From positions 8,578,251-8,642,250 of the forward strand of contig NC_049985.1 of assembly GCF_000003815.2 (NCBI RefSeq): 64,000 nucleotides of DNA, written 5' to 3'. Positions 1-64,000 of this stretch are shown here, in pieces. Source of the stretch: Branchiostoma floridae. Taxonomy: Eukaryota; Chordata; Leptocardii; Amphioxiformes; Branchiostomatidae. The notes below the pieces were generated by a model. That model made no database searches and had not been told where the DNA came from. It worked only from the letters and a program-made list of their open reading frames with translations. Each line of letters begins with the position of its first letter. The stretch's first letter is position 1. Position numbers and translations under genes: made by a program.

Positions 1-2411
1 GCCATCATGATAAATGAATTGGCATAAAAGGAAGGACATTACATTTTCTGGCCTGATTCTTTAGGTATGATACATTTTATTGGGTATAACATTACATGTC
101 TTTGTAACATCATACTATATCTATGTTTTTAAATCATTACTGGTGTATAAAGACACAGAAATTATCATCTTTGGTTTCTACAATCATAACATAGAATTAA
201 CTGGTTGAATTTTTCAGTTAAGTGTGCAAACAATCTACAACCAGTTAAGATTATCCTGCCATAGACACACGTTAAACCTGCCATATTCACCCTCCAAACA
301 TAATGAGCTACATTTTTGCAAAATCGATCAATTTCACCCTGGGGTTGGCTAATTTTTAGGATGCTCATCAATTGCATTATCTGTTATGCATTGCAAAAAC
401 ACAGCAAACAAGATTAGATGTTGTGAAGGGTTAAAAGGGGCAGGAAGAAAATTTGATCAGTGTATGGCAGGTAATTATGTAAATGGTGGTGTATGGTGGG
501 GTACTGAAACAAAGGCTGTTATTAACTCTGTGAAGGATGGACACCTCTGCTATATGTAGGTGTTGCTTTGAGCAGGTGGAACATTTGTGAATATTATTTA
601 GCATGCTAATAAGGGCCAAAATTTCATAAAGAAATGGGAAAAATGCTTTAATTTTTTAGTTCCATGTAAATGGCATTTCAGGTTTTTGGTTCATGTAAGT
701 TAATTAAAGGCCATCATCATTAATCATAGATTATCGAAATGTGAACATTGCTTTGCATAATCATTATGGAAAAGGTGAGATAATGGATGGCCAAAGGATG
801 GGACTTTCACACTTTTCCTACTTACAGTATGAATGTAATTTTATGCAATCAGGATAGGGGAGACCACCAATGGGCATAGCTTATGCTAATTGGAATCTCA
901 TTTGCAAAATCATTGACACAATAGACGTTCTAAATATTTCATAGGATATCATCCAACTCGTGTTTCTTCTTTATTTAATTTTGTCTCAGAAAAAGATGGT
1001 ATCAGAATCCTCATAATATAAGTGATCATTGAAACACTAGGATTTGACACATATCACTTCTTGTGCCTAGGGAAAGGTTGTCAAGATTAAGATTAAGTCA
1101 CATTTAGATGCATTATTGGCTGGTTCTTTCAATAATTGATTAGTTGTAGTAGTAATTGAGTAATTTAGAGGAGAAAGGCTTCTGTGTATATGTGGTACGT
1201 GTGTGATGTGTGTATGTGCAAATGTAGACTGTCATGTATCTCTGTGTACATCAGGTGATGAGTATGCATGACTGCATCTGTAGTTGGTTAATGTGCCTAA
1301 AAGCATAATTGAAGTATATGTGAACATCATAAATTGGTAAAACCCTGCTTTGTTAACAATGTATGCAAAAGTGTCACCTGCTCCCTGACAGTGGTCGTTT
1401 GAGGTGATTTTGATAATTGCTGCTGATAATAGTCAGGAAATGATGTTTTCACTTTTTAGTTTACTCAAAACAGTAAGAAGACATTTTTTAAACTTCAAGC
1501 AAAATGTATTACTTTCAAAATTCATAACCTGTGTTTGATTGACTTATTATTGAAAATATTTCCATTGCAAAATAATATAATGAATAGGATTAATGGGACC
1601 CAGCTGCATTGTTGCGCCCCCTGCAGACTGTAGTATAAAGACATTAGGTGCTCATGTGGGTAGGATCTCCCAGGGGATTTTAAGGGTGCAAAATAGGTCA
1701 GTGTTGATGTGAATGGCAAAAAGTGAAGTCCCAGACTGTACAGTGTTAGTATCAAGCAAGTATTTTACCTTTTGAACCTGAACCATGTCAAAGTAAATGA
1801 ATTATAATAATAATAGGCAATGATTATTGTATTCCAAACTACATTGACTTAACTATTTGACTTTATTTGAGTTTGCCTTGAAGTTTATTCAATTACAGTC
1901 TGGTATTCCATCAGTTAATTCTGACAACTTGAAAAATACCAGACCTCCATTTGTTGAGAAAGTGTACTTTGGGGACACATCAGAATTGACTGATTGTTGC
2001 CAGTAAAGTCTTTGAGCTTTTGGGAGTTCATGACTTTAAGTTTATGTTGCAAGCTTGACTCAGTATATAAATTTTGGTACAACTATCCAGGTGCTTAACA
2101 GAGTATATGAAGCACCATAAAATATAAATATTGAAACAGAATGAAAGGAATGTATATTCTGAATGAAATAAATTCCTTTGAATGAACAGATGGGAAGAAA
2201 ACAAAGGTAGATGACTTTGAGATAATCTCTATATGTTGAACAATTCAGTTTTGACTACTAATTCCTTTGTTTGTTTGTTTGCAAAATTGCTCCTTTGTGA
2301 TGAATACGATGATCCTACACAATCTGATATTCATTGACAGGTAATTTATTTTACAGGCAAGCCATTTTGAATGTCAAACTGAAAAGGCTTGTTCTTTTTT
2401 TGTTTGTGCAG
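1..2411. other. AT-rich non-coding sequence, presumed upstream intron of DCLK
   Basis: I see no convincing exon here. The first recognisable exon (2412) starts inside the second doublecortin domain, so the gene's 5' exons, including the first DCX domain, should lie to the left of the window. This stretch is therefore best read as intron. No open frame of useful length and no clear repeat family stands out. Confidence 0.6.
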
Positions 2412-5400
2412 GTGACATGTTTACAAGACTTCTTTGAGGATGACGACATCTTTGTTGCATATGGACCTGAGAAATACTCCTCTGATGACTTTGATCTGGA
2501 GGGTGATGGTAAGTGAAAAGTGTACATTATGATTGTAGTACATTAGCACTGGGCAGTTTTGTGTTAGTATGTTAGTATGTTGTGTTGTATGTTAGTGTTA
2601 GCAAATAGTACAGTGTATTTAGTATGTTAGTGTTAATGACAGTAATGCTACACATTGGACATATTGTTGATGATATTTGATCGTGTAGATGAGGACCTAA
2701 AGACACGATCAAATATGTCATTTGTACTGCTGCTGTGTCACTAATAGGACCTGCAGTGTTGATTGTATACAGCGATAACATTTGCCATCATGTTGTTCTT
2801 GCAGAGCTGAAAACAGTGAGTCCATACAAGTCTGTGGACAGGGGCAAGAGAGTTGGGCTGAGAAGTCCGTCACTGCGCAGAAGGAACCCAGACTGTGAGT
2901 AGCGACCATAGTCAACTCTAGCTATCAAGTCATAAACTTAAGGCTGGCATCTCTTACATATATGTTGCATCTTTTGAAGGCAGGCTTTAGGGTCAGTCAG
3001 CCTAGAGCATTACCTTTTCCATTCTTCTTGATCATGGAAGATATCCTCCTCCTCCTTTGTATGTTGTCCCTCCGTTTCTTTCTGGGCCTACCAAAGGGAC
3101 ACTAGCCCTTTGGTTTGTATTTAAAGGCTTAAAATCCTTGGAATTCTTCCCTTATTCATTCTATCCACATGCCCTAGCCATCTCACGGATGCTCTTTCTG
3201 TGTCTTCTTCTATCCATGTTATAGCTAGTTTTCCTCTCAGATAACTATTTTCGATCTGTCTATCATCTCCCCAAATGATAATGTGGATCTCTATTTAATG
3301 TCTGCTCTGCTCACTGTCACCAGCCAATGGAATGCCGCCATCTCCCTCTGCCGCCCGCCGAGGATCTCGACCGAAGAGCCCAGGGCCGTCATCTCCACAC
3401 ACCCCTCGCAAGTTCAGTGTGCCGAGACCCAAGTCTCCAGGGACGCCCAGAAAGGTCAGTAAATTTAGTGAAACTTTCCTCAGCAAGTTCATGCGTATAT
3501 CCACCCTGCCATGTATAAATTCAGGGCTCGAAATTCATTTTTGGGATTAGGTGCACTGGTGCACCCAGCTTAAAAAATTGGGTGCACCAAAAAAATTTTG
3601 GGTGCACCACTTAAATTTAAGTAATCACCTAATAATAAAACTTAGTTACAAGCTATCAAATTCTTAAACAACAGACATTTTTATTATCTTTCTAACACTA
3701 TGATGTCAAGAATATGATGTACATGTATACTAACTAAGTATACTTTGATATCTTTACATACATAAACCTAAGAAAATATTTGGGTGCACCCTGTGCACCC
3801 AGAAAAAATAATTGGGTGCACAGCTCCTATTTTGGGTGCACCTGGGTGCACATGCACCCAGTATTTCGAGCCCTGAAATTGTACTTTTGTCACAAACTTT
3901 GTTATTTGTGAAAAAGTCATGATTTTGTCCAAAACTTTGTGAAGTATATGAAAGCTCTAAATGCAATGTAGGCTGACAGTAAACCTGACTCATGAGCTCT
4001 TAATTGTTATGATATAATTCTGTGACATTGACATTGACATCATTATGTTTCAGTCACCCATCAGTGCAAGGTCAGGAGACAGCAATGAATATCCTGATGT
4101 TGGTAAGTGTCACAAACAAAGTGTATTTTTATAATCAGTTAATTGTTGCATATTCCATCACATACTCATCAGGAGCTTGTGTTAGAAATAAGAAGCACTC
4201 ATCAATAGGGAAAGAAAGTGTATCAGTTATTTGATTGAAAATAGGAACAAGTTCCATCTCTGTACTGTAGAAATGGGAGTTCTTTTCTGGTCACTGATTG
4301 ATGCTGTATGTAAAGCGTAATGTTTAAGAATTCATAGAGGTAGTGTAGACCACAAAATACTTTGGTCCATATGAAATTAGGTGTGCCTTGAATTTGATGG
4401 GAATGACGTGATAGAATCATACTCATTAGCTGTTAAATTTTCCTTTCAATGGTTGAATGAAAATCTCTTCTGAAGGTCCTTACTGGTAATGCTAACAAAC
4501 GTAATGCTTTCATCACCACAGAAAACAGCATGCCAGAAAAGAACATCCCTGTCCGCCTTGGGCAGAAGTATGTGATTGGGAAGGTGATAGGAGATGGCAA
4601 TTTTGCAGTGGTGAGAGAATGTGTGCACAGGTAAGTTACAGTAACTATTGTGATGTGCCCATGCAAGTGGATGAGAGCATGTGTTTCAAGTCAAGCCAGA
4701 TATTGAAATCATACTGCAGACTTTAGAAAGATGCTGAGTGAATTGTTTTTTCTACAAATGGAATACAACCTCTCATAAAAAGATGGATGCACCTATCAGC
4801 TTGGAGTACTGTAGAAACAGAAAAATGTTGTCCATTTCCTTATGCTGAAGGTATATCATATTGATTACACCATCATTGTCCCAAGCGTTGAAGGTATATT
4901 GCACTGATCACACATCCCTGTCCTTGGTGCTGAATGTTTATCACATTGAACACACCATCCCTGCCCCTGTTGCTGAAGGCATTTCATTTTAACCTAGTAC
5001 CATCCCTGCCCTTGGTGCTGAAGGTACATCATGCAGAACACACCATCCCTGTCCTGGTGCTGAATGTTTATCACACTGAATGCACCATCCCTGTCCCTGA
5101 TACTGAAAGAACATCACACTGAACACACATCCCTGTCCCTGGAGCTTCAGGTATATCTCACTTAACACGCATCCCTGCCCTTGGTGCTGGAGGTATACCA
5201 CACTGAACACGCATCTTTGTCCTTGGTGCTGTATGTATATCACATAGAACACACACCCCTGTCCCTGGTGATTTAGGCATGTTATACTGGACATACCATC
5301 CCTGTCCTTGGTACGGAATGCATATCACACTAAACACACCATCCCTGACCTTGGCGCTGAAGATATGACGCACTGAACACGACAGCCCTGTCCCTGATGC

Positions 5401-8400
5401 TGAAGGCATATCACACAACACACTATCACTGTCCTTGGTGCTGAAGTTAAATCACACTGCACACACATCCTTGTCCTCAGTGCTGAAGGTATTTCACACT
5501 GAGCAGCCTGTCCTTGGTGCTGAAGGCATTTCACACAGAACACACCATCCCTGTCCTTGGTGCTGAAGGCATTTCATACTGACCATACCACCCCTGTCCT
5601 TGGTGTTGAAGGTATATAACACAGAACACACTGTCCCTGGTACTGAAGGTATATCACACTGAACATACAAACCCTGTCCTTGGTGCTGAATGTGCATCAT
5701 ACTGAACTCACAATCACTGTCCCTGGTACATAAGGCATCTCATACTGAACATACCATTTCTGTCCTTGGTACTGGAGGCATATCACGATGAACACACCAT
5801 CCCTGTCCCTAAAACTGGAGGTATATCATGATGAACACACATCCCTGTCCTTTGTACTGGAATCAAGATTGAATTAAAAAATGGCCTTTTGTGTACAATT
5901 TTGCAGGGCTTCACAACATGAGTATGCACTAAAGATGATCAACAAGGAGAAGTGCAGAGGAAAAGTAAGTTGCTCCCTTCCATGAAGAGGAGGTATTGTT
6001 TTTGGACTGTGTGTCCATATTCATGTGGAAACATAGTTGTTTGTGATGATATTTGTTATATGAATCCCAGTGGCTTTTCTTGGTACTGCAGCAGTATGTC
6101 TAGATTTTATTGAAATCTACATAACATTTTTTACTACTGGTAGGACATAAATCAAAATGCAGATGTCTAGTCTTACTTGTTGACTGTAGATGATTCATAG
6201 GTGACTCGGCTGTTTTCTTAAGCTTTACAGCATCTGAATCATTCCCAGATCTTAGATGTAAAGTGAAAAATACGTCTCATGACAAGTCAATTGAGTGTTG
6301 ACATCTCAATAGATTCATCTGCATCTGCATCTGCATAGGGGTACTCCTCGTGGGGCATATTGGGGGGGGGGGAGCTGAGGCGGGCAGGCCGCCTGCCTGG
6401 TGCTGATTCTTGCAAACGTCTGATTCTGTGATCTAGAATGACTTCCACCAACACACTGTCCAATAAATTTTCAACTGCAGTCTAAACATTGCCTGCCTGT
6501 CTCTACCACAGGAGCAGATGATTGCTAATGAAGTGGCCATCCTGCGTGTGGTGAAGCACCCGAACATCATCCTGCTACTGGAGGAGTATGACACACCCAC
6601 AGACCTGTACCTCATCATGGAACTGGTCAAGGTCAGCATGAACTGCTAGACTATGGGAAATGGCAACTTCGTTATGAATTATGGCAGTCAAACATTTTCC
6701 ATCATAACAAGACAGTTTGGTTTGTATAGATCATGCAACAAGTGTACAACATTACAATTGTGACTTGCAGGAAGGATATCTGATAGTTATCCTGATGTAG
6801 ATGTTATAGTCTTGCTAGAAAAATGTTTTAACTTTATGATAAGGCTAGATCTGCATTTTCAACTGTTGAACAGCTTCAAACAGAGACCATGCATGGCACT
6901 GAAATGCAGACTCTCTTAGGACTTTTATGAATTTCATATTTGGCGTACCCATAACTGTTCTACGGTTTTCTGACATATGGTTGTTGTACATCTACTGTTT
7001 TATTTGTTTAACCCACATTGTTTACCAGGTAAGGTGAGACTCCTAAACCATTAGTCTTACATTCCATAGAGCTAAAGACTACGTTGACCCATCTATATTC
7101 TTTGTGAAAGTTGAATGACAAATAATAATTGAAATGTTATATTTTACAGGGAGGAGATTTGTTTGATGCCATAGCCACAGCAACTAAGTACACGGAGCGA
7201 GATGCCAGTGGGATGGTCTACAACCTGGCCAGTGCCATGAAGTATCTGCACTCCCTAAGTATCGTTCACAGGGACATCAAGCCAGAAAACCTACTGGTAG
7301 GTTGTGTTAACAACGTCAAACTTATTCTAATTCAATCCAAACATTCAGAAAAAAAGGCAATTACGATATTTTCTTTTTGCAAAAGTGGTACATCCAGGCC
7401 CGTGAAGTTTGCAACATTTTATGAAAGAGTGACCCTAGCATCTATGAATTGTGATTTTCAAAAGATTCAGACCTAGCTCTCAATGTCACATCACCACTTT
7501 TCTTTGAGTGTAAGTTCTTTAAGTGCAATTCTCCACATTTGAAATGAATAAATTTTGATATGTAATTGTCATACTGAGCTCAACTTGGTTGGTTAAGGAA
7601 AGAACCAAAGATGGTGGCTTTTCTTGAGGTCAAAGATCCTCTGCCCCTGGGTTGGTAGTGGTGGTCAAATGTGTCCGTCCCCCATTTTGATTCTTCCTTA
7701 GCTAATTGCATACAAATATTTGGCTCTTTTTCCACATTTGTGATTGATGGATTAAAAGAAGTCTGAACTTGAAGTTGTAGAAATATGTCTTGATCAGAAA
7801 GAATTTGGTGTAGCCACAGTTTCAGTACCAAGGACAGGAAACTGCTTGACAATCATGTGTGTCATTTTCCTTCTGTACATATAATGCTCATTTTTCAGGT
7901 GTGTGAGCATGAAGATGGGAGCAAGTCTTTGAAGCTGGGTGACTTTGGACTGGCCACTGTGGTAAAAGAGCCACTGTTCACTGTTTGTGGCACCCCAACA
8001 TATGTGTCACCAGAAATCATTGCAGAGATCGGGTGAGTATCTGCTTTATATAATGATGATCGTTGGTACATATATCATGAAATGATGGGTAGTCCGTTTG
8101 CTCATGCTTTGCTCTTGTTTGACTGATGATTGAATTAAATCTATTTTGAAACAGATTATTAACATACAACACTATTGAATCTGGACTTAGTTTTACACTT
8201 GATTTTTCAGCTAGTCAACTGTACAAGTTAGTCTTTATTGCAATTTCTTTACTGTTTTGTTGTAGGTATGGTTTGAAGGTGGATGTGTGGGCAGCAGGAG
8301 TCATCACCTATATCCTGTTGTGTGGATTCCCACCATTCAGAAGGTACAGTTAGCATCACAGCCTGTAGAGTTTCAAATTTGCAGGTGTACACTAAGTCTT

Positions 8401-11400
8401 GGAACTTACAATAATAAATCTGAGCTCTGTACATGTGCGAATGAATAGCAACATTTGTAATGTGGTGATTGGCAACTAGTGCACAAGTTCCATGGAACTA
8501 CATGGTATGTATGCCAAAAAGCAGTTACTCAAGCAACTGGAAATGGTTTTATAAAATGGTCAAACGTTTCAGACAACCATCTGGTGTCTTTCGTCAGTGA
8601 CACTGGCATGTATGTTGTTTTCATATGTAGAATTCTCATTGTATTACTAATGACAGATTGTTCCATTTGTTCAGTGACTCCAATGATCAAGAAGAGCTGT
8701 TTGACCAGATCCTGTCCGGAGATGTCAGCTTTCCATCACCCTTTTGGGACGGCATCTCAGAGTCAGCTAAGGTCAGTTATACTGCCACATGTACCAATCA
8801 GGAATCTCTTCTTATCTGTCACTATCAAGAAGATTATATTTCATTTTGTATTCTACCCAACCATTTTGTTGGCAAATGTGAATGACATAACACCAAATGT
8901 CAAAAGTGAGAAATAAACTTTGATTTATTATTTTGTGTATACTAGGCAAAAGTTTGCCAACTCAGGAGCAACACTGTTAGCATTTTTAAATATCTGGGTC
9001 CATACAACGGATAACAAAGAACAATCCCCAGTAGATTCCTTTCAAACTGCACAATGTTATAGTGCATGATTATTACATATTTGTGATCTAGAAATGTAGA
9101 AAATGGCATTTATACATATTAGGCATAGAATTTAGAAAACATGTTACAGCCTGGATTAGGGCTGGGTACCGGTACGGTGTACCAGTACAAAACCATTTTT
9201 TCTTATTGGACCGGTCCAGAAAACCGGACCTGAAAAAATTTGGTGGGCCGGATGTTGGACCTATTGGAAAATGAACAGATGATATGATAAGGCATTCACA
9301 TGTTTTGGGGCTTACTGGTCGAAGGAAATAACAAGACGGAAGTAGAGTAGAGTCTATAGTCATTTCTACCAAGTTTTACAATCAATCGTACAGAGGCAGT
9401 TAGCCTTGTAGGATTTTATAACGCTAGTGAGGGTCCAATATCCCAGCAAACAGATGTCTTTGTTGCAAAATGTACCATTGTTTTGAATATCGTCTATTCA
9501 CAAGAATTCACATACTGAATCAGGTTCAGGTCTGGACCGGGACCTGATCTTCTGGACCTGAACCGGACCTGGACCTGAATCTTCTGTACCGGTACCCAGC
9601 CCTAGCCTGGATACATGTTGTATGAGACTGGATAATGTTTTTCATGTTGTAAGAGCCTGGTTTGTCAACTTGAGTCTCTGTATGTTGTTTTGTACAGGAG
9701 CTGATCTCCAGCATGCTGCAGGTAGAGGCAGGGGAACGCTGTTCTGCTGCAGAAGTTTTGGAACACCCCTGGGTTGCTGTGAGTGTTGCAGAAAACCTGC
9801 TTTTCTTATTTTTCCACTCTCTAGATAAGAAGAGAGAACAATGCCATTTTGTCAGTCAAGAGTATATAAATGGGTCTTACCAAAATACAATATGTAGAAA
9901 CTTTTTTTTGTTTGCTATAACATAAAAATTACATTGAAGCAGGATTGAAAATGGTAAGGAAGAAAGAAAGAGCAGAAAGAAGAAGAACATTTTAAAAAAA
10001 TGGGCCATGACTAATCAGACCAATTTGACCCAACACCCTGGTCAACTCAGGACTGATCACCCCAACTCTAACCCTAATCCTAAATCCAACCCTAAACCTA
10101 AACCCAACCCAACCCAACCCTAACCCAAACCCTAGCCCCATGCCTAACCCTATCCTTAACCCTAACCCCATCCCTAAACCTGATCCTCACCCTAACCCCA
10201 TCCCTAAACCTGATCCTAACTCCAACCCTAACCCTAACCCTAACTCTAACTCTATGCCTAACCCTAACCCAAACCCAAACCCTAACCCTAACTCTATGCC
10301 TAACCCTAACCCTAACCCTAACTCTAACTCTATGCCTAACCCAAACCCTAACCCTAACTCTAACTCTATGCCTAACCCTAACCCTAACCCTAACCCTAAC
10401 TCTAACTCTATGCCTAACCCTAACCCTAACCCTAACTCTAACTCTATGCCTAACCCTAACCCTAACCCTAACTCTAACTCTATGCCTAACCCTAACCCTA
10501 ACCCTAACTCTAACTCTATGCCTAACCCTAACCCTAACCCTAACTCTAACTCTATGCCTAACCCTAACGCTAACCCTAACCCCATAACCTAATTCAAGCC
10601 AGCGTGATTAACCCTAACCCTGAACTGACCAAGATGTTTGGCCAAGTTGACTGGGCCGAGGGTAAATTATCCTGATCCCATCTAGAAGGATCACAGAGAC
10701 CATGCATGTATGTTTGTTTCCCTGTGCAGGATGACACAGCGTTAGACACAGACATGCAGCTGACAGTTTCCCGTAAGCTCAGCAAACATTTCATGATGAA
10801 GCCCAAGTCCAACCTGAAGTCTGCAGGGATCAGTTTGTTAGCTGTACGTAAGTCTTACATTGATATCAGTTGTTCTGTGAATTGGTCTGTAAAGTTATAG
10901 AAGTTTGTATTTTTATTTTTGAAGTGTTAGATAACCATACATTAAAAAAATGATCAAAACTATTAATTTTGACTTTTGGGCAAAATTGCTCAAGGAATAT
11001 TATTGCTAATTTTTCCAGGTATAATTTTTCTCTACTTAGGCCACAGCAAGTAAATACTTGAATATCTAGATATGTCTAGAATACTTTTTTATTCATGAAT
11101 GAATGACTTGTTGGCTGTGATACTCTACTTTTTCACTTACGTTCTTGTTACAACATTTATGTTTTTTGACCATCTTGTTTTTTTTCACCCATCTTGTTTT
11201 TTTTTGCCCTAACTCATTATTGTGGGGTCTGCAGAGGATGTCATCCATAAAATTTACTTACTGTGGCCTTATAGAGTTTTCTTTTTGACCTGCTTATAAT
11301 TTTGGAAAGCAAGTAAAATTCAGGTCTTAATAGTTAATTGTATGTTTTCCTCTGCAGTCCACTGCTCTTGACAAACAGTCCAAGTACTTTCAGGGTCGCC

Positions 11401-11456
11401 GTGGACAGTATGTCGAGTCACCCGGCTCCTCCACCAGCGGAGAGATGATGTTCTGA
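2412..11456 (+). CDS. DCLK: Doublecortin-like kinase (DCLK1/2 type), 3' part of gene, 14 coding exons
   Basis: A microtubule-associated Ser/Thr kinase of the CaMK group, acting on the cytoskeleton. Exons: 2412-2508, 2805-2894, 3324-3454, 4054-4102, 4522-4630, 5907-5964, 6512-6631, 7150-7296, 7899-8032, 8266-8343, 8675-8771, 9698-9778, 10730-10843, 11358-11456. All have AG/GT borders and joining phases, giving 467 residues to a TGA stop. The first exon is the end of the second DCX domain (VTCLQDFF...GPEKY). Exons 2-4 encode a basic SP/RP-rich linker. The kinase domain has the Gly loop GDGNFAVV, the ATP-binding Lys in YALK (5932-5934), HRDIKPEN with the catalytic Asp at 7273-7275, DFG (from 7941), and TYVSPE where vertebrate DCLKs, as I recall them, have TYVAPE. 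The last exon encodes the STALDK...GRRGQ tail, close to a vertebrate DCLK C-terminal variant. At the 10843 donor I chose gtacgt, because the nearby gtaagt would bring an early stop. The DCX1 exons lie outside the window. Confidence 0.95.
2997..3287 (-). mobile_element. Decayed tail of a non-LTR retrotransposon (LINE) in a DCLK intron
   Basis: On the minus strand, broken frames read [16 protein letters not shown] and then, after a frameshift and stops, [12 protein letters not shown]. These are the familiar C-terminal motifs after the reverse transcriptase of LINEs (RWxGHxxRM...RIPK...GRPxxRWxDNI). Upstream residues LRGKLAITW also fit. Stops and frameshifts show it is dead. It lies wholly in the intron between exons 2894 and 3324. 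Confidence 0.65.
3522..3875. mobile_element. 354-bp MITE with inverted termini and 5-bp target duplication
   Basis: The ends are inverted copies (cagggctcgaaat ... atttcgagccctg), flanked by aaatt on both sides (3517-3521 and 3876-3880). Internally it repeats the word gggtgcacc many times in both orientations. No coding capacity. It lies in the DCLK intron after exon 3454. Its termini resemble those of the element at 40612-41101, which also has a 5-bp duplication. Confidence 0.8.
4869..5862. repeat. Minisatellite, about 43-bp unit, roughly 23 copies, in a DCLK intron
   Basis: The pattern catccctgtccttggtgctg followed by aaggtatatcacactgaac recurs about every 43 bp, with drift between copies. 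It fills most of the intron between exons 4630 and 5907. The open frames it produces on the minus strand are by-products of the repeat. Confidence 0.9.
9157..9604. mobile_element. hAT-like MITE (448 bp) with perfect 8-bp target duplication
   Basis: Inverted ends tagggctgggtaccggtac and gtaccggtacccagcccta are bounded by gcctggat at 9149-9156 and again at 9605-9612. An 8-bp duplication is the hallmark of hAT-superfamily insertion. The inside is rich in ggacctg/caggtcc words and has no gene. It lies in the intron before exon 9698. Confidence 0.85.
10064..10592. repeat. Interstitial telomere-like array (CCCTAA)n with a 36-bp higher-order unit
   Basis: About 530 bp of taaccc repeats (TTAGGG on the minus strand) in the DCLK intron between exons 9778 and 10730. 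From about 10254 it settles into a 36-bp unit made of six telomere-like hexamers, two of them changed to taactc and one to tatgcc, recurring about eight times. Read as protein a unit gives [12 protein letters not shown], but it is not a gene. Confidence 0.95.
11039..11268. mobile_element. PIF/Harbinger-like MITE (230 bp) with TTA duplication
   Basis: Termini ggccacagcaagtaaat and atttacttactgtggcc are inverted copies, flanked by TTA on both sides (11036-11038 and 11269-11271). A 3-bp TWA target is typical of PIF/Harbinger. A related 478-bp copy is at 31951-32428. It sits in the last DCLK intron, 89 bp before exon 11358. Confidence 0.8.
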
Positions 11457-11973
11457 TGCACCCCCCTCCCGCCATCACAGATGCTCAGCAAAGGTTCAGC
11501 CATAGGTGGGGACAATGACAATGTCCTTGGTCCAATTCTAGCTCAGGATGTCTATATTAACTCTATGGGCAGTCTAGTGACCTAGCAGCTGTAAATCATG
11601 TTGCAAGCACACATTCCCTGTATTTATGAACAGGGTAGTATCAGCTCTTTTGTACTGAATGTTTGCATGTGCTACAAAGTTGGGCAAGTTTTAGGCAGAG
11701 GAGAAATAACTATTTTGGCAAGTGAAGCTTCTAGTGTCATACTTTCTACAATGTTCAGATTCCAGCTACAGAAGTGTATGTGGCAATATAAACCAAACAT
11801 AAAAACTTTGGAAACTTGATTTCAATCATTTTCTATTATTGGTATTATGTTCCATTACAGGGCTTATTTATTACCCTTTACAATGGTATGATAATATTGT
11901 TTATTCACGACAACCAAAGGTGATCTATATTTGAATCATGTTTTTGTAGGATGACACCATACCTCAAATTAAA
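11457..11973 (+). terminator. DCLK: DCLK 3' UTR with candidate poly(A) signal
   Basis: Sequence after the TGA stop has no long frame. An ATTAAA hexamer at 11968-11973 is the first plausible poly(A) signal. A canonical AATAAA at 14272-14277 could mark a longer 3' UTR. The true end cannot be fixed from sequence alone. Confidence 0.4.
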
Positions 11974-12671
11974 GATTCTGAAGTGTTTGGCTTTGGGGCT
12001 GGCTATGCCACTTTCATCTGCACTTGACTCTTGTATTTTTCAATGGCCAGTTAGCATACTGTTATCTGATCAATTGAAATCAAATTTCCAAATTTTGCGT
12101 GTGAGGTTTATTACAATGTAGTGCCTGAAGTTTGATAATTGGTCTTAGCAATTTATGCAATTGATGAAATTTGAAAAGATAGTATAATTACTATGTAACT
12201 TCATGTATGGTATTAGGCAACATCAATGGGTCTACATGTGTTTAATCTGTAATTTCCTGTTCACAAACAGTACAATTGTGTTTTTCTTGGAAACCAGTTT
12301 CTTTTGAAGTTTTCTGTTTGAGTGCAGGTGTACATTCCATGAAAGCTGCTTGGTACAACCGCATTACTAAAGAATTTTAATTTTAGCAGGGGGGGGGGCA
12401 AGTTCATCCGTTCATGTGTGGCCACTTAGATCTTAACAGTTTCAGTGGTTTTATGGATCAAAAACGTTATATTCTAAGCAGCAGCACAGAGTTACATGTC
12501 ATCATTCATAGATTTCAGAGCACAAGTATGACATTGTATGAAAAGGAAATTATTGTGGCATTAAGAACATGATATTCTGTACTACATGACAGTTTGTAGT
12601 GAGGGCTTCCGTGCAACACTCGCTATTATGATGATAACTGGTATGTTCTATGACAAAATTTGTGGCATATA

Positions 12672-13157
12672 CAGTCAAACCTGCCCAAGACGACCACCCG
12701 GGGGAACGGAAAAAAACGGTCGATTTGGACAGGTGGTCGCTGAGAAGAGTATCGACTCAAAACATGCCCGATGCAAAGTATAAATGGTTGCTATTGTGTT
12801 TAATGGCAAATAGCAAGCACACTGCACGCACGCAAAGAAGCAAGGTCTTTAATGTCAAATACAACATGCACACTGTAAAACTGTAAATTTAACCCCAAAA
12901 TCCGACGCAAACTGGCCGATTTCGGCACAAAATCGCCCTAATTATCATAAAAAATCGATGAAAACCTCAATCTTGAAAATGATGCGGTCGTTATAGGTCC
13001 CAATTTGGGCCGGTCGCGGTCGCGTTGGCCAGGTGGTCGTTGAGAAAAGGTCGCTTAATGCTTACGTCAATGGGAAAATAAATCGGGACCGAGAAAAAGC
13101 GGTCGAAATGGCCAGGTGGTCGCTGAGAAGAGGTGGTCGCTCGGGCAGGTTTGACTG
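12672..13157. mobile_element. TA-target MITE (486 bp), copy 1
   Basis: Inverted ends cagtcaaacctgccc and gggcaggtttgactg sit between TA dinucleotides (12670-12671 and 13158-13159), as for Tc1/mariner-type insertions. Internal ggtggtcgctgagaag words recur near both ends. No coding capacity. Copy 2 is at 34848-35383. It lies downstream of DCLK and may be within its longer 3' UTR. Confidence 0.85.
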
Positions 13158-13159
13158 TA

Positions 13160-14508
13160 TCAGAGTTTGTGGAAATTATAGGTCATGTGGATTGTGGTTA
13201 ATATATTAAGTGCAAACTTTGTTGTATTTGTCATGTAAATATTTGTGGACATTTTATGTATATGTAATTTATATTTCAGACATTCTAATTGACAAACACT
13301 TGAATTTTATCTTTTGGTTATTTATCTTAATGGTTAAAACAATATCGAGGTTAGAGGATTACCTCTTTTATTAATTCTTTAGTGACATAGCTGTATGATG
13401 GATTGGACAAAAAGCATAAAATAGATTCTTTTATTTACACTGTATGAAAGTAAGCTGACTTTGTATTGGACTTTTATGGCAACTTTGCCGTGAGAAATAT
13501 GAGGTACTGTAAGCAAAGGGAAACAGAACAGATTGATGTAGTTAATTAAAAATGGGAAAATGCAATGATAAATGATAATGATGGAATTCATTGATCAATT
13601 GTGATAGGAATGTGCATGATGAAATGCAGCAGCAGCAGCATTGTACATATAGCAAATAAGACAGTGAAAGTTCTTGATGATTACAACTATCGGTGAGTAG
13701 TAATTCTGATTGTTTAATTCCATGACTGAAGGCAATGCTGTTTTACAATGATCTCAGCAGAAATGCATGTAGTATAAACCGCAGGCAGTAAGGTTACAGG
13801 AACCATCTTGTTGTTGTTGATGAGAAGGAAATTGTGGGGCTCATACAAAAGCTTTAATGGATGACTCAACAGTAATGAGAAGTGTACATTGTTAGAAAAT
13901 GACTGTGACAGAATGCGCAAGAATGTTACGAGATGAAATGGGTACTGGACAGCCTTCCGGCCACATAATTTTTGAGGCTGTGTTGTAGCCTTCACTTTTG
14001 TATCAAGTGGGGTGCATTCCTTTCAAATCTGTATTGAGTTTAGATATTAAGGTAATGTTGTCCTTCCAAAGCTACATGTAGACGGCTGCCTTGACAACAT
14101 TAAGGTAAGGATGTGGCAGGCTCAGCTGACAAAGATCTCTCTCTTTTTGCATGAGTGCGCCATGGATATATTAACGAAAACAGTGATCGATGCTAGTTTG
14201 TACATTTGATATACTATGCTGATATGCTGGTGTGAACATTGTGAATCATGCTGTGGAAGAAATTGTGATGCAATAAAGTCGTAAGCTTCCGTAGGACATT
14301 TATTCAGGTGTTTTATGATCCAATCAAATTGCTACAATCCTTAGGCCGCCCAGATATCTGAACAAAATCATACGGGCCGTCCCAGAAGAGGAGCTGTAGC
14401 AGAAGATTGATCACTACATGCCACAGAACATAATACCACAAATACCCACAGGAGAAGGCCGGATTACATAGAGAAATACATCTTACAGTGCAAAGGAAGC
14501 ATGAGGAT
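13160..14508. other. Intergenic spacer downstream of DCLK, no gene seen
   Basis: AT-rich sequence with no convincing exon. It holds a canonical AATAAA at 14272-14277, a possible distal DCLK poly(A) signal, and a short agc run near 13629. Confidence 0.5.
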
Positions 14509-15403
14509 GAGTCAAGTAATGCAAGTAGTTTCGTAACAGACTCATTTTTTAATCGAATGAGTTGAAATTTGGCACAAATGTAGTGGCATATATCTTCTTG
14601 AGATTGAAATATCTAAATTTGTTGTTTATTATTTTTATGAGTGACTGAGTTGATTTCACCCTTGGGATTCCGTCAGAAGAAAAGTGAGGTCCAATTAACG
14701 TAGAATTAATAATTTTTCTAAACCAATTTTTGCCATTGAAGGAGACTGAGTCTGCACATGTAATAATCTGCATTTCTCTGTAATCCACATGCTTATTTTC
14801 GACTCTGAAATCCGATAGGTTTGTCTTTTTTCGTTGCTTCTGTAGATTGAGGTATAGGCGGTTGTCTGGGTTATGAGATTTGCGGTGTGTTGATTAAAAG
14901 TTTCTGTAGCCTTCTTTCCCATTATCTTAGAGGAATGAAAATTGACATTTAAACAATTAATACCTGTGGCAATTTTCGTTTCTTCTGGTTAATGGAAAAG
15001 TATTCTTTTAACCAACAACTCACGAATTGGTGTATAAATCCAATTTGCTCTATATCACAACTTCATCCTAGCAGCTGTAATTGAGGAACCACTAGGAGTT
15101 TAGACATGAACATCGGCATGCAACCTGTAGAGACATTTGTTATCACACATATGTAATTTCAACTTCCTACAGTACGCCAGATTGTCAGTGAGCCAGCTTT
15201 AGAGGAACGTATCGTCTGTCAAGGGTGGATTTGAAATCTTGAAATCAACTCAGTTGCTCATGATACAGACCAAATATACAAATTTCAATCTCAAGAGGAC
15301 ATAACTCTCACTCACACACATAACTCTGTGTCAACAAAATTTCAACTCATTCGATTGGAAAAAATGAGCGAATTACAAGATCCCTTGCATTACTTTCTGA
15401 CTC
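14509..15403. mobile_element. Foldback-type element with arms of about 130-150 bp
   Basis: The left arm begins gagtcaagtaatgcaag and the right arm ends with the inverse (cttgcattactttctgactc). The arms match further in: tcgaatgagttgaaattt at about 14554 pairs with aaatttcaactcattcga near 15340. The middle has no recognisable gene. The word cgaatgagttgaaatttggc recurs, altered, in the repeats at 48005-48640. Confidence 0.65.
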
Positions 15404-16943
15404 CGAACCTCGTACAATTGAAGATGTACAGATAGTGCGGGCGTTATCTGACGAAATGCAGAGGGTATTGACTGTCTAAACAGCAAAACCTATATAACTA
15501 TACATCAAGGGGATCGCTTTATCCGAACCCCCATATCGCGCCGATATCAACACAACGGAACGTTTAACATGTAACCAGCTGCAGTGAGAAGAAGAATACA
15601 GCAGATCAGAAATGATTGTCGATTGAGTAAGAGGCACTTCCGGGCCTCTGTCTCTGCCTCTGCTACTCCGGGTTGACAATAATCAGAGATTGCAACATAA
15701 CACATTTACTGAATGATATAATCTATCGATGTCTCTTCACAGATATATATGATAGGAGTTCTCATATACAGAATACTGGATGCTATCTCTTCAACAAGTA
15801 TACTAAATGATAGCCCAGGCCTCTAACACGAAACTGCAAAATACCATGGAGCAGTACAGAAGTAACGAAGCAACGCAAGCGCCTGGGGCTGAATGGCATT
15901 AAATTTACAATACGTTTCTCTCTTGGGAAGTAACATTAGAGCACAATATGCAAACGCACATATTCTCTTCACCAATGTTATCCATACAAAATATACTAAA
16001 TAATAGTTTCACCAATAACAACAGCACTATACAATTACTATGAAATTGGTACAGTACTGTTTAACATTGATTATGTAACGTAACATGCTTGACTGCTAAA
16101 CCATCTTTTTACACCCATTTTCTCTATACCCTAAAGGTTACAGTTGTAAAACAGTCCATGGTGTGGCTAAGGTTACAGTATTTACAACAATCGTGGAGTA
16201 TGTTCCCTGCACATGCCAGATATCTAAGGATATATCATTTACGGGTTTCACAAATTCCTTCACATCTATAGTATAACGTTACATATTTTTATTCTGACTT
16301 ACAGCAAGCCTCGATCCACATGTCATGTTGTCAACAAGCAACGATGTAATGTCTGACTCCAATCACATTCTTTTCGCGCTGCAACTTTTTGTGGTGCAGG
16401 TTTACCCTCCTACATACCCAAGTTTACGGGCACCATGAGACCTGGATACGGTATGATCACGTCAAGTGCAAAACTGGTGTCCGGCCTAGTAGTACGGTTT
16501 GCGGGAAGTATGACATACATGTAAATGAGAACAAAACGCTCAAAACATAAAGAATAGCCATGAGCACAATATGTGTATAATTCTCTATCGTGCCATTTTC
16601 ATTTTCCGTTTCCGAAAACAGCCCGTCCGGGTGAAACGGGACCATAGCAATAACTGGGCTCATGGGCCCATGCCGCCTACATAGGTGACATTATGGCGCC
16701 CACGAGGCCTGCATAGTCGGTCTCATTGGGCCCATGCCGCCTACATATGAATCACATAATATACTATGGTCACATTTCCATATGGTCACATTTGGAAATG
16801 TCAAGACAGCACTAGCCGGGCCCATGATGCCCATAACGCCTAGCATTCTTCTATCAGTCGCAGACTTTCGAAGCGGCATTACTCCTTCTCCAGGCCAACT
16901 TCCTTCCAAGGAGCTTTTGTTCGTTCCAAGGCAAAGAGAACGT
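15404..16943. other. Intergenic spacer between convergent DCLK and KISS1R-like genes
   Basis: I see no coding exon. A 20-bp word, gggcccatgccgcctacata, occurs twice (about 16665 and 16728), marking a small local duplication. Nothing else is supported. Confidence 0.5.
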
Positions 16944-16949
16944 TTATTT
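16944..16949 (-). terminator. Poly(A) signal of the KISS1R-like gene
   Basis: AATAAA on the minus strand (tttatt on plus), about 90 bp past the TAA stop at 17038. It is the first canonical signal downstream and gives a short 3' UTR. Confidence 0.55.
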
Positions 16950-17037
16950 TAGCGCATGTTGAAAATCACGAATCAGCGCTCCCCCCAAAAATAAACACCG
17001 TCGCTCCGAAAGTCTGCGAAGGAAGCTACATGCCACT

Positions 17038-20000
17038 TTACATTGCTGGGCTTATGGTGCTTAGGCTGTTTTGCCCACATTCGTTGATGGGCTGCATTGG
17101 GAGGGCCTGCCGTTGGGCGGCGCCCTGCCTGCGGGACAGCAGGCTGAGGTGGTCGCTGTTGGAGTAAGGCTCCTCCGCCTGCGGCGCCACGCGTGCCCGT
17201 CGGAAGCAGCGCGGGAACGACTTGCGGAAGGCCTTGCGAAAGTTTCCCCCCATGAAGGCGTAGACGAACGGATTGACGGAGGAGTTGGCGTAGGACATGC
17301 AGTGGGCCCAGATCTTCACGCAGGCCATGTGGAAGTTGAGCGGGAAGGCGGGATGGTAACTCTTGACCAGGTTGAGGATCATGATCGGCCCCCAGCACAC
17401 CGTGAAGCACACCACCACCACCAGCACGATCCGCGTGGTGCGCCGCTTCTGCTGCATGGCCGCCTTGTTGCATCTGCGGGAACAAGGAGACCTGGACTTT
17501 ATATCCGCACATTCTCCTTCGCAAAGACGTCCAACGGCGCGGACAAACCACCTGTTTGCTAGCGCCATTGGACGTCTCTGCGTAGGCGAATGTATCTACA
17601 CAGCTCACCATAAATTCGTTTTAGAGAGTAACGAATTGAAACGGGATGTTGCTTGGTTTTTCGAGGACGTGCTTCGAGCACATAAATCAGCCTCATTACT
17701 CAAAAATTGGGCACCTACTGGCTGCAGATAACACACCAGATGTATCATTCACCGGATGTATTACTAGCATTAAAGCTGATTTCAGCCTACTGCGAGGCAT
17801 AATAGTTTATGTTTCAATAGACCGTTTCTGTTTGTACCGTTGCAGCGACATCCCTTATTATACAGTTACATCAACAGGAATCAAGCAGAAACAGCCGAAT
17901 TTGCAAAATTCGTGCCACACTCGGGCTAGATGGACCTAATACCTATTCACAGGAGAGGCGAAATGAGCCGAAATGAGGTCTGAATGGAAATTCTTGTATA
18001 TTCCTGGGTATTCGTAGTACATTCCAGAAATTCTCACTGCATTCCAGGTATTCGTGTACATTCTGTGGTCGGCCGGTTCTTCATAGAATGACATCAGAAT
18101 GTTTCAAATAATGTTGGAATGCCTTAGAACGCGGTCGTACTGAATAGTTAGAATACACTTTGAATGCTGTTTGATATTTCTCCACCTCAAATGCATCTTG
18201 AAAGATTTGATCTTGACAAAACATTCGGGACGGCCACAGGAATCAGTAGGCACAAATATCTAGAATGCGGTGAGAATTTCTAGAATACACCACAAATTCC
18301 CAGGAATATACAAAGAATTTTATTCAGACGTCATTCCAGCTCATTCCGATTCTCGTGTGAATAGGTATTAGGTCCACTTAGAGTTACCGCCCGAATGAGG
18401 CACGAATTTTGCAAATTCTTTATTCCGGCTGAATCTGCTTGATTCCTGCTGATTCGGTTTCAATGTGAAGGCCCTATAACTGTCTAAGGGATGTCACTGC
18501 AACGGGACAAACAGAAACGGTCAATTGCAACATAAACTAATCATTCCGATTCTCTTGTGAAGGGGCCCTCACCTGCGGGGCATGACTCGGTCCGTGTCGG
18601 AGAGCCCGCTGTCGGGGGCGATCCGGGTCCAGAGACGCCGCAGCATCTGACTGTAGCACACCGTGATGATGACAACCTGCGGGCAGGACGGAGACATCAA
18701 CAATATCAACTATCCAGTAAATCAACCGAGCACCCGACCGAGCAACCAAACAACCGACCTACCTACCCTCCAAGCAGAGGTTGATGGGGAAAATCGTGAC
18801 ATTTTTCTTAAATGCCGTCTTTTTCTGTCAGCTATCCCCACGCTGATAAGAAAAGGGCCAATATTTTCTCCATCAACCTCTGGTTGCACGTTGAAGAGTG
18901 CGACCGACCAACCAACCAACCAACCAGTCAACCGACAAACGAACGTTCATCAAGTGTATATCACGGCACATCTGGCTGTATCAGTATACTATCACACCGT
19001 CATAATGACAACCTCCGGGCATTTATTGATTCAGTTGTTAATCTATCCAAGCATTTGATTATATCTAAATAAGGACTGTATTTGTTAGATACCTGTAGTG
19101 CGATTGGGATGTAAAGCAGTGTGTATGAGTGTGAGGATGTATGGGGGTCTGGAACTGTGCTGGTGTTGCTACATACAATTACACATATGTCCCTGCTTTC
19201 GTTTTGCTATTTCTATTGCCGATTTCATGACAATTGTCGGGACGATATGTCAATGCTTGTCCCTGTTATAGTCATCACTACGACATACAGTTGACATCAA
19301 ACGTACCGTAAGGATGTAGGCGGTGAGGAAGGTGAATGTCATGTAGCCAGCCTCCCAAGTGGCCGATTTCATGTCAGGACGACATGTCGATGCTGTTAGA
19401 TTGTCTCATGTTATAGTTATCACTACGACAGGTGAATGAATCAAGCTTACCGGAAGGATGTATGCGGCGACAAAGGTGTAGGTCATGTATCCGGCCTCCC
19501 AGGTGCTGCTGGGGTAGAACATGGAGCAGTACTCCTCCTGCGGCCCGTAGTACTCGTACGGCTCCAGGCGGGAGTAGATGGCCATGGGCAGCGAGCCCAC
19601 GATGGACCCTGGGAGTTGGGACGAACTGGTATTAGACAAAGCTTTACGCAAACTAATTAGACGATAAACTCATTATCTGTGCTTCTGTGCATCTACGCTC
19701 GTCTGGTAATTAGGGGTGGTTACCGCGGTACAGAAAATTTAGGTCAAGAGGATCAGGTCCAGGTCCGGACTTGAACATGGACCACATTATCAGTGAAAAC
19801 TTATGATCGGCCTATACTCAAAATAACCTCATACGGACTTGCATATACAGTGTACGCTTGTGTGAACCCGGCTTAGACAGCAAACTAATCAGATGATAAA
19901 TGCATCATTTGTGAAACTAATTAGATGATAAATGCATCATTTGTGCATCTACGCTCACCTGGTAATGTATCGTAATGTATCATTAATTACAAACGTACTA

Positions 20001-21699
20001 CTCGTTAGTGTGTCTGTGTTCTGTCCATGGAAACATTCTCCTTAATTCAAACATATGGCGTTTTAGGTGCGCAGTGTTCAATCATCCCAAGCTGTCCTGC
20101 TTGTTTGTTTCGCTAAAGCTAAGGGCACAGCCCGCCGTACGTGCAAGTACGTGCTGTCTACGTGCCGAAACGTGGGCAATCTTTTGGGATCCGTAAATGG
20201 TAAGTACCGACTCCGTACGGACTCGTGGGGAATACGACGGATTTTGGAGCACGCAGACACGCCGTAGAACTTTACGAGCAGGCAAAATTTTGTGTGCCAT
20301 CGGGCTTCGGATTTGCCCCCCGTACGTGCCAGTACGGGCGACGCGCCTGCCCTGTACAGCCTGAACGTTTTCAAAAATACCCCCCCCCAAAAAAAGTACG
20401 GACAAATTGCACGTACGGCGGGTTGCGCCCTTAGCTTTATACAAGTATGTTTGTTTATACGCGCTCTCACCTAGCCAAACACAGGCGCTGACGACTTTGG
20501 CCATGCGCGGAGTTCGCCACTGCTTAGACTTGATGGGATGGACGATGGCGAAGTACCGGTCCACGGACATGGCGGTCAGCGTGATGCACGTCGCCGTCAC
20601 CGTGATCTGGGGCAGGAATACAGAGACGTAAAAGCAAAACAAACAAACAAACAAACAAACAAACAAAACAACAAAGAACACGACAGACGTACCTAAAGGT
20701 GGTATCTTACTTAAAAAGATTACTTAATGAATTTCGCAGATATAGAACGAATATTCTTACGTTTTGTGTATTTTGTTATCTTCTAAATCATACTTTTACG
20801 TATTATCCAGTATCTCAATTATAAAAAAAATCGGCGAAAATTTGCCGAAAATAACACAACAGTGCCGCAGTGACCGAACCCTGCAGTGCCGCATCTGTGC
20901 CCCAAGTGCAGTGAGATACCACTTTTGCTGATTCAGAAGGTCATGACTGAGATACCTGGCTATAGTATATGACGAACTTGCACATGAACTGTCCAAAGAC
21001 CCAGCTGGTGAGCGGGTAGGTGCTGGCGGTGAAGGGCACGACGAACACCAGGAAGGACAGATCTGTCACGGCCAAGTTCAGGATGAAATAGTTCGTCACC
21101 TGTGTAAAATATTAAAGTATGATATTCAGTGCAAAAATAAGGGATAATGGAGTTACAACGAAAGCTTATTTCATCTCACTTCATTAGATAGCGCTATTAG
21201 TGGTGGAATAGTGGCAAGGCGGCATTGGTATCTGTCCTTAGTACTGAAATGGTTTGCTCCAAGTACAGATCCTTCATAACCTACAAAGTGCATCTGCTCC
21301 AACTACGGACCGCTTCATACCTTATCAAGTTCATTTGCTCCAACTACGGACCCTTAACACCTACCAAGTGCATTTGCTCTAAATACGGACCCCTTATGCC
21401 TTACCAAGTGCATCGTTGGAAAAAAAACCCCTCCATTCCCCAATCCTTACCGTGTGCATCTCCTTGTTCTTCACTATGATGTAGATGACCAAGTAGTTCC
21501 CGACAAGTCCGACCACCATGATGATGACGAAGAACATCGGGACCAGGTAGGCCTCTGGCCCGAGCTGTCCCCAGCCCAGCTCGGTACTGTTCTGCTGACT
21601 GCTGATCGACGCGTTGAAGTCGCCATAGAAAACGGACTGTGAGGTACTTGGCACAAACGTCCATGGAGTTGAGGATACTGTCGGCAACTCCATATCCAT
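17038..21699 (-). CDS. KISS1R-like: Kisspeptin receptor-like class A GPCR (KISS1R/GPR54 type), complete, 6 coding exons
   Basis: A seven-helix plasma-membrane neuropeptide receptor. Exons in transcription order: 21699-21451, 21099-20956, 20606-20471, 19608-19451, 18676-18573, 17473-17038. All have AG/GT borders and continuous phases, giving 408 residues. The N-terminus has two glycosylation sequons (N29, N37). TM1 holds GLVGN; D96 is in the TM2 motif LAVTD; C123 and C204 form the usual disulfide pair; DRY is at 147-149; CWGP at 290-293; NPFVY at 331-335. Stretches such as [47 protein letters not shown] and [16 protein letters not shown] match vertebrate kisspeptin receptors better than the related galanin or allatostatin receptors. 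The family couples to Gq. The start ATG at 21699 fits length and sequons, but an acceptor-like site ends at 21731, so a further 5' exon is possible. Confidence 0.9.
17510..17592. repeat. Inverted repeat (about 30-bp arms) beside the last KISS1R-like exon
   Basis: Arms cattctccttcgcaaagacg and its near inverse (cgtctctgcgtaggcgaatg) enclose a short loop. The transcript could form a hairpin starting about 37 bases upstream of the 3' splice site at 17473. It may be a tiny MITE remnant. Confidence 0.6.
17806..18537. mobile_element. Inverted-repeat element of about 730 bp beside KISS1R-like exon 5
   Basis: The left side (tttatgtttcaatagaccg, then a block with gacatccctta and ggacctaatacctattcaca) is mirrored on the right, ending cggtcaattgcaacataaa. 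Arms exceed 130 bp. The inner part (17932-18376) has its own mirrored ends, cctaatacctattcaca/tgtgaataggtattagg, and may be a separate insertion. It ends about 35 bp from the exon 5 donor at 18573. Confidence 0.7.
18774..18890. mobile_element. Small inverted-repeat element in a KISS1R-like intron
   Basis: Ends gcagaggttgatggggaaaa and its near inverse ttttctccatcaacctctgg enclose about 80 bp. The same words (gatggggaaaattgtgac, tcaacctctgcttgg) occur at 60385-60500, so this is a dispersed family. Confidence 0.55.
19701..19800. repeat. Decayed fragment related to the hAT-like MITE at 9157
   Basis: Ggttaccgcggtacagaaaa followed by caggtccaggtccgg resembles the end of the element at 9157-9604. 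A similar fragment is at 41717-41800. Target duplications are no longer visible. Confidence 0.4.
20116..20437. mobile_element. TA-target inverted-repeat element (322 bp) in a KISS1R-like intron
   Basis: Ends aagctaagggcacagcccgc and gcgggttgcgcccttagctt are inverted and flanked by TA. Repeated gtacgtgc/gcacgtac words occur inside. It is the intact relative of the element at 34577-35419 and preserves the empty site into which another MITE inserted there. It lies between exons 4 and 3, beside the donor of exon 3 (20471). Confidence 0.75.
20640..20666. repeat. (AAAC)n microsatellite
   Basis: A run of about six caaa units lies just upstream, in transcript sense, of KISS1R-like exon 3. A similar short run is at 24597-24615. 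Confidence 0.8.
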
Positions 21700-22159
21700 G
21701 GAGTAGTATGTTAGATTCTGTATCCGTCACCTGTTAGTGGATGGAAAAGAACATGATTCATTTTTTGCCAGAAACTTGGCAGAAACGTCCATGGACTTGA
21801 GGATATTGTCGGTAACTCCATATTCATGGAGAAGTACGTTAGATTCTGTATCCGTCATCTGTTGGCGGATGGAAAGAAACATGACTCAGTTTTTGCGAGG
21901 TTCTTTTTGCAAATTCTTGCCTGAGGACTAATTGAAGGTACAATGTAACATGAAAGGGACAAACAAACAGTGTAGAACAGTATAGATTATGTCTACTCTA
22001 GTCTAAATCCTAACTATAAACTGTGTCTGTGACAATAAAACCAGGTAGACACGCCCAAGGAGTTGAAGGTGCTGTCGGTTACGAGTAACCCCATCTCCAT
22101 GGAGAAGTACGTTAGATTCTGTATCCGTCACCTGTTAGTGGATGAAAGGGAACATGATA
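21650..22159 (-). repeat. Three copies of a 110-120-bp unit containing the KISS1R-like start codon region
   Basis: Copies at about 21650-21770, 21778-21897 and 22047-22159. The first overlaps the start of exon 1. All contain, on the minus strand, an acceptor-like aacag, then tgacggatacagaatctaac, then an ATG in a similar setting. Copy 2 reads MNMELPTISS..., close to the real [10 protein letters not shown]. Copy 3 reads MEMGLLVTDS. They could be decayed duplicates or alternative first exons. Confidence 0.75.
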
Positions 22160-25100
22160 CAACGGCATTTAATTTTTTTCCTTTTGAAACGTGAGACGCA
22201 TTTCCGTACTTTAGGTTTGTCAACAATGCGACTGACTGATACTTTAGGACAAAAAGGAACAATGTTGCTTGCTAAAGGAGGCAAAAGTAATTCCATAACA
22301 AAGAATAACCGAATTTGATATCCATTTGTTTGTTTTCTTGCTGATGTTGAATTCAAAACAGGCAAGTGAGCTTAGGATCCGTGCTCAACAAAACAAAAAA
22401 CATCATATCGTTAGTGGGAAGTGCATCTTTGTACGTCGGAAGAGCATCATTTTTAGTAGGAAGTGGATTCTTGTTAGTGGGAAGCGCATCATTATTACTG
22501 GAAAACACATCTTTGATTGTCAAGGAACCTCCAGTTCAGGAAGTCACCGTCTCTCCTACGAAATAAGTCGGCCCAAAATCGATCATCCCCCAATACAACC
22601 AATTCTTTTGTTTAACAGCCATGTTAGTATACAAAAGCAGATTATGAGAAATGTGATCATGAACTCAGACCTGCTCCCTTGAAACCCTTTTGGCGCCTTT
22701 TAACTTGAGTAACTCATACACAGGTCGCGTAGTACTGACTCGAGCACATCGTTAACGACACGATTTAGAACTTCCTCTCCTCAAAGGCAGGCTGTAAAAT
22801 GAACTTTGGTTAGTGCCAGTCGCCCTACGGTGTAGTTTTTATTGAAATGTATTCACCTGTCTTGATGGTAGTTTAAGTGCGTCTGAAGTTCATTGCTTTC
22901 AGCCCCATTACTCGCGTAGAGCGCTGTGTTACACGGAGAGACGCAGTTATCGCCGCTGGGAGCCGCTATCGTAATGACCAGGCAAGGCACTGACGTGCGT
23001 CAGCAATAAACGACGTGTTCGCCAACCCAAAATGGGACTTTTTAATTCTACCATCTCAAACCCTTATCATCGGTGTCAAAGAAAATTATGTCCCAGACAA
23101 TATGTCTGTGGCCTTTCATATTTTGGTAAATCAATAGTTGCGTGGAGTTTTAAATGGCATGCAGACGAAATCATAAGTCTGCAGAGGAAACATATGTATA
23201 ACATTACATTTGATTCGTGTTAATAACAGTCCACACCAAATTATTTCTACATGGTACATATCTGAATATCCAGGAACGGGTTAGAGAGAGACTCAACAAG
23301 CATGTCACATGTCAGAATACCAAGGAACGGACTGGAGAGGAATGCAACAGTAAATATCCAGGGACGGGCTAAAGAGGAATGTACACTGTAGATGTCAGAA
23401 CATATACATGTAGGTATGGACAGTCTGAGAGAACTGCAAGCGAGCTGCGCACCGCCACGGTTGACATCAATTTCCATTAGAATTCACCATGCAGAGATTC
23501 TCACCCTAGCTCCCGTCTCCTACGGAATTAATCGTTTTATCCGCAATTTCAGAAACTGCACAAGTCATAAACCTGGCTGATGCTAGGGTCACCTTCCCAA
23601 TCAGGCGTCCGGCTGGGCAGTGTTGGGGAACGAAATGTATACAGAAAACAAGAAATGTACCAAATATTCAAGAGTATAACTCGATATAAACTTTAATTTT
23701 GGGTTCCTGCAAAGAGCGCAACCAGGACCCGGGTTAGAAATGTGACCCTACCATGTTAGTGTCTGCCGCCTACGATTCCCGTTAAAGACGTTTCGTTTGG
23801 AAATGAATGATGAAAACATCGGAAGGCCCGGCAAGGTCACACATTTCTCCTATGCACAGTTGAACCCGGGGCCTACTACTGTAGTACTAGCATACATTGA
23901 ACTCGACACTACTTTGGCAGGTCACAGATTCCCCATGAGAGCAGCCAATCAGAAAATCGAAAATATGTTACCTTTAGGCAAAGTTGATTGGCTTCTGCCA
24001 TAAAAGGTCAATGAAATTCACGACCAAGAAGCGTTGAAAGTCCTTTCTGAGTCAAAACTTGTTTATAAGGTACCAAATCTAAGATCTGTGAGTAGAGGGC
24101 AACCACTGCATCACCGAATACAGACCGAACGCTGAAAGATACAGAAACGTAATCTGAAAATCCATCTGTTAATCCATCCGAGCCCCCTGTAGTAGCCACA
24201 TTTTTTTCTTTTTAATCATATCATCTTAATTCATTCCATTATTTGATTATCCTTATTGCACTATTATCATTTTCTAAGTATTATGCTGATTTATTATTTA
24301 TTGTTAAGTCAAACCATTAATTACATGGTTATCCTTATTGCATCATTATCATTTTCTACATATTACGTTACTTCATCATTCATTGTTAATTCATACCATT
24401 AATTACTTGTTTATCCTTATTGTATCATTATTATTCTATGTATTACTTTACTTTATTATTATATATCATAATCAATTTTGTTTAGTTCAAAGGAGGAGGG
24501 CTAAGTATAAGCTTCACGAGCTTTTTCTCTCCTCCTGCACCTGTTTTATCCATTGTTCCCGTTTTGTGTTTTAATGTAATACTTGTGTGCGAATAAATAA
24601 ACAAACAAACAAACGCTGAAAGATACTTTAATATCCCCTCGCAAAACAAACACTCAGGTTTTCCGAGAGTACTCTGTACGCTGTGCACGCTTTGTATGAG
24701 CGCCATGAGGGGAACAAGTAATCTGGACGCTGATTGTTTTGTGCCAAAAAAGGCAAGTTCGAGTCGAAACCAAGGATTAATGAATAGGCCGCGGGTTCGG
24801 CTCTGCGCAGGGGAAAGGTGTGTCGGATAGGTTGATATTCAGTTGGCGCTAGGCCGAGCTGCCAGGTGCGATTACCCGGAGACAGGAGGGAAGGCGCCTT
24901 CTGGATAACAAGTTAGAAACAAATTGCTGACTGGAAGTCTTAATCAGAAACAGTAATACAACACAGACACGTACATACAGGCATGGTAGAATGGCCAGCA
25001 AGTAAAATTGAAAATACAGGCTTTTCATTTGATGTCATCTGCGCCATGTTGGATCACAGTGTACGTCTGTAAACCACAGGAAGATGCAACTGCTTAATTC

Positions 25101-26181
25101 AATTACCTGCCAACATGGTCGTCGGAGGATTCAAATTATGCGACGTCAAAGGGAAGCATGTATGCTCCCACTTGTACACTGGGACAATGAAACCTCTCGA
25201 ATAAAATCTACACAACCACGACCACCCCATGTCAAGGGACCGGTAAGCGGTAAGCGGTAACCGCAAAGGATCAGCAAGACAGACAAAGCGCAGTGACCGA
25301 GTTACGAATTACGGAATGAAGATCAACTAACAAGTAACAAAACCAGGGACTTGAGCAACATGATAGAGCTCTCCTGACCACATGAACGTTCAAATATTAG
25401 CAGTCCATCCACCGCCGGATCGTCTAAACAGCGAGGACCAAAACACGCAGTCACGCGACATTGCCGCAGGTCTTTACTCAGCAAAAAGAACCTTTCACGA
25501 GTGCCAAACTTTTGTCTGAGAGAAACGCAATCCTGTCACGTAGGACAGGCGAGAGTGCACCGTTAACCAAACGATGTAGGATCCCACGACAAAGTCAAAG
25601 TTGTAACTATCAGGAACTGACATGAGAGCACCATTAACCAAACGATGCTGGATTCCTCCACTACAAAGCGAAGTTATAACAACTTTTTGATGATAAAAGA
25701 CTTCCCTCTCGTTGGACTTATAATTAATGATTTTCCAGTGCGCGCTGTCAAAGTGCCAGAGCGTAATGGTCAGACTACGTAGAGATCTACGTGCGTGTTT
25801 TTTTTTACCAGGATCTAGGAATGAATACCATGAACACAAACAGGAAACCGCGCTGTGCTATCCTGAAACGAACCTCTAAACTCTTCTTTATTTGCACCAC
25901 AGTAATCTCTCCGCTAGACGCATGGATCTATGGCCGCATAGTTTTCGATTGTAACTTATATTCAGCTTGTCACCCCAAAAGGGCTCGTCACTCCTGATTG
26001 TTGTTTGTGTCCTCTTGTCGGGCGCGGTAAAATCTTCAGCGGCCAACAGAAAACTGCCTATCAAGAGCATTTGAGCAACTTATTCTAAAGAATTTCTACC
26101 ATGAATGCGTGATAAAGATGCCATTAATTGAATAGCATTTTACCGAACATCCAGCAGTGGTGTTGTTGATATGCAGGTCAG
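22160..26181. other. Gene-poor spacer upstream of the KISS1R-like gene with local short repeats
   Basis: No exon is supported. I see: degenerate tandem units of about 24 bp around agtgggaagtgcatc (22410-22515); units of about 44 bp around atccaggaacggg (23260-23380); three AT-rich copies of about 85 bp with ttatccttattgcatcatta (24240-24475); and a direct duplication around gcaccattaaccaaacgatg (25550-25680). The KISS1R-like promoter may lie at the low end but is not identifiable. Confidence 0.5.
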
Positions 26182-26281
26182 NNNNNNNNNNNNNNNNNNN
26201 NNNNNNNNNNNNNNNNNNNNNNNNNNNNNNNNNNNNNNNNNNNNNNNNNNNNNNNNNNNNNNNNNNNNNNNNNNNNNNNNN
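26182..26281. other. Assembly gap (100 N)
   Basis: Exactly 100 N, a conventional placeholder for a gap of unknown size. Confidence 0.99.
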
Positions 26282-28849
26282 TTTAGTTTGATAGAAAAAA
26301 GCACTAGTACTGTGAAGACTTCGGCTCTAGTGAATGGAACATGCTGTGGCACTATCTATGTAGGTTTACTGGTCGTTATTCCGTGTCATATACCTGTGCA
26401 AGTATCTGTGTAAGTACGAAAGAATCTAACTGCGGTCCACCACAAAAGAGTAAAGTTCCATTAGGAAAACCGACGACACAATTGCTCAGGACACGAGGCC
26501 ATCCGGAAGTTTATGGTTGGAAGTCGGTATCGGCCGCCGTCCCGGTTTAGGTAGATGAAGGTGGATGGGCGCAGGTGTTCCATTATACGAGGCTTCTATT
26601 ATCACCCATCAACGAATCAATCTTCTTTGTCCTCCAAGGCATCAGATTGTGGAGGAGAGTCTATGCTGATGAGCTGAGACACTTCGGATGTTGCTGGTCT
26701 TTGTCTCGTGTTTCTAAGAACCTTGTTTTTCAGGGTCCCGTTACGCATGAGAGAATTCTGGTTCTTGTTTTTCCTCACTTATTATTGCTTTTATGTCTGA
26801 GACGATTCGAGTGTTTGTCTGGGATAACGTACTGTTGTAGCTTTGTGGACGGCCCACTGAGGGTAGCTACACTGCGTATACAGCAGCCTAAGTAACGTGG
26901 ATTATCCCTGCTTGCAGACCTGTGAAGGTCCACGAGAGGTTACCTGTCGTTAGAAGATGTATAATTCCTACCTGAAGTCCTGAGGAGTAAATCGTTGGAG
27001 ACAGCGCGGCGGGAACAGCAGGCATCCCGGAGCTGCCGTGAAGATTGAAACATCACACATGACCCTGTGGGTCACTCCCCCGTGTGGATTGATGGGAATG
27101 ACGTAAATCGATCTGGTCGCTTCCTTGTCGTGCTGTCCGTCATGATAACATCAGGTCCAGTGCGCTAAGCTCGTCATTTGTCATTCAAGGGGGTCGAATG
27201 TTGCATTTCGCTAAACAAGTTGGTACAGTGAATGCCTGGTGTCCAAGCCTACCATAGCTAGAAAGTCTCTCTATCACTATAAGAGCCTCGGCAGGTATAA
27301 TTGGATACCAGGCTAAGTGAATAAACCACCTGGTGCCGTGACGTCTCAGGCCGCAGCATTGTAATGGGTTCTGAATAGGCTCTGTTAAAGGGGTAAGACG
27401 ATTCTTAAAGAGAGAGGCTAAAAATACGCTTCTTGAGCAAGGCAAGGCTTTTGAAATGTTAACCACGTTGTGTGCAGTATATGTGCGGATTATGTTACTG
27501 TCCTCTTGGCTTTCGCCAGATAGACCTTAGAGATCCTTAGAATGTCATTGTAAGCCAGCGGGCTCTTTGCATATGTTGTGTAAGATGTAGCTCGATAAAA
27601 AGAGACATGTTAGAACCGTGCAGTCACAAGTCATACCGCCGCAACTAGATCTCTTCAATTACTTTTGCGGCGAATTGTCACATCTGCCCACAGAGTGCGA
27701 TCAAACATAAACGTACAGTCACAAGTCATACTGCCGCAACTAGAACTCTTCAATTATTTTTGCGGCGAATTGTCACATTTTTCCACAGGGTGTGATCAAA
27801 CGTAAACTAATCCTCTTCGATGTTCACCTCAAACCTGAAAGATGTCGCCGCTGATTGCTGTCTGCGGACCAGTTAACTGACATCATTCGCACCGCAGTCA
27901 TCCCTCAGCAAGGCGGCTGAACAGTTTTCCATTGTAACTTATATTTAGCCTGTCACCCCAAGGGGCTCGTCACTCCTGAATGTTGTTTGTGAGTCAAAGA
28001 GGGCTTCGCGGGCGGTGTGAGAAATTATGATAAAATGTCTGTCACTGTCTCACCATGGCGTCATCTTCATTTGTCTGCAGATAAAACATCTTTAACAGTT
28101 TCAGTGTGGCGCGCCATGGCGGCATTTTCATTGGTCAACAGGAAAAACTTGAGTGTTTGTTGTTTTCACGGTATCTGCAGTTTCATCAAATTGTCCTTTT
28201 TTACGGTAGAAGTAGCGCCCGTATAAATCTTTAGCTAAATTTGGTGTGTTACCATTGATAATTCATAGTGACTGGAGATTTGCTGCTTGTAGTTCTTGTT
28301 TTTGTCTTGTTTTGGTACTGGGTAACACCCCTTAGTGTTGGGGCAATCCACCCAGGGCGCAGTACTGCTGTTTTATTGGCCGTTCCTCAGGTGTTGTAAC
28401 ACCTCTTCCTTGAACTTAACGGGATTAGCTTGAAGGGTGGTTGAATATAGTAGATTATTCCAGTCGAAAGTGGTTCTTGGGAAATATGAGTATTTGAGAC
28501 AATCTTTATTGGTCTTGATGAGTCTGTATGAGTTTGGGTGACTATGTCGAGATTGCCTTGGGTTCAGCTCAAGTAGGAATCAGCCGGCAGGGCTAGGAGA
28601 CTCTTGTTCTTGTTTTGGTACTAGTACACGAGTGCTTAGGTCTATTTTAACTTAGTCCAGTGCCCGCCACTGAACTGAATATATAGCGGGTTGTTCGTAT
28701 CAGATCTATTCCACACTCCCTTTCGATCCTCTTATCAGATTCGAGTAGTCTCTAGGAGCGCTGGCGTTTATTTTTGGGAAGAGCGCTGATACGCAAAGCC
28801 AGGCCAGGGTCGTTACTGCCGGGGAGATCGATTTTGCGCCCCTAGAAGT

Positions 28850-29216
28850 TAAAGAGACACTGGCTTGTCTGACGTTGCGAATCAGCGCTCCTCCCAAAAA
28901 TAATCACCATCGTCCCCGTAAGGTCTACAAATAAAGGAAGCTAGCGTCGGGGTGGTTTATTTGTCGGTAGGGTTTTGCCTTTTCCTCCCACACAGTCTAT
29001 CAACCACGATTTACATGTATATGACTGTAGGGTTGTAAGAAGTTAAAGAGACACTGACTGGCCTGACGTTGCGAATCAACGGTCCTCCCCAAAATAACCG
29101 CCACCAACAAAGGAAGCTAGAGTCGGGATCGTTTACTCGTCAGCAGGGGTTATGTCTTTTCTTCCCACACAGTCTATCAACCACGATTTACATGTATATG
29201 ACTGTAGGGTTGTAAG
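28850..29216. repeat. Two tandem copies of about 185 bp, also related to sequence at the KISS1R-like 3' end
   Basis: Both copies begin agttaaagagacactg and end cacacagtctatcaaccacg...gggttgtaag. The inner part (gcgaatcagcgctcctccca...aaaggaagcta) resembles 16970-17030 just past the KISS1R-like stop codon, so it is a dispersed repeat. Confidence 0.65.
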
Positions 29217-29944
29217 TATGACCACATCAGAGCCATCTCTCCCTTCATCTTCCCGCCCATACGAGCTCCTAAACGAGATCAAAGTCGCGCGCCCCGGGTT
29301 CCTCTGCCTGTTCTCCGATTAAGCGCCGGCTCGTTCCGGCGGTGATGAAATGTGCCACTACACATTTTCCGAAGGCTTGATTGCAGAAAATGGCAGTAAG
29401 ACTTAACGGGAGGCGGATTTAACTCCGATTACAAGGGTAATTGCAAAATCTGGAGGGGCTCCTGACCCGAGATGAAAAGGAAGAGGTCGTGATTTGCTAC
29501 CGGGATGAAAGTCGGGAGACAAATTAAACTTTCTCATGCAGAGTATTACATGGCAGGAAAATTAAGTAGGCATGTTGAGAGACAGTCATTGAAGAGATCG
29601 CCGGAAATCCATGCGCAGCGTAGTGCAAAAACAACAAACTCAATATATAGCTAATATTTATCTAACCTTCTTAAAGCATCTTTCTATATAAAGTAATATC
29701 TGTTTGCATTCTGTAGTGCGATGCTGTAGTATGAAGACGAGATAGAAAGAAAGGCGTAGAGCATGCCGAGAGCGTGTCTGGAGCACGCCATGTGATGTGT
29801 TGAGATATCACGAGGTGTGCATGATTCAGAATCATGCTCTGTGCCATTACAATGCTAACACCATCTGTGCTATCATCATTGCTAACAACTACCCTCTAGA
29901 CATTGGTCGGGTCCCTTGAAGAATTGTCTCTGAAAGTTCTATAA

Positions 29945-30210
29945 AGTTGAAAGTCAGGCGTTTGGAGTGGAGGACAACAGAACTGGAAAAAGCCAGACGC
30001 CAGTGAGGAGTGGAGGAAAACACAACTGCACAAAGTCAGACAACTGCAATAGTGGAGAACAACAGAACTGGACAAAGTCAGACGAGAGGAGTGAAGGAGA
30101 ACAGAACTGAAAGTCAGACATGAGATGTGGAGGACAACAGAACTGGATAAAGCCAGCCGTGAAGAGTAGAGAACAACTGAACAGAACTGGATAAAGCCCA
30201 ACATTCTAAT
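29945..30210. repeat. Degenerate tandem array, unit about 48 bp
   Basis: Agaactggacaaagtcagac and gtggaggacaacagaactgg recur about five times with many changes. The minus-strand frame through it (Ser/Leu-rich) is a repeat by-product. Confidence 0.65.
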
Positions 30211-31950
30211 GAGCTCAGGACAACAGAACACCATTTTTGTTCGTACATAGATGGCCGACCAGATCGGCCCAAGTCAAATGTGATTTTACCAAATGAACAC
30301 TATTCATATGCAGTGCTGTCCACACGGAGAAGTATATACAATTATGAAAAGACCTGAAGGCATATCATAACTGGCAAAAATTAACGTAAAAAGGCTCATG
30401 CGGTCCTGCCCCAAAAAGCATATAAATGTCGGCAAGGTAACAGCTAACGATATAAGAACATTGATGAACATAAAGCGAATGTCAAGAATAGTCAATATCA
30501 AACCTACAATCAGTTCGCTAATGAAACAATCCTCGGATAAATCTCGTTGGTATGAGATGGCTGTCTAAAGAAAGAAAGAAAGACATGCCATGGAAAACGA
30601 GAACTGAGGGTAAAGATTAAGTTGCCATATGCTATCAAAATTCTAGTACACGCCGTACTTACCTATAAATCGTTACAAACTGACTATGTAAGTGACACGT
30701 GCACAAGAAATACAGAGACAGCGTTTGCTGTATAGATGTCCCGTTCCATCGGAGGTAAACGTCAACACATTTGCTATAGCGCTATGAAAATAAGAAATGC
30801 GGAAATATCTGAACATTACAGTGTTAATTTTGTGGCGTAACGCGTGGGTGGTCCTTTTAAGTTCATGACTATGATGTCGTGAGGGAAAAGCAAGTGCTGA
30901 TAAGACAAAATCCATCATTACTCTACTGAGATGGAAATGCTGATCAGATTGGCGACGTCTGCGCTGAGAACCGTGGCGACAAAGGCGTAGAGGATGGGTG
31001 AATGGAGCGGCCAAGTGTAAAACAGGCCCACATCGTGGTGTATTAGGCTTATCAGCAAACAGCCATGGCCACGCTGACTTACCCGGCTGAAACGGACGAT
31101 AAAGTCCACCGTTATCAGTCAAAAGTCATGAGTGCAGAGAGCCTATCTGTAATGAACCCTTCCTATCAAGACCCGGCTGCCGCCGCTACTGCGCTCCTCT
31201 GAACCTTAAAGGGCAGGAGTCAAATGCGGATACCCCAGTGATTCTTTCATACACCAATCACATGAAAAGCCCTACTCACCTACTTCAGGAGGCTTTCTTG
31301 CACGAACATGTCTCTTACTCATCTGTAGCTGGCGCCCTCACCATCACCCCGTTTACCGGAGCTCTGAGCGCCTCCGCCGAACTCGCACAGCCTCCTGCTG
31401 GAATGGGCTGACGAGCGCGCGGCAGGCAGAGCTACGTTCACGTTCCACTTACAGACGCGTCATGAATACGTAATGACACGTTTCGGGCGCCGCTCGTGTA
31501 ACAGCGGGCAGACAAAACAAACCATCAAAACAACTAGTTAGAGCAGAACTCAACATTTCATCTTGACCATCACCATGGATATCATGACGTCGATATTAGG
31601 AAAAATCCGGTGTCTTGTGGTTGTCTATTGTGATATAGTTTCACATGTATAAACATGTGCAGCTGGTGATGCGGGCGGCGCCAATGTTATCCTATCAAAT
31701 CACCATAACATGGGTCCGTAGACAAAGTTTAAAGCACAAATATTATGATACTTAAGCTCCAATGAACAATAATATTTGTTACCGCAAAGCGATGTATCTC
31801 GTATCTTCACACTTTCATTGCGTAGAAATTGCAATATGAGTCTGCTAGTAACATTAGATCTAAATTGGCTTCCTCTGGCCTTACTTATCACATGACTAGT
31901 ACTTGTAAGAAAGAAGGGAAGCAGTCAGGCGATGCACGTATGTCTTTTAA

Positions 31951-32428
31951 GGCCACAGTAAGTAAATTTTATGGATGACATCCACGCGCTCATTTTAGAT
32001 ATGAAAAAAAAAGAATATCGGAAAATGACGAAAAATGACCCAATTGAGCAAATTTGTTGTGTTGTAGCCTAATGATTGTACTTGGTAACTTGTAGACGTG
32101 ACACTATCTTGTTTGCGATGACTGTAGTGGTTGGATTCTTGTAAAGGTGCCACCAATATGGAAGCCGCGAATGTTACCAACTTTGTAAGTGATACCAATC
32201 TACCATACTAGTGTCACTTTTACTACACCACTGCAGTTCTTTAATACAGGAATGAATGCCTTGTTAGCTTTGATATCATGATTTGTCACTTTAATTCTTG
32301 TTACAACGTTAGTGTTGTCTATTCCAAAATTGTAGCGAACTTATTTTAGGCATCTTGTTTCTTTCGCCCCATCTCATTATTTTTGCAGTCTGCAGAGGAT
32401 GTCATCCATAAATTTACTTGCTGTGGCC
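31951..32428. mobile_element. PIF/Harbinger-like MITE (478 bp) with TAA duplication
   Basis: Termini ggccacagtaagtaaattt and aaatttacttgctgtggcc are inverted, flanked by TAA at 31948-31950 and 32429-32431. It shares the subterminal ggatgacatcc/ggatgtcatcc words with the copy at 11039-11268 but has about 250 bp more inside. Confidence 0.85.
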
Positions 32429-34576
32429 TAAGTTAAAAAACAACAACATAAAACCCTGATATTGCATTCACTGTTAACCCAGTGCGACAACAAATGCAGG
32501 ACACACCGCAAACCAATCAAAGACACGCAAGGTAACGGTTACTCCAGCAACTACATAGATTCTGGAAAAGGCCCAACTGTCTCCAACTGAGTTTGAGATC
32601 CAGTTGCTTGAGTAAATGTTATCTGATTGCTTGAGTGATCTGTCCAGTTGCGTGAGTTATTGATATCTTGCGTATCTTCTTACCTGAATGTCTAACCTTC
32701 AGCTACTAAACAGACATTGTGTCGTTCCCTTCATTTCAACATTATGCCCATCACGTTCCCATGACGTCACTCCGTACATACCTCCAAGGATGTACTGTAT
32801 CTTACCCGAACCTTAAGACAGAGAATCCTCTTCAATTTTTTCCGTCATAGCAGGTCGCAGTCTGCAATATTACACAGCCAGACCCTATGATGTGTTCAGC
32901 ACAGTCTTGCCTGTTATCCCTGTTAGCGCTTTGGGGCATATGTATTACCTTCAGCAGGTTATATTTTGGTAGCGTTTGCATGTACAAGAAGGTCAAACTC
33001 CTATTTTGACCTCCTTGGTATGTACGACGTATATATGCGTGTTTGTGAAATAGCAGAATAGCTCAAGAAGCCATTGATGGATTGTCATGCAATTTTACGA
33101 GTGGTTTTACGAGTAGGTCTTATGAAAGAAATGATTTAGAGTTCCCCCTCCCCTGTCTGATTTATTTGGTACTGCAGCAGAACTTCCAGTTTTGATATCA
33201 TGTGTTGTGGACAAGCTATGGCCATGATTTTTCAATGTCAGTTTATTTAGTTGTGTTCATTTCAGGAAGGATATTTAGACTGTGAACGTCTGTTCATGGA
33301 GCCGTATCGGTTGACGACACCAGTGCTGCCGGCCAACCAACCAGTCTGGCAAGCCTGACAAAATAGATGCCCTTCAAGAAGCTCGTTTATTTCCCAGATG
33401 TGTGTTCACGTCACATGAATAGTGTTGTTTTCGCTCCTGTTTGACAGCCGCCAGAGCGCCCTTCCTGTAGGGCTCGCTAACCGGCCTCTTCATGACAGCA
33501 CGGGCTTCTCTCGGGCTCAGGGAAATCTCAAGCAACCAGCACAAAGTACAAAATATCACCACTATTTATTCAGATGTTTTTAAGCTATGCTGACCTAAGT
33601 ATATTTGGAAACACATACATACGCAAGTTCATGCCCAAATTGATCGCTATAGTAAGTGTAATTCAGACTTCCAGCAATGGAATTATTTTATTATTATTTT
33701 ACATTTATTTTTGTCCTTGTTAACTAATGATTGATGCCATGACTTTGAACATAACAGTATCAAAATCTCACTCATGGAAAAATCTTACTTGCCCGATCGG
33801 GCAAGTGAGGTCGGATATGCTCTTGCCCGATCGGCCTTTCACTTGCCAGGGACACTCACCATGATTTTTTTTACATGTTCTTGACTGAGCTATACTGACC
33901 TAGCATGTCTGAAAACAGCAGAGGCAGTTGCCAAAATTTATCGATATAGAAAGTCTGGGGTTTTATTGACACAAAGGACTCGCAGGCGATGTGCAGTACG
34001 TGGTGAACAAGTATGGTAGTGTGGAATAAACCTCAAAGTATATACTTACAAGTCAAAGGAGTGAGATAAGGAAAAGCTTATATGTATAGATACGTAGTTA
34101 TATATATATACGTATGCAGGGTGAAATTACCGAATTGTTGTATTTTACTTTGTTTCGAATTCTGCTTTTAACTGTGCACTAGTGAGATATACCACAGCGC
34201 ATATAACTGTAAGCGGTCTGTAACCTGTAACAGAACGGTACGTCTGAAGACAGATAATTGGCAGGTGACGTTGTCACGTCTGGAAATGTGATGCACAATA
34301 TTTACACATTCTTTCGCAGACTGGTTATATCCTGGTCCCTTTCTACTTCAAGAGGATGAGCACTAATCCCTGTTTCTTATTGCAGAGCGAAGCTTAAAAT
34401 CAACTAGTTCAACTTAAGTTACTACTATCTAATGGCATTTGATCATTAAAATAACAAATGGTTTATTACCGCTATAACACATTTGAAGTAATAGTTAAGG
34501 TGTGGGCGGAGCTACTTTATGTGGATTTGGTACAGCCCCGCCCTCCTAAGGATTTTGTTTGCAGCCCGAAAGCGAC
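32429..34576. other. Spacer without recognisable genes
   Basis: No exon is supported. A palindromic cttgcccgatcgggcaag block at about 33788-33845 recurs in altered form at 36030-36085 and 43950-43990. A short (TA)n run is near 34099. Confidence 0.5.
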
Positions 34577-35419
34577 TTAAGCTTAGGGCACAACCCGCCT
34601 TACGTGCAATTTGTCCGTAGGTTTTTTTTTTTGAGGCCACGTCCGCCACGTATTTCTGAAAACGTGGAAACGACTGGCAAGAACATGGAGGGAGTACGTC
34701 AACACAGCGACACAAAGTTTTGCCTGCATGTAAAGTCTGCGTGCTCCAAAATCCGTGGGATTCCCTACGAGTTCGTACGGAGGCGGCACTTACCACTTAC
34801 GCGGATCCCAAAAGATTGTCCACGTTTTGGCACGTAGACAGCACGTACAGTCAAACCTGCCCAAGACGACCACCCGGGGGACCGAGAAAAATCGGTCGAT
34901 TTGGACAGGTGGTCGCTGAGAAGAGTATCGACTCAAAACATGCCCGATGTAAAGTATAAATGGTTTCCGTTGTGTTTAATGGCAAATAGCGAGCACACTG
35001 CACGCACACAAAGAAGCGAGGTATTAACTGTCAAATACAACACGCACACTGTAAATTGTAAATTCAAAATTATTCTGTAAATTCAAAAATATTATTCTAA
35101 ACATAACTTCGTAATGGCAGTCAAAATACGACGCAAAATGGCCGATTTCGACACAAAATCGCGCTAGATATCATAAAAAATCGATGAAAACCTCAATTTT
35201 GAAAATGATGCGGTCGTTATGGGTCCTAATTTGGGCCGGTCGCGGTCGCGTTGGCCAGGTGGTCGTTGAGAAAAGGTCGCTTAATGCTTACGTCCATGGG
35301 AAAAAAAATCGGGACCGAAAAAATGCGGTCGAAATGGCCAGGTGGTCGCTGAGAAGAGGTGGTCGCTCGGGCAGGTTTGACTGTATTTGCACGTACGGCG
35401 GGTTGTGCCCTTATCTTTA
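34577..35419. mobile_element. Inverted-repeat element interrupted by a nested MITE
   Basis: The outer ends (gcttagggcacaacccgcc ... ggcgggttgtgcccttatc) match the element at 20116-20437, in opposite orientation. The body from about 34600 to 34847 and the last part after 35384 join to give that element's sequence once the insert is removed. Confidence 0.8.
34848..35383. mobile_element. TA-target MITE (536 bp), copy 2, nested insertion
   Basis: Same ends as the copy at 12672-13157 (cagtcaaacctgccc / gggcaggtttgactg), with TA on both sides (34846-34847, 35384-35385). It interrupts the outer element at gcacgta|tttgcac; the uninterrupted relative at 20116-20437 has the site with a single TA. Confidence 0.9.
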
Positions 35420-35420
35420 G

Positions 35421-35630
35421 AAGGCTTCTCCCGCTGTTTAGACCAGACGACTGTCTGGTACGTAGGTGTGATGAGTTTTGAATAAAGTGAAATCATCTCG
35501 CTTGTTCAGACAGTTGAAGACTAGAGAAACGTTTGTCGTGAACCGTGAGTGGTGAGCCTTCACTTTATTTAGAACTCATCACACCTACGTACCAGACAGT
35601 CGTCTGGTCTCGAACAGCGGGAGAAGCCTT
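35421..35630. mobile_element. Foldback element, 210 bp with arms of about 70 bp
   Basis: Aaggcttctcccgctgttta at the left is mirrored by aacagcgggagaagcctt at the right. The arms continue through gaccagacgactgtctggta and cgtaggtgtgatgagttttg. It directly abuts the previous element. Confidence 0.85.
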
Positions 35631-37129
35631 CCAACTTGCCTCAAAGCGGTGATACAACCCTTTGTTCTTTTAATATAAGTTTATTGAAACTCTTGGCCGT
35701 GGGCTAATTGCAGGTTACATGAGAAATTCAAACAGTGCAAAGAACAATGATAACGTTACAAGTGTCTACTCTAGTCTAAAAGCTAATTCTAGATCCTGGG
35801 TTATTGGGTTCGACTTCTTTTTCAGAGACAGTGGAAGACGAAAGATGACATCTTTTCTATATCATGTGTGGGTTTTGTGATGTTAGAAATTATATAGAAG
35901 GAGAACTGTTTTCTTTTTGTCAGTGATTGTGATCAATGGTCAAGACAACAACACGGAGTGACGAACCCCTTTGTTCCCTCCATGATGCAAATTTAAAGCC
36001 CCTCGGTGATCATGAAACAAGGTAACTTGGTCGGGCAAGTGGGGTATGACATGCGCTTGCCCGATCAGCACTTTCACTTGCCTGGGATCCAGACTGGTGG
36101 AATTTTCCAACGTTAACCTTGTCCTATTATCCATATAGTTTCATTGTCTTGTTGAATATTTTAATTCCCATGTTGTACAAGTGGCGGCGAGAATATGACT
36201 CGTCGATAACTAAAGTCCTCTGCCACTCTGTCTTTTGTCTGATATCTTGCAAATGAAAAAAAAAAGTGTATTCTTCTGTACCCAAAACACGATCCAAGTC
36301 AAATTAACGGTACATATATGCAGCACATGTTCGGCGACTATCACCCATAAACACTGTACACGGAAAACGATTATCAGTGCATGTAATGCTGTGCATGGAA
36401 AGTCCTTTAATAACGCTATTAAATACTGGGTGTATCGCGCTTATCAACATTCACAAGGGAGGTGAAATACATCGTTTGTGTGAAATGAACCTCTTTGCCT
36501 TTAGAAAATTGTTAACGGATCCGTTACCCTTTACTTTTGCGTTTCCGTTTTACCCTTTTTCCGTTTGGAAAAGTTACATGTGGTGTGGCAGCTGAATGAA
36601 GCTGTGCTTGATAAAATGGATCCGGAGGTTCTTTTTGTGTGGTTGAACAGTATCAGATGAAGGATGTTGGGTGGGTTAGCTTATGTAGGTAGGTGGGCAT
36701 CGGAGTGAGGGCAAACAATAGTCGACTGTGCGGTACGAGTATGTACAGCCAGGTCTACCTTTCTAGGCCGTGCCTGTTGCCTACCAGTACCTATACCTCC
36801 TGGTTGTTGGGAAAGGGGCAAGTTTAGTATGAAGAGTTAGATTTGCATCCAGGTTCGTCTGTCACCGAGAGATAGGGCAACACTTGCCGACCCTAGCCTA
36901 TTAGAGATATATGATATGTAACTTTCGTTAAGCGAGAATCAATGGGCCGCCCCACGGCTAGTGACAAACTATTGTGGAAAAATTGCGAAAATTTCGCCTT
37001 TTTTTCTCAATGCGGTTACAAATGCACTGACGTATGACGCACTGGTAGATTGCTGAAAGAAAACTTTATTGGAAAAGTGAACTTAGGCACAATGATTGAG
37101 ATGTATCAAAAGAGAATTGCAGTGATCGC
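35631..37129. other. Spacer without recognisable genes
   Basis: Nothing coding is supported. It includes a second copy of the cttgcccgatc block (36030-36085). Confidence 0.5.
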
Positions 37130-37885
37130 GCCTAGCTATGGCTGGCTAGACGGCATCTCTTGATTCATGTTTCTAAAACAGCTAGCTAGACGGCACCGCT
37201 GGTTTCATGTTTCAGACAGCGGCTAGCTAGACGGCACCACTGGTTTCACGTTTCAGCTATGGTTAGCTAGACGGCACCACTGGTTTCAAGTTTGAGACAG
37301 CGGTTAGCTAGACGGCACCACTGGTTTCAAGTTTCAGACAGCGGCTAGCTAGACGGCACCACTGGTTTCACGTTTCAGCTATGGCTAGCTAGCTATAGAC
37401 GGCACCACTGGTTTCATGTTTAAGACAGCGCTTAGCTAGACGGCACCACTGGTTTCAAGTTTGAGACAGCGGCTAGCTAGACGGCACCACTGGTTTCACG
37501 TTTCAGCTATGGCTAGCTAGCTATAGACGGCACCACTGGTTTCATGTTTCAGACAGCGGTTAGCTAGACGGCGCCACTGGCTTCAAGTTTCAGACAGCGG
37601 CTAGCTAGACGGCACCACTGGTTTCACGTTTCAGCTATGGCTAGCTAGCTATAGACGGCACCACTGGTTTCATGTTTTAGACAGCGGTTAGCTAGACGGC
37701 ACCACTGGTTTCATGTTTCAGACAGCGGTTAGCTAGACGGCACCACTGGTTTCACGTCTCAGCTATGGCTAGCTAGCTATAGACGGCACCACTGGTTTCA
37801 TGTTCCAGACAGCGGTTAGCTAGACGGCACCACTGGTTTCATGTTTCAGCTATGGCTAGCTTGACGGCACCACTGGTTTAATTTT
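37130..37885. repeat. Minisatellite with two unit types (about 41 and 47 bp), about 18 copies
   Basis: Each copy holds agacggcaccactggtttca. One unit type is joined by gacagcggttagct, the other by agctatggctagctagctat. The types alternate in blocks, giving a higher-order pattern. There is no spacer variety of the kind expected in CRISPR. Confidence 0.95.
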
Positions 37886-38784
37886 TCAGCCTTTGCAAGC
37901 GAGGCAGCAACTCAGCCTATCTGGTGTCACATTTCAGGCTGTGATTAGTGGGACTTACTGAACCATTTGACAGGCAGTTTGGTGGATGATTATTGCTTGC
38001 TCGTCCATTATGCTGAACTTTGCCTGGAGGTAGAATAAAAGGATTTATCTGCACTATTACTCATGTATGGCTGACAGTATGTTAATTCTAAGGTCCTTAT
38101 CTTTTGTTTTCCAGACGCAAACAAATGTAGTATTTCTAATCGGAGTCGTACTGTGTCACAAATGATCAGTGTGCTATTGTAGGAATGACTTCAATATTAT
38201 AAAAGTTGCCGTGCTAACGTCGCTCTGACTTTAGCAGGGGTGCTATGCCAAGATGTAATTTCTTCTGCAGAGTCGCTGTACCATTGCAATCAATGTGACA
38301 TTAATCGTATCATTATATTTGCTGAATATGGTGAAAGGATCGGGCTATCTTCGCACTAATGCATATGTTTGAAGAACCTGAAAGGCGCATGGGGATCTTG
38401 TTGCGCCGCGGCGCCATATAATCGTACTTTTAATTTCCTCTTTCATTGAACTTCCCTGTTACACAACCAAAATTCCCGGAAAGCTTTCTTCACGGCATCG
38501 CACGTCTCTCCTACTCTGATAGACGTTAAAAGCCGGGACCGGATGATTAATAACCCCAGGTAGCTGCTTCCTGGAACACGATCTCGGCTTGGCGCTGGTA
38601 ATACCTCACCTACAGGCCCTGGCCCGAACGTTTGTAGCACAGGGCAGGAAAATAACTGTTGGGGTCGGGGCATGATTACTTTCACCAGAAGGTTATGTTT
38701 TCGGTAGCGTTCATTTTTTTCTTTCTCTCTCTCTGGACTGGAACATTGCTCCTAACTTGCATAATATATGAGAAAATAGCACAC

Positions 38785-38879
38785 TGTAAATGCATTTAAG
38801 TTCGCGGGGATTTGATTTCCTCGGTAGCGGAAAAAGGACTTTTCGCGGTGGTTTTAAGTTCGTGTTCTGCATTTACATT
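38785..38879. repeat. Short copy of the ctgtaaatgca element family
   Basis: Starts ctgtaaatgcatttaagttc and ends with the inverse (tgcatttaca). Inside are gcggggatttgatttcc and acttttcgcggtgg, as in the copy at 57825-58032. The middle is shortened. Confidence 0.7.
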
Positions 38880-39373
38880 TATTGCAGTAACTCCACTGAG
38901 GAATTCCATGCATTTAACGTTACAAAGTCATGTGGATATCGCGTGTGAAAAAAGGTTGAATAGCCTTCTTTTGAATTGAGACTTTCATACTTCGGACAGC
39001 CTCTGTTATTAGGGCTGAGAAGATGATAAACAAGTACTGTAACACAATTTATTAAGATCAGGGCCACATTTGCACAATAACAAAAACCTTGATGATTTGT
39101 CAGTTGTGAAGGTTTACATGATTTGGCGAAAGGATAAGGTCGTGGAGCTCTCTTTTTTTTCTTACTTTGCCTTCTATTGTCGTTCTGCATACAGCACCCT
39201 CGACCCCATGTGATAAGATAAAATGCACATAAATTTGTTGCCTGTTATACTGCAGTACTGGTCGGACAAGGTAAGTGTCGCTGTGAGACCGCTCACAATC
39301 CTGTTGCAGCTTTGTGTCAGCCATAACCCCCTGCTGAAGAGTGGTGTTGTCCATTGCCCCATGACCTGGTCTT

Positions 39374-39380
39374 TATATAA
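39374..39380 (+). promoter_or_regulatory. TATA-like box of the desulfurase-TtcA fusion gene
   Basis: The word tatataa lies in ctttatataaag. Initiation about 30 bp downstream (near 39405) would leave a short 5' UTR before the ATG at 39481 and would skip the upstream in-frame ATG at 39388. Confidence 0.45.
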
Positions 39381-39480
39381 AGTCAAGATGGAAACCCTCA
39401 GGGGCAGACGAGTAACTCTGCCACATGCGAACCGAACCTTCTACAGCCTACCCACCGCACTGCCGACTGCACACACCAGG

Positions 39481-39723
39481 ATGACGACCGAGGATCGAGA
39501 GAAACTCATGAAATACGTGGACGAAAGTTTAATCGGGCGGGACCGGGTGTTTGCCGGTCCGTTCGGCCCACGCCGAGGTACCGGCACGTTGACGTTGTGG
39601 TCTCTGGAGGGGTATTTTTGTCACATTTCCCACGAAATTTTCTGTGTTATACTTTTTTCAATGTGACCATATTCTTTTCTTTCACATTACAGTTACCTAC
39701 TGTGACTACACTGCTTCTGGAAG
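39481..39723 (+). CDS. First two exons of the fusion gene: desulfurase N-terminus
   Basis: Exon 1 (39481-39577) encodes MTTEDREKLM...GPFGPRR and exon 2, only 31 nt (39693-39723), encodes VTYCDYTASG. GPFGPRR followed by a Y-x-DYTASG motif is characteristic of this subgroup of class V aminotransferases. The ATG at 39481 has a good context (A at -3). An in-frame ATG at 39388 would add 31 mostly basic and hydroxylated residues, so the start is not certain. Confidence 0.85.
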
Positions 39724-42700
39724 GTGAGAGCTTTTTAAAATCACATCAAGGATATTGATTGATTGATATGTGCGCGTGTGTGTGTGTGTGTGTGTGTGTG
39801 TTTGCATGGTTTTGTGTACCATTTGTGTAGGGGGTGTGTTGGCTCACCTACATCGTGCTAGCGCTGGAGCCGAAGCATAAGCCCCAAGTTATAGTCTGGC
39901 TTGCAGAGATACAAATTAGTGGCTTGGGGATGTCAAATCTTCACAGAAACTTCTTGTAGGGGGCCATATGTAACTAGTGGTTCAACTTGAAGTTGTAGCT
40001 GGATGCCTGATACAAGCCATCTTGATTAAGCGAACAAAGTAAAAAAGTAACGTTATGTCTCATAGTCATACGCCTCAAGAAAAAAAAAAAACATAGCTAC
40101 ACAAGATCGCTTACGTCAACCATCCAGCTGTACAGAGGCTGCATGTACGTCAGGCATCGAGCTATGTCTTTTTTCTTGAGGCGTAGCGAGCAATTTAGCC
40201 ATTCACCTTTATAATCAAATCTGGCCTGCTCTAATTCAACACTAAGCATTGTCAGTAAACTACGCACAGGGCATGTTTAGTTGATTTAATTATTCGTAAC
40301 ACATTGTTCACACAATCATAGAATTTATTCTCAAGCACACACATACTCACTGTCTGGTTTAGCATTATTGACATTTCTCTAGTGGAAAGCCAGATTGCCC
40401 CAAAGTCACAACAAAATGTCTTGTTGTTTGCAGCCTATTTTTACCAGGCAATTTACCTATGATTATGAATACATGAATACACCAGGACGATCAATTGACT
40501 CCTTTTTACAACTCTTAACCATTGTCAGCCCTTCTGAATGTACAGTTAAACATTTTTGGTTCTCCTAAAATCTAACGTGTTTATCCTTCCCCTCAAAAAA
40601 TATTTCACAATCAGGGATTGAAATACTTTATTTTGCTACATGCAAACTTGCAAGTTGGCAAGAATTTTACGTGCAATTTGAAAAGTTTACATGCAAAATA
40701 CAACTAGTCTATACTGCCATGTTCTAGCTAGCATCCATCATTTGGCGGAATTTTGCTGCTCTGGACGGATAATGATTTTTCCTATTCTGTTACTTTTGAA
40801 AATTTGACGGACAAAAATCGGCACATGAAAATTCAGACAGAACTTGAAATTTTGGAAAGATATCCACATAATCAGCATGTAAGTTTGCAGCAAAGCCAAA
40901 TTTGATTATTTATAACACCTACTGACGACTGGTGACAATCCTTGTAAGACAAACAACGAGGCACCATGGCCTCAGTATTTCTACTATAGGCCAGGCATTT
41001 TCAACATGCAAGATTGCAAGTTCAGAATATTTTTACATGCAAATCTAAAAAATTACATGCAAATTGCAAGTTAACTACCGGTATGTGTATTTCGAACCCT
41101 GACAATAAGGTCGCTATTTGAAAGGTTCATCACCTTTGGCAATGTGGAACAGCAAAAGTAAGGGTAATATATACTAGTGACTTGATAGGTAAAGGTGTTA
41201 CATGTTGCAACCCAACCAGGGCCACTTTTATTTGTTGTGGTTGCATACCTACATGTTTACTACCAATGAAGTCCCTCATAAATTTCTCCAGGTTGTTTGG
41301 GTGACAATAACCTGGATACCAGACCCTTAGCTTGATCTTAATATCTATCGTGCTGGGTCTAACTCAGTTGGCCTGTGTAGGCCCTGGAAATAGTCTGGCA
41401 TCCAGGCTAGGGGGACAAAATAGACGTGAAAATTTGCCTTCAGACTCATCTCTATGATGTAGGAGTCAGCCTGTCTGGCAGGTTGAGATTTGTCCATTCC
41501 TTGATGTCGGCCTGTAGGTTTTTCTTTGTTGCCTCTGTCGTCACCCTCCTTCCAGAGACTGCCCTCCAGGATTGTCTTACTAGTTAGACAGGCTGTGGTG
41601 GTGTCACCTGGCTTAACCACTGGAGCTTGGGTCTCTTGACTTTTGCCACAGTGGTTCCTGGGGCCATCGCTGCTTGGTACTTTTCCCCTCACATGATTCA
41701 TGTATGTGGTCAGGGACCCGTGGGTACTGGTAGAAAATTCAGGTCCAGGTCCGGTTCAGGTCCTGAGAGATGATCAGGCCCAGGGTCAAACCTGAACCTG
41801 GACTTGATTGTCTGTGGAAACTTGTGAATTTGCAATATTCAGACCAATGGTCCATTTCGCTATAGAGGACTCTGTTTGGTGGAGTATTCAAGTTCCAAAA
41901 TCCTATCTTCATGTAAACAAGGCTAACTGCCTCTGTACGTTTGACTGTAGAAATGACTACTAGTATATTTTTACTCTAAATGAAAGAAGACTCTAATCTA
42001 CTTAGCTATGTTATTTTCTTGGACTGGTAAACACCAAAATGTGTGGAAGCCTGGCAATAAAGATGTAGTGTGTTCATATTCAAATTGGTCCAAATTTTTC
42101 AGACCAGGCCAAGAAGAAAAAAACAGTTTTGGAGCAGTATGATGTAAGGTCCCCACCCCTATAGGTGATGCATACTGCATGGTAGTTTTAGCATGCATTT
42201 CACTTCGAATTCCTGGATTTTTCTGCTCCATCTCTTCCAACAGCATCCAAGTATTACAGCCATATACACTGACTGGGATTTGGATGTCTGGCAAATCTGA
42301 TGTTGATGTTTTCCAATGAAACCTTGTTTGTGTAATGACTTATGTGATATTGATTTTTTGGACCATACAATTCAATTTGTTGGGTCACAGATTTTTTAAA
42401 GCAAAAATGTTGCGATCGGACATCATAAATGCAATGGGCAGGGAGGAAAACTTGAATATGTCCATGTCCACTGCATAAACCTGAGTACACCAAAACACAC
42501 ACCTGCAGGCTTTATGTTCATGATGTTTTTCCAGTTAAGAATATCTTTTTTTTTATTTATAAAAAAATCTGTGAACCAAGAAATTTAACTGGTGTATTGA
42601 TTTGGAAAGAGATAACATTTGTCAACTACTCAAGACTGAATACCGGATGCCCCTTTCTGCATGTGTGTTGCATTTTGCCCAGATTCATGAACCCTGGGTG

Positions 42701-45700
42701 GTGTGGGGTTCAAGTTTATTTTTCTTCCTTACGTCATAACCTTGAAGTTGCTATGACGTAAACTTGTTAGGTAGTGACCACTGAGTTTAAGAAAACACTA
42801 CAGAAGAGATTTGTTTGACATACTACAAGTTTGCCACATGTGCACTGAAAAGGACCATCCATTATTTTCGATTGCCTGGAATTCTGCCAAAGCCCAAAGA
42901 TATAGGACTTTCCCCATATAAAATGTGTGTTATTTGGGTAGAAAAGACTACCAGTTGAAATTGATCATGCTGACAACAACCTTACTTGTATAATCAATGA
43001 AAAAACATAAAAGAAGAAATTTTGAAAAAGCTCTGAATTTTTCACAGTGGTAAGCACTTCAGTCTCCAAACTATAGTTCAAGTTCTTGTACTATGGCTCC
43101 CACATGGAGTCTGTTTTTCCTCCAATTAGAATTTTTTGTAGACATTTCTGATAGAAGCTAAGGTGAAGTTTGTGTTTTGATGTCTGCCCAGCAGAGCCGT
43201 CCTGTCGACCCATGCTGGCTAGCTGGTCCAGAGCCAGATAGAATTTCCTGACTTGAACTTTTGCAGGCTTCCTGTGGTTTGGTAAATGGGAAATATATTT
43301 ACCTTTGCCAATGGCAACCAGCCCCAGTAGACCTTTTGCTTGCGTGGACAGGGCAGCATGGGGAATTCCTGGTGCACTGCTGTTGGTATTTAGTGCTTGA
43401 AGTTGCTCCCTAGCCTTGAACTTAATGCCCGGCCTGTTGTTTCTGGAAGTGATTTGGTCACATGAAGGAAAGGTGTCTAATTGTTGAAGGAAAAACAGGG
43501 ATGATATCTGAATTCTTGACGTCACTCGATGACATCAATGCCTTCTTTTTGGTACGCTGGCAGGAAGTCGCAGTGACGCCAGTCCTGAGTCCCAGGTGAT
43601 TAAGGCAGTGAACTTGACAGGAATGTTAGATACTGGGACACGGGGGAAACAAACAGTTACTGTAGTCAAGCCTGGCCTGCCAACCACCTGCAGGGTTGCA
43701 ACAAGTTGTAAAAAATTCACTGGCTCTATAGGGCAAGTACATGGTCATTTCCAATGGCCTTAAACAACTGGCCTGAAATTTAGATGACATATTTCTCTGA
43801 AAAATAGGACAGAACACCTTAAGTCCCAGTGATTGATAAAACCAAACACAAAGCACTGTATTTACCAAGATAAGGGTATTTGAGGATTTGTAAATTTTGC
43901 AATATCTGAACGATGGTGTAGGGCAACCAGAAAATCATTGAGAAGGGTATCCACTGGCTTGGTCAGCACTTTCACCTGCCTGGGGCAATCGGTCAAATGA
44001 ACTTGTCCCACCCTAATCAACCAGTGCAGCCCACCATGCTCAGTCGTGACATAGGCCACATTAGAACAGTCCCATCCAATCTGTACATGTACTTAATTAA
44101 AGAACCTCTGCTAACCTCTTATCTATCAGCAACCACCATTTTTAGTTCCCATGAGACATTAATGCTTCAATCAACAAGCAAAATTGGTGATGTTTCATAC
44201 ACAAGACAAAATCAGTAATTTTGTGCAAAAGTCAAATGGAACCAGTTGGGGTTTTGACATCAAATAAAATGGAAATCACTTTTTTTTGCCATTTGTCTTA
44301 TGTTATGGCTACAGGTATTTAATGCCCAGCCTTACTTTTGTAACACAAGCCAGGCCTGATGTTTGTATCCCCTTGATAGCAAGATATTATGACATGACGA
44401 AAGGTATCGAAAAAATGTTCACAAAGAACAGGGAGGAATGTCTCCAGTGCCTTTGGTGTGGTCAAGGCCAAAAGAGACATATGGACTATGTCTGAGGCCT
44501 GACACTGTGAGTCTTGTTCTTAACCATGTCTTAGGTCTAAGTCTTTGCTCTAAATAAGAAGCTTAGTGGAAGATTGGTACACATACTGGGCGATCATATG
44601 CCCTAAGCAGCAAAGACCCACCCAAATGCATGATCACATATGAACACTGATTTTTCTTGCATGATGCAGTGTTAGTAGATAGTGGTCTGAGCAAGGAGCT
44701 TTCATCAGACCTTGGCCTGAGTAAACACATGTAGATGAATGTAGAGGAAATTGCAAAATATAGTGGACAGATCTGTCTCGCTGTCTCCGGCTTAAAATTT
44801 TTTCCATCCCACTCATTGTTTAGGGGCTCATGGTATGTGAAATCTGTCACTTTACATTTTCATCAATTTTGAGCGATGAAGATCGGACTTTTGGGACAGA
44901 CTGAGTGAAACTATTTTCCATTCCAACAAACAAATTTCTGTCCTGGAATGGAAGGACAGGTCCTGGAGATTCTGTATGTGGAATACATGCAAAATACCTA
45001 TCATACATTTATTTGTAGGGTCATCTTCTCAGCTATATTGTTTGTTGACTACATCACATGTAAGTTGTCAGAGTTGTATACAATAAATAAACTACTAGAC
45101 ATATAAATAAATAGACTGAGGTCACCTGACTTGTATTTCACTAAATTTTCAGCCACCTGGCCATTGTGGTCACTTTTTGATGGTCCCTTTTTGGATTTTT
45201 CTTTGACTAAAGCTCTAAGAATTGATTTGTAGCAGTCAACTGTCCCAAGCGGTCATGGTCATTGTCAGCACCATTCAGTCCCACTGACATTGCCCTGGCG
45301 CTTGGCCACTGCTTCTGTCCCAATTGGCTGTAACACTAAAGCCAAGGTGCACTCTCACTGCATGTGCGTCAAGCTTGTGTCACTGCGGGGTTTGTTCACT
45401 GCGTCACTGTTTTGTTACTTTCTCCAATTTTTTTATAATTTAGATATTGCGTAATGCGGAAGAATATGACTTAGAAGACGACAAAATACACACAAAGTAA
45501 GAAAATTAGTTCTTTATCTCTGAAATTCGGTGTGTGCCTTTTGAATCCCGCAGTGACGCAAGCGTGACACAACTGCAGTGAGAGTGCACCTTAACCTTTG
45601 ATTTTCACTCTGGATTAACAAAACTATTAGCCTCTGCTTCAACCAAACAAGTGTTTTCAGACATTTTTGCACACCAGTTGCAAACATATTCAAATATATG

Positions 45701-48700
45701 ATTTCAAGATACATGTACAGAGATCGTATGATTCATCCATACTCTGTTGCTGCTCAAAAGAAGTAACATTAATGTAATTTTTTCAACAAGTTGCCCCGAA
45801 ATCTATGCATGCAACATTTGTAACTAACTGCAAACTGGTTGTGCATGTACACTGGTCACCTTGCGTTATACATCTTTTAATGAGGTCTTTAGATGTCAAT
45901 TGGTGTCATAATGAGGCCTGGATTCCGGGCTGGGGGCCAGTTGGATCTCCTCCAGGCCTGGCTGGCCTTGAGTCTAATGGGGACAGTGTATAGCCTTGAA
46001 GGAAATATGCCTGACCCGAAGAATGTACACTGACAGGAGCCTGCTGATTAGTTCTGGGGTCATTGCAACAATGGACGCTTAGAAAGTGTGCCCTTGTACT
46101 GAGATAACCCCTCCTCAAACTGTGTCAGAAGGACAGGCTTACATATGCTCCCCCCCTCAACTGTACATGTGTCCTATGGACAAGATGGGCAAGAAAAAGA
46201 ATCCAAATGTATACACCAAAAGGGTCTTTTCCTCACGCCTAGCACAAAGATGTATGTGTAAGCTGTTGTAGATTTCCTTAAATCATCTCCAGCTATTGAT
46301 ATAGAAAATGTAGGTATGACGAAAGTGAAAGCTCGTTTGTTGCTGACGAAATCAGGTGTTAAATTGTCGGCTGCCTACGTAATGTTTCATAGTTATACTT
46401 ATAGATAAGATCTGTAAGACTTGAAAGCCTTGATTCAACATAAAAAATACACTTGCGTCACGACCCTGCAATGGTCAGGCAAGCTCTGGCTGAAAGTGTG
46501 CCCTTGTACTGAGATAACCCCTCCTCTAACTGTGTCAGAACAAGCTCCCCCTCAGTTGTGTCCCATGGACAAGATAGAAAGGTCTCAGAACTCTCATTCT
46601 TGTATTACGTAATATTTCGTAGTTATACATAAGATCTGTAAGACGTGAGAGCCTGCATTCAACATGAAGAATACACTTGCGTCACATGATGGTCAGGCGA
46701 GCTCTGGTTGATATTCGTCACTGCTGTGGGCTAATTGCATACAAAGGACAGGAAGGCCTTTTGAAGGCATTGGACTATAAATCATCTACTGTAATTTCTG
46801 TAAGAAACTGCACACTATGAAAACCTTTTACGTTTGAAGCCAATGGCCAATGTACACTACACTACAAGTACCCCAACATCTATTCATAATTATGAAAGAT
46901 AAAGGTAGCCTCATACTAGTAGCCTTTTTAAGGCCATAAGGTCATGATGAGTGTTATCCATCCCGGCTAGGTTAGGAAGCCATGCAATCCCTCTTCTTCC
47001 ACTGCCTTTCACCTCCTGTACTGAAGTCAGGTACCCATTTTTACACCTGGGTGGAGTAAGGAAGGTCATGTCAAGATGTCTTGACACAATATCTAAGCCA
47101 GGAACTCGTGACCCCACTCTGCCATTTGATGCCACACGATGGACTCACAGGGTAAATCTCAAGAAAAGTCACTGCAACAATGGATGCTTAGAAAGTCTGC
47201 CCTTGTACTGAGATAACCCCCCCTCAAACTGTGTCAGAAGGACAAGCTTACATATGCTCCCCCCCCCCCCCCTCAACTGTGTCTCTTGGACTAGATTGGC
47301 GAGGAAAGGTCTCATTCTTGTATCATTCTGAATCCGAATGTATAGATCTACATTAAAACTAAAAGAGTCTTTTCTTCCGGGAACAAAACTGTGTGTTTAA
47401 AGCTGTCATAGATTTCCTTTAATCATTTCCAGCTAATCATTTCCAGCTAATCTATGTATGATGAAAGTGAAAGCTTGTTTGTTGCTGATGAAATCAGGTA
47501 TACGTATAATTGTCGGTTGCCTACATACTTAGACCTGTAAGACCATATAAGACCTGTAAGACCTGAGAGCCTGCATTCAACATAGAAAATATACTTGTGC
47601 CACGACCCTACACTGATCAGGCGAGCTCTGGCTGATAGTCGTCACTGTTATGGGGTAATTGCATAGAAAGGACAGGCACAGACCATTAAACGTCACTAGA
47701 CTATAAATTATATACACGNNNNNNNNNNNNNNNNNNNNNNNNNNNNNNNNNNNNNNNNNNNNNNNNNNNNNNNNNNNNNNNNNNNNNNNNNNNNNNNNNN
47801 NNNNNNNNNNNNNNNNNNNNNNNNNNNNNNNNNNNNNNNNNNNNNNNNNNNNNNNNNNNNNNNNNNNNNTAGCTAGGCATCTGTTGGTTTTCCAATATAT
47901 TGATATTTCAGCCATACCATAGGTATGGTGAAATATATTGTATTCGTAATGTTTCTTCTTTCTAAAATCTTTCTTCTTTCTTGCCTTTCTTTCTCCTGTC
48001 AAATCTTCAAAACACGGTATCTCCGTTGTTCCTCAACCGAATGACTTGAAATTTGGCACAAGGGTAGAGTAGGCCAATACCCCCAGAGGTTTTTTTCATT
48101 TTTTTCATATCTGCCTTTAAAATGATTTTATTAAGGTTTTTTGGTCATCTTAAGACCAAAACTGTATATTTGGGCCCCCTGTACCCTGGTATTATAACCG
48201 AATGAGCTGAAATTTGGCACAGATGTGCCTTGATAATTCCCCCATATAAATTCAATATCACTTTTGGTGTACAGTATAACGAAATGCTTATTTTTGCGAT
48301 TTTTTGGTCATTTTTTGACCAAAAAAGGACACTTTTGGCTCCTGTACCTTGGTTTTAGAACCGGATGACCTAAAATTTAGTATAGGAGTGCCCTAGACAT
48401 ATGCGCACATGGATTCATTAACACTTGAGGCATACAGTACAACAAAATGCTTAATTTTGTGATTATTTGGCCATTTTATGACCAAAAAGTACACTTTTGG
48501 CTCTTGTGCTCTGGTTTTAAAACCAAATGACCTAAATTTTGGTAAAAGGGTGCACTAGATATTTATTCAAATGACACATGTATAATTTTTGTCATAGACT
48601 ACGTCAAAATGATATATTTGGGGATTTTTTTGTCATTTTCCAATAGCCAGAGGGGTCAATGACCTCAAGGTGTGCAGATTGCACCTACTGGCATATATGT

Positions 48701-51700
48701 CTATTTAATCTAATTAGATAGGTAACCAATCACTTAGCCTGAATCTATATCCTAAAGGGGGGGGGGGGGTGACAGCCAATCAGCGAGCCCGGTGTTATCT
48801 GGAAGAGTCCACTCTTACACGGAGGGGTTCATTTTTTTTTTAAATTCATCATTGGACTGGTGAAGTCTTTCAGTGGGTGTATTTTTGGACAGGTCTATTT
48901 TGCAATTTTACAGAAGGTGTACTGGAAGAGTCTATTCTCGCACGGAGGGGGGATTTTTTTAAAATTCATATTTTGGACTTTGGTGACTTCTGGTTTGTCA
49001 AAGTCTTTCAGTAGGGTTATTTTTGGACTGGTCTAATTTGCAATTTTACATGGGTGTGCTGGAAGAGTCCATTCTTGCATGGAGGGGGGCTTTTTTTAAA
49101 ATCCATTTTTTGGACTTCAGTGATTATGTCAAAGTTCTATTTTAGCGGATGTATTTTTGGTCTGCTCTTCTTTACATGGAAGAGTCCATTTTTTGCACAC
49201 GGAAGGGGGATTTTTTTCAAATTCAGTTTTGGACGGGTGATGATTCAAAATTCAATTTTTAGTGGAAGTGTTTTTAGACTGGTCTATTATACCTTTTCAT
49301 GCACTGGGACCTTTTTTGCTAAATTCAATTTTGGATTTGGTTTCTTATTCAAAAGGCCAAGGTATCAGTGGGAGTATTTCTGGACTGGTCTATTGTGCAA
49401 ATTCACATAGGGTGCACTGGAGTCCATTCTTGAACAGGGGAATTTTGTAAGATTCATTTTTGGGTTAAACCGTCATTAGTAAAACTTAAAAGTGATTTTT
49501 TAAATGGGTAATTTTGAAATAGGCTATTGTTGCATGGGGAGGGAGATGGCTGAAATATGCTGTATTTGCTCTCAAGCAAATGTCGGCCTTTCTAGTCTTA
49601 TCTCCTATTATTATGAACTGAGGGAATGAATAACATCATCTTGTACAGCCTGGTTTCCAAATGTATGACTATGAGTCTCTTCATCCTCTTGCAAGGATGG
49701 AAGGACTCTGCAGCTATGATAGGTTTTAGATGTAGATACCAAGCTACCATATTCCTCACCTTCCACAGAGACATCATCCGCAATGCTGTGAATGCAGGCG
49801 AGCATGATGCAGTCATCTTTGTTGGCAGCGGCTGTACGGGAGCCATCCACAAACTTATCCACTCACTTCACTTGGAAGAACCTCCGGTAAGATCTTACAG
49901 TAGAGTAGAGTTCCTCATACCTTGGCCAAGTAATTTTGTCACATTACTATGCAAATTCTATGCTAAGAACCCTCTTGTTAGGATGATTTGTATGAATTCA
50001 TTGTTTTTCGTAATCAGTTACATGTATGTTGGTATGTTCCACGGGGAAGGTATCACTTCTACTACCTGAACTTTTTAAGCCTGGTTGAGCTATTCTGCAA
50101 TCTGTCCTAAATAGGGGATGTGTAATACTAATAGCTACTACAGGTTCTGGAGTTTATTTCAATGTTGCAGAAAATAGAATCATCAAGCAATGACAATTTT
50201 CTGCATCCCATTCATGTTTCAGGTTGTGTTTGTTGGCCCCTTTGAGCATCATTCCAACCTGCTGCCATGGAGGGAAATTGGATCCAGGGTAAGTTTCCTT
50301 TCTAGGTAAAATGTACTGAGTAAGTCTAATACTAAGATGGATATTTACTCTAAGATAAGTCTCATCTGTGCTTGGTCCCTAGTACATTGTTAAATAAGTC
50401 CAAGGTAAGTCATACGTACTTGATTAGCAGTAAAAATGGTTAAGGATTTAAAGATAAAGAGCCACTCAAAGCCTTGTATTCTTTGCAGGTGATGCGGATT
50501 GCAGAGACAAACGAAGGGCTCCTGGACCTGGAAGACCTTGAATCAAAGCTCAAAGTATGAATTTCAGAATATCATTCAATTTATTGACAAAAATATAGTC
50601 ATACCGGTCCTTCTTGCTATATGTAAGATACACATTCAAATATTTTTCACAAAATGTATGATACCAACACAGTCCTGTTTCTACAACATGAGAGACAAAA
50701 TGAATGTAAATGAATATTAAGCAGAAACAACTAAAATCCACCCAAGTAACCCAAAATATTCCCCAAAGAAACTGAAAATTTTCATCTGAGACATGAATAG
50801 AGCTGTATGCTGAATTGATTCATATGGGATCAAACAAAATGTAACACAATGTTGTAGTCTGTTCACTCTGACATATTCTGTATGACTTTTGTTCCACCAG
50901 GCGTGGCAGTCCTCTGGCTGTCAGCTGATTGGTGCCTTCAGTGCAGCGTCCAACGTTACCGGCATCCTGACTGACACAGTCCAGACGTCTGTCCTCCTGC
51001 ACAAGTATGGTGCCATTGCTGTGTGGGACTATGCTTCTGCAGGTAGGTCCTGCTCTACCCTAAAGGCTTGACTACAGTGTTGATTTCATGGCTATTTAGG
51101 TCTAAGGTCTCACTAATGAGATTGTATGGATGACATCTGCAATTTACTTCAGTAGCTTGTTTGACATGTCGGTATAGCTTCAGGGCCCTGATCTATACAT
51201 ATGTAATTACTTATCTTGAAATTCTGTTTATAATGTTCACAATATATAGATGAAGCTTTTGATCAGCATACCCTAGTTCTACCGTTTGTACAATATTTTC
51301 TTTTCCTCTTTCGAGGGCGTATGTGGATATTGATATGAATCCAGTCGTGTCCAGGTACATGTGATTGTTCATTGTATACCATTTGCCAGTGCTGCATGTT
51401 TAAGTGTATCTCCCGGTTGAATACTGTCATGCATGCTGGTGTAGATTTTTGCATGGAGTTGAACAATTGACCTATCCCTTTATTGTCCTAGCAGATAAAG
51501 CTGATATTGATTATTCACAGTTGTATGAATCGATAACCAACATCTTGATCTTGATCATCAACACTGATACAATATATATATATATACATATATCGGATTC
51601 TTACGTAATATCTTAAGTATTGCTATGCCTGAACTGAATGCCTGACCATGAAATGTCCTGTTTTGCAGTGCTGATCAAGGACTAGGTCACAAGGATGCTG

Positions 51701-54700
51701 TGATTCTGTCTCCACACAAGTTTGTGGGAGGACCTGGGACTCCAGGTGAGGTCTACTACATAATGTTACACAAACAAAGGTCAGAGCTGTAAGTTCTGTT
51801 GAGTAACAGCAAGGATCAGAGCTGTAGCTTTAGGTGATGATGATGTGGTGGGGATCATTTGAAATGTGAATGTGGCAAAAAGAGCAGAAAAGGTCTGTTT
51901 TATTGAAGAATATTGCTGGTGTCCATTGTTGCACTGAGATAAAGAAAATTGTTTCTATACATTTTGATGGAATGTTATTTTTGTGCAGGTGTTCTGATCG
52001 CAAAGAAGTCGCTGTTCAAAAACCCTGTCCCATCAGGCTGTGGAGGAGGGTCTGTCTTCTTTGTAAGTCCATGTCATTGACTTTCATTTGACCCTACAAA
52101 TATTTCACAGCTGCAAGTCATGTCAGGAAAAACTGGTTTAGTTTTGGGTTCCCTGCACCTTGTTTGGAAGTGCAGGGGTATATTTGTAAAAATGTTTGAA
52201 TGAGTTTGAATAGAGAAAAGAATAACTCCATGATTACAAGATGGAGCGGTCTGGAAGGACAATAACCTGATGTGCACTCTTTAATACCATCTGGACACAT
52301 TGTGAGGACTACCTGACTGTTGCCTGTCTCAGTGGCAAGAATCCCAGTGGGAGTAAGATAAAAAAAACTGGATACTGCTACTATACCACTACATTCAGGG
52401 AATTTGAAAGCTTTGTCATGTGTAATTTATTGCAGTTTCTATTATGTTAATTGTCTCAGGTTTCAAGGGAGACCCATCGATACCTGCAGAATGTGGAGAC
52501 TCGTGAGGAGGGTGGCACACCTGCCATTGTGGAGTCCATCCGAGCGGGACTAGTCTTCCAGCTCAAACAGGTGGGTGTTTTTTTTCTTAAAGATTTTATT
52601 GGCTCTTTCTGTGCACAAAGTAAAGCACTTACCCGCAAGCTTTCAATCAGTCCTCTGATCCTTAAAATGAAACGAACCCTATGTTATACGAACCCTATAT
52701 AACCTACATCGACGTACCTATGTTACGTGACCTGAATTTTAATGTGATGTCAGCTACGGTTGAAAGATGACAGGCAGTTTGTAACGGCCCCGTCTCGGTT
52801 GAGGAATGATTGATGGCCTCTGATGTAGATGAACTCTTTGAAGAGTGGTGCATATTTATTGCAGTAACCTACATAGTAGAACATTTTGTAGATGGACACA
52901 GTCCGGCTCTTTCCATTCATACTGACTTCCATGTTGCAGGCCCTTGGTGCAGACTTCATCATGAGAAGGGAGCAAGAGCTCTGCAAGTAAGTCTCTTCTG
53001 ACATTGTGGAGCCAAGCTAAGTGTATCTTTCTGAGCATGTCTGTGTTTGTCTATGCCAAACAGGCTACATACTCCCTAGAACAAAATCAAATCCCTGCAG
53101 ACATTTTCCCATTCACTGTACAATGGTAATGTATAAGCTGACTCTGTGTTTGTCTCCCCAGGAAAGCCTTTGACTTCTGGTTGGGCTATCCTAACATGGT
53201 AGTGATGGATGGTACTGAGTTTGTCTGTGTTTGTCTCTCCAGGAAAGCCTTTGATTTCTGGTTGGGCTATCCTAACATGGTAGTGATGGGCAGTACAGAA
53301 GTGAAGCGCCTGCCCATCATGTCCTTCATGGTGCGCCACCCACAGTCCGGGCTCTTCCTCCACCACAACTATGTCTGTGTGCTGCTCAACGACCTGTTCG
53401 GTATCCAGGCTCGTGGGGGCTGTGCGTGTGCAGGGCCGTATGCACAGGTGAGGGAGCGTACATGTAACGCTGGTTCACCTTTATTCGCGGGGTAACCTAT
53501 ATCCGTTGTTTCAACAACCGTGGTTTCAAGTTGCAATATTTTCACAACATTTCAGTGGACCCAACATTTTCAAGATATTGCAGTTTGAAATCAGCGCCCT
53601 TAGAATTGACCCCCCTAAATACACTGTTTTAAAAAACAACAGATATAGGTTACCTCTCAAACTAATGATGCATGTACATGTGCTGGGGCTGTATGCATGT
53701 ATGATGCATTACATTACTAGTTCACCTTTAAAATATCCACCGGGTATTTAGTGATGTCAATTCGATGGAGGGTGTTTTCAAACTGCGGTGTTTTCAAATT
53801 GATTTGATATCCCTGACTAACCAGTTTTAAAAACAGAAAGAATAGGTTTCCCAACAGATAAAGGTGGACTAATGTTACTACTTACGTGTCCATCAGTATC
53901 CAGGACTATATGTATATCCTCAAGTAAAAAATTAAAGTTACCAACAGACCCACAGGTTAACATGATAAAATCCCATTGCAGTGTCAAACCCGTTACCATC
54001 CACATGTACACACAATAAACATGATGTAAAATGATCCTGTTTCGATAATGATTCTCAATATGCATGCATGCAATGCATCAAAGGTGAGACATAAACAAAA
54101 CTTGTCTAGACGTTGTTATGCAAACTTGAGGACAGAGATGATATAGAGCATGGTCAAGAAAAGAACTGTTCACCTTGGACCCTGGTTGGGCATGCGTAAT
54201 TAAAATTGTGAACCTCCTTTTTAGAGAGTACATCTACATTTCCCGGAAGGACAAACAAGCAAATTGAGTTGTATATGTATCCCCTTCTGTCTCTTGTAAA
54301 TGTGTTACATATACAATTATATAATCTGTCATATGTTCAATACCATAAGCAAGTACTTAATTTGTCAACATAACTGTTATTCTAAGTTCACAATTTAATT
54401 TCTTTGTCTTTTCTATCCAGGACTTGTTGGGAATAGATGAGGAATTAGCGAACAAAATTGAGAAATTGCTGGTTGAGGACAAGTAAGTCCCAGGTCTTCT
54501 AATTTTTCTATATGTCAGTTTTTAATTCATCATGTCAGTACTAAATTACATTCCATGGTTGTTCAAAATGCAATAGCTGCTGAACTAGGTGTTGTAAGCA
54601 TTATGAATATCTTGCCGCTCTAAAGGAAGAAATAATCAATAACTTGACTCTTTGTGTTTCACACAGGAGGCTGGATCGGGACCATCTGCGGCGGTACAAT

Positions 54701-57700
54701 GAGTTCTCTGAGAGGGAGATTCTCAGGTACAGCAATATGGAATCTGTTCTGTTTCCCAGTTTCTGAAAGTGTTAAATTTCCATCGTCTTCTTTGGATTTG
54801 GAAGCTTAGAGTCAAAAAGTAATGCCTCGAAGGGTCATTTTTTTTTGGTAATAATATGTATCTGGATGTGCAATTTAAGATAAAATTCCTTTCTTTCCTT
54901 GATGCAGGCCTGGCTTTGCTCGGTTGAACCTGCCATACTTTGCCACAGATGAATGTGTGGATTTCGTTCTGGAGGCTGTTGCTATGGTAGCCGAGCATGG
55001 CTGGAAGCTTCTGCCACAGGTAACATTACATAGAGCACCCCCCACTTTCCCAATGGGAACACTTTTCATGCAATCAACAGTTATAACCAAATTACAAACT
55101 GTACTTGATCCAGATGGTACCAACACAACAACACATTGTCTTGAGGTGATCATGATAAATGGGCAGCACAAAATGCTGCTACAAATGGCCACATGTTGAT
55201 GAGCCACTACAGACCAATCCTGACTGCCCGTCACAATAAGCAGTGCAGCCAATGATAGCATGGCAAGTAGTGGTCTGACCAGTGAGAGTGTTGCTGCTTG
55301 TCTGTCAAAGTTTTGATATAAGATAACTTAATTGGAAATTGCAATTCCAGGTGACAAGATGAGGTCAATTGGTGCTGGTTTGTACCAGTTTGCGAAGGCC
55401 TTTGCAATTTTCCAAATCTGCCACAGTCCTGTGAGATACTGCAAATGCAGATATGTTTGCGGCGGTTTTATGTTTGCAGTTTTTGCGGTGGCCACTTCAC
55501 TGCGAATTTAAAACTACCGCGGAAATTTTTTCCATGGCAGTAAGAGACTACAGTGCGTGGTGCTACCGCGAACTTAAAACCACAGCAGAAAGTCCTTTTT
55601 TTCTGCTTCAGCGAAATTAAATCCCCGCGAACTCAAATACATTGTTTCACCCGTATATTTTTGCTTGCTGTACTAACATTCTTTTTCCCCCGTGCAGTAC
55701 CTGTTCAAACCAGACACAGGTGAATGGAAGAACAGGAACCACCAGGTGTTTAAGGACAGGAAGTGGCTCGGCTCCATCTCTTACAACACGGGTCACATGA
55801 CCTTTCCTGAACCAGACACAGAGAACACAAAGGGCAAGCTTCCCAAGAGCTACAAGGTTAGAAAATAAAAAAAACAATGCTGTCTCCAGAAATTTGCTTC
55901 TTGGCACGAGAAAAATTGTCATCTGTCTTCATAATGTGACATTAATGAAAATTTTTGTAAGCTTAAAATGACAGATTTAACGATGAAATATGACCTCCCA
56001 CATAATTAGAGACTTGAGGAATACATTGAATACAATATTGTTTTGTACAATCCAAGAATGCTTTAACATAGGCGCTTGTAATCTGTGAATTTGTAAATAA
56101 TAGCAAGATGGAATGTAAGTCATATGTCTGTCTCACCTGGCACCTCTTTACTTTTTAGGAGTGTCTAGAAATGGCCAAGAAGGTCTTTGACAAGGCATCT
56201 TCGGTATGGACTGCTAAGTATTCAAATATTTTTGTAAGGAATAAGGTCTTTGGGAAGAGATCTTGATTCAGACATTGTGCTGTTAAGGACTATTATTGAT
56301 GCAGTTTGATCTTTCAGTGATTCACATGAAGCTATATGTACATGTACACTTTGGTGAACAGTAACATTGGAATGCTGATTATGCTAATCATTGAATATAA
56401 TCAACATATGATCCAAGAAATTTTGGCACTATTCTCTTACAAAGTACATGTACTCTTATAAGTAGCTCATATCAAATGGGATATCTTTGTAGAGGGCAAT
56501 AAATACATGTACTGTAGTTTCAAAATTGTATAATACAACGAATTTGATAAAGTATTTGTGGAGATATAGTTGACAGTGGATCTCTTACGTTTGGCCATTG
56601 TGATTTTCATAGCCCCGACTGCAGTTACCTGACCAAGCACTTGCTTTTGATGAAGAGGCAGAAAAGCTGAGGTGGTTCCTTCTGCCGAGTGAGGCACTGG
56701 ATCATCTGGTCTGTCCTGACAAGGATCGGTCCATCAGGTAAGGGGCACTCGTCTGCATACATACAGCAGAGTTGACCCACATGTGTATATCACAAATGAC
56801 ACCTGACTGTTATATACATTTTAATTGACTTGGCCCTAGGTAGGATAACAACAGTACTGTGAAGTAGGACACTACTTTAATCTTCTTTATTTTGAAAATA
56901 GGCAAACTTCCAGTACCATTACTGTTGCAAGAAGTGTTAAATCAGTAGTTACAGTATGCACACAGTACATGTACATGTACATTGGGACGAACTGAGAACA
57001 CAGCCCTTCCCCTACTCTAAGTCTAAGCTTTCAAAAATGTAAGCTTTTTGGATGCACCTAGATTTGTAAAACACAACACACAACTTTGAACGGAAAGTCT
57101 TGTATTGTTCATGAATATCTCTGTTGCAATTGCAGAAATCCCCCTTTCACCCCACTGAAGAGGGTGTACTCCATGCCTGAGCCCATTGAGAATGGTGAGA
57201 CCACTCCTGCACTGATCGAGGAGAGTCGTGACCGGCTGTCGTCCCCCATCCCCATGATGAAGCCCCAGGATGATGACATGGACGAGATCTCAGAGGAGGA
57301 AGACAACCTGAACCTCTTCAACATGCTGAGGAACTGGAGGGGCAGCAGTGGGAACAGGCGGGGCAGGTCAGTCATGTTTGACTTTGGTATGGCGGCCTTG
57401 AAAAGGTGTTTCTAACAAGAAACACCTGTTCTGCCATACCTTCCACTGTAATGGAGAACCTTAATGAATAAATGAAGAAGTGTTGTTGCTCACCTTCTAA
57501 GAGGAACATTGTTTTTGTCTGAGTCTGTGTGCTTGCAGCAATAAGTCATAACTCTTGACTGATTCCTTTTCTGCATTTGTCTTTACTTTGGCATGCCAGC
57601 ATTTAGTAAGGTCCAATAATACATTCTGATTTAGTGCACTATTATGTCTTTTTGTATGTTTAATGTGTGTCCAACAGTTGCTAGGATAAAAATGTGCATA

Positions 57701-60700
57701 AAAGATGCCATCTCAGGATTAGTAAGAACTTTATATGCGAGATTGTGTCTGGAAGTGGAGATTGTGCCTGCTCATTGCAAGTATGTAGAGTTGAGAAACA
57801 TGCATGGGGTACATAAAGACATTACTGTAAATGCATTTAAGTTCGCAGGGATTTAATTTTGCGGTAGCGGGAAAAGGGACTTTTCGCGGTGGATTTAAGT
57901 TTGCGGTAACACCATATACTGCAATCTAATACCATAATAGAAAAATGTTTGCGGTGGATATAAGTTCGCAGTGAAGTGGTCACTGCGAAAACCGTGAAAA
58001 TTAATCCACCGCGAACATTTCTGCATTTACAGTATATGTATGACACATACATGTTAAAAGGGTAGTGATTGGCATTGTAACAAGAGACTAAATTTAAGAA
58101 AATGTCTAAATGAGTTGGATTTGGCTTCATTTTTTGGGAAGCAGAGGAGACAAGAGTCTCCATTTGTCCATGAAAGTAGGAAAGTTGGAATAAACTCTGG
58201 TGACTTATTCAAACAATGTTGTGGTTAAATAAACAGTTGGAAGTACAAGCAGACTCATCTTCTGCAGCTTTTAATGTACCGACCATTCATGAGTATCATG
58301 CAAGCTGACAGGTATCTTGTCTTTTTAGTGGAAGCCGCAACCTGATGCGGCCAATCCCAGATGGCCACCTCAACAATCACATGACCAGCGGCCTTGTTGG
58401 TCTCGGTGGGCATCCTACCATCCACGCTCCCACCCTGAACCACACCAACCGCCGACGCAACAGTGACGGGCTGGTGGGCCGTGGAGGGCTGATCATCGGG
58501 GGTGGCCCGTATGGAACTAGTGGCAGCAGTAACGTCATCGGGACATCCCCTGGCAGAAGGAGGGCTTCGGCTTTTGTGGTTGGCACAAGAGACGTCCTTC
58601 TGCCAGAAACAGGTTAGAATGAGTATAATTCTAAGTAAATTCTTCAGGTGTTTCCCTGGAGTGAAGTGATCAGTCGCACTAAATGAAAATGAAGTACTGA
58701 ATGATTTCTAAGAAAGGACAGGATAGCTTTGCAGATATTTGATGATAAGCCATGTGCTGTGCTTGTTCAATAATGCTGAATCATCTACACATACTACTGT
58801 GACACAAAAACTTGCTTTCTGTAGATTTTAGAAGGAAGATTAAGTGTGCCTCGTCTTTAGACATGTTTGCTTCAGTACAGAGAAAAGGGTGAAGCAGTCT
58901 TTATAATGTTGCCTCTTGTGTATGGATGATTGTGAACCAGTCTGACATTTATGTTCCAACAGGCCAGAAATTGCCCATGTTCGGACGTCGAAACTCGATC
59001 GACATGCTAGACCTGCACAAGTGGGGGAAGAAGCTGCAGGATACCATGGAAGGCAGCAACGGTGGGGACAATGCTGACTGGGAGATCTGGGGATCGCTCC
59101 CCAGCAGTCGCAACAGTAGCATCGACCAGGGCGACAGCATGGCAGACAACTTCAATGAGAGGCAGGATAGTGGTGCCGAGTCTGCTTCTGATTACCGATC
59201 TGACGACAGCTCCCTGAAAGGAGACACAGAAGAAAGCAATCTCAACCAGGAGAAGAGGCTGCACATAGATCTAGAGTTGCCTGTGAACACTGAGAAAAAT
59301 GTTACAAGTGTGGAGCCCAGGTTAACGGTGATGTCAAGGGAGGAAAAGAAAACTGTACCATGTAAAGAAAGTTTGAATAATGGTCGTGCTTCCACTGAAA
59401 TGAAGAATCAGGAAGCCAGCCTATCTGTTGATACTGAAGGGACCTGTGAAAACCTGTGTATGGTCAGACAGTCAGAGAAACCCATGGAAAGAGATGCTGA
59501 AACCACTGATAGCAGAAAGTCAGATACTGGAGAAAGAAGTAACACGAAGAATAAGAAGAAACATGACCCCAACAATCCAAGATGGCATGCACCACCTAAA
59601 AGAATAATGAAACAAACAATCGAGGTAAATAGGCAATTTTGTCCATTCCATAATTTTTAGCATTCAGTAAAACAGTGTGAATTGTGGGTAATTGGTTTAT
59701 TTTGGTGGGAAGCTGCTCACACTGCCCAAGAAGACCACTTAGAGGAGTGATGAAATCTGGTCTATGTGAAAAGGTTCCTGAATGCGTGTGTCAAAAAATC
59801 ATCTAAAGGACCACCATATTTGCCAGGTTTTCCTTGGTTAGAAGTGGTCACTTTTAGTACAAATTTGATGGTATTTGTAGAAGGATCAAAGAGAAGGCAA
59901 AATGCCTTGACATGCATTTGATGCAGAAATCGTAAATTGTTAATTGTACATGACTTTTGTGTACAAAATATACTTAACGGCTATATTGTACATGTGTACA
60001 AATGCACTTAACAAGGATGTATTAATGAAATTGTTTCATTACTCAATGAATTGAGTGATGTGGAAAATTATATGTTCTCAAGAGTAACTTTGTGTAACAT
60101 TTTGATGCTGTTGCTAATTCTACAGGCCATGACAGAGTACAGTATGATCCGGGATGGGGACCGTGTGCTGCTCTGCCTGTCGGGCGGGAAGGACTCCCTG
60201 TCTCTCCTCCACACCCTCAGGCAGTACCAGTTCTTTGCCAAGAGTAAGGTCAGTGTGATCTTAATCAAGTTAAAGAGGAGATTAATGTAAAGTACTTTTC
60301 CCAAGGGCATGATATTAAGATACGTCAGGGGACAGAATCCAAGACCTCTTAATTCTGGACTAAACTTACTGTCCAAACACATATGATGGGGAAAATTGTG
60401 ACCTTCTTGTCATATGCCCCATTTTCTGACAGCCTGCCCAACCATGCAAAAATGGGCTTATGTGAAGAAGTTCACAATCTTCCCAATCAACCTCTGCTTG
60501 GAAAGTAATGCCAGACACTCTAACGCTCTGACCACAATGTGCCACGTGATTGTCACTTTGTTTTATTTGTTATCTTGTTCTTAGAACATCACATTTGAGC
60601 TGGGAGCAGTGACTGTTGACCCGCAGACTGCTTCATATGACCCCAGCCCACTCAAGAACTACCTGGCCAAACTTGGTGTGCCTTACTTTTATGAAGAGCA

Positions 60701-62732
60701 AGGTAAGACAACAAGCCACATGCATACATTTATATTGAAACATTGGACAGGTGTAGTATTAGTGCCAGCTCCTGCTGTCTTTGTTCAAGTTATTATTGGT
60801 GGTATTTAGCAAGATACAAACAAAGTTTCATTAGATATGTAAGAAATCGCAGAGTCCATCTGTCAGTGAACTGATCGTCCGACAGGATGACAAGGACAAG
60901 AAGAAGGATAATGATTTCTCAATTACATTTTCAATGGGTGGTACTCATGGTGTACGTAATCCTTGTTAAGATTTTAAAAAAATAACATTCAAACTGAACC
61001 AGAATTTGCATGTACATTGTATACCACTATTGGTATACCACTATTGCTGACTACATGTACTTTATCATTAAGAGTGATTGAAGCAGATCCGAAATGTATT
61101 GTTTTATTAAAGTATAATGGCATTTACATGTATGATGTATTTGTTTACCTTGACTTTGTTCCTCTGCAGGCATCATGGCCCAGGCTGCATCCATGCCAGT
61201 GTGCACCTCCATCTGCAGTTACTGCTCCCGTATGAAGCGAGGACGTATCTACGCCTGCGCTCGCCGTGAGGGATATAATGTGCTGGCCATGGGGCAACAT
61301 TTAGATGATTTGGCAGAAAGGTGAGGGCCAATACATTAGCAGAAGCTGACAATATTCTAGTTGTCTGTAGATCCCAATTAGTCTGTCAATATACTGATAG
61401 CATGGGGTCTATGACATGCACAGATTCTATGATGCACACTTTTATTTTCATTTCACCTGCCCACTACATTTTAATTGTCTGAGGAATGCATGCTTCTACT
61501 GGTAACCCATAGACCCAATAGCATCAATTAAGGCATACTTTTGAAAAGAGAGTTTACAAACATGTACACTTGCCATGAACACAAAAGGGAAAGTCAACTG
61601 TTTGTTATCTTCTCCAGCTTCATGATGTCTGCATTTCATAATGGGTTGCTGAGGACTATGAAGGCCAACTACACTGTCAGGTCAGTTGCCTTCCTTGTTG
61701 GCTTAAATCACAGGGAAGTTTCTTTATGTATCAAGAGTTCAAATAACCCAAACCGCCATGATATGATTAATGAAGTTTGAGAAATGAAACAATGAGCTGT
61801 TCATCTGCAATCGTCCTTCTCATTATCTTATCAAATTGCTGCATGTGTCATTAGCAATACCACACTGTAAATGTATGTGATCAACACACTGAAATTAGAT
61901 TAAACAGACATGTGCATGTTATTGCATTAGCATAGTTAGTGGATCTTTTGTACCCTTGGGGATCAAAGTGGATGTGTCTGCTCCAAGGACCTGAAGCTAC
62001 ACATGGGCCTCTGCCGTACTCCCACTGTCAGATCTCAGGTTGCATAAAATCTTAATAATGTACCAACAAATGATCAGTCTTGAGGTGCTGCCTTAAAGAG
62101 CTTTAATTCATTTCCTTTTTTCTAGGGAGGAGGACTTGAGAGTCATCCGGCCATTTGTCTATGTTAGAGAGAAAGATCTCCGCAACTTTGCTGAACAGGT
62201 ATTTAACTAACTTCTGTTGCACATCAATTTTGTTGTTGGTTGCTTACTAGTACAGTACCTTGATTGTGCAAGACAAGTGGAAGAATCTTAGTGGAAGAAA
62301 CAGTATGATTGTCTTAGTTCTTGTCAAGATTTATAATTAATTGGTAAAACATCAGGGTAATGTATTTAAACCAGAAGAATTAAGGTTCATATTGCACATA
62401 ACATGCATCTCTTTGGTGTTATATTTTGCTGCACCCCTCTGGTGAATTGACATTCTGTCCTTTTTTCCATGTTGTAGGCAAAGCTCCCGATTATCCCAGA
62501 AAACTGTCCTGCCTGTTTTGAGGCTCCCAAAGAACGTCACCGCACCAAACAGCTGCTTGCTTCCCAGGAGCTGCTATTTCCAAAACTCTTCCAGAGCCTC
62601 CTGAAGACCATGAAGCCCCTCATGGCCAGGAACAGGACTGGTCTGGAGGCACAGAGGGCCGGGCTTGGCCAGGAGGATGGGGTCATGCAGGGTCAGATGG
62701 AGGAAGATGATGATGATGGGGTGAATATCTAG
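39481..62732 (+). CDS. Fusion protein: SufS/Csd-like cysteine desulfurase + disordered linker + TtcA-like tRNA thiolase
   Basis: Visible exons: 39481-39577, 39693-39723, 49769-49886, 50223-50288, 50489-50554, 50901-51046, 51316-51354, 51669-51745, 51989-52062, 52460-52570, 52940-52986, 53243-53447, 54421-54482, 54667-54726, 54908-55019, 55698-55856, 56159-56203, 56613-56737, 57136-57366, 58329-58612, 58963-59624, 60126-60248, 60585-60702, 61170-61320, 61618-61680, 62126-62198, 62478-62732. All phases join: 1,199 visible residues. Residues 1-437 are a PLP class V aminotransferase, about 548-925 a low-complexity acidic/Ser linker, about 926-1199 a PP-loop ATPase of the TtcA family. In bacteria the two activities are separate proteins: the desulfurase takes sulfur from cysteine, and TtcA puts it on C32 of tRNA. 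An early desulfurase exon is probably missing. The 51046 donor was chosen by phase. Substrate and location in the cell are inferred. Confidence 0.9.
39773..39801. repeat. (GT)n microsatellite
   Basis: An uninterrupted run of about twelve gt units follows gcgcgt, 50 bp after exon 2 of the fusion gene. Confidence 0.9.
40069..40187. mobile_element. Short inverted-repeat element
   Basis: Tacgcctcaagaaaaaa...catagct is mirrored by agctatgtcttttttcttga...ggcgta. Arms are about 28 bp around a 60-bp loop. Confidence 0.65.
40612..41101. mobile_element. 490-bp MITE with acaat 5-bp target duplication
   Basis: Ends cagggattgaaatac and gtatttcgaaccctg are inverted, flanked by acaat at 40607-40611 and 41102-41106. 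Repeated ttacatgcaaattgcaag words lie inside. Its termini resemble those of the element at 3522-3875. Confidence 0.8.
41452..41580 (-). mobile_element. Decayed LINE tail
   Basis: On the minus strand SKTILEGSL and, after a frameshift, TKKNLQADIKEWTNLNLPD match the usual C-terminal motif of some LINEs (TILQGxxxGxRxxGRQ...WxDNIKEWT). Dead by frameshift. Confidence 0.6.
41717..41800. repeat. Decayed fragment related to the hAT-like MITE
   Basis: Gggtactggtagaaaattca followed by ggtccaggtccggttcagg resembles the terminus at 9540-9604. Confidence 0.4.
45344..45592. mobile_element. Inverted-repeat element, 249 bp
   Basis: Aaggtgcactctcactgcat at the left is mirrored by gcagtgagagtgcacctt at the right, continuing through gcgtcaagcttgtgtcactg / cagtgacgcaagcgtgacac. 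No target duplication is clear. Confidence 0.75.
46083..47718. repeat. Three direct copies of a block of up to 500 bp, with another repeat between copies 2 and 3
   Basis: Copies begin near 46083, 46493 and 47190 with agtgtgcccttgtactgaga and include gctccccccctcaactg and, in copies 1 and 3, gaaagtgaaagctcgtttgt or a close variant. The third runs into the assembly gap. Between copies 2 and 3, at 46915-47140, lies a different dispersed repeat around caggtacccatttttacacc. Confidence 0.75.
47719..47869. other. Assembly gap (151 N)
   Basis: A run of N inside the long intron of the fusion gene, at the edge of a repeat block. It is a possible hiding place for the missing desulfurase exon. Confidence 0.99.
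48005..48640. repeat. Degenerate tandem repeat, unit about 130 bp, 4-5 copies
   Basis: Each copy has an accgaatgacctaaaatttg-like word, then ttttggtcattttttgacca and acttttggctcctgtac. The first word also occurs in the foldback element at 14509-15403. Confidence 0.7.
48801..49460. repeat. Degenerate tandem repeat, unit about 120 bp, 5-6 copies
   Basis: Ggaagagtccattcttgcac, then ggaggggggatttttttaaa and atttttggactggtctattt recur in order. The Phe-rich plus-strand frame through it is a by-product. The array ends about 300 bp before exon 49769. Confidence 0.8.
49769..55019 (+). CDS. Cysteine desulfurase domain of the fusion gene (exons 3-15)
   Basis: A PLP enzyme expected to turn L-cysteine into alanine plus enzyme-bound persulfide. 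Motifs: AVIFVGSGCTGAIHKL (cofactor phosphate loop region); EHHSNLLPW (50246-50272), matching the SufS/Csd EHHAN..PW motif whose His stacks on PLP; AVWDYASAG with the Asp expected to contact the ring nitrogen; SPHKFVGG with the PLP Lys at 51718-51720; and RGGCACAGP, which aligns with R-x-G-x-x-C-A-x-P so that the second Cys (53427-53429) fits the persulfide site. The domain closes with RLNLPYFATDECVDFVLEAV. These residues point to desulfurase rather than another class V aminotransferase, but activity is inferred. Confidence 0.88.
53162..53323 (+). repeat. In-frame 81-bp tandem duplication spanning a splice acceptor and exon start
   Basis: Two copies of an acceptor followed by gaaagcctttga(c/t)ttctgg start at 53162 and 53243. 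The distance is 81 bp, a multiple of three, and the first copy is open into the second. Using the first acceptor would add 27 residues; the second agrees with the family. Confidence 0.9.
55443..55650. repeat. Diverged copy of the ctgtaaatgca element family, opposite orientation
   Basis: Contains gcaaatgcagatatgtttgc, ctaccgcgaacttaaaacca and aaatccccgcgaactcaaat, mirrored relative to 57825-58032. It lies in the intron before exon 55698. The ends are worn. Confidence 0.65.
55698..56737 (+). CDS. Post-desulfurase extension (exons 55698-55856, 56159-56203, 56613-56737)
   Basis: 110 residues following the aminotransferase fold: YLFKPDTGEW, LGSISYNTGHMTFPEPD, a Lys-rich helix KECLEMAKKVF, and FDEEAEKLRWFLLPSEAL. 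I do not recognise this as a named domain. It is compositionally ordered (aromatic and charged), unlike the linker that follows, so it may be a structural extension of the desulfurase half. Confidence 0.85.
57136..59624 (+). CDS. Disordered regulatory-looking linker (exons 57136-57366, 58329-58612, 58963-59624)
   Basis: About 390 residues joining the two enzymes: an acidic patch (DDDMDEISEEEDN), a Gly/Asn/His-rich part, then a Ser/Asp/Glu/Lys-rich part. Basophilic kinase motifs RRRNS (58450-58464), RRRAS (58555-58569) and GRRNS (58983-58997) are visible, plus DSGAES (59166-59183), which fits the DSGxxS phosphodegron of beta-TrCP. The end, PPKRIMKQTIE, already belongs to the TtcA fold, so the domain boundary lies inside the last exon. 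Confidence 0.85.
57825..58032. mobile_element. TA-target MITE (208 bp), ctgtaaatgca family
   Basis: Ends ctgtaaatgca and tgcatttacag are inverted and flanked by TA (57823-57824, 58033-58034). The inside has acttttcgcggtggattta and its partial mirror. Relatives at 38785-38879 and 55443-55650. It lies in the intron between linker exons. Confidence 0.85.
60126..62732 (+). CDS. TtcA-like PP-loop tRNA thiolase domain of the fusion gene (6 exons)
   Basis: The adenylating, Fe-S dependent family that makes 2-thiocytidine at tRNA position 32 in bacteria. Exons 60126-60248, 60585-60702, 61170-61320, 61618-61680, 62126-62198, 62478-62732. Motifs: AMTEYSMIRDGDRVLLCLSGGKDS with the PP-loop at 60180-60197; TSICSYCSRMKRGRIY with a CxxC pair (61214-61216 and 61223-61225) matching the bacterial cluster ligands; GQHLDDLAES; RPFVYVREKDLRNFAE; and IIPENCPACF with candidate third-ligand Cys at 62505-62507 or 62514-62516. 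The match is to TtcA, not to the CTU1/Ncs6 branch used by animals for U34. An acidic tail ends at TAG. Confidence 0.92.
60385..60500. repeat. Dispersed repeat fragment in a TtcA-part intron
   Basis: Gatggggaaaattgtgacct and caatcaacctctgcttggaa match the small element at 18774-18890; other parts have diverged. Confidence 0.5.
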
Positions 62733-62892
62733 CTAGGTTTTAGTATAGGGAGGAGCAATAATCATCTTGTGTACAGTTTGTGGAAATAACTTTGAAATTC
62801 TGTTATCTTAACAGAAAGAGAGGTGCTGGGACCCCATCTTAGTATAATGTCCTTATGTAAGACCAAGGCTTGAAAGAGTACGTGTATCTTGC

Positions 62893-62898
62893 AATAAA
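62893..62898 (+). terminator. Poly(A) signal of the fusion gene
   Basis: Canonical AATAAA 161 bp after the TAG stop, followed by a GT-rich stretch (ttttgtatgtgg). Confidence 0.65.
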
Positions 62899-64000
62899 TT
62901 TTGTATGTGGAAAAAAATTATGTTTGCAAGTGAAAAACTATAATTGCTTGACATTCTACAGGCCAAAAACAAGAGTCAGCATCCGTTAGTTGGCCAAGTA
63001 CTACAAGTAGTATCTTTCACCAAGGTTGTTAAGATTTTCAAGCCATTGACATTGTGGTAACCACTTACCTTTAGATAGATGTTGATAAGACCATGCTTGT
63101 AAGCAAATTGTAGACTTTATTTCACAATGTCATTTGTCTTAGGTAGTTTTGCTGTTGATTCGTCAGGCCAAGAATCTAACCATGGATAGCGAGTGAGTGA
63201 GTGAGGAAGATTGTAAGAAGGAACAGTGACTTGGGCATTTAGAGCAAAATTTTTAAGATTACATATGAATCATTTGACAACTTGAAATACTGCAGGTAAC
63301 AGAAAAACATTTATACCCTTGGTAGAGCTGACTGTTGCAGACATGTTTAGCAACTGGCAACAATTTTCTTTACCTGTGAAATGGAATTCTACATACAATG
63401 TATTTTTTATTACATATCCTACTAGTTTTGTATATAGTAGTTAGTTAGTACATAGTACATTTGACTATGATTAAATGTTTCATGTCATATACATGATGGT
63501 GAAGAGGTACCACGGTCCTACAGTGTACTTCAATTCATTTTTCAATATTTTAATGCCACCTAAACAATTACAGTAAAGTTAACATGTTTGAAGATCAGAG
63601 CAATCTTGTTCCTTGGATGGAAGTGAATACATTCCTGTGTTATTTTACTCAAGGCTTGGAAAGACAAGTAGGATCAGAAGTTAAATACAGTTTATCTTAC
63701 ATACTAGTAGTTTAGAGTAAAGACATTTGTTTTGTTTACCATTAATACTAGTATTTGATCAAAATTTTAATTTGCACATCATATGTAGTGTAGTGTGATA
63801 AAAGAGAAGTCATGTATTTTGGACTGATGTTAGAGAATTAAGTATTTTATTGCCTGATAACTTCAGATTTCTCAGAGCATACTTGTTATTAGGAATATCA
63901 TTGTATTTAGTGATTATCAATTTACAGATTATGTATCTAATTTATCTTCTACATGTAGCTTCCGATATAAAAAAGAAAAACAGGGCGCACCCGGCGCAGT
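62899..64000. other. AT-rich sequence downstream of the fusion gene
   Basis: No exon or clear repeat is seen up to the end of the window. It may include a longer 3' UTR. Confidence 0.45.

Follow-up and report, generated by a model that had tools for sequence, protein, structure and literature searches.

In MOCOS/ABA3, a desulfurase is joined to MOSC, a domain that uses the sulfur. A natural bacterial CD-rhodanese fusion, likewise a desulfurase joined to a sulfur-using domain, shows both activities, as described in the available sections of PMC8931425. The engineered MnmA-YrvO fusion, in which a tRNA thiolase is tethered to a desulfurase, is functional in vivo according to the available text of PMC10219651. 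In E. coli, TtcA requires IscS and a cluster ligated by three cysteines from two CxxC motifs, and the route of sulfur to this cluster is called unclear in the accessible part of the review (PMC5372739). The accessible portions of two reviews give the product, 2-thiocytidine (s2C), as known from Bacteria and Archaea (PMC7694415) and tabulate it for Bacteria and Archaea only (PMC5372717), which agrees with the earlier statement that it is not a standard modification of animal tRNA. The available text of a plant tRNA survey names s2C merely among the purchased standards (PMC10298058). Our literature search, with partial coverage and few subscription papers, returned no title or abstract on a desulfurase-TtcA fusion or on TtcA in animals.

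The window analysed here, a 64,000-nt stretch of the Branchiostoma floridae genome, contains what appears to be one gene on the + strand encoding both types of domain (Table 1). Rederived from the raw sequence with exon borders picked by eye, it runs from the ATG at 39481 to the TAG at 62732 in 27 exons. All introns are GT-AG, and the joined exons (3600 nt) form a single open frame of 1199 aa. From the N- to the C-terminus, the protein consists of an Aminotran_5 (PLP) domain (E=1.1e-32), a 372-aa linker with no Pfam match at E<=0.1, and an ATP_bind_3 domain (E=2.7e-14). The Pfam scan detected neither MOSC nor rhodanese, and the acceptor domain and product differ from those of MOCOS/ABA3 and the CD-rhodanese fusions. 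MnmA-YrvO, in turn, is man-made, is directed to s2U and places the thiolase before the desulfurase. A desulfurase and a bacterial-type tRNA thiolase in what looks like one gene make an unexpected combination for an animal. The motifs quoted in the sequence-only reading are all present: EHHSNLLPW, SPHKFVGG and RGGCACAGP (which fits RxGxxCAxP) in the first half, SGGKDS, CSYC and IIPENCPAC in the second. The exon 6/7 junction requires a weaker donor (GGTAG/GTCCTG) to keep the frame and adds one residue relative to the homologs.

Table 1. Features of the probable fusion gene, in window positions.
Feature	Position	Strand	Basis
TATATAAA, candidate TATA box 5' of the start codon (putative function)	39374..39381	+	pattern scan
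Exon 1: start codon, N-terminus of PLP domain	39481..39577	+	rederived model
Exon 2 (VTYCDYTASG)	39693..39723	+	model; alignment with bacterial homologs
Assembly (N) gap within intron 2, likely site of missing ~39-residue exon	47719..47869	.	gap in sequence; missing block; exon beside both C3 paralogs
Exons 3-18 including introns: remaining PLP-dependent domain (class V, cysteine-desulfurase-like) and C-terminal extension	49769..56737	+	model; Pfam; 24 bacterial homologs
K205 codon, PLP lysine of SPHKF	51718..51720	+	kept in 24/24 bacterial homologs
C351-A352-C353 codons (RGGCACAGP)	53421..53429	+	both Cys in 24/24; C353 aligned with SufS loop cysteine
Exon 19, linker	57136..57366	+	coding score; splice-site scores
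Exon 20, linker	58329..58612	+	coding score; splice-site scores
Exon 21: linker and first helix of TtcA domain	58963..59624	+	model; coding score; HAPPKRIMKQTIE aligned to bacterial TtcA N-termini
Exons 22-27 including introns: TtcA domain, acidic tail, stop codon	60126..62732	+	model; Pfam; profile scores; alignment
SGGKDS PP-loop	60180..60197	+	motif; alignment
First CxxC (C1035, C1038)	61214..61225	+	32/32 short-type, 5/5 canonical TtcA
Second CxxC (C1125, C1128) in PENCPAC	62505..62516	+	32/32 short-type, 5/5 canonical TtcA
AATAAA, candidate poly(A) signal, 161 nt past the final stop	62893..62898	+	pattern scan

The 27 exons in unbroken phase claimed earlier were thus recovered, but the PLP domain as assembled appears incomplete. 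Exons 2 and 3 join in phase, yet about 39 residues common to most bacterial relatives are absent between them: 19 of 24 bacterial homologs carry exactly 39 more residues in this block, and the other five carry 22, 25, 38, 40 and 40. Intron 2 spans 10 kb and includes the assembly gap, and a homology search shows that both stand-alone PLP paralogs on contig C3 of the same genome have kept the corresponding exon. The real gene therefore probably has at least 28 exons. A motif scan for the missing exon within intron 2 gave one unrelated match only, and a homology search of the genome placed it nowhere on contig C7.

The PLP half shares 34.0–42.9% identity with the 24 bacterial homologs. H204 and K205, the latter of which we take to be the PLP lysine, are present in all of them, and D169, C351, C353 and the EHHSN motif are equally invariant. 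In SufS, the RxGxxCAxP-loop cysteine, with which C353 is aligned, is catalytic. The PLP lysine, the EHH motif, this cysteine and detectable homology are common to the group II desulfurases SufS/CsdA and the PLP half. The resemblance is distant, however: the score against TIGR01979 (SufS) is 104.8 bits, below the NCBIfam cut-off of 475.1, and the family of the PLP half has an RGGC(A/S)CAGPY loop and a longer C-terminal part. The earlier assignment to SufS/Csd hence stands for the PLP lysine and loop cysteine, but not for the family. Judged by sequence, the PLP half is only distantly related to SufS, belongs to a separate family found as single genes in bacteria and most likely acts as a cysteine desulfurase. 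The family includes bacterial proteins annotated as aminotransferase class V-fold PLP-dependent enzyme (Rhodococcus, Sagittula, Deinococcus, Rhizobium), with 40.3% identity over 96% to the Rhodococcus member. Unlike the fusion, these are stand-alone at the loci seen, with neither linker nor TtcA, and no TtcA was found in the flanks of the 24 bacterial PLP loci. A Lrp/AsnC-like gene flanks 11 of these loci, and single loci have MBL-fold, TauE/SafE or aminothiazoline-carboxylate hydrolase genes nearby.

These neighbours hint at amino-acid or sulfur catabolism. It is conceivable, if rather improbable, that the PLP half uses cysteine for catabolism or to produce sulfide and supplies nothing to TtcA, the fusion having arisen by chance or for co-regulation; the two stand-alone paralogs on C3 would fit such a role. 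The invariant group II desulfurase cysteine loop argues against it, and a donor-acceptor fusion would offer the simplest selective reason for the arrangement.

The C-terminal half is of the TtcA type, as previously read from its SGGKDS motif and two CxxC pairs. In a profile comparison restricted to TtcA, TilS, TtuA and NcsA, it scores highest against NF007972 (TtcA, 201.8 bits), followed by TilS N (58.3), TtuA (47.0) and NcsA (28.1). An NcsA/TtuA origin was set aside on these scores. The NF007972 equivalog cut-off is 272 bits, above the score of the TtcA half and likewise above those of the three bacterial short-type proteins that were compared (207.6–211.3 bits), although each of these is the sole match in its genome. 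Identity is 49.2–59.5% to 32 short-type proteins and 32.8–34.5% to five canonical TtcA. The four cysteines of the two CxxC pairs are invariant in 32/32 short-type and 5/5 canonical sequences, and SGGKDS is present in all alignment rows shown. A quick tree built only from the TtcA half and these 37 bacterial TtcA rows places the TtcA half with the short-type rows against the canonical ones (SH-aLRT 100). Its position inside that side is weakly supported (54), and it sits on a long branch that was flagged for possible long-branch attraction to the canonical sequences. By sequence comparison, it groups with the short TtcA subtype of Gammaproteobacteria. It shares the SGGKDS PP-loop and the two CxxC pairs with gammaproteobacterial TtcA, but differs in its score below the equivalog cut-off, in being encoded by an animal genome and in its C-terminal place behind a fused desulfurase-like domain. 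Searches of the amphioxus genome found both the TtcA half and the linker in the fusion gene only, and no relative of the TtcA half was detected in the viral contigs searched.

Among 274 Gammaproteobacteria genomes, TtcA matches occur in 216 and are missing from 58. The matches comprise 92 genomes with the short type (hand count) and 124 with the other type (by subtraction). Only 3 of the 216 carry two matches, so the short type seems to stand in for the canonical one and vice versa, suggesting that both do the same job. This near mutual exclusion, together with the fully conserved cysteine pairs, speaks against a different reading of the fused protein, in which the PLP half is the sulfur donor but TtcA acts on a target other than tRNA C32, such as a different position in tRNA or a small thio-metabolite. 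PP-loop enzymes that thiolate non-tRNA substrates do exist, LarE being one. The 32.8–34.5% identity to canonical TtcA, the score below the equivalog cut-off and the lack of an entry for s2C in eukaryotes in the available review sections would also suit another target, which we nevertheless consider unlikely.

Are the two halves parts of one gene? The earlier claim that the TtcA fold begins inside the last linker exon is correct in that exon 21 holds the first helix, as seen in the alignment, but this is insufficient to exclude two genes. Intron 19 contains an in-frame read-through stop at 57413 and AATAAA at 57467, 58189 and 58228, so phase alone cannot separate the two arrangements; an in-frame ATG (58926) lies upstream of the exon 21 acceptor. 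Two adjacent same-strand genes could be envisaged, a PLP gene ending at 57413 with the signal at 57467 and a TtcA gene starting from exon 20 or ATG 58926. The weak exon 19 acceptor, equalled by 225 of 1333 background AGs, would fit this arrangement, as would the occurrence of relatives of either half as single genes in bacteria. Furthermore, the genomic TtcA search matches only C7 (E<=0.001), so the two C3 PLP paralogs show no TtcA beside them. However, exons 18 and 19 have very strong donors, with none of 1407 background GTs scoring as high, and therefore neither exon looks terminal. Exons 19, 20 and 21 are joined in phase and each has a coding score higher than 500/500 intron-derived windows of equal length, although exons 19 and 20 are also positive in other frames (up to 0.24) and the synonymous codon use of exon 21 is intron-like (-0.01). 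The read-through of exon 19 scores low (0.04), and the stretch between ATG 58926 and the acceptor of exon 21 is intron-like (-0.09 per codon, GC 0.36). No AATAAA or ATTAAA was found in introns 18, 20, 21 and 22. Two separate genes thus appear improbable. The coding signal in exons 19–21 and the strong exon 18 and 19 donors indicate that both halves likely lie in one gene with a single transcript.

We slightly favor a bifunctional protein made from this one gene, in which the desulfurase feeds TtcA on the same chain to yield 2-thiocytidine. K205 would bind PLP, and C353 would form a persulfide with sulfur taken from L-cysteine. The PP-loop of TtcA would activate a tRNA cytidine, most likely C32, with ATP. 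Its cysteine pairs would ligate a [4Fe-4S] cluster, which would take up the sulfur and hand it to C2 of the base. The linker is probably disordered and may bring the tethered desulfurase within range of the TtcA active site, in place of the separate bacterial IscS. It carries four RRxS sites. In a bolder version, which we hold tentatively and at somewhat less than even chances, the animal has a working bacterial-type TtcA tethered to a dedicated desulfurase and makes tRNA s2C through a one-polypeptide relay that kinases could switch at the linker. If so, animals, or at least this lineage, would have a sulfur modification of RNA with a built-in donor that the available review tables lack for them. 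The fusion would also provide a single chain for studying sulfur transfer to the TtcA cluster, the step described as unclear in the accessible part of PMC5372739, and it is directly testable through s2C in the tRNA of the animal.

A PLP-TtcA fusion was seen neither among the bacterial TtcA matches listed (the longest listed frame, 670 aa, belongs to a canonical-type locus) nor among 23 bacterial PLP matches with frames of 315–792 aa, the longest frame being left out. At three prokaryotic loci (L006–L008), no PLP match lay nearer than 8 kb to TtcA, and a search of the three genomes, run without a positive control, gave none either. Seven short-type TtcA loci with long open frames (411–621 aa) were inspected, and a desulfurase was found in none. 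Six of these frames look like spurious upstream frames, and in the seventh (L072) TtcA is preceded in frame by another domain, presumably a mutarotase.

Rederived from the raw sequence with exon borders picked by eye, the gene runs from the ATG at 39481 to the TAG at 62732 in 27 exons with GT-AG introns throughout, which reproduces the exon model of the sequence-only reading. The joined exons form a single open frame of 1199 residues, and the product contains all the motifs that had been quoted for it. Pfam places Aminotran_5 at residues 42-359 (E=1.1e-32; the PLP half) and ATP_bind_3 towards the C-terminus (E=2.7e-14; the TtcA half).

The weak point of the sequence-only reading is the linker. 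Residues 547-918 have no Pfam match at E<=0.1, match only this gene within the genome at E<=1, and are richer in disorder-promoting residues than the two domains (0.69 vs 0.57-0.58). The halves could instead be two genes, a PLP gene ending at the stop at 57413 and a TtcA gene starting from exon 20 or from the ATG at 58926. Reading through exon 19 indeed leads to that stop and then to an AATAAA at 57467, while the ATG at 58926 precedes the exon 21 acceptor in frame. However, a codon model built from the remaining 24 exons (795 codons) gives exons 19, 20 and 21 per-codon scores of 0.44, 0.37 and 0.08, higher in each case than all 500 of 500 intron windows, whereas the exon 19 read-through gets 0.04 and the segment between ATG 58926 and the exon 21 acceptor -0.09. 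At sampled intron positions, a stretch without stops that matches these exons in length is seen in 18 of 1244, 9 of 1236 and 0 of 1182 cases, respectively. The codon evidence is not uniform: exon 21 does not use synonymous codons as an exon would (-0.01), and the wrong-frame scores of exons 19 and 20 go as high as 0.24.

A splice-site model whose training left out the disputed sites also argues against two genes, as no background GT (0/1407) reaches the score of the exon 18 and 19 donors. The donors of exons 20 and 21 are equalled by 6 and 51 of these GTs, and the acceptors of exons 19, 20, 21 and 22 by 225, 39, 76 and 21 of 1333 background AGs. AATAAA and ATTAAA are absent from introns 18, 20, 21 and 22; AATAAA occurs three times in intron 19 and once at 62893, 3' of the final stop. 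We consider two separate genes improbable and a single gene encoding both halves very likely, with a minor form arising by intronic polyadenylation in intron 19 being possible. All four RRxS sites of the protein (residues 621, 666, 701 and 727) lie in the linker, within exons 19-21 (57136-59624), and the joining of exon 19 to exon 20 makes the serine of the first. Outside the linker there is a single RRVT, at residue 31. Regulation of the linker by kinases would be a guess.

The PLP half had been read as SufS/Csd. The motifs, including EHHSN and the loop cysteine, are present, but the SufS model gives only 104.8 bits against a cut-off of 475.1, and by this score the domain is a far relative of SufS. 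Its own family is bacterial and annotated as aminotransferase class V-fold PLP-dependent enzyme, with a Rhodococcus member 40.3% identical over 96%. An alignment with 24 bacterial members reveals 50 invariant positions, among them EHHSN, D169, H204, K205, C351 and C353. HMMER aligns C353 to the SufS loop cysteine, which is catalytic. At E<=1e-40, 23 of 398 Pseudomonadota genomes contain a match, and the open frames measure 315-792 residues; the 792-residue frame aside, these look to be single genes. The flanks of 24 bacterial loci contain no TtcA, while 11 of them carry an Lrp/AsnC-like gene, named from its appearance and the annotation at one locus (L004).

The bacterial homologs contain about 39 residues more than the gene model directly after YCDYTASGR (exactly 39 in 19 of 24; 22, 25, 38, 40 and 40 in the others). 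This position corresponds to intron 2, which spans 10 kb and contains an N gap (47719-47869). A motif scan of the intron for the missing exon returned one match, unrelated. A genome search with the bacterial segment located the exon beside both of two tandem PLP-half paralogs on another contig, C3, outside the window, with no further match up to E=10. No TtcA-half match accompanies these paralogs at E<=0.001.

PLP-half paralogs on contig C3 and matches to the missing exon
Feature	Location	E-value
Paralog 1	C3:23285857-23292663	
Exon match 1	C3:23292529-23292663	4.4e-9
Paralog 2	C3:23305642-23311123	
Exon match 2	C3:23310992-23311123	7.6e-7

Since the exon lies beside both paralogs and nowhere else, that of the fusion gene was most likely lost in the assembly gap. 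The unbroken phase reported earlier is reproduced, but the frame probably lacks an exon at intron 2; no break was seen because exons 2 and 3 happen to join in phase.

The nearest relatives found for the TtcA half, at 53-56%, are stand-alone proteins of 244-249 residues; they come from three gammaproteobacterial MAGs, of which two are Thiotrichaceae. Its own genome holds no other match at E<=0.001. Matches occur in 216 of 274 Gammaproteobacteria genomes and are absent from 58. A short type, 46-100% identical to the protein of locus L007 (E<=3.0e-70), was counted by hand from the listing in 92 genomes, leaving 124 with the other type by subtraction. The next match after the short type drops to E=4.5e-49 and 40%, and the other type is at most 42% identical among the matches listed. 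Only 3 of the 216 genomes have two matches, which, within the limits set by MAG incompleteness and the first-look filter, suggests that one type takes the place of the other. In one short-type locus, L072, the same open frame has 382 upstream residues, which we take to resemble hexose-6-phosphate mutarotase; this is possibly a fusion or a MAG artefact.

An alignment with 32 short-type and 5 canonical proteins shows no substitution at any of the four cysteines in the two CxxC pairs. Identity of the TtcA half is 49.2-59.5% with the short type and 32.8-34.5% with the canonical one, and a quick tree groups it with the former, split from the canonical rows with an SH-aLRT of 100. Its position at the base of that group is weakly supported (54) and its branch is long; a program warning flags the convergence of long branches at this point. 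The NCBIfam TtcA score of 201.8 bits is below the cut-off of 272, as are those of three bacterial short-type proteins (207.6-211.3). Taken together, grouping and score make the PP-loop half, as judged from sequence, TtcA by subtype and not by curated cut-off. Of the other models compared, TilS (58.3 bits), TtuA (47.0) and NcsA (28.1) score far lower, in line with the earlier assignment to TtcA.

The fusion protein probably works as a relay from C353 through the TtcA cluster to s2C. Cysteine desulfurase chemistry on C353 would supply sulfur that is handed to the cluster, the PP-loop would activate a tRNA cytidine with ATP, and s2C would be the product. In the excerpts of PMC5372739, bacterial IscS and TtcA are separate proteins, whereas desulfurase-like and TtcA domains are joined here. 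By analogy, tethering a desulfurase to a sulfur-using domain is workable, because a CD-rhodanese fusion that occurs in nature has both activities and the engineered fusion MnmA-YrvO functions in vivo, according to excerpts of PMC8931425 and PMC10219651. Passages of two reviews assign s2C to Archaea and Bacteria only, without a human or yeast TtcA (PMC7694415, PMC5372717), in agreement with the earlier statement that 2-thiocytidine is not standard in animal tRNA. Each domain is already known separately, as are desulfurase fusions; the desulfurase-TtcA pairing in an animal turned up in none of the titles, abstracts or passages of the openly licensed papers listed. The fusion may be widespread, or may already be in databases as a predicted protein.

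Several further features were observed. The 5' end of the gene (39374-39484) carries TATATAAA at 39374. Translation from a further ATG in frame, at 39388, would extend the N-terminus by 31 residues, basic and acid-poor, and a short uORF starts at ATG 39425, its TGA overlapping the main ATG. At 53161-53243, an in-frame tandem duplication, offset by 81 nt and matching at 72 of 85 bases, covers the 3' splice site and the beginning of exon 12; splicing at the first acceptor would lengthen the protein by 27 residues. Elsewhere in the window, exon-like frames on the minus strand at 17041-17595 and 20085-20723 resemble a rhodopsin-type GPCR, and a tandem repeat at 10029-10607 yields long open frames on both strands.
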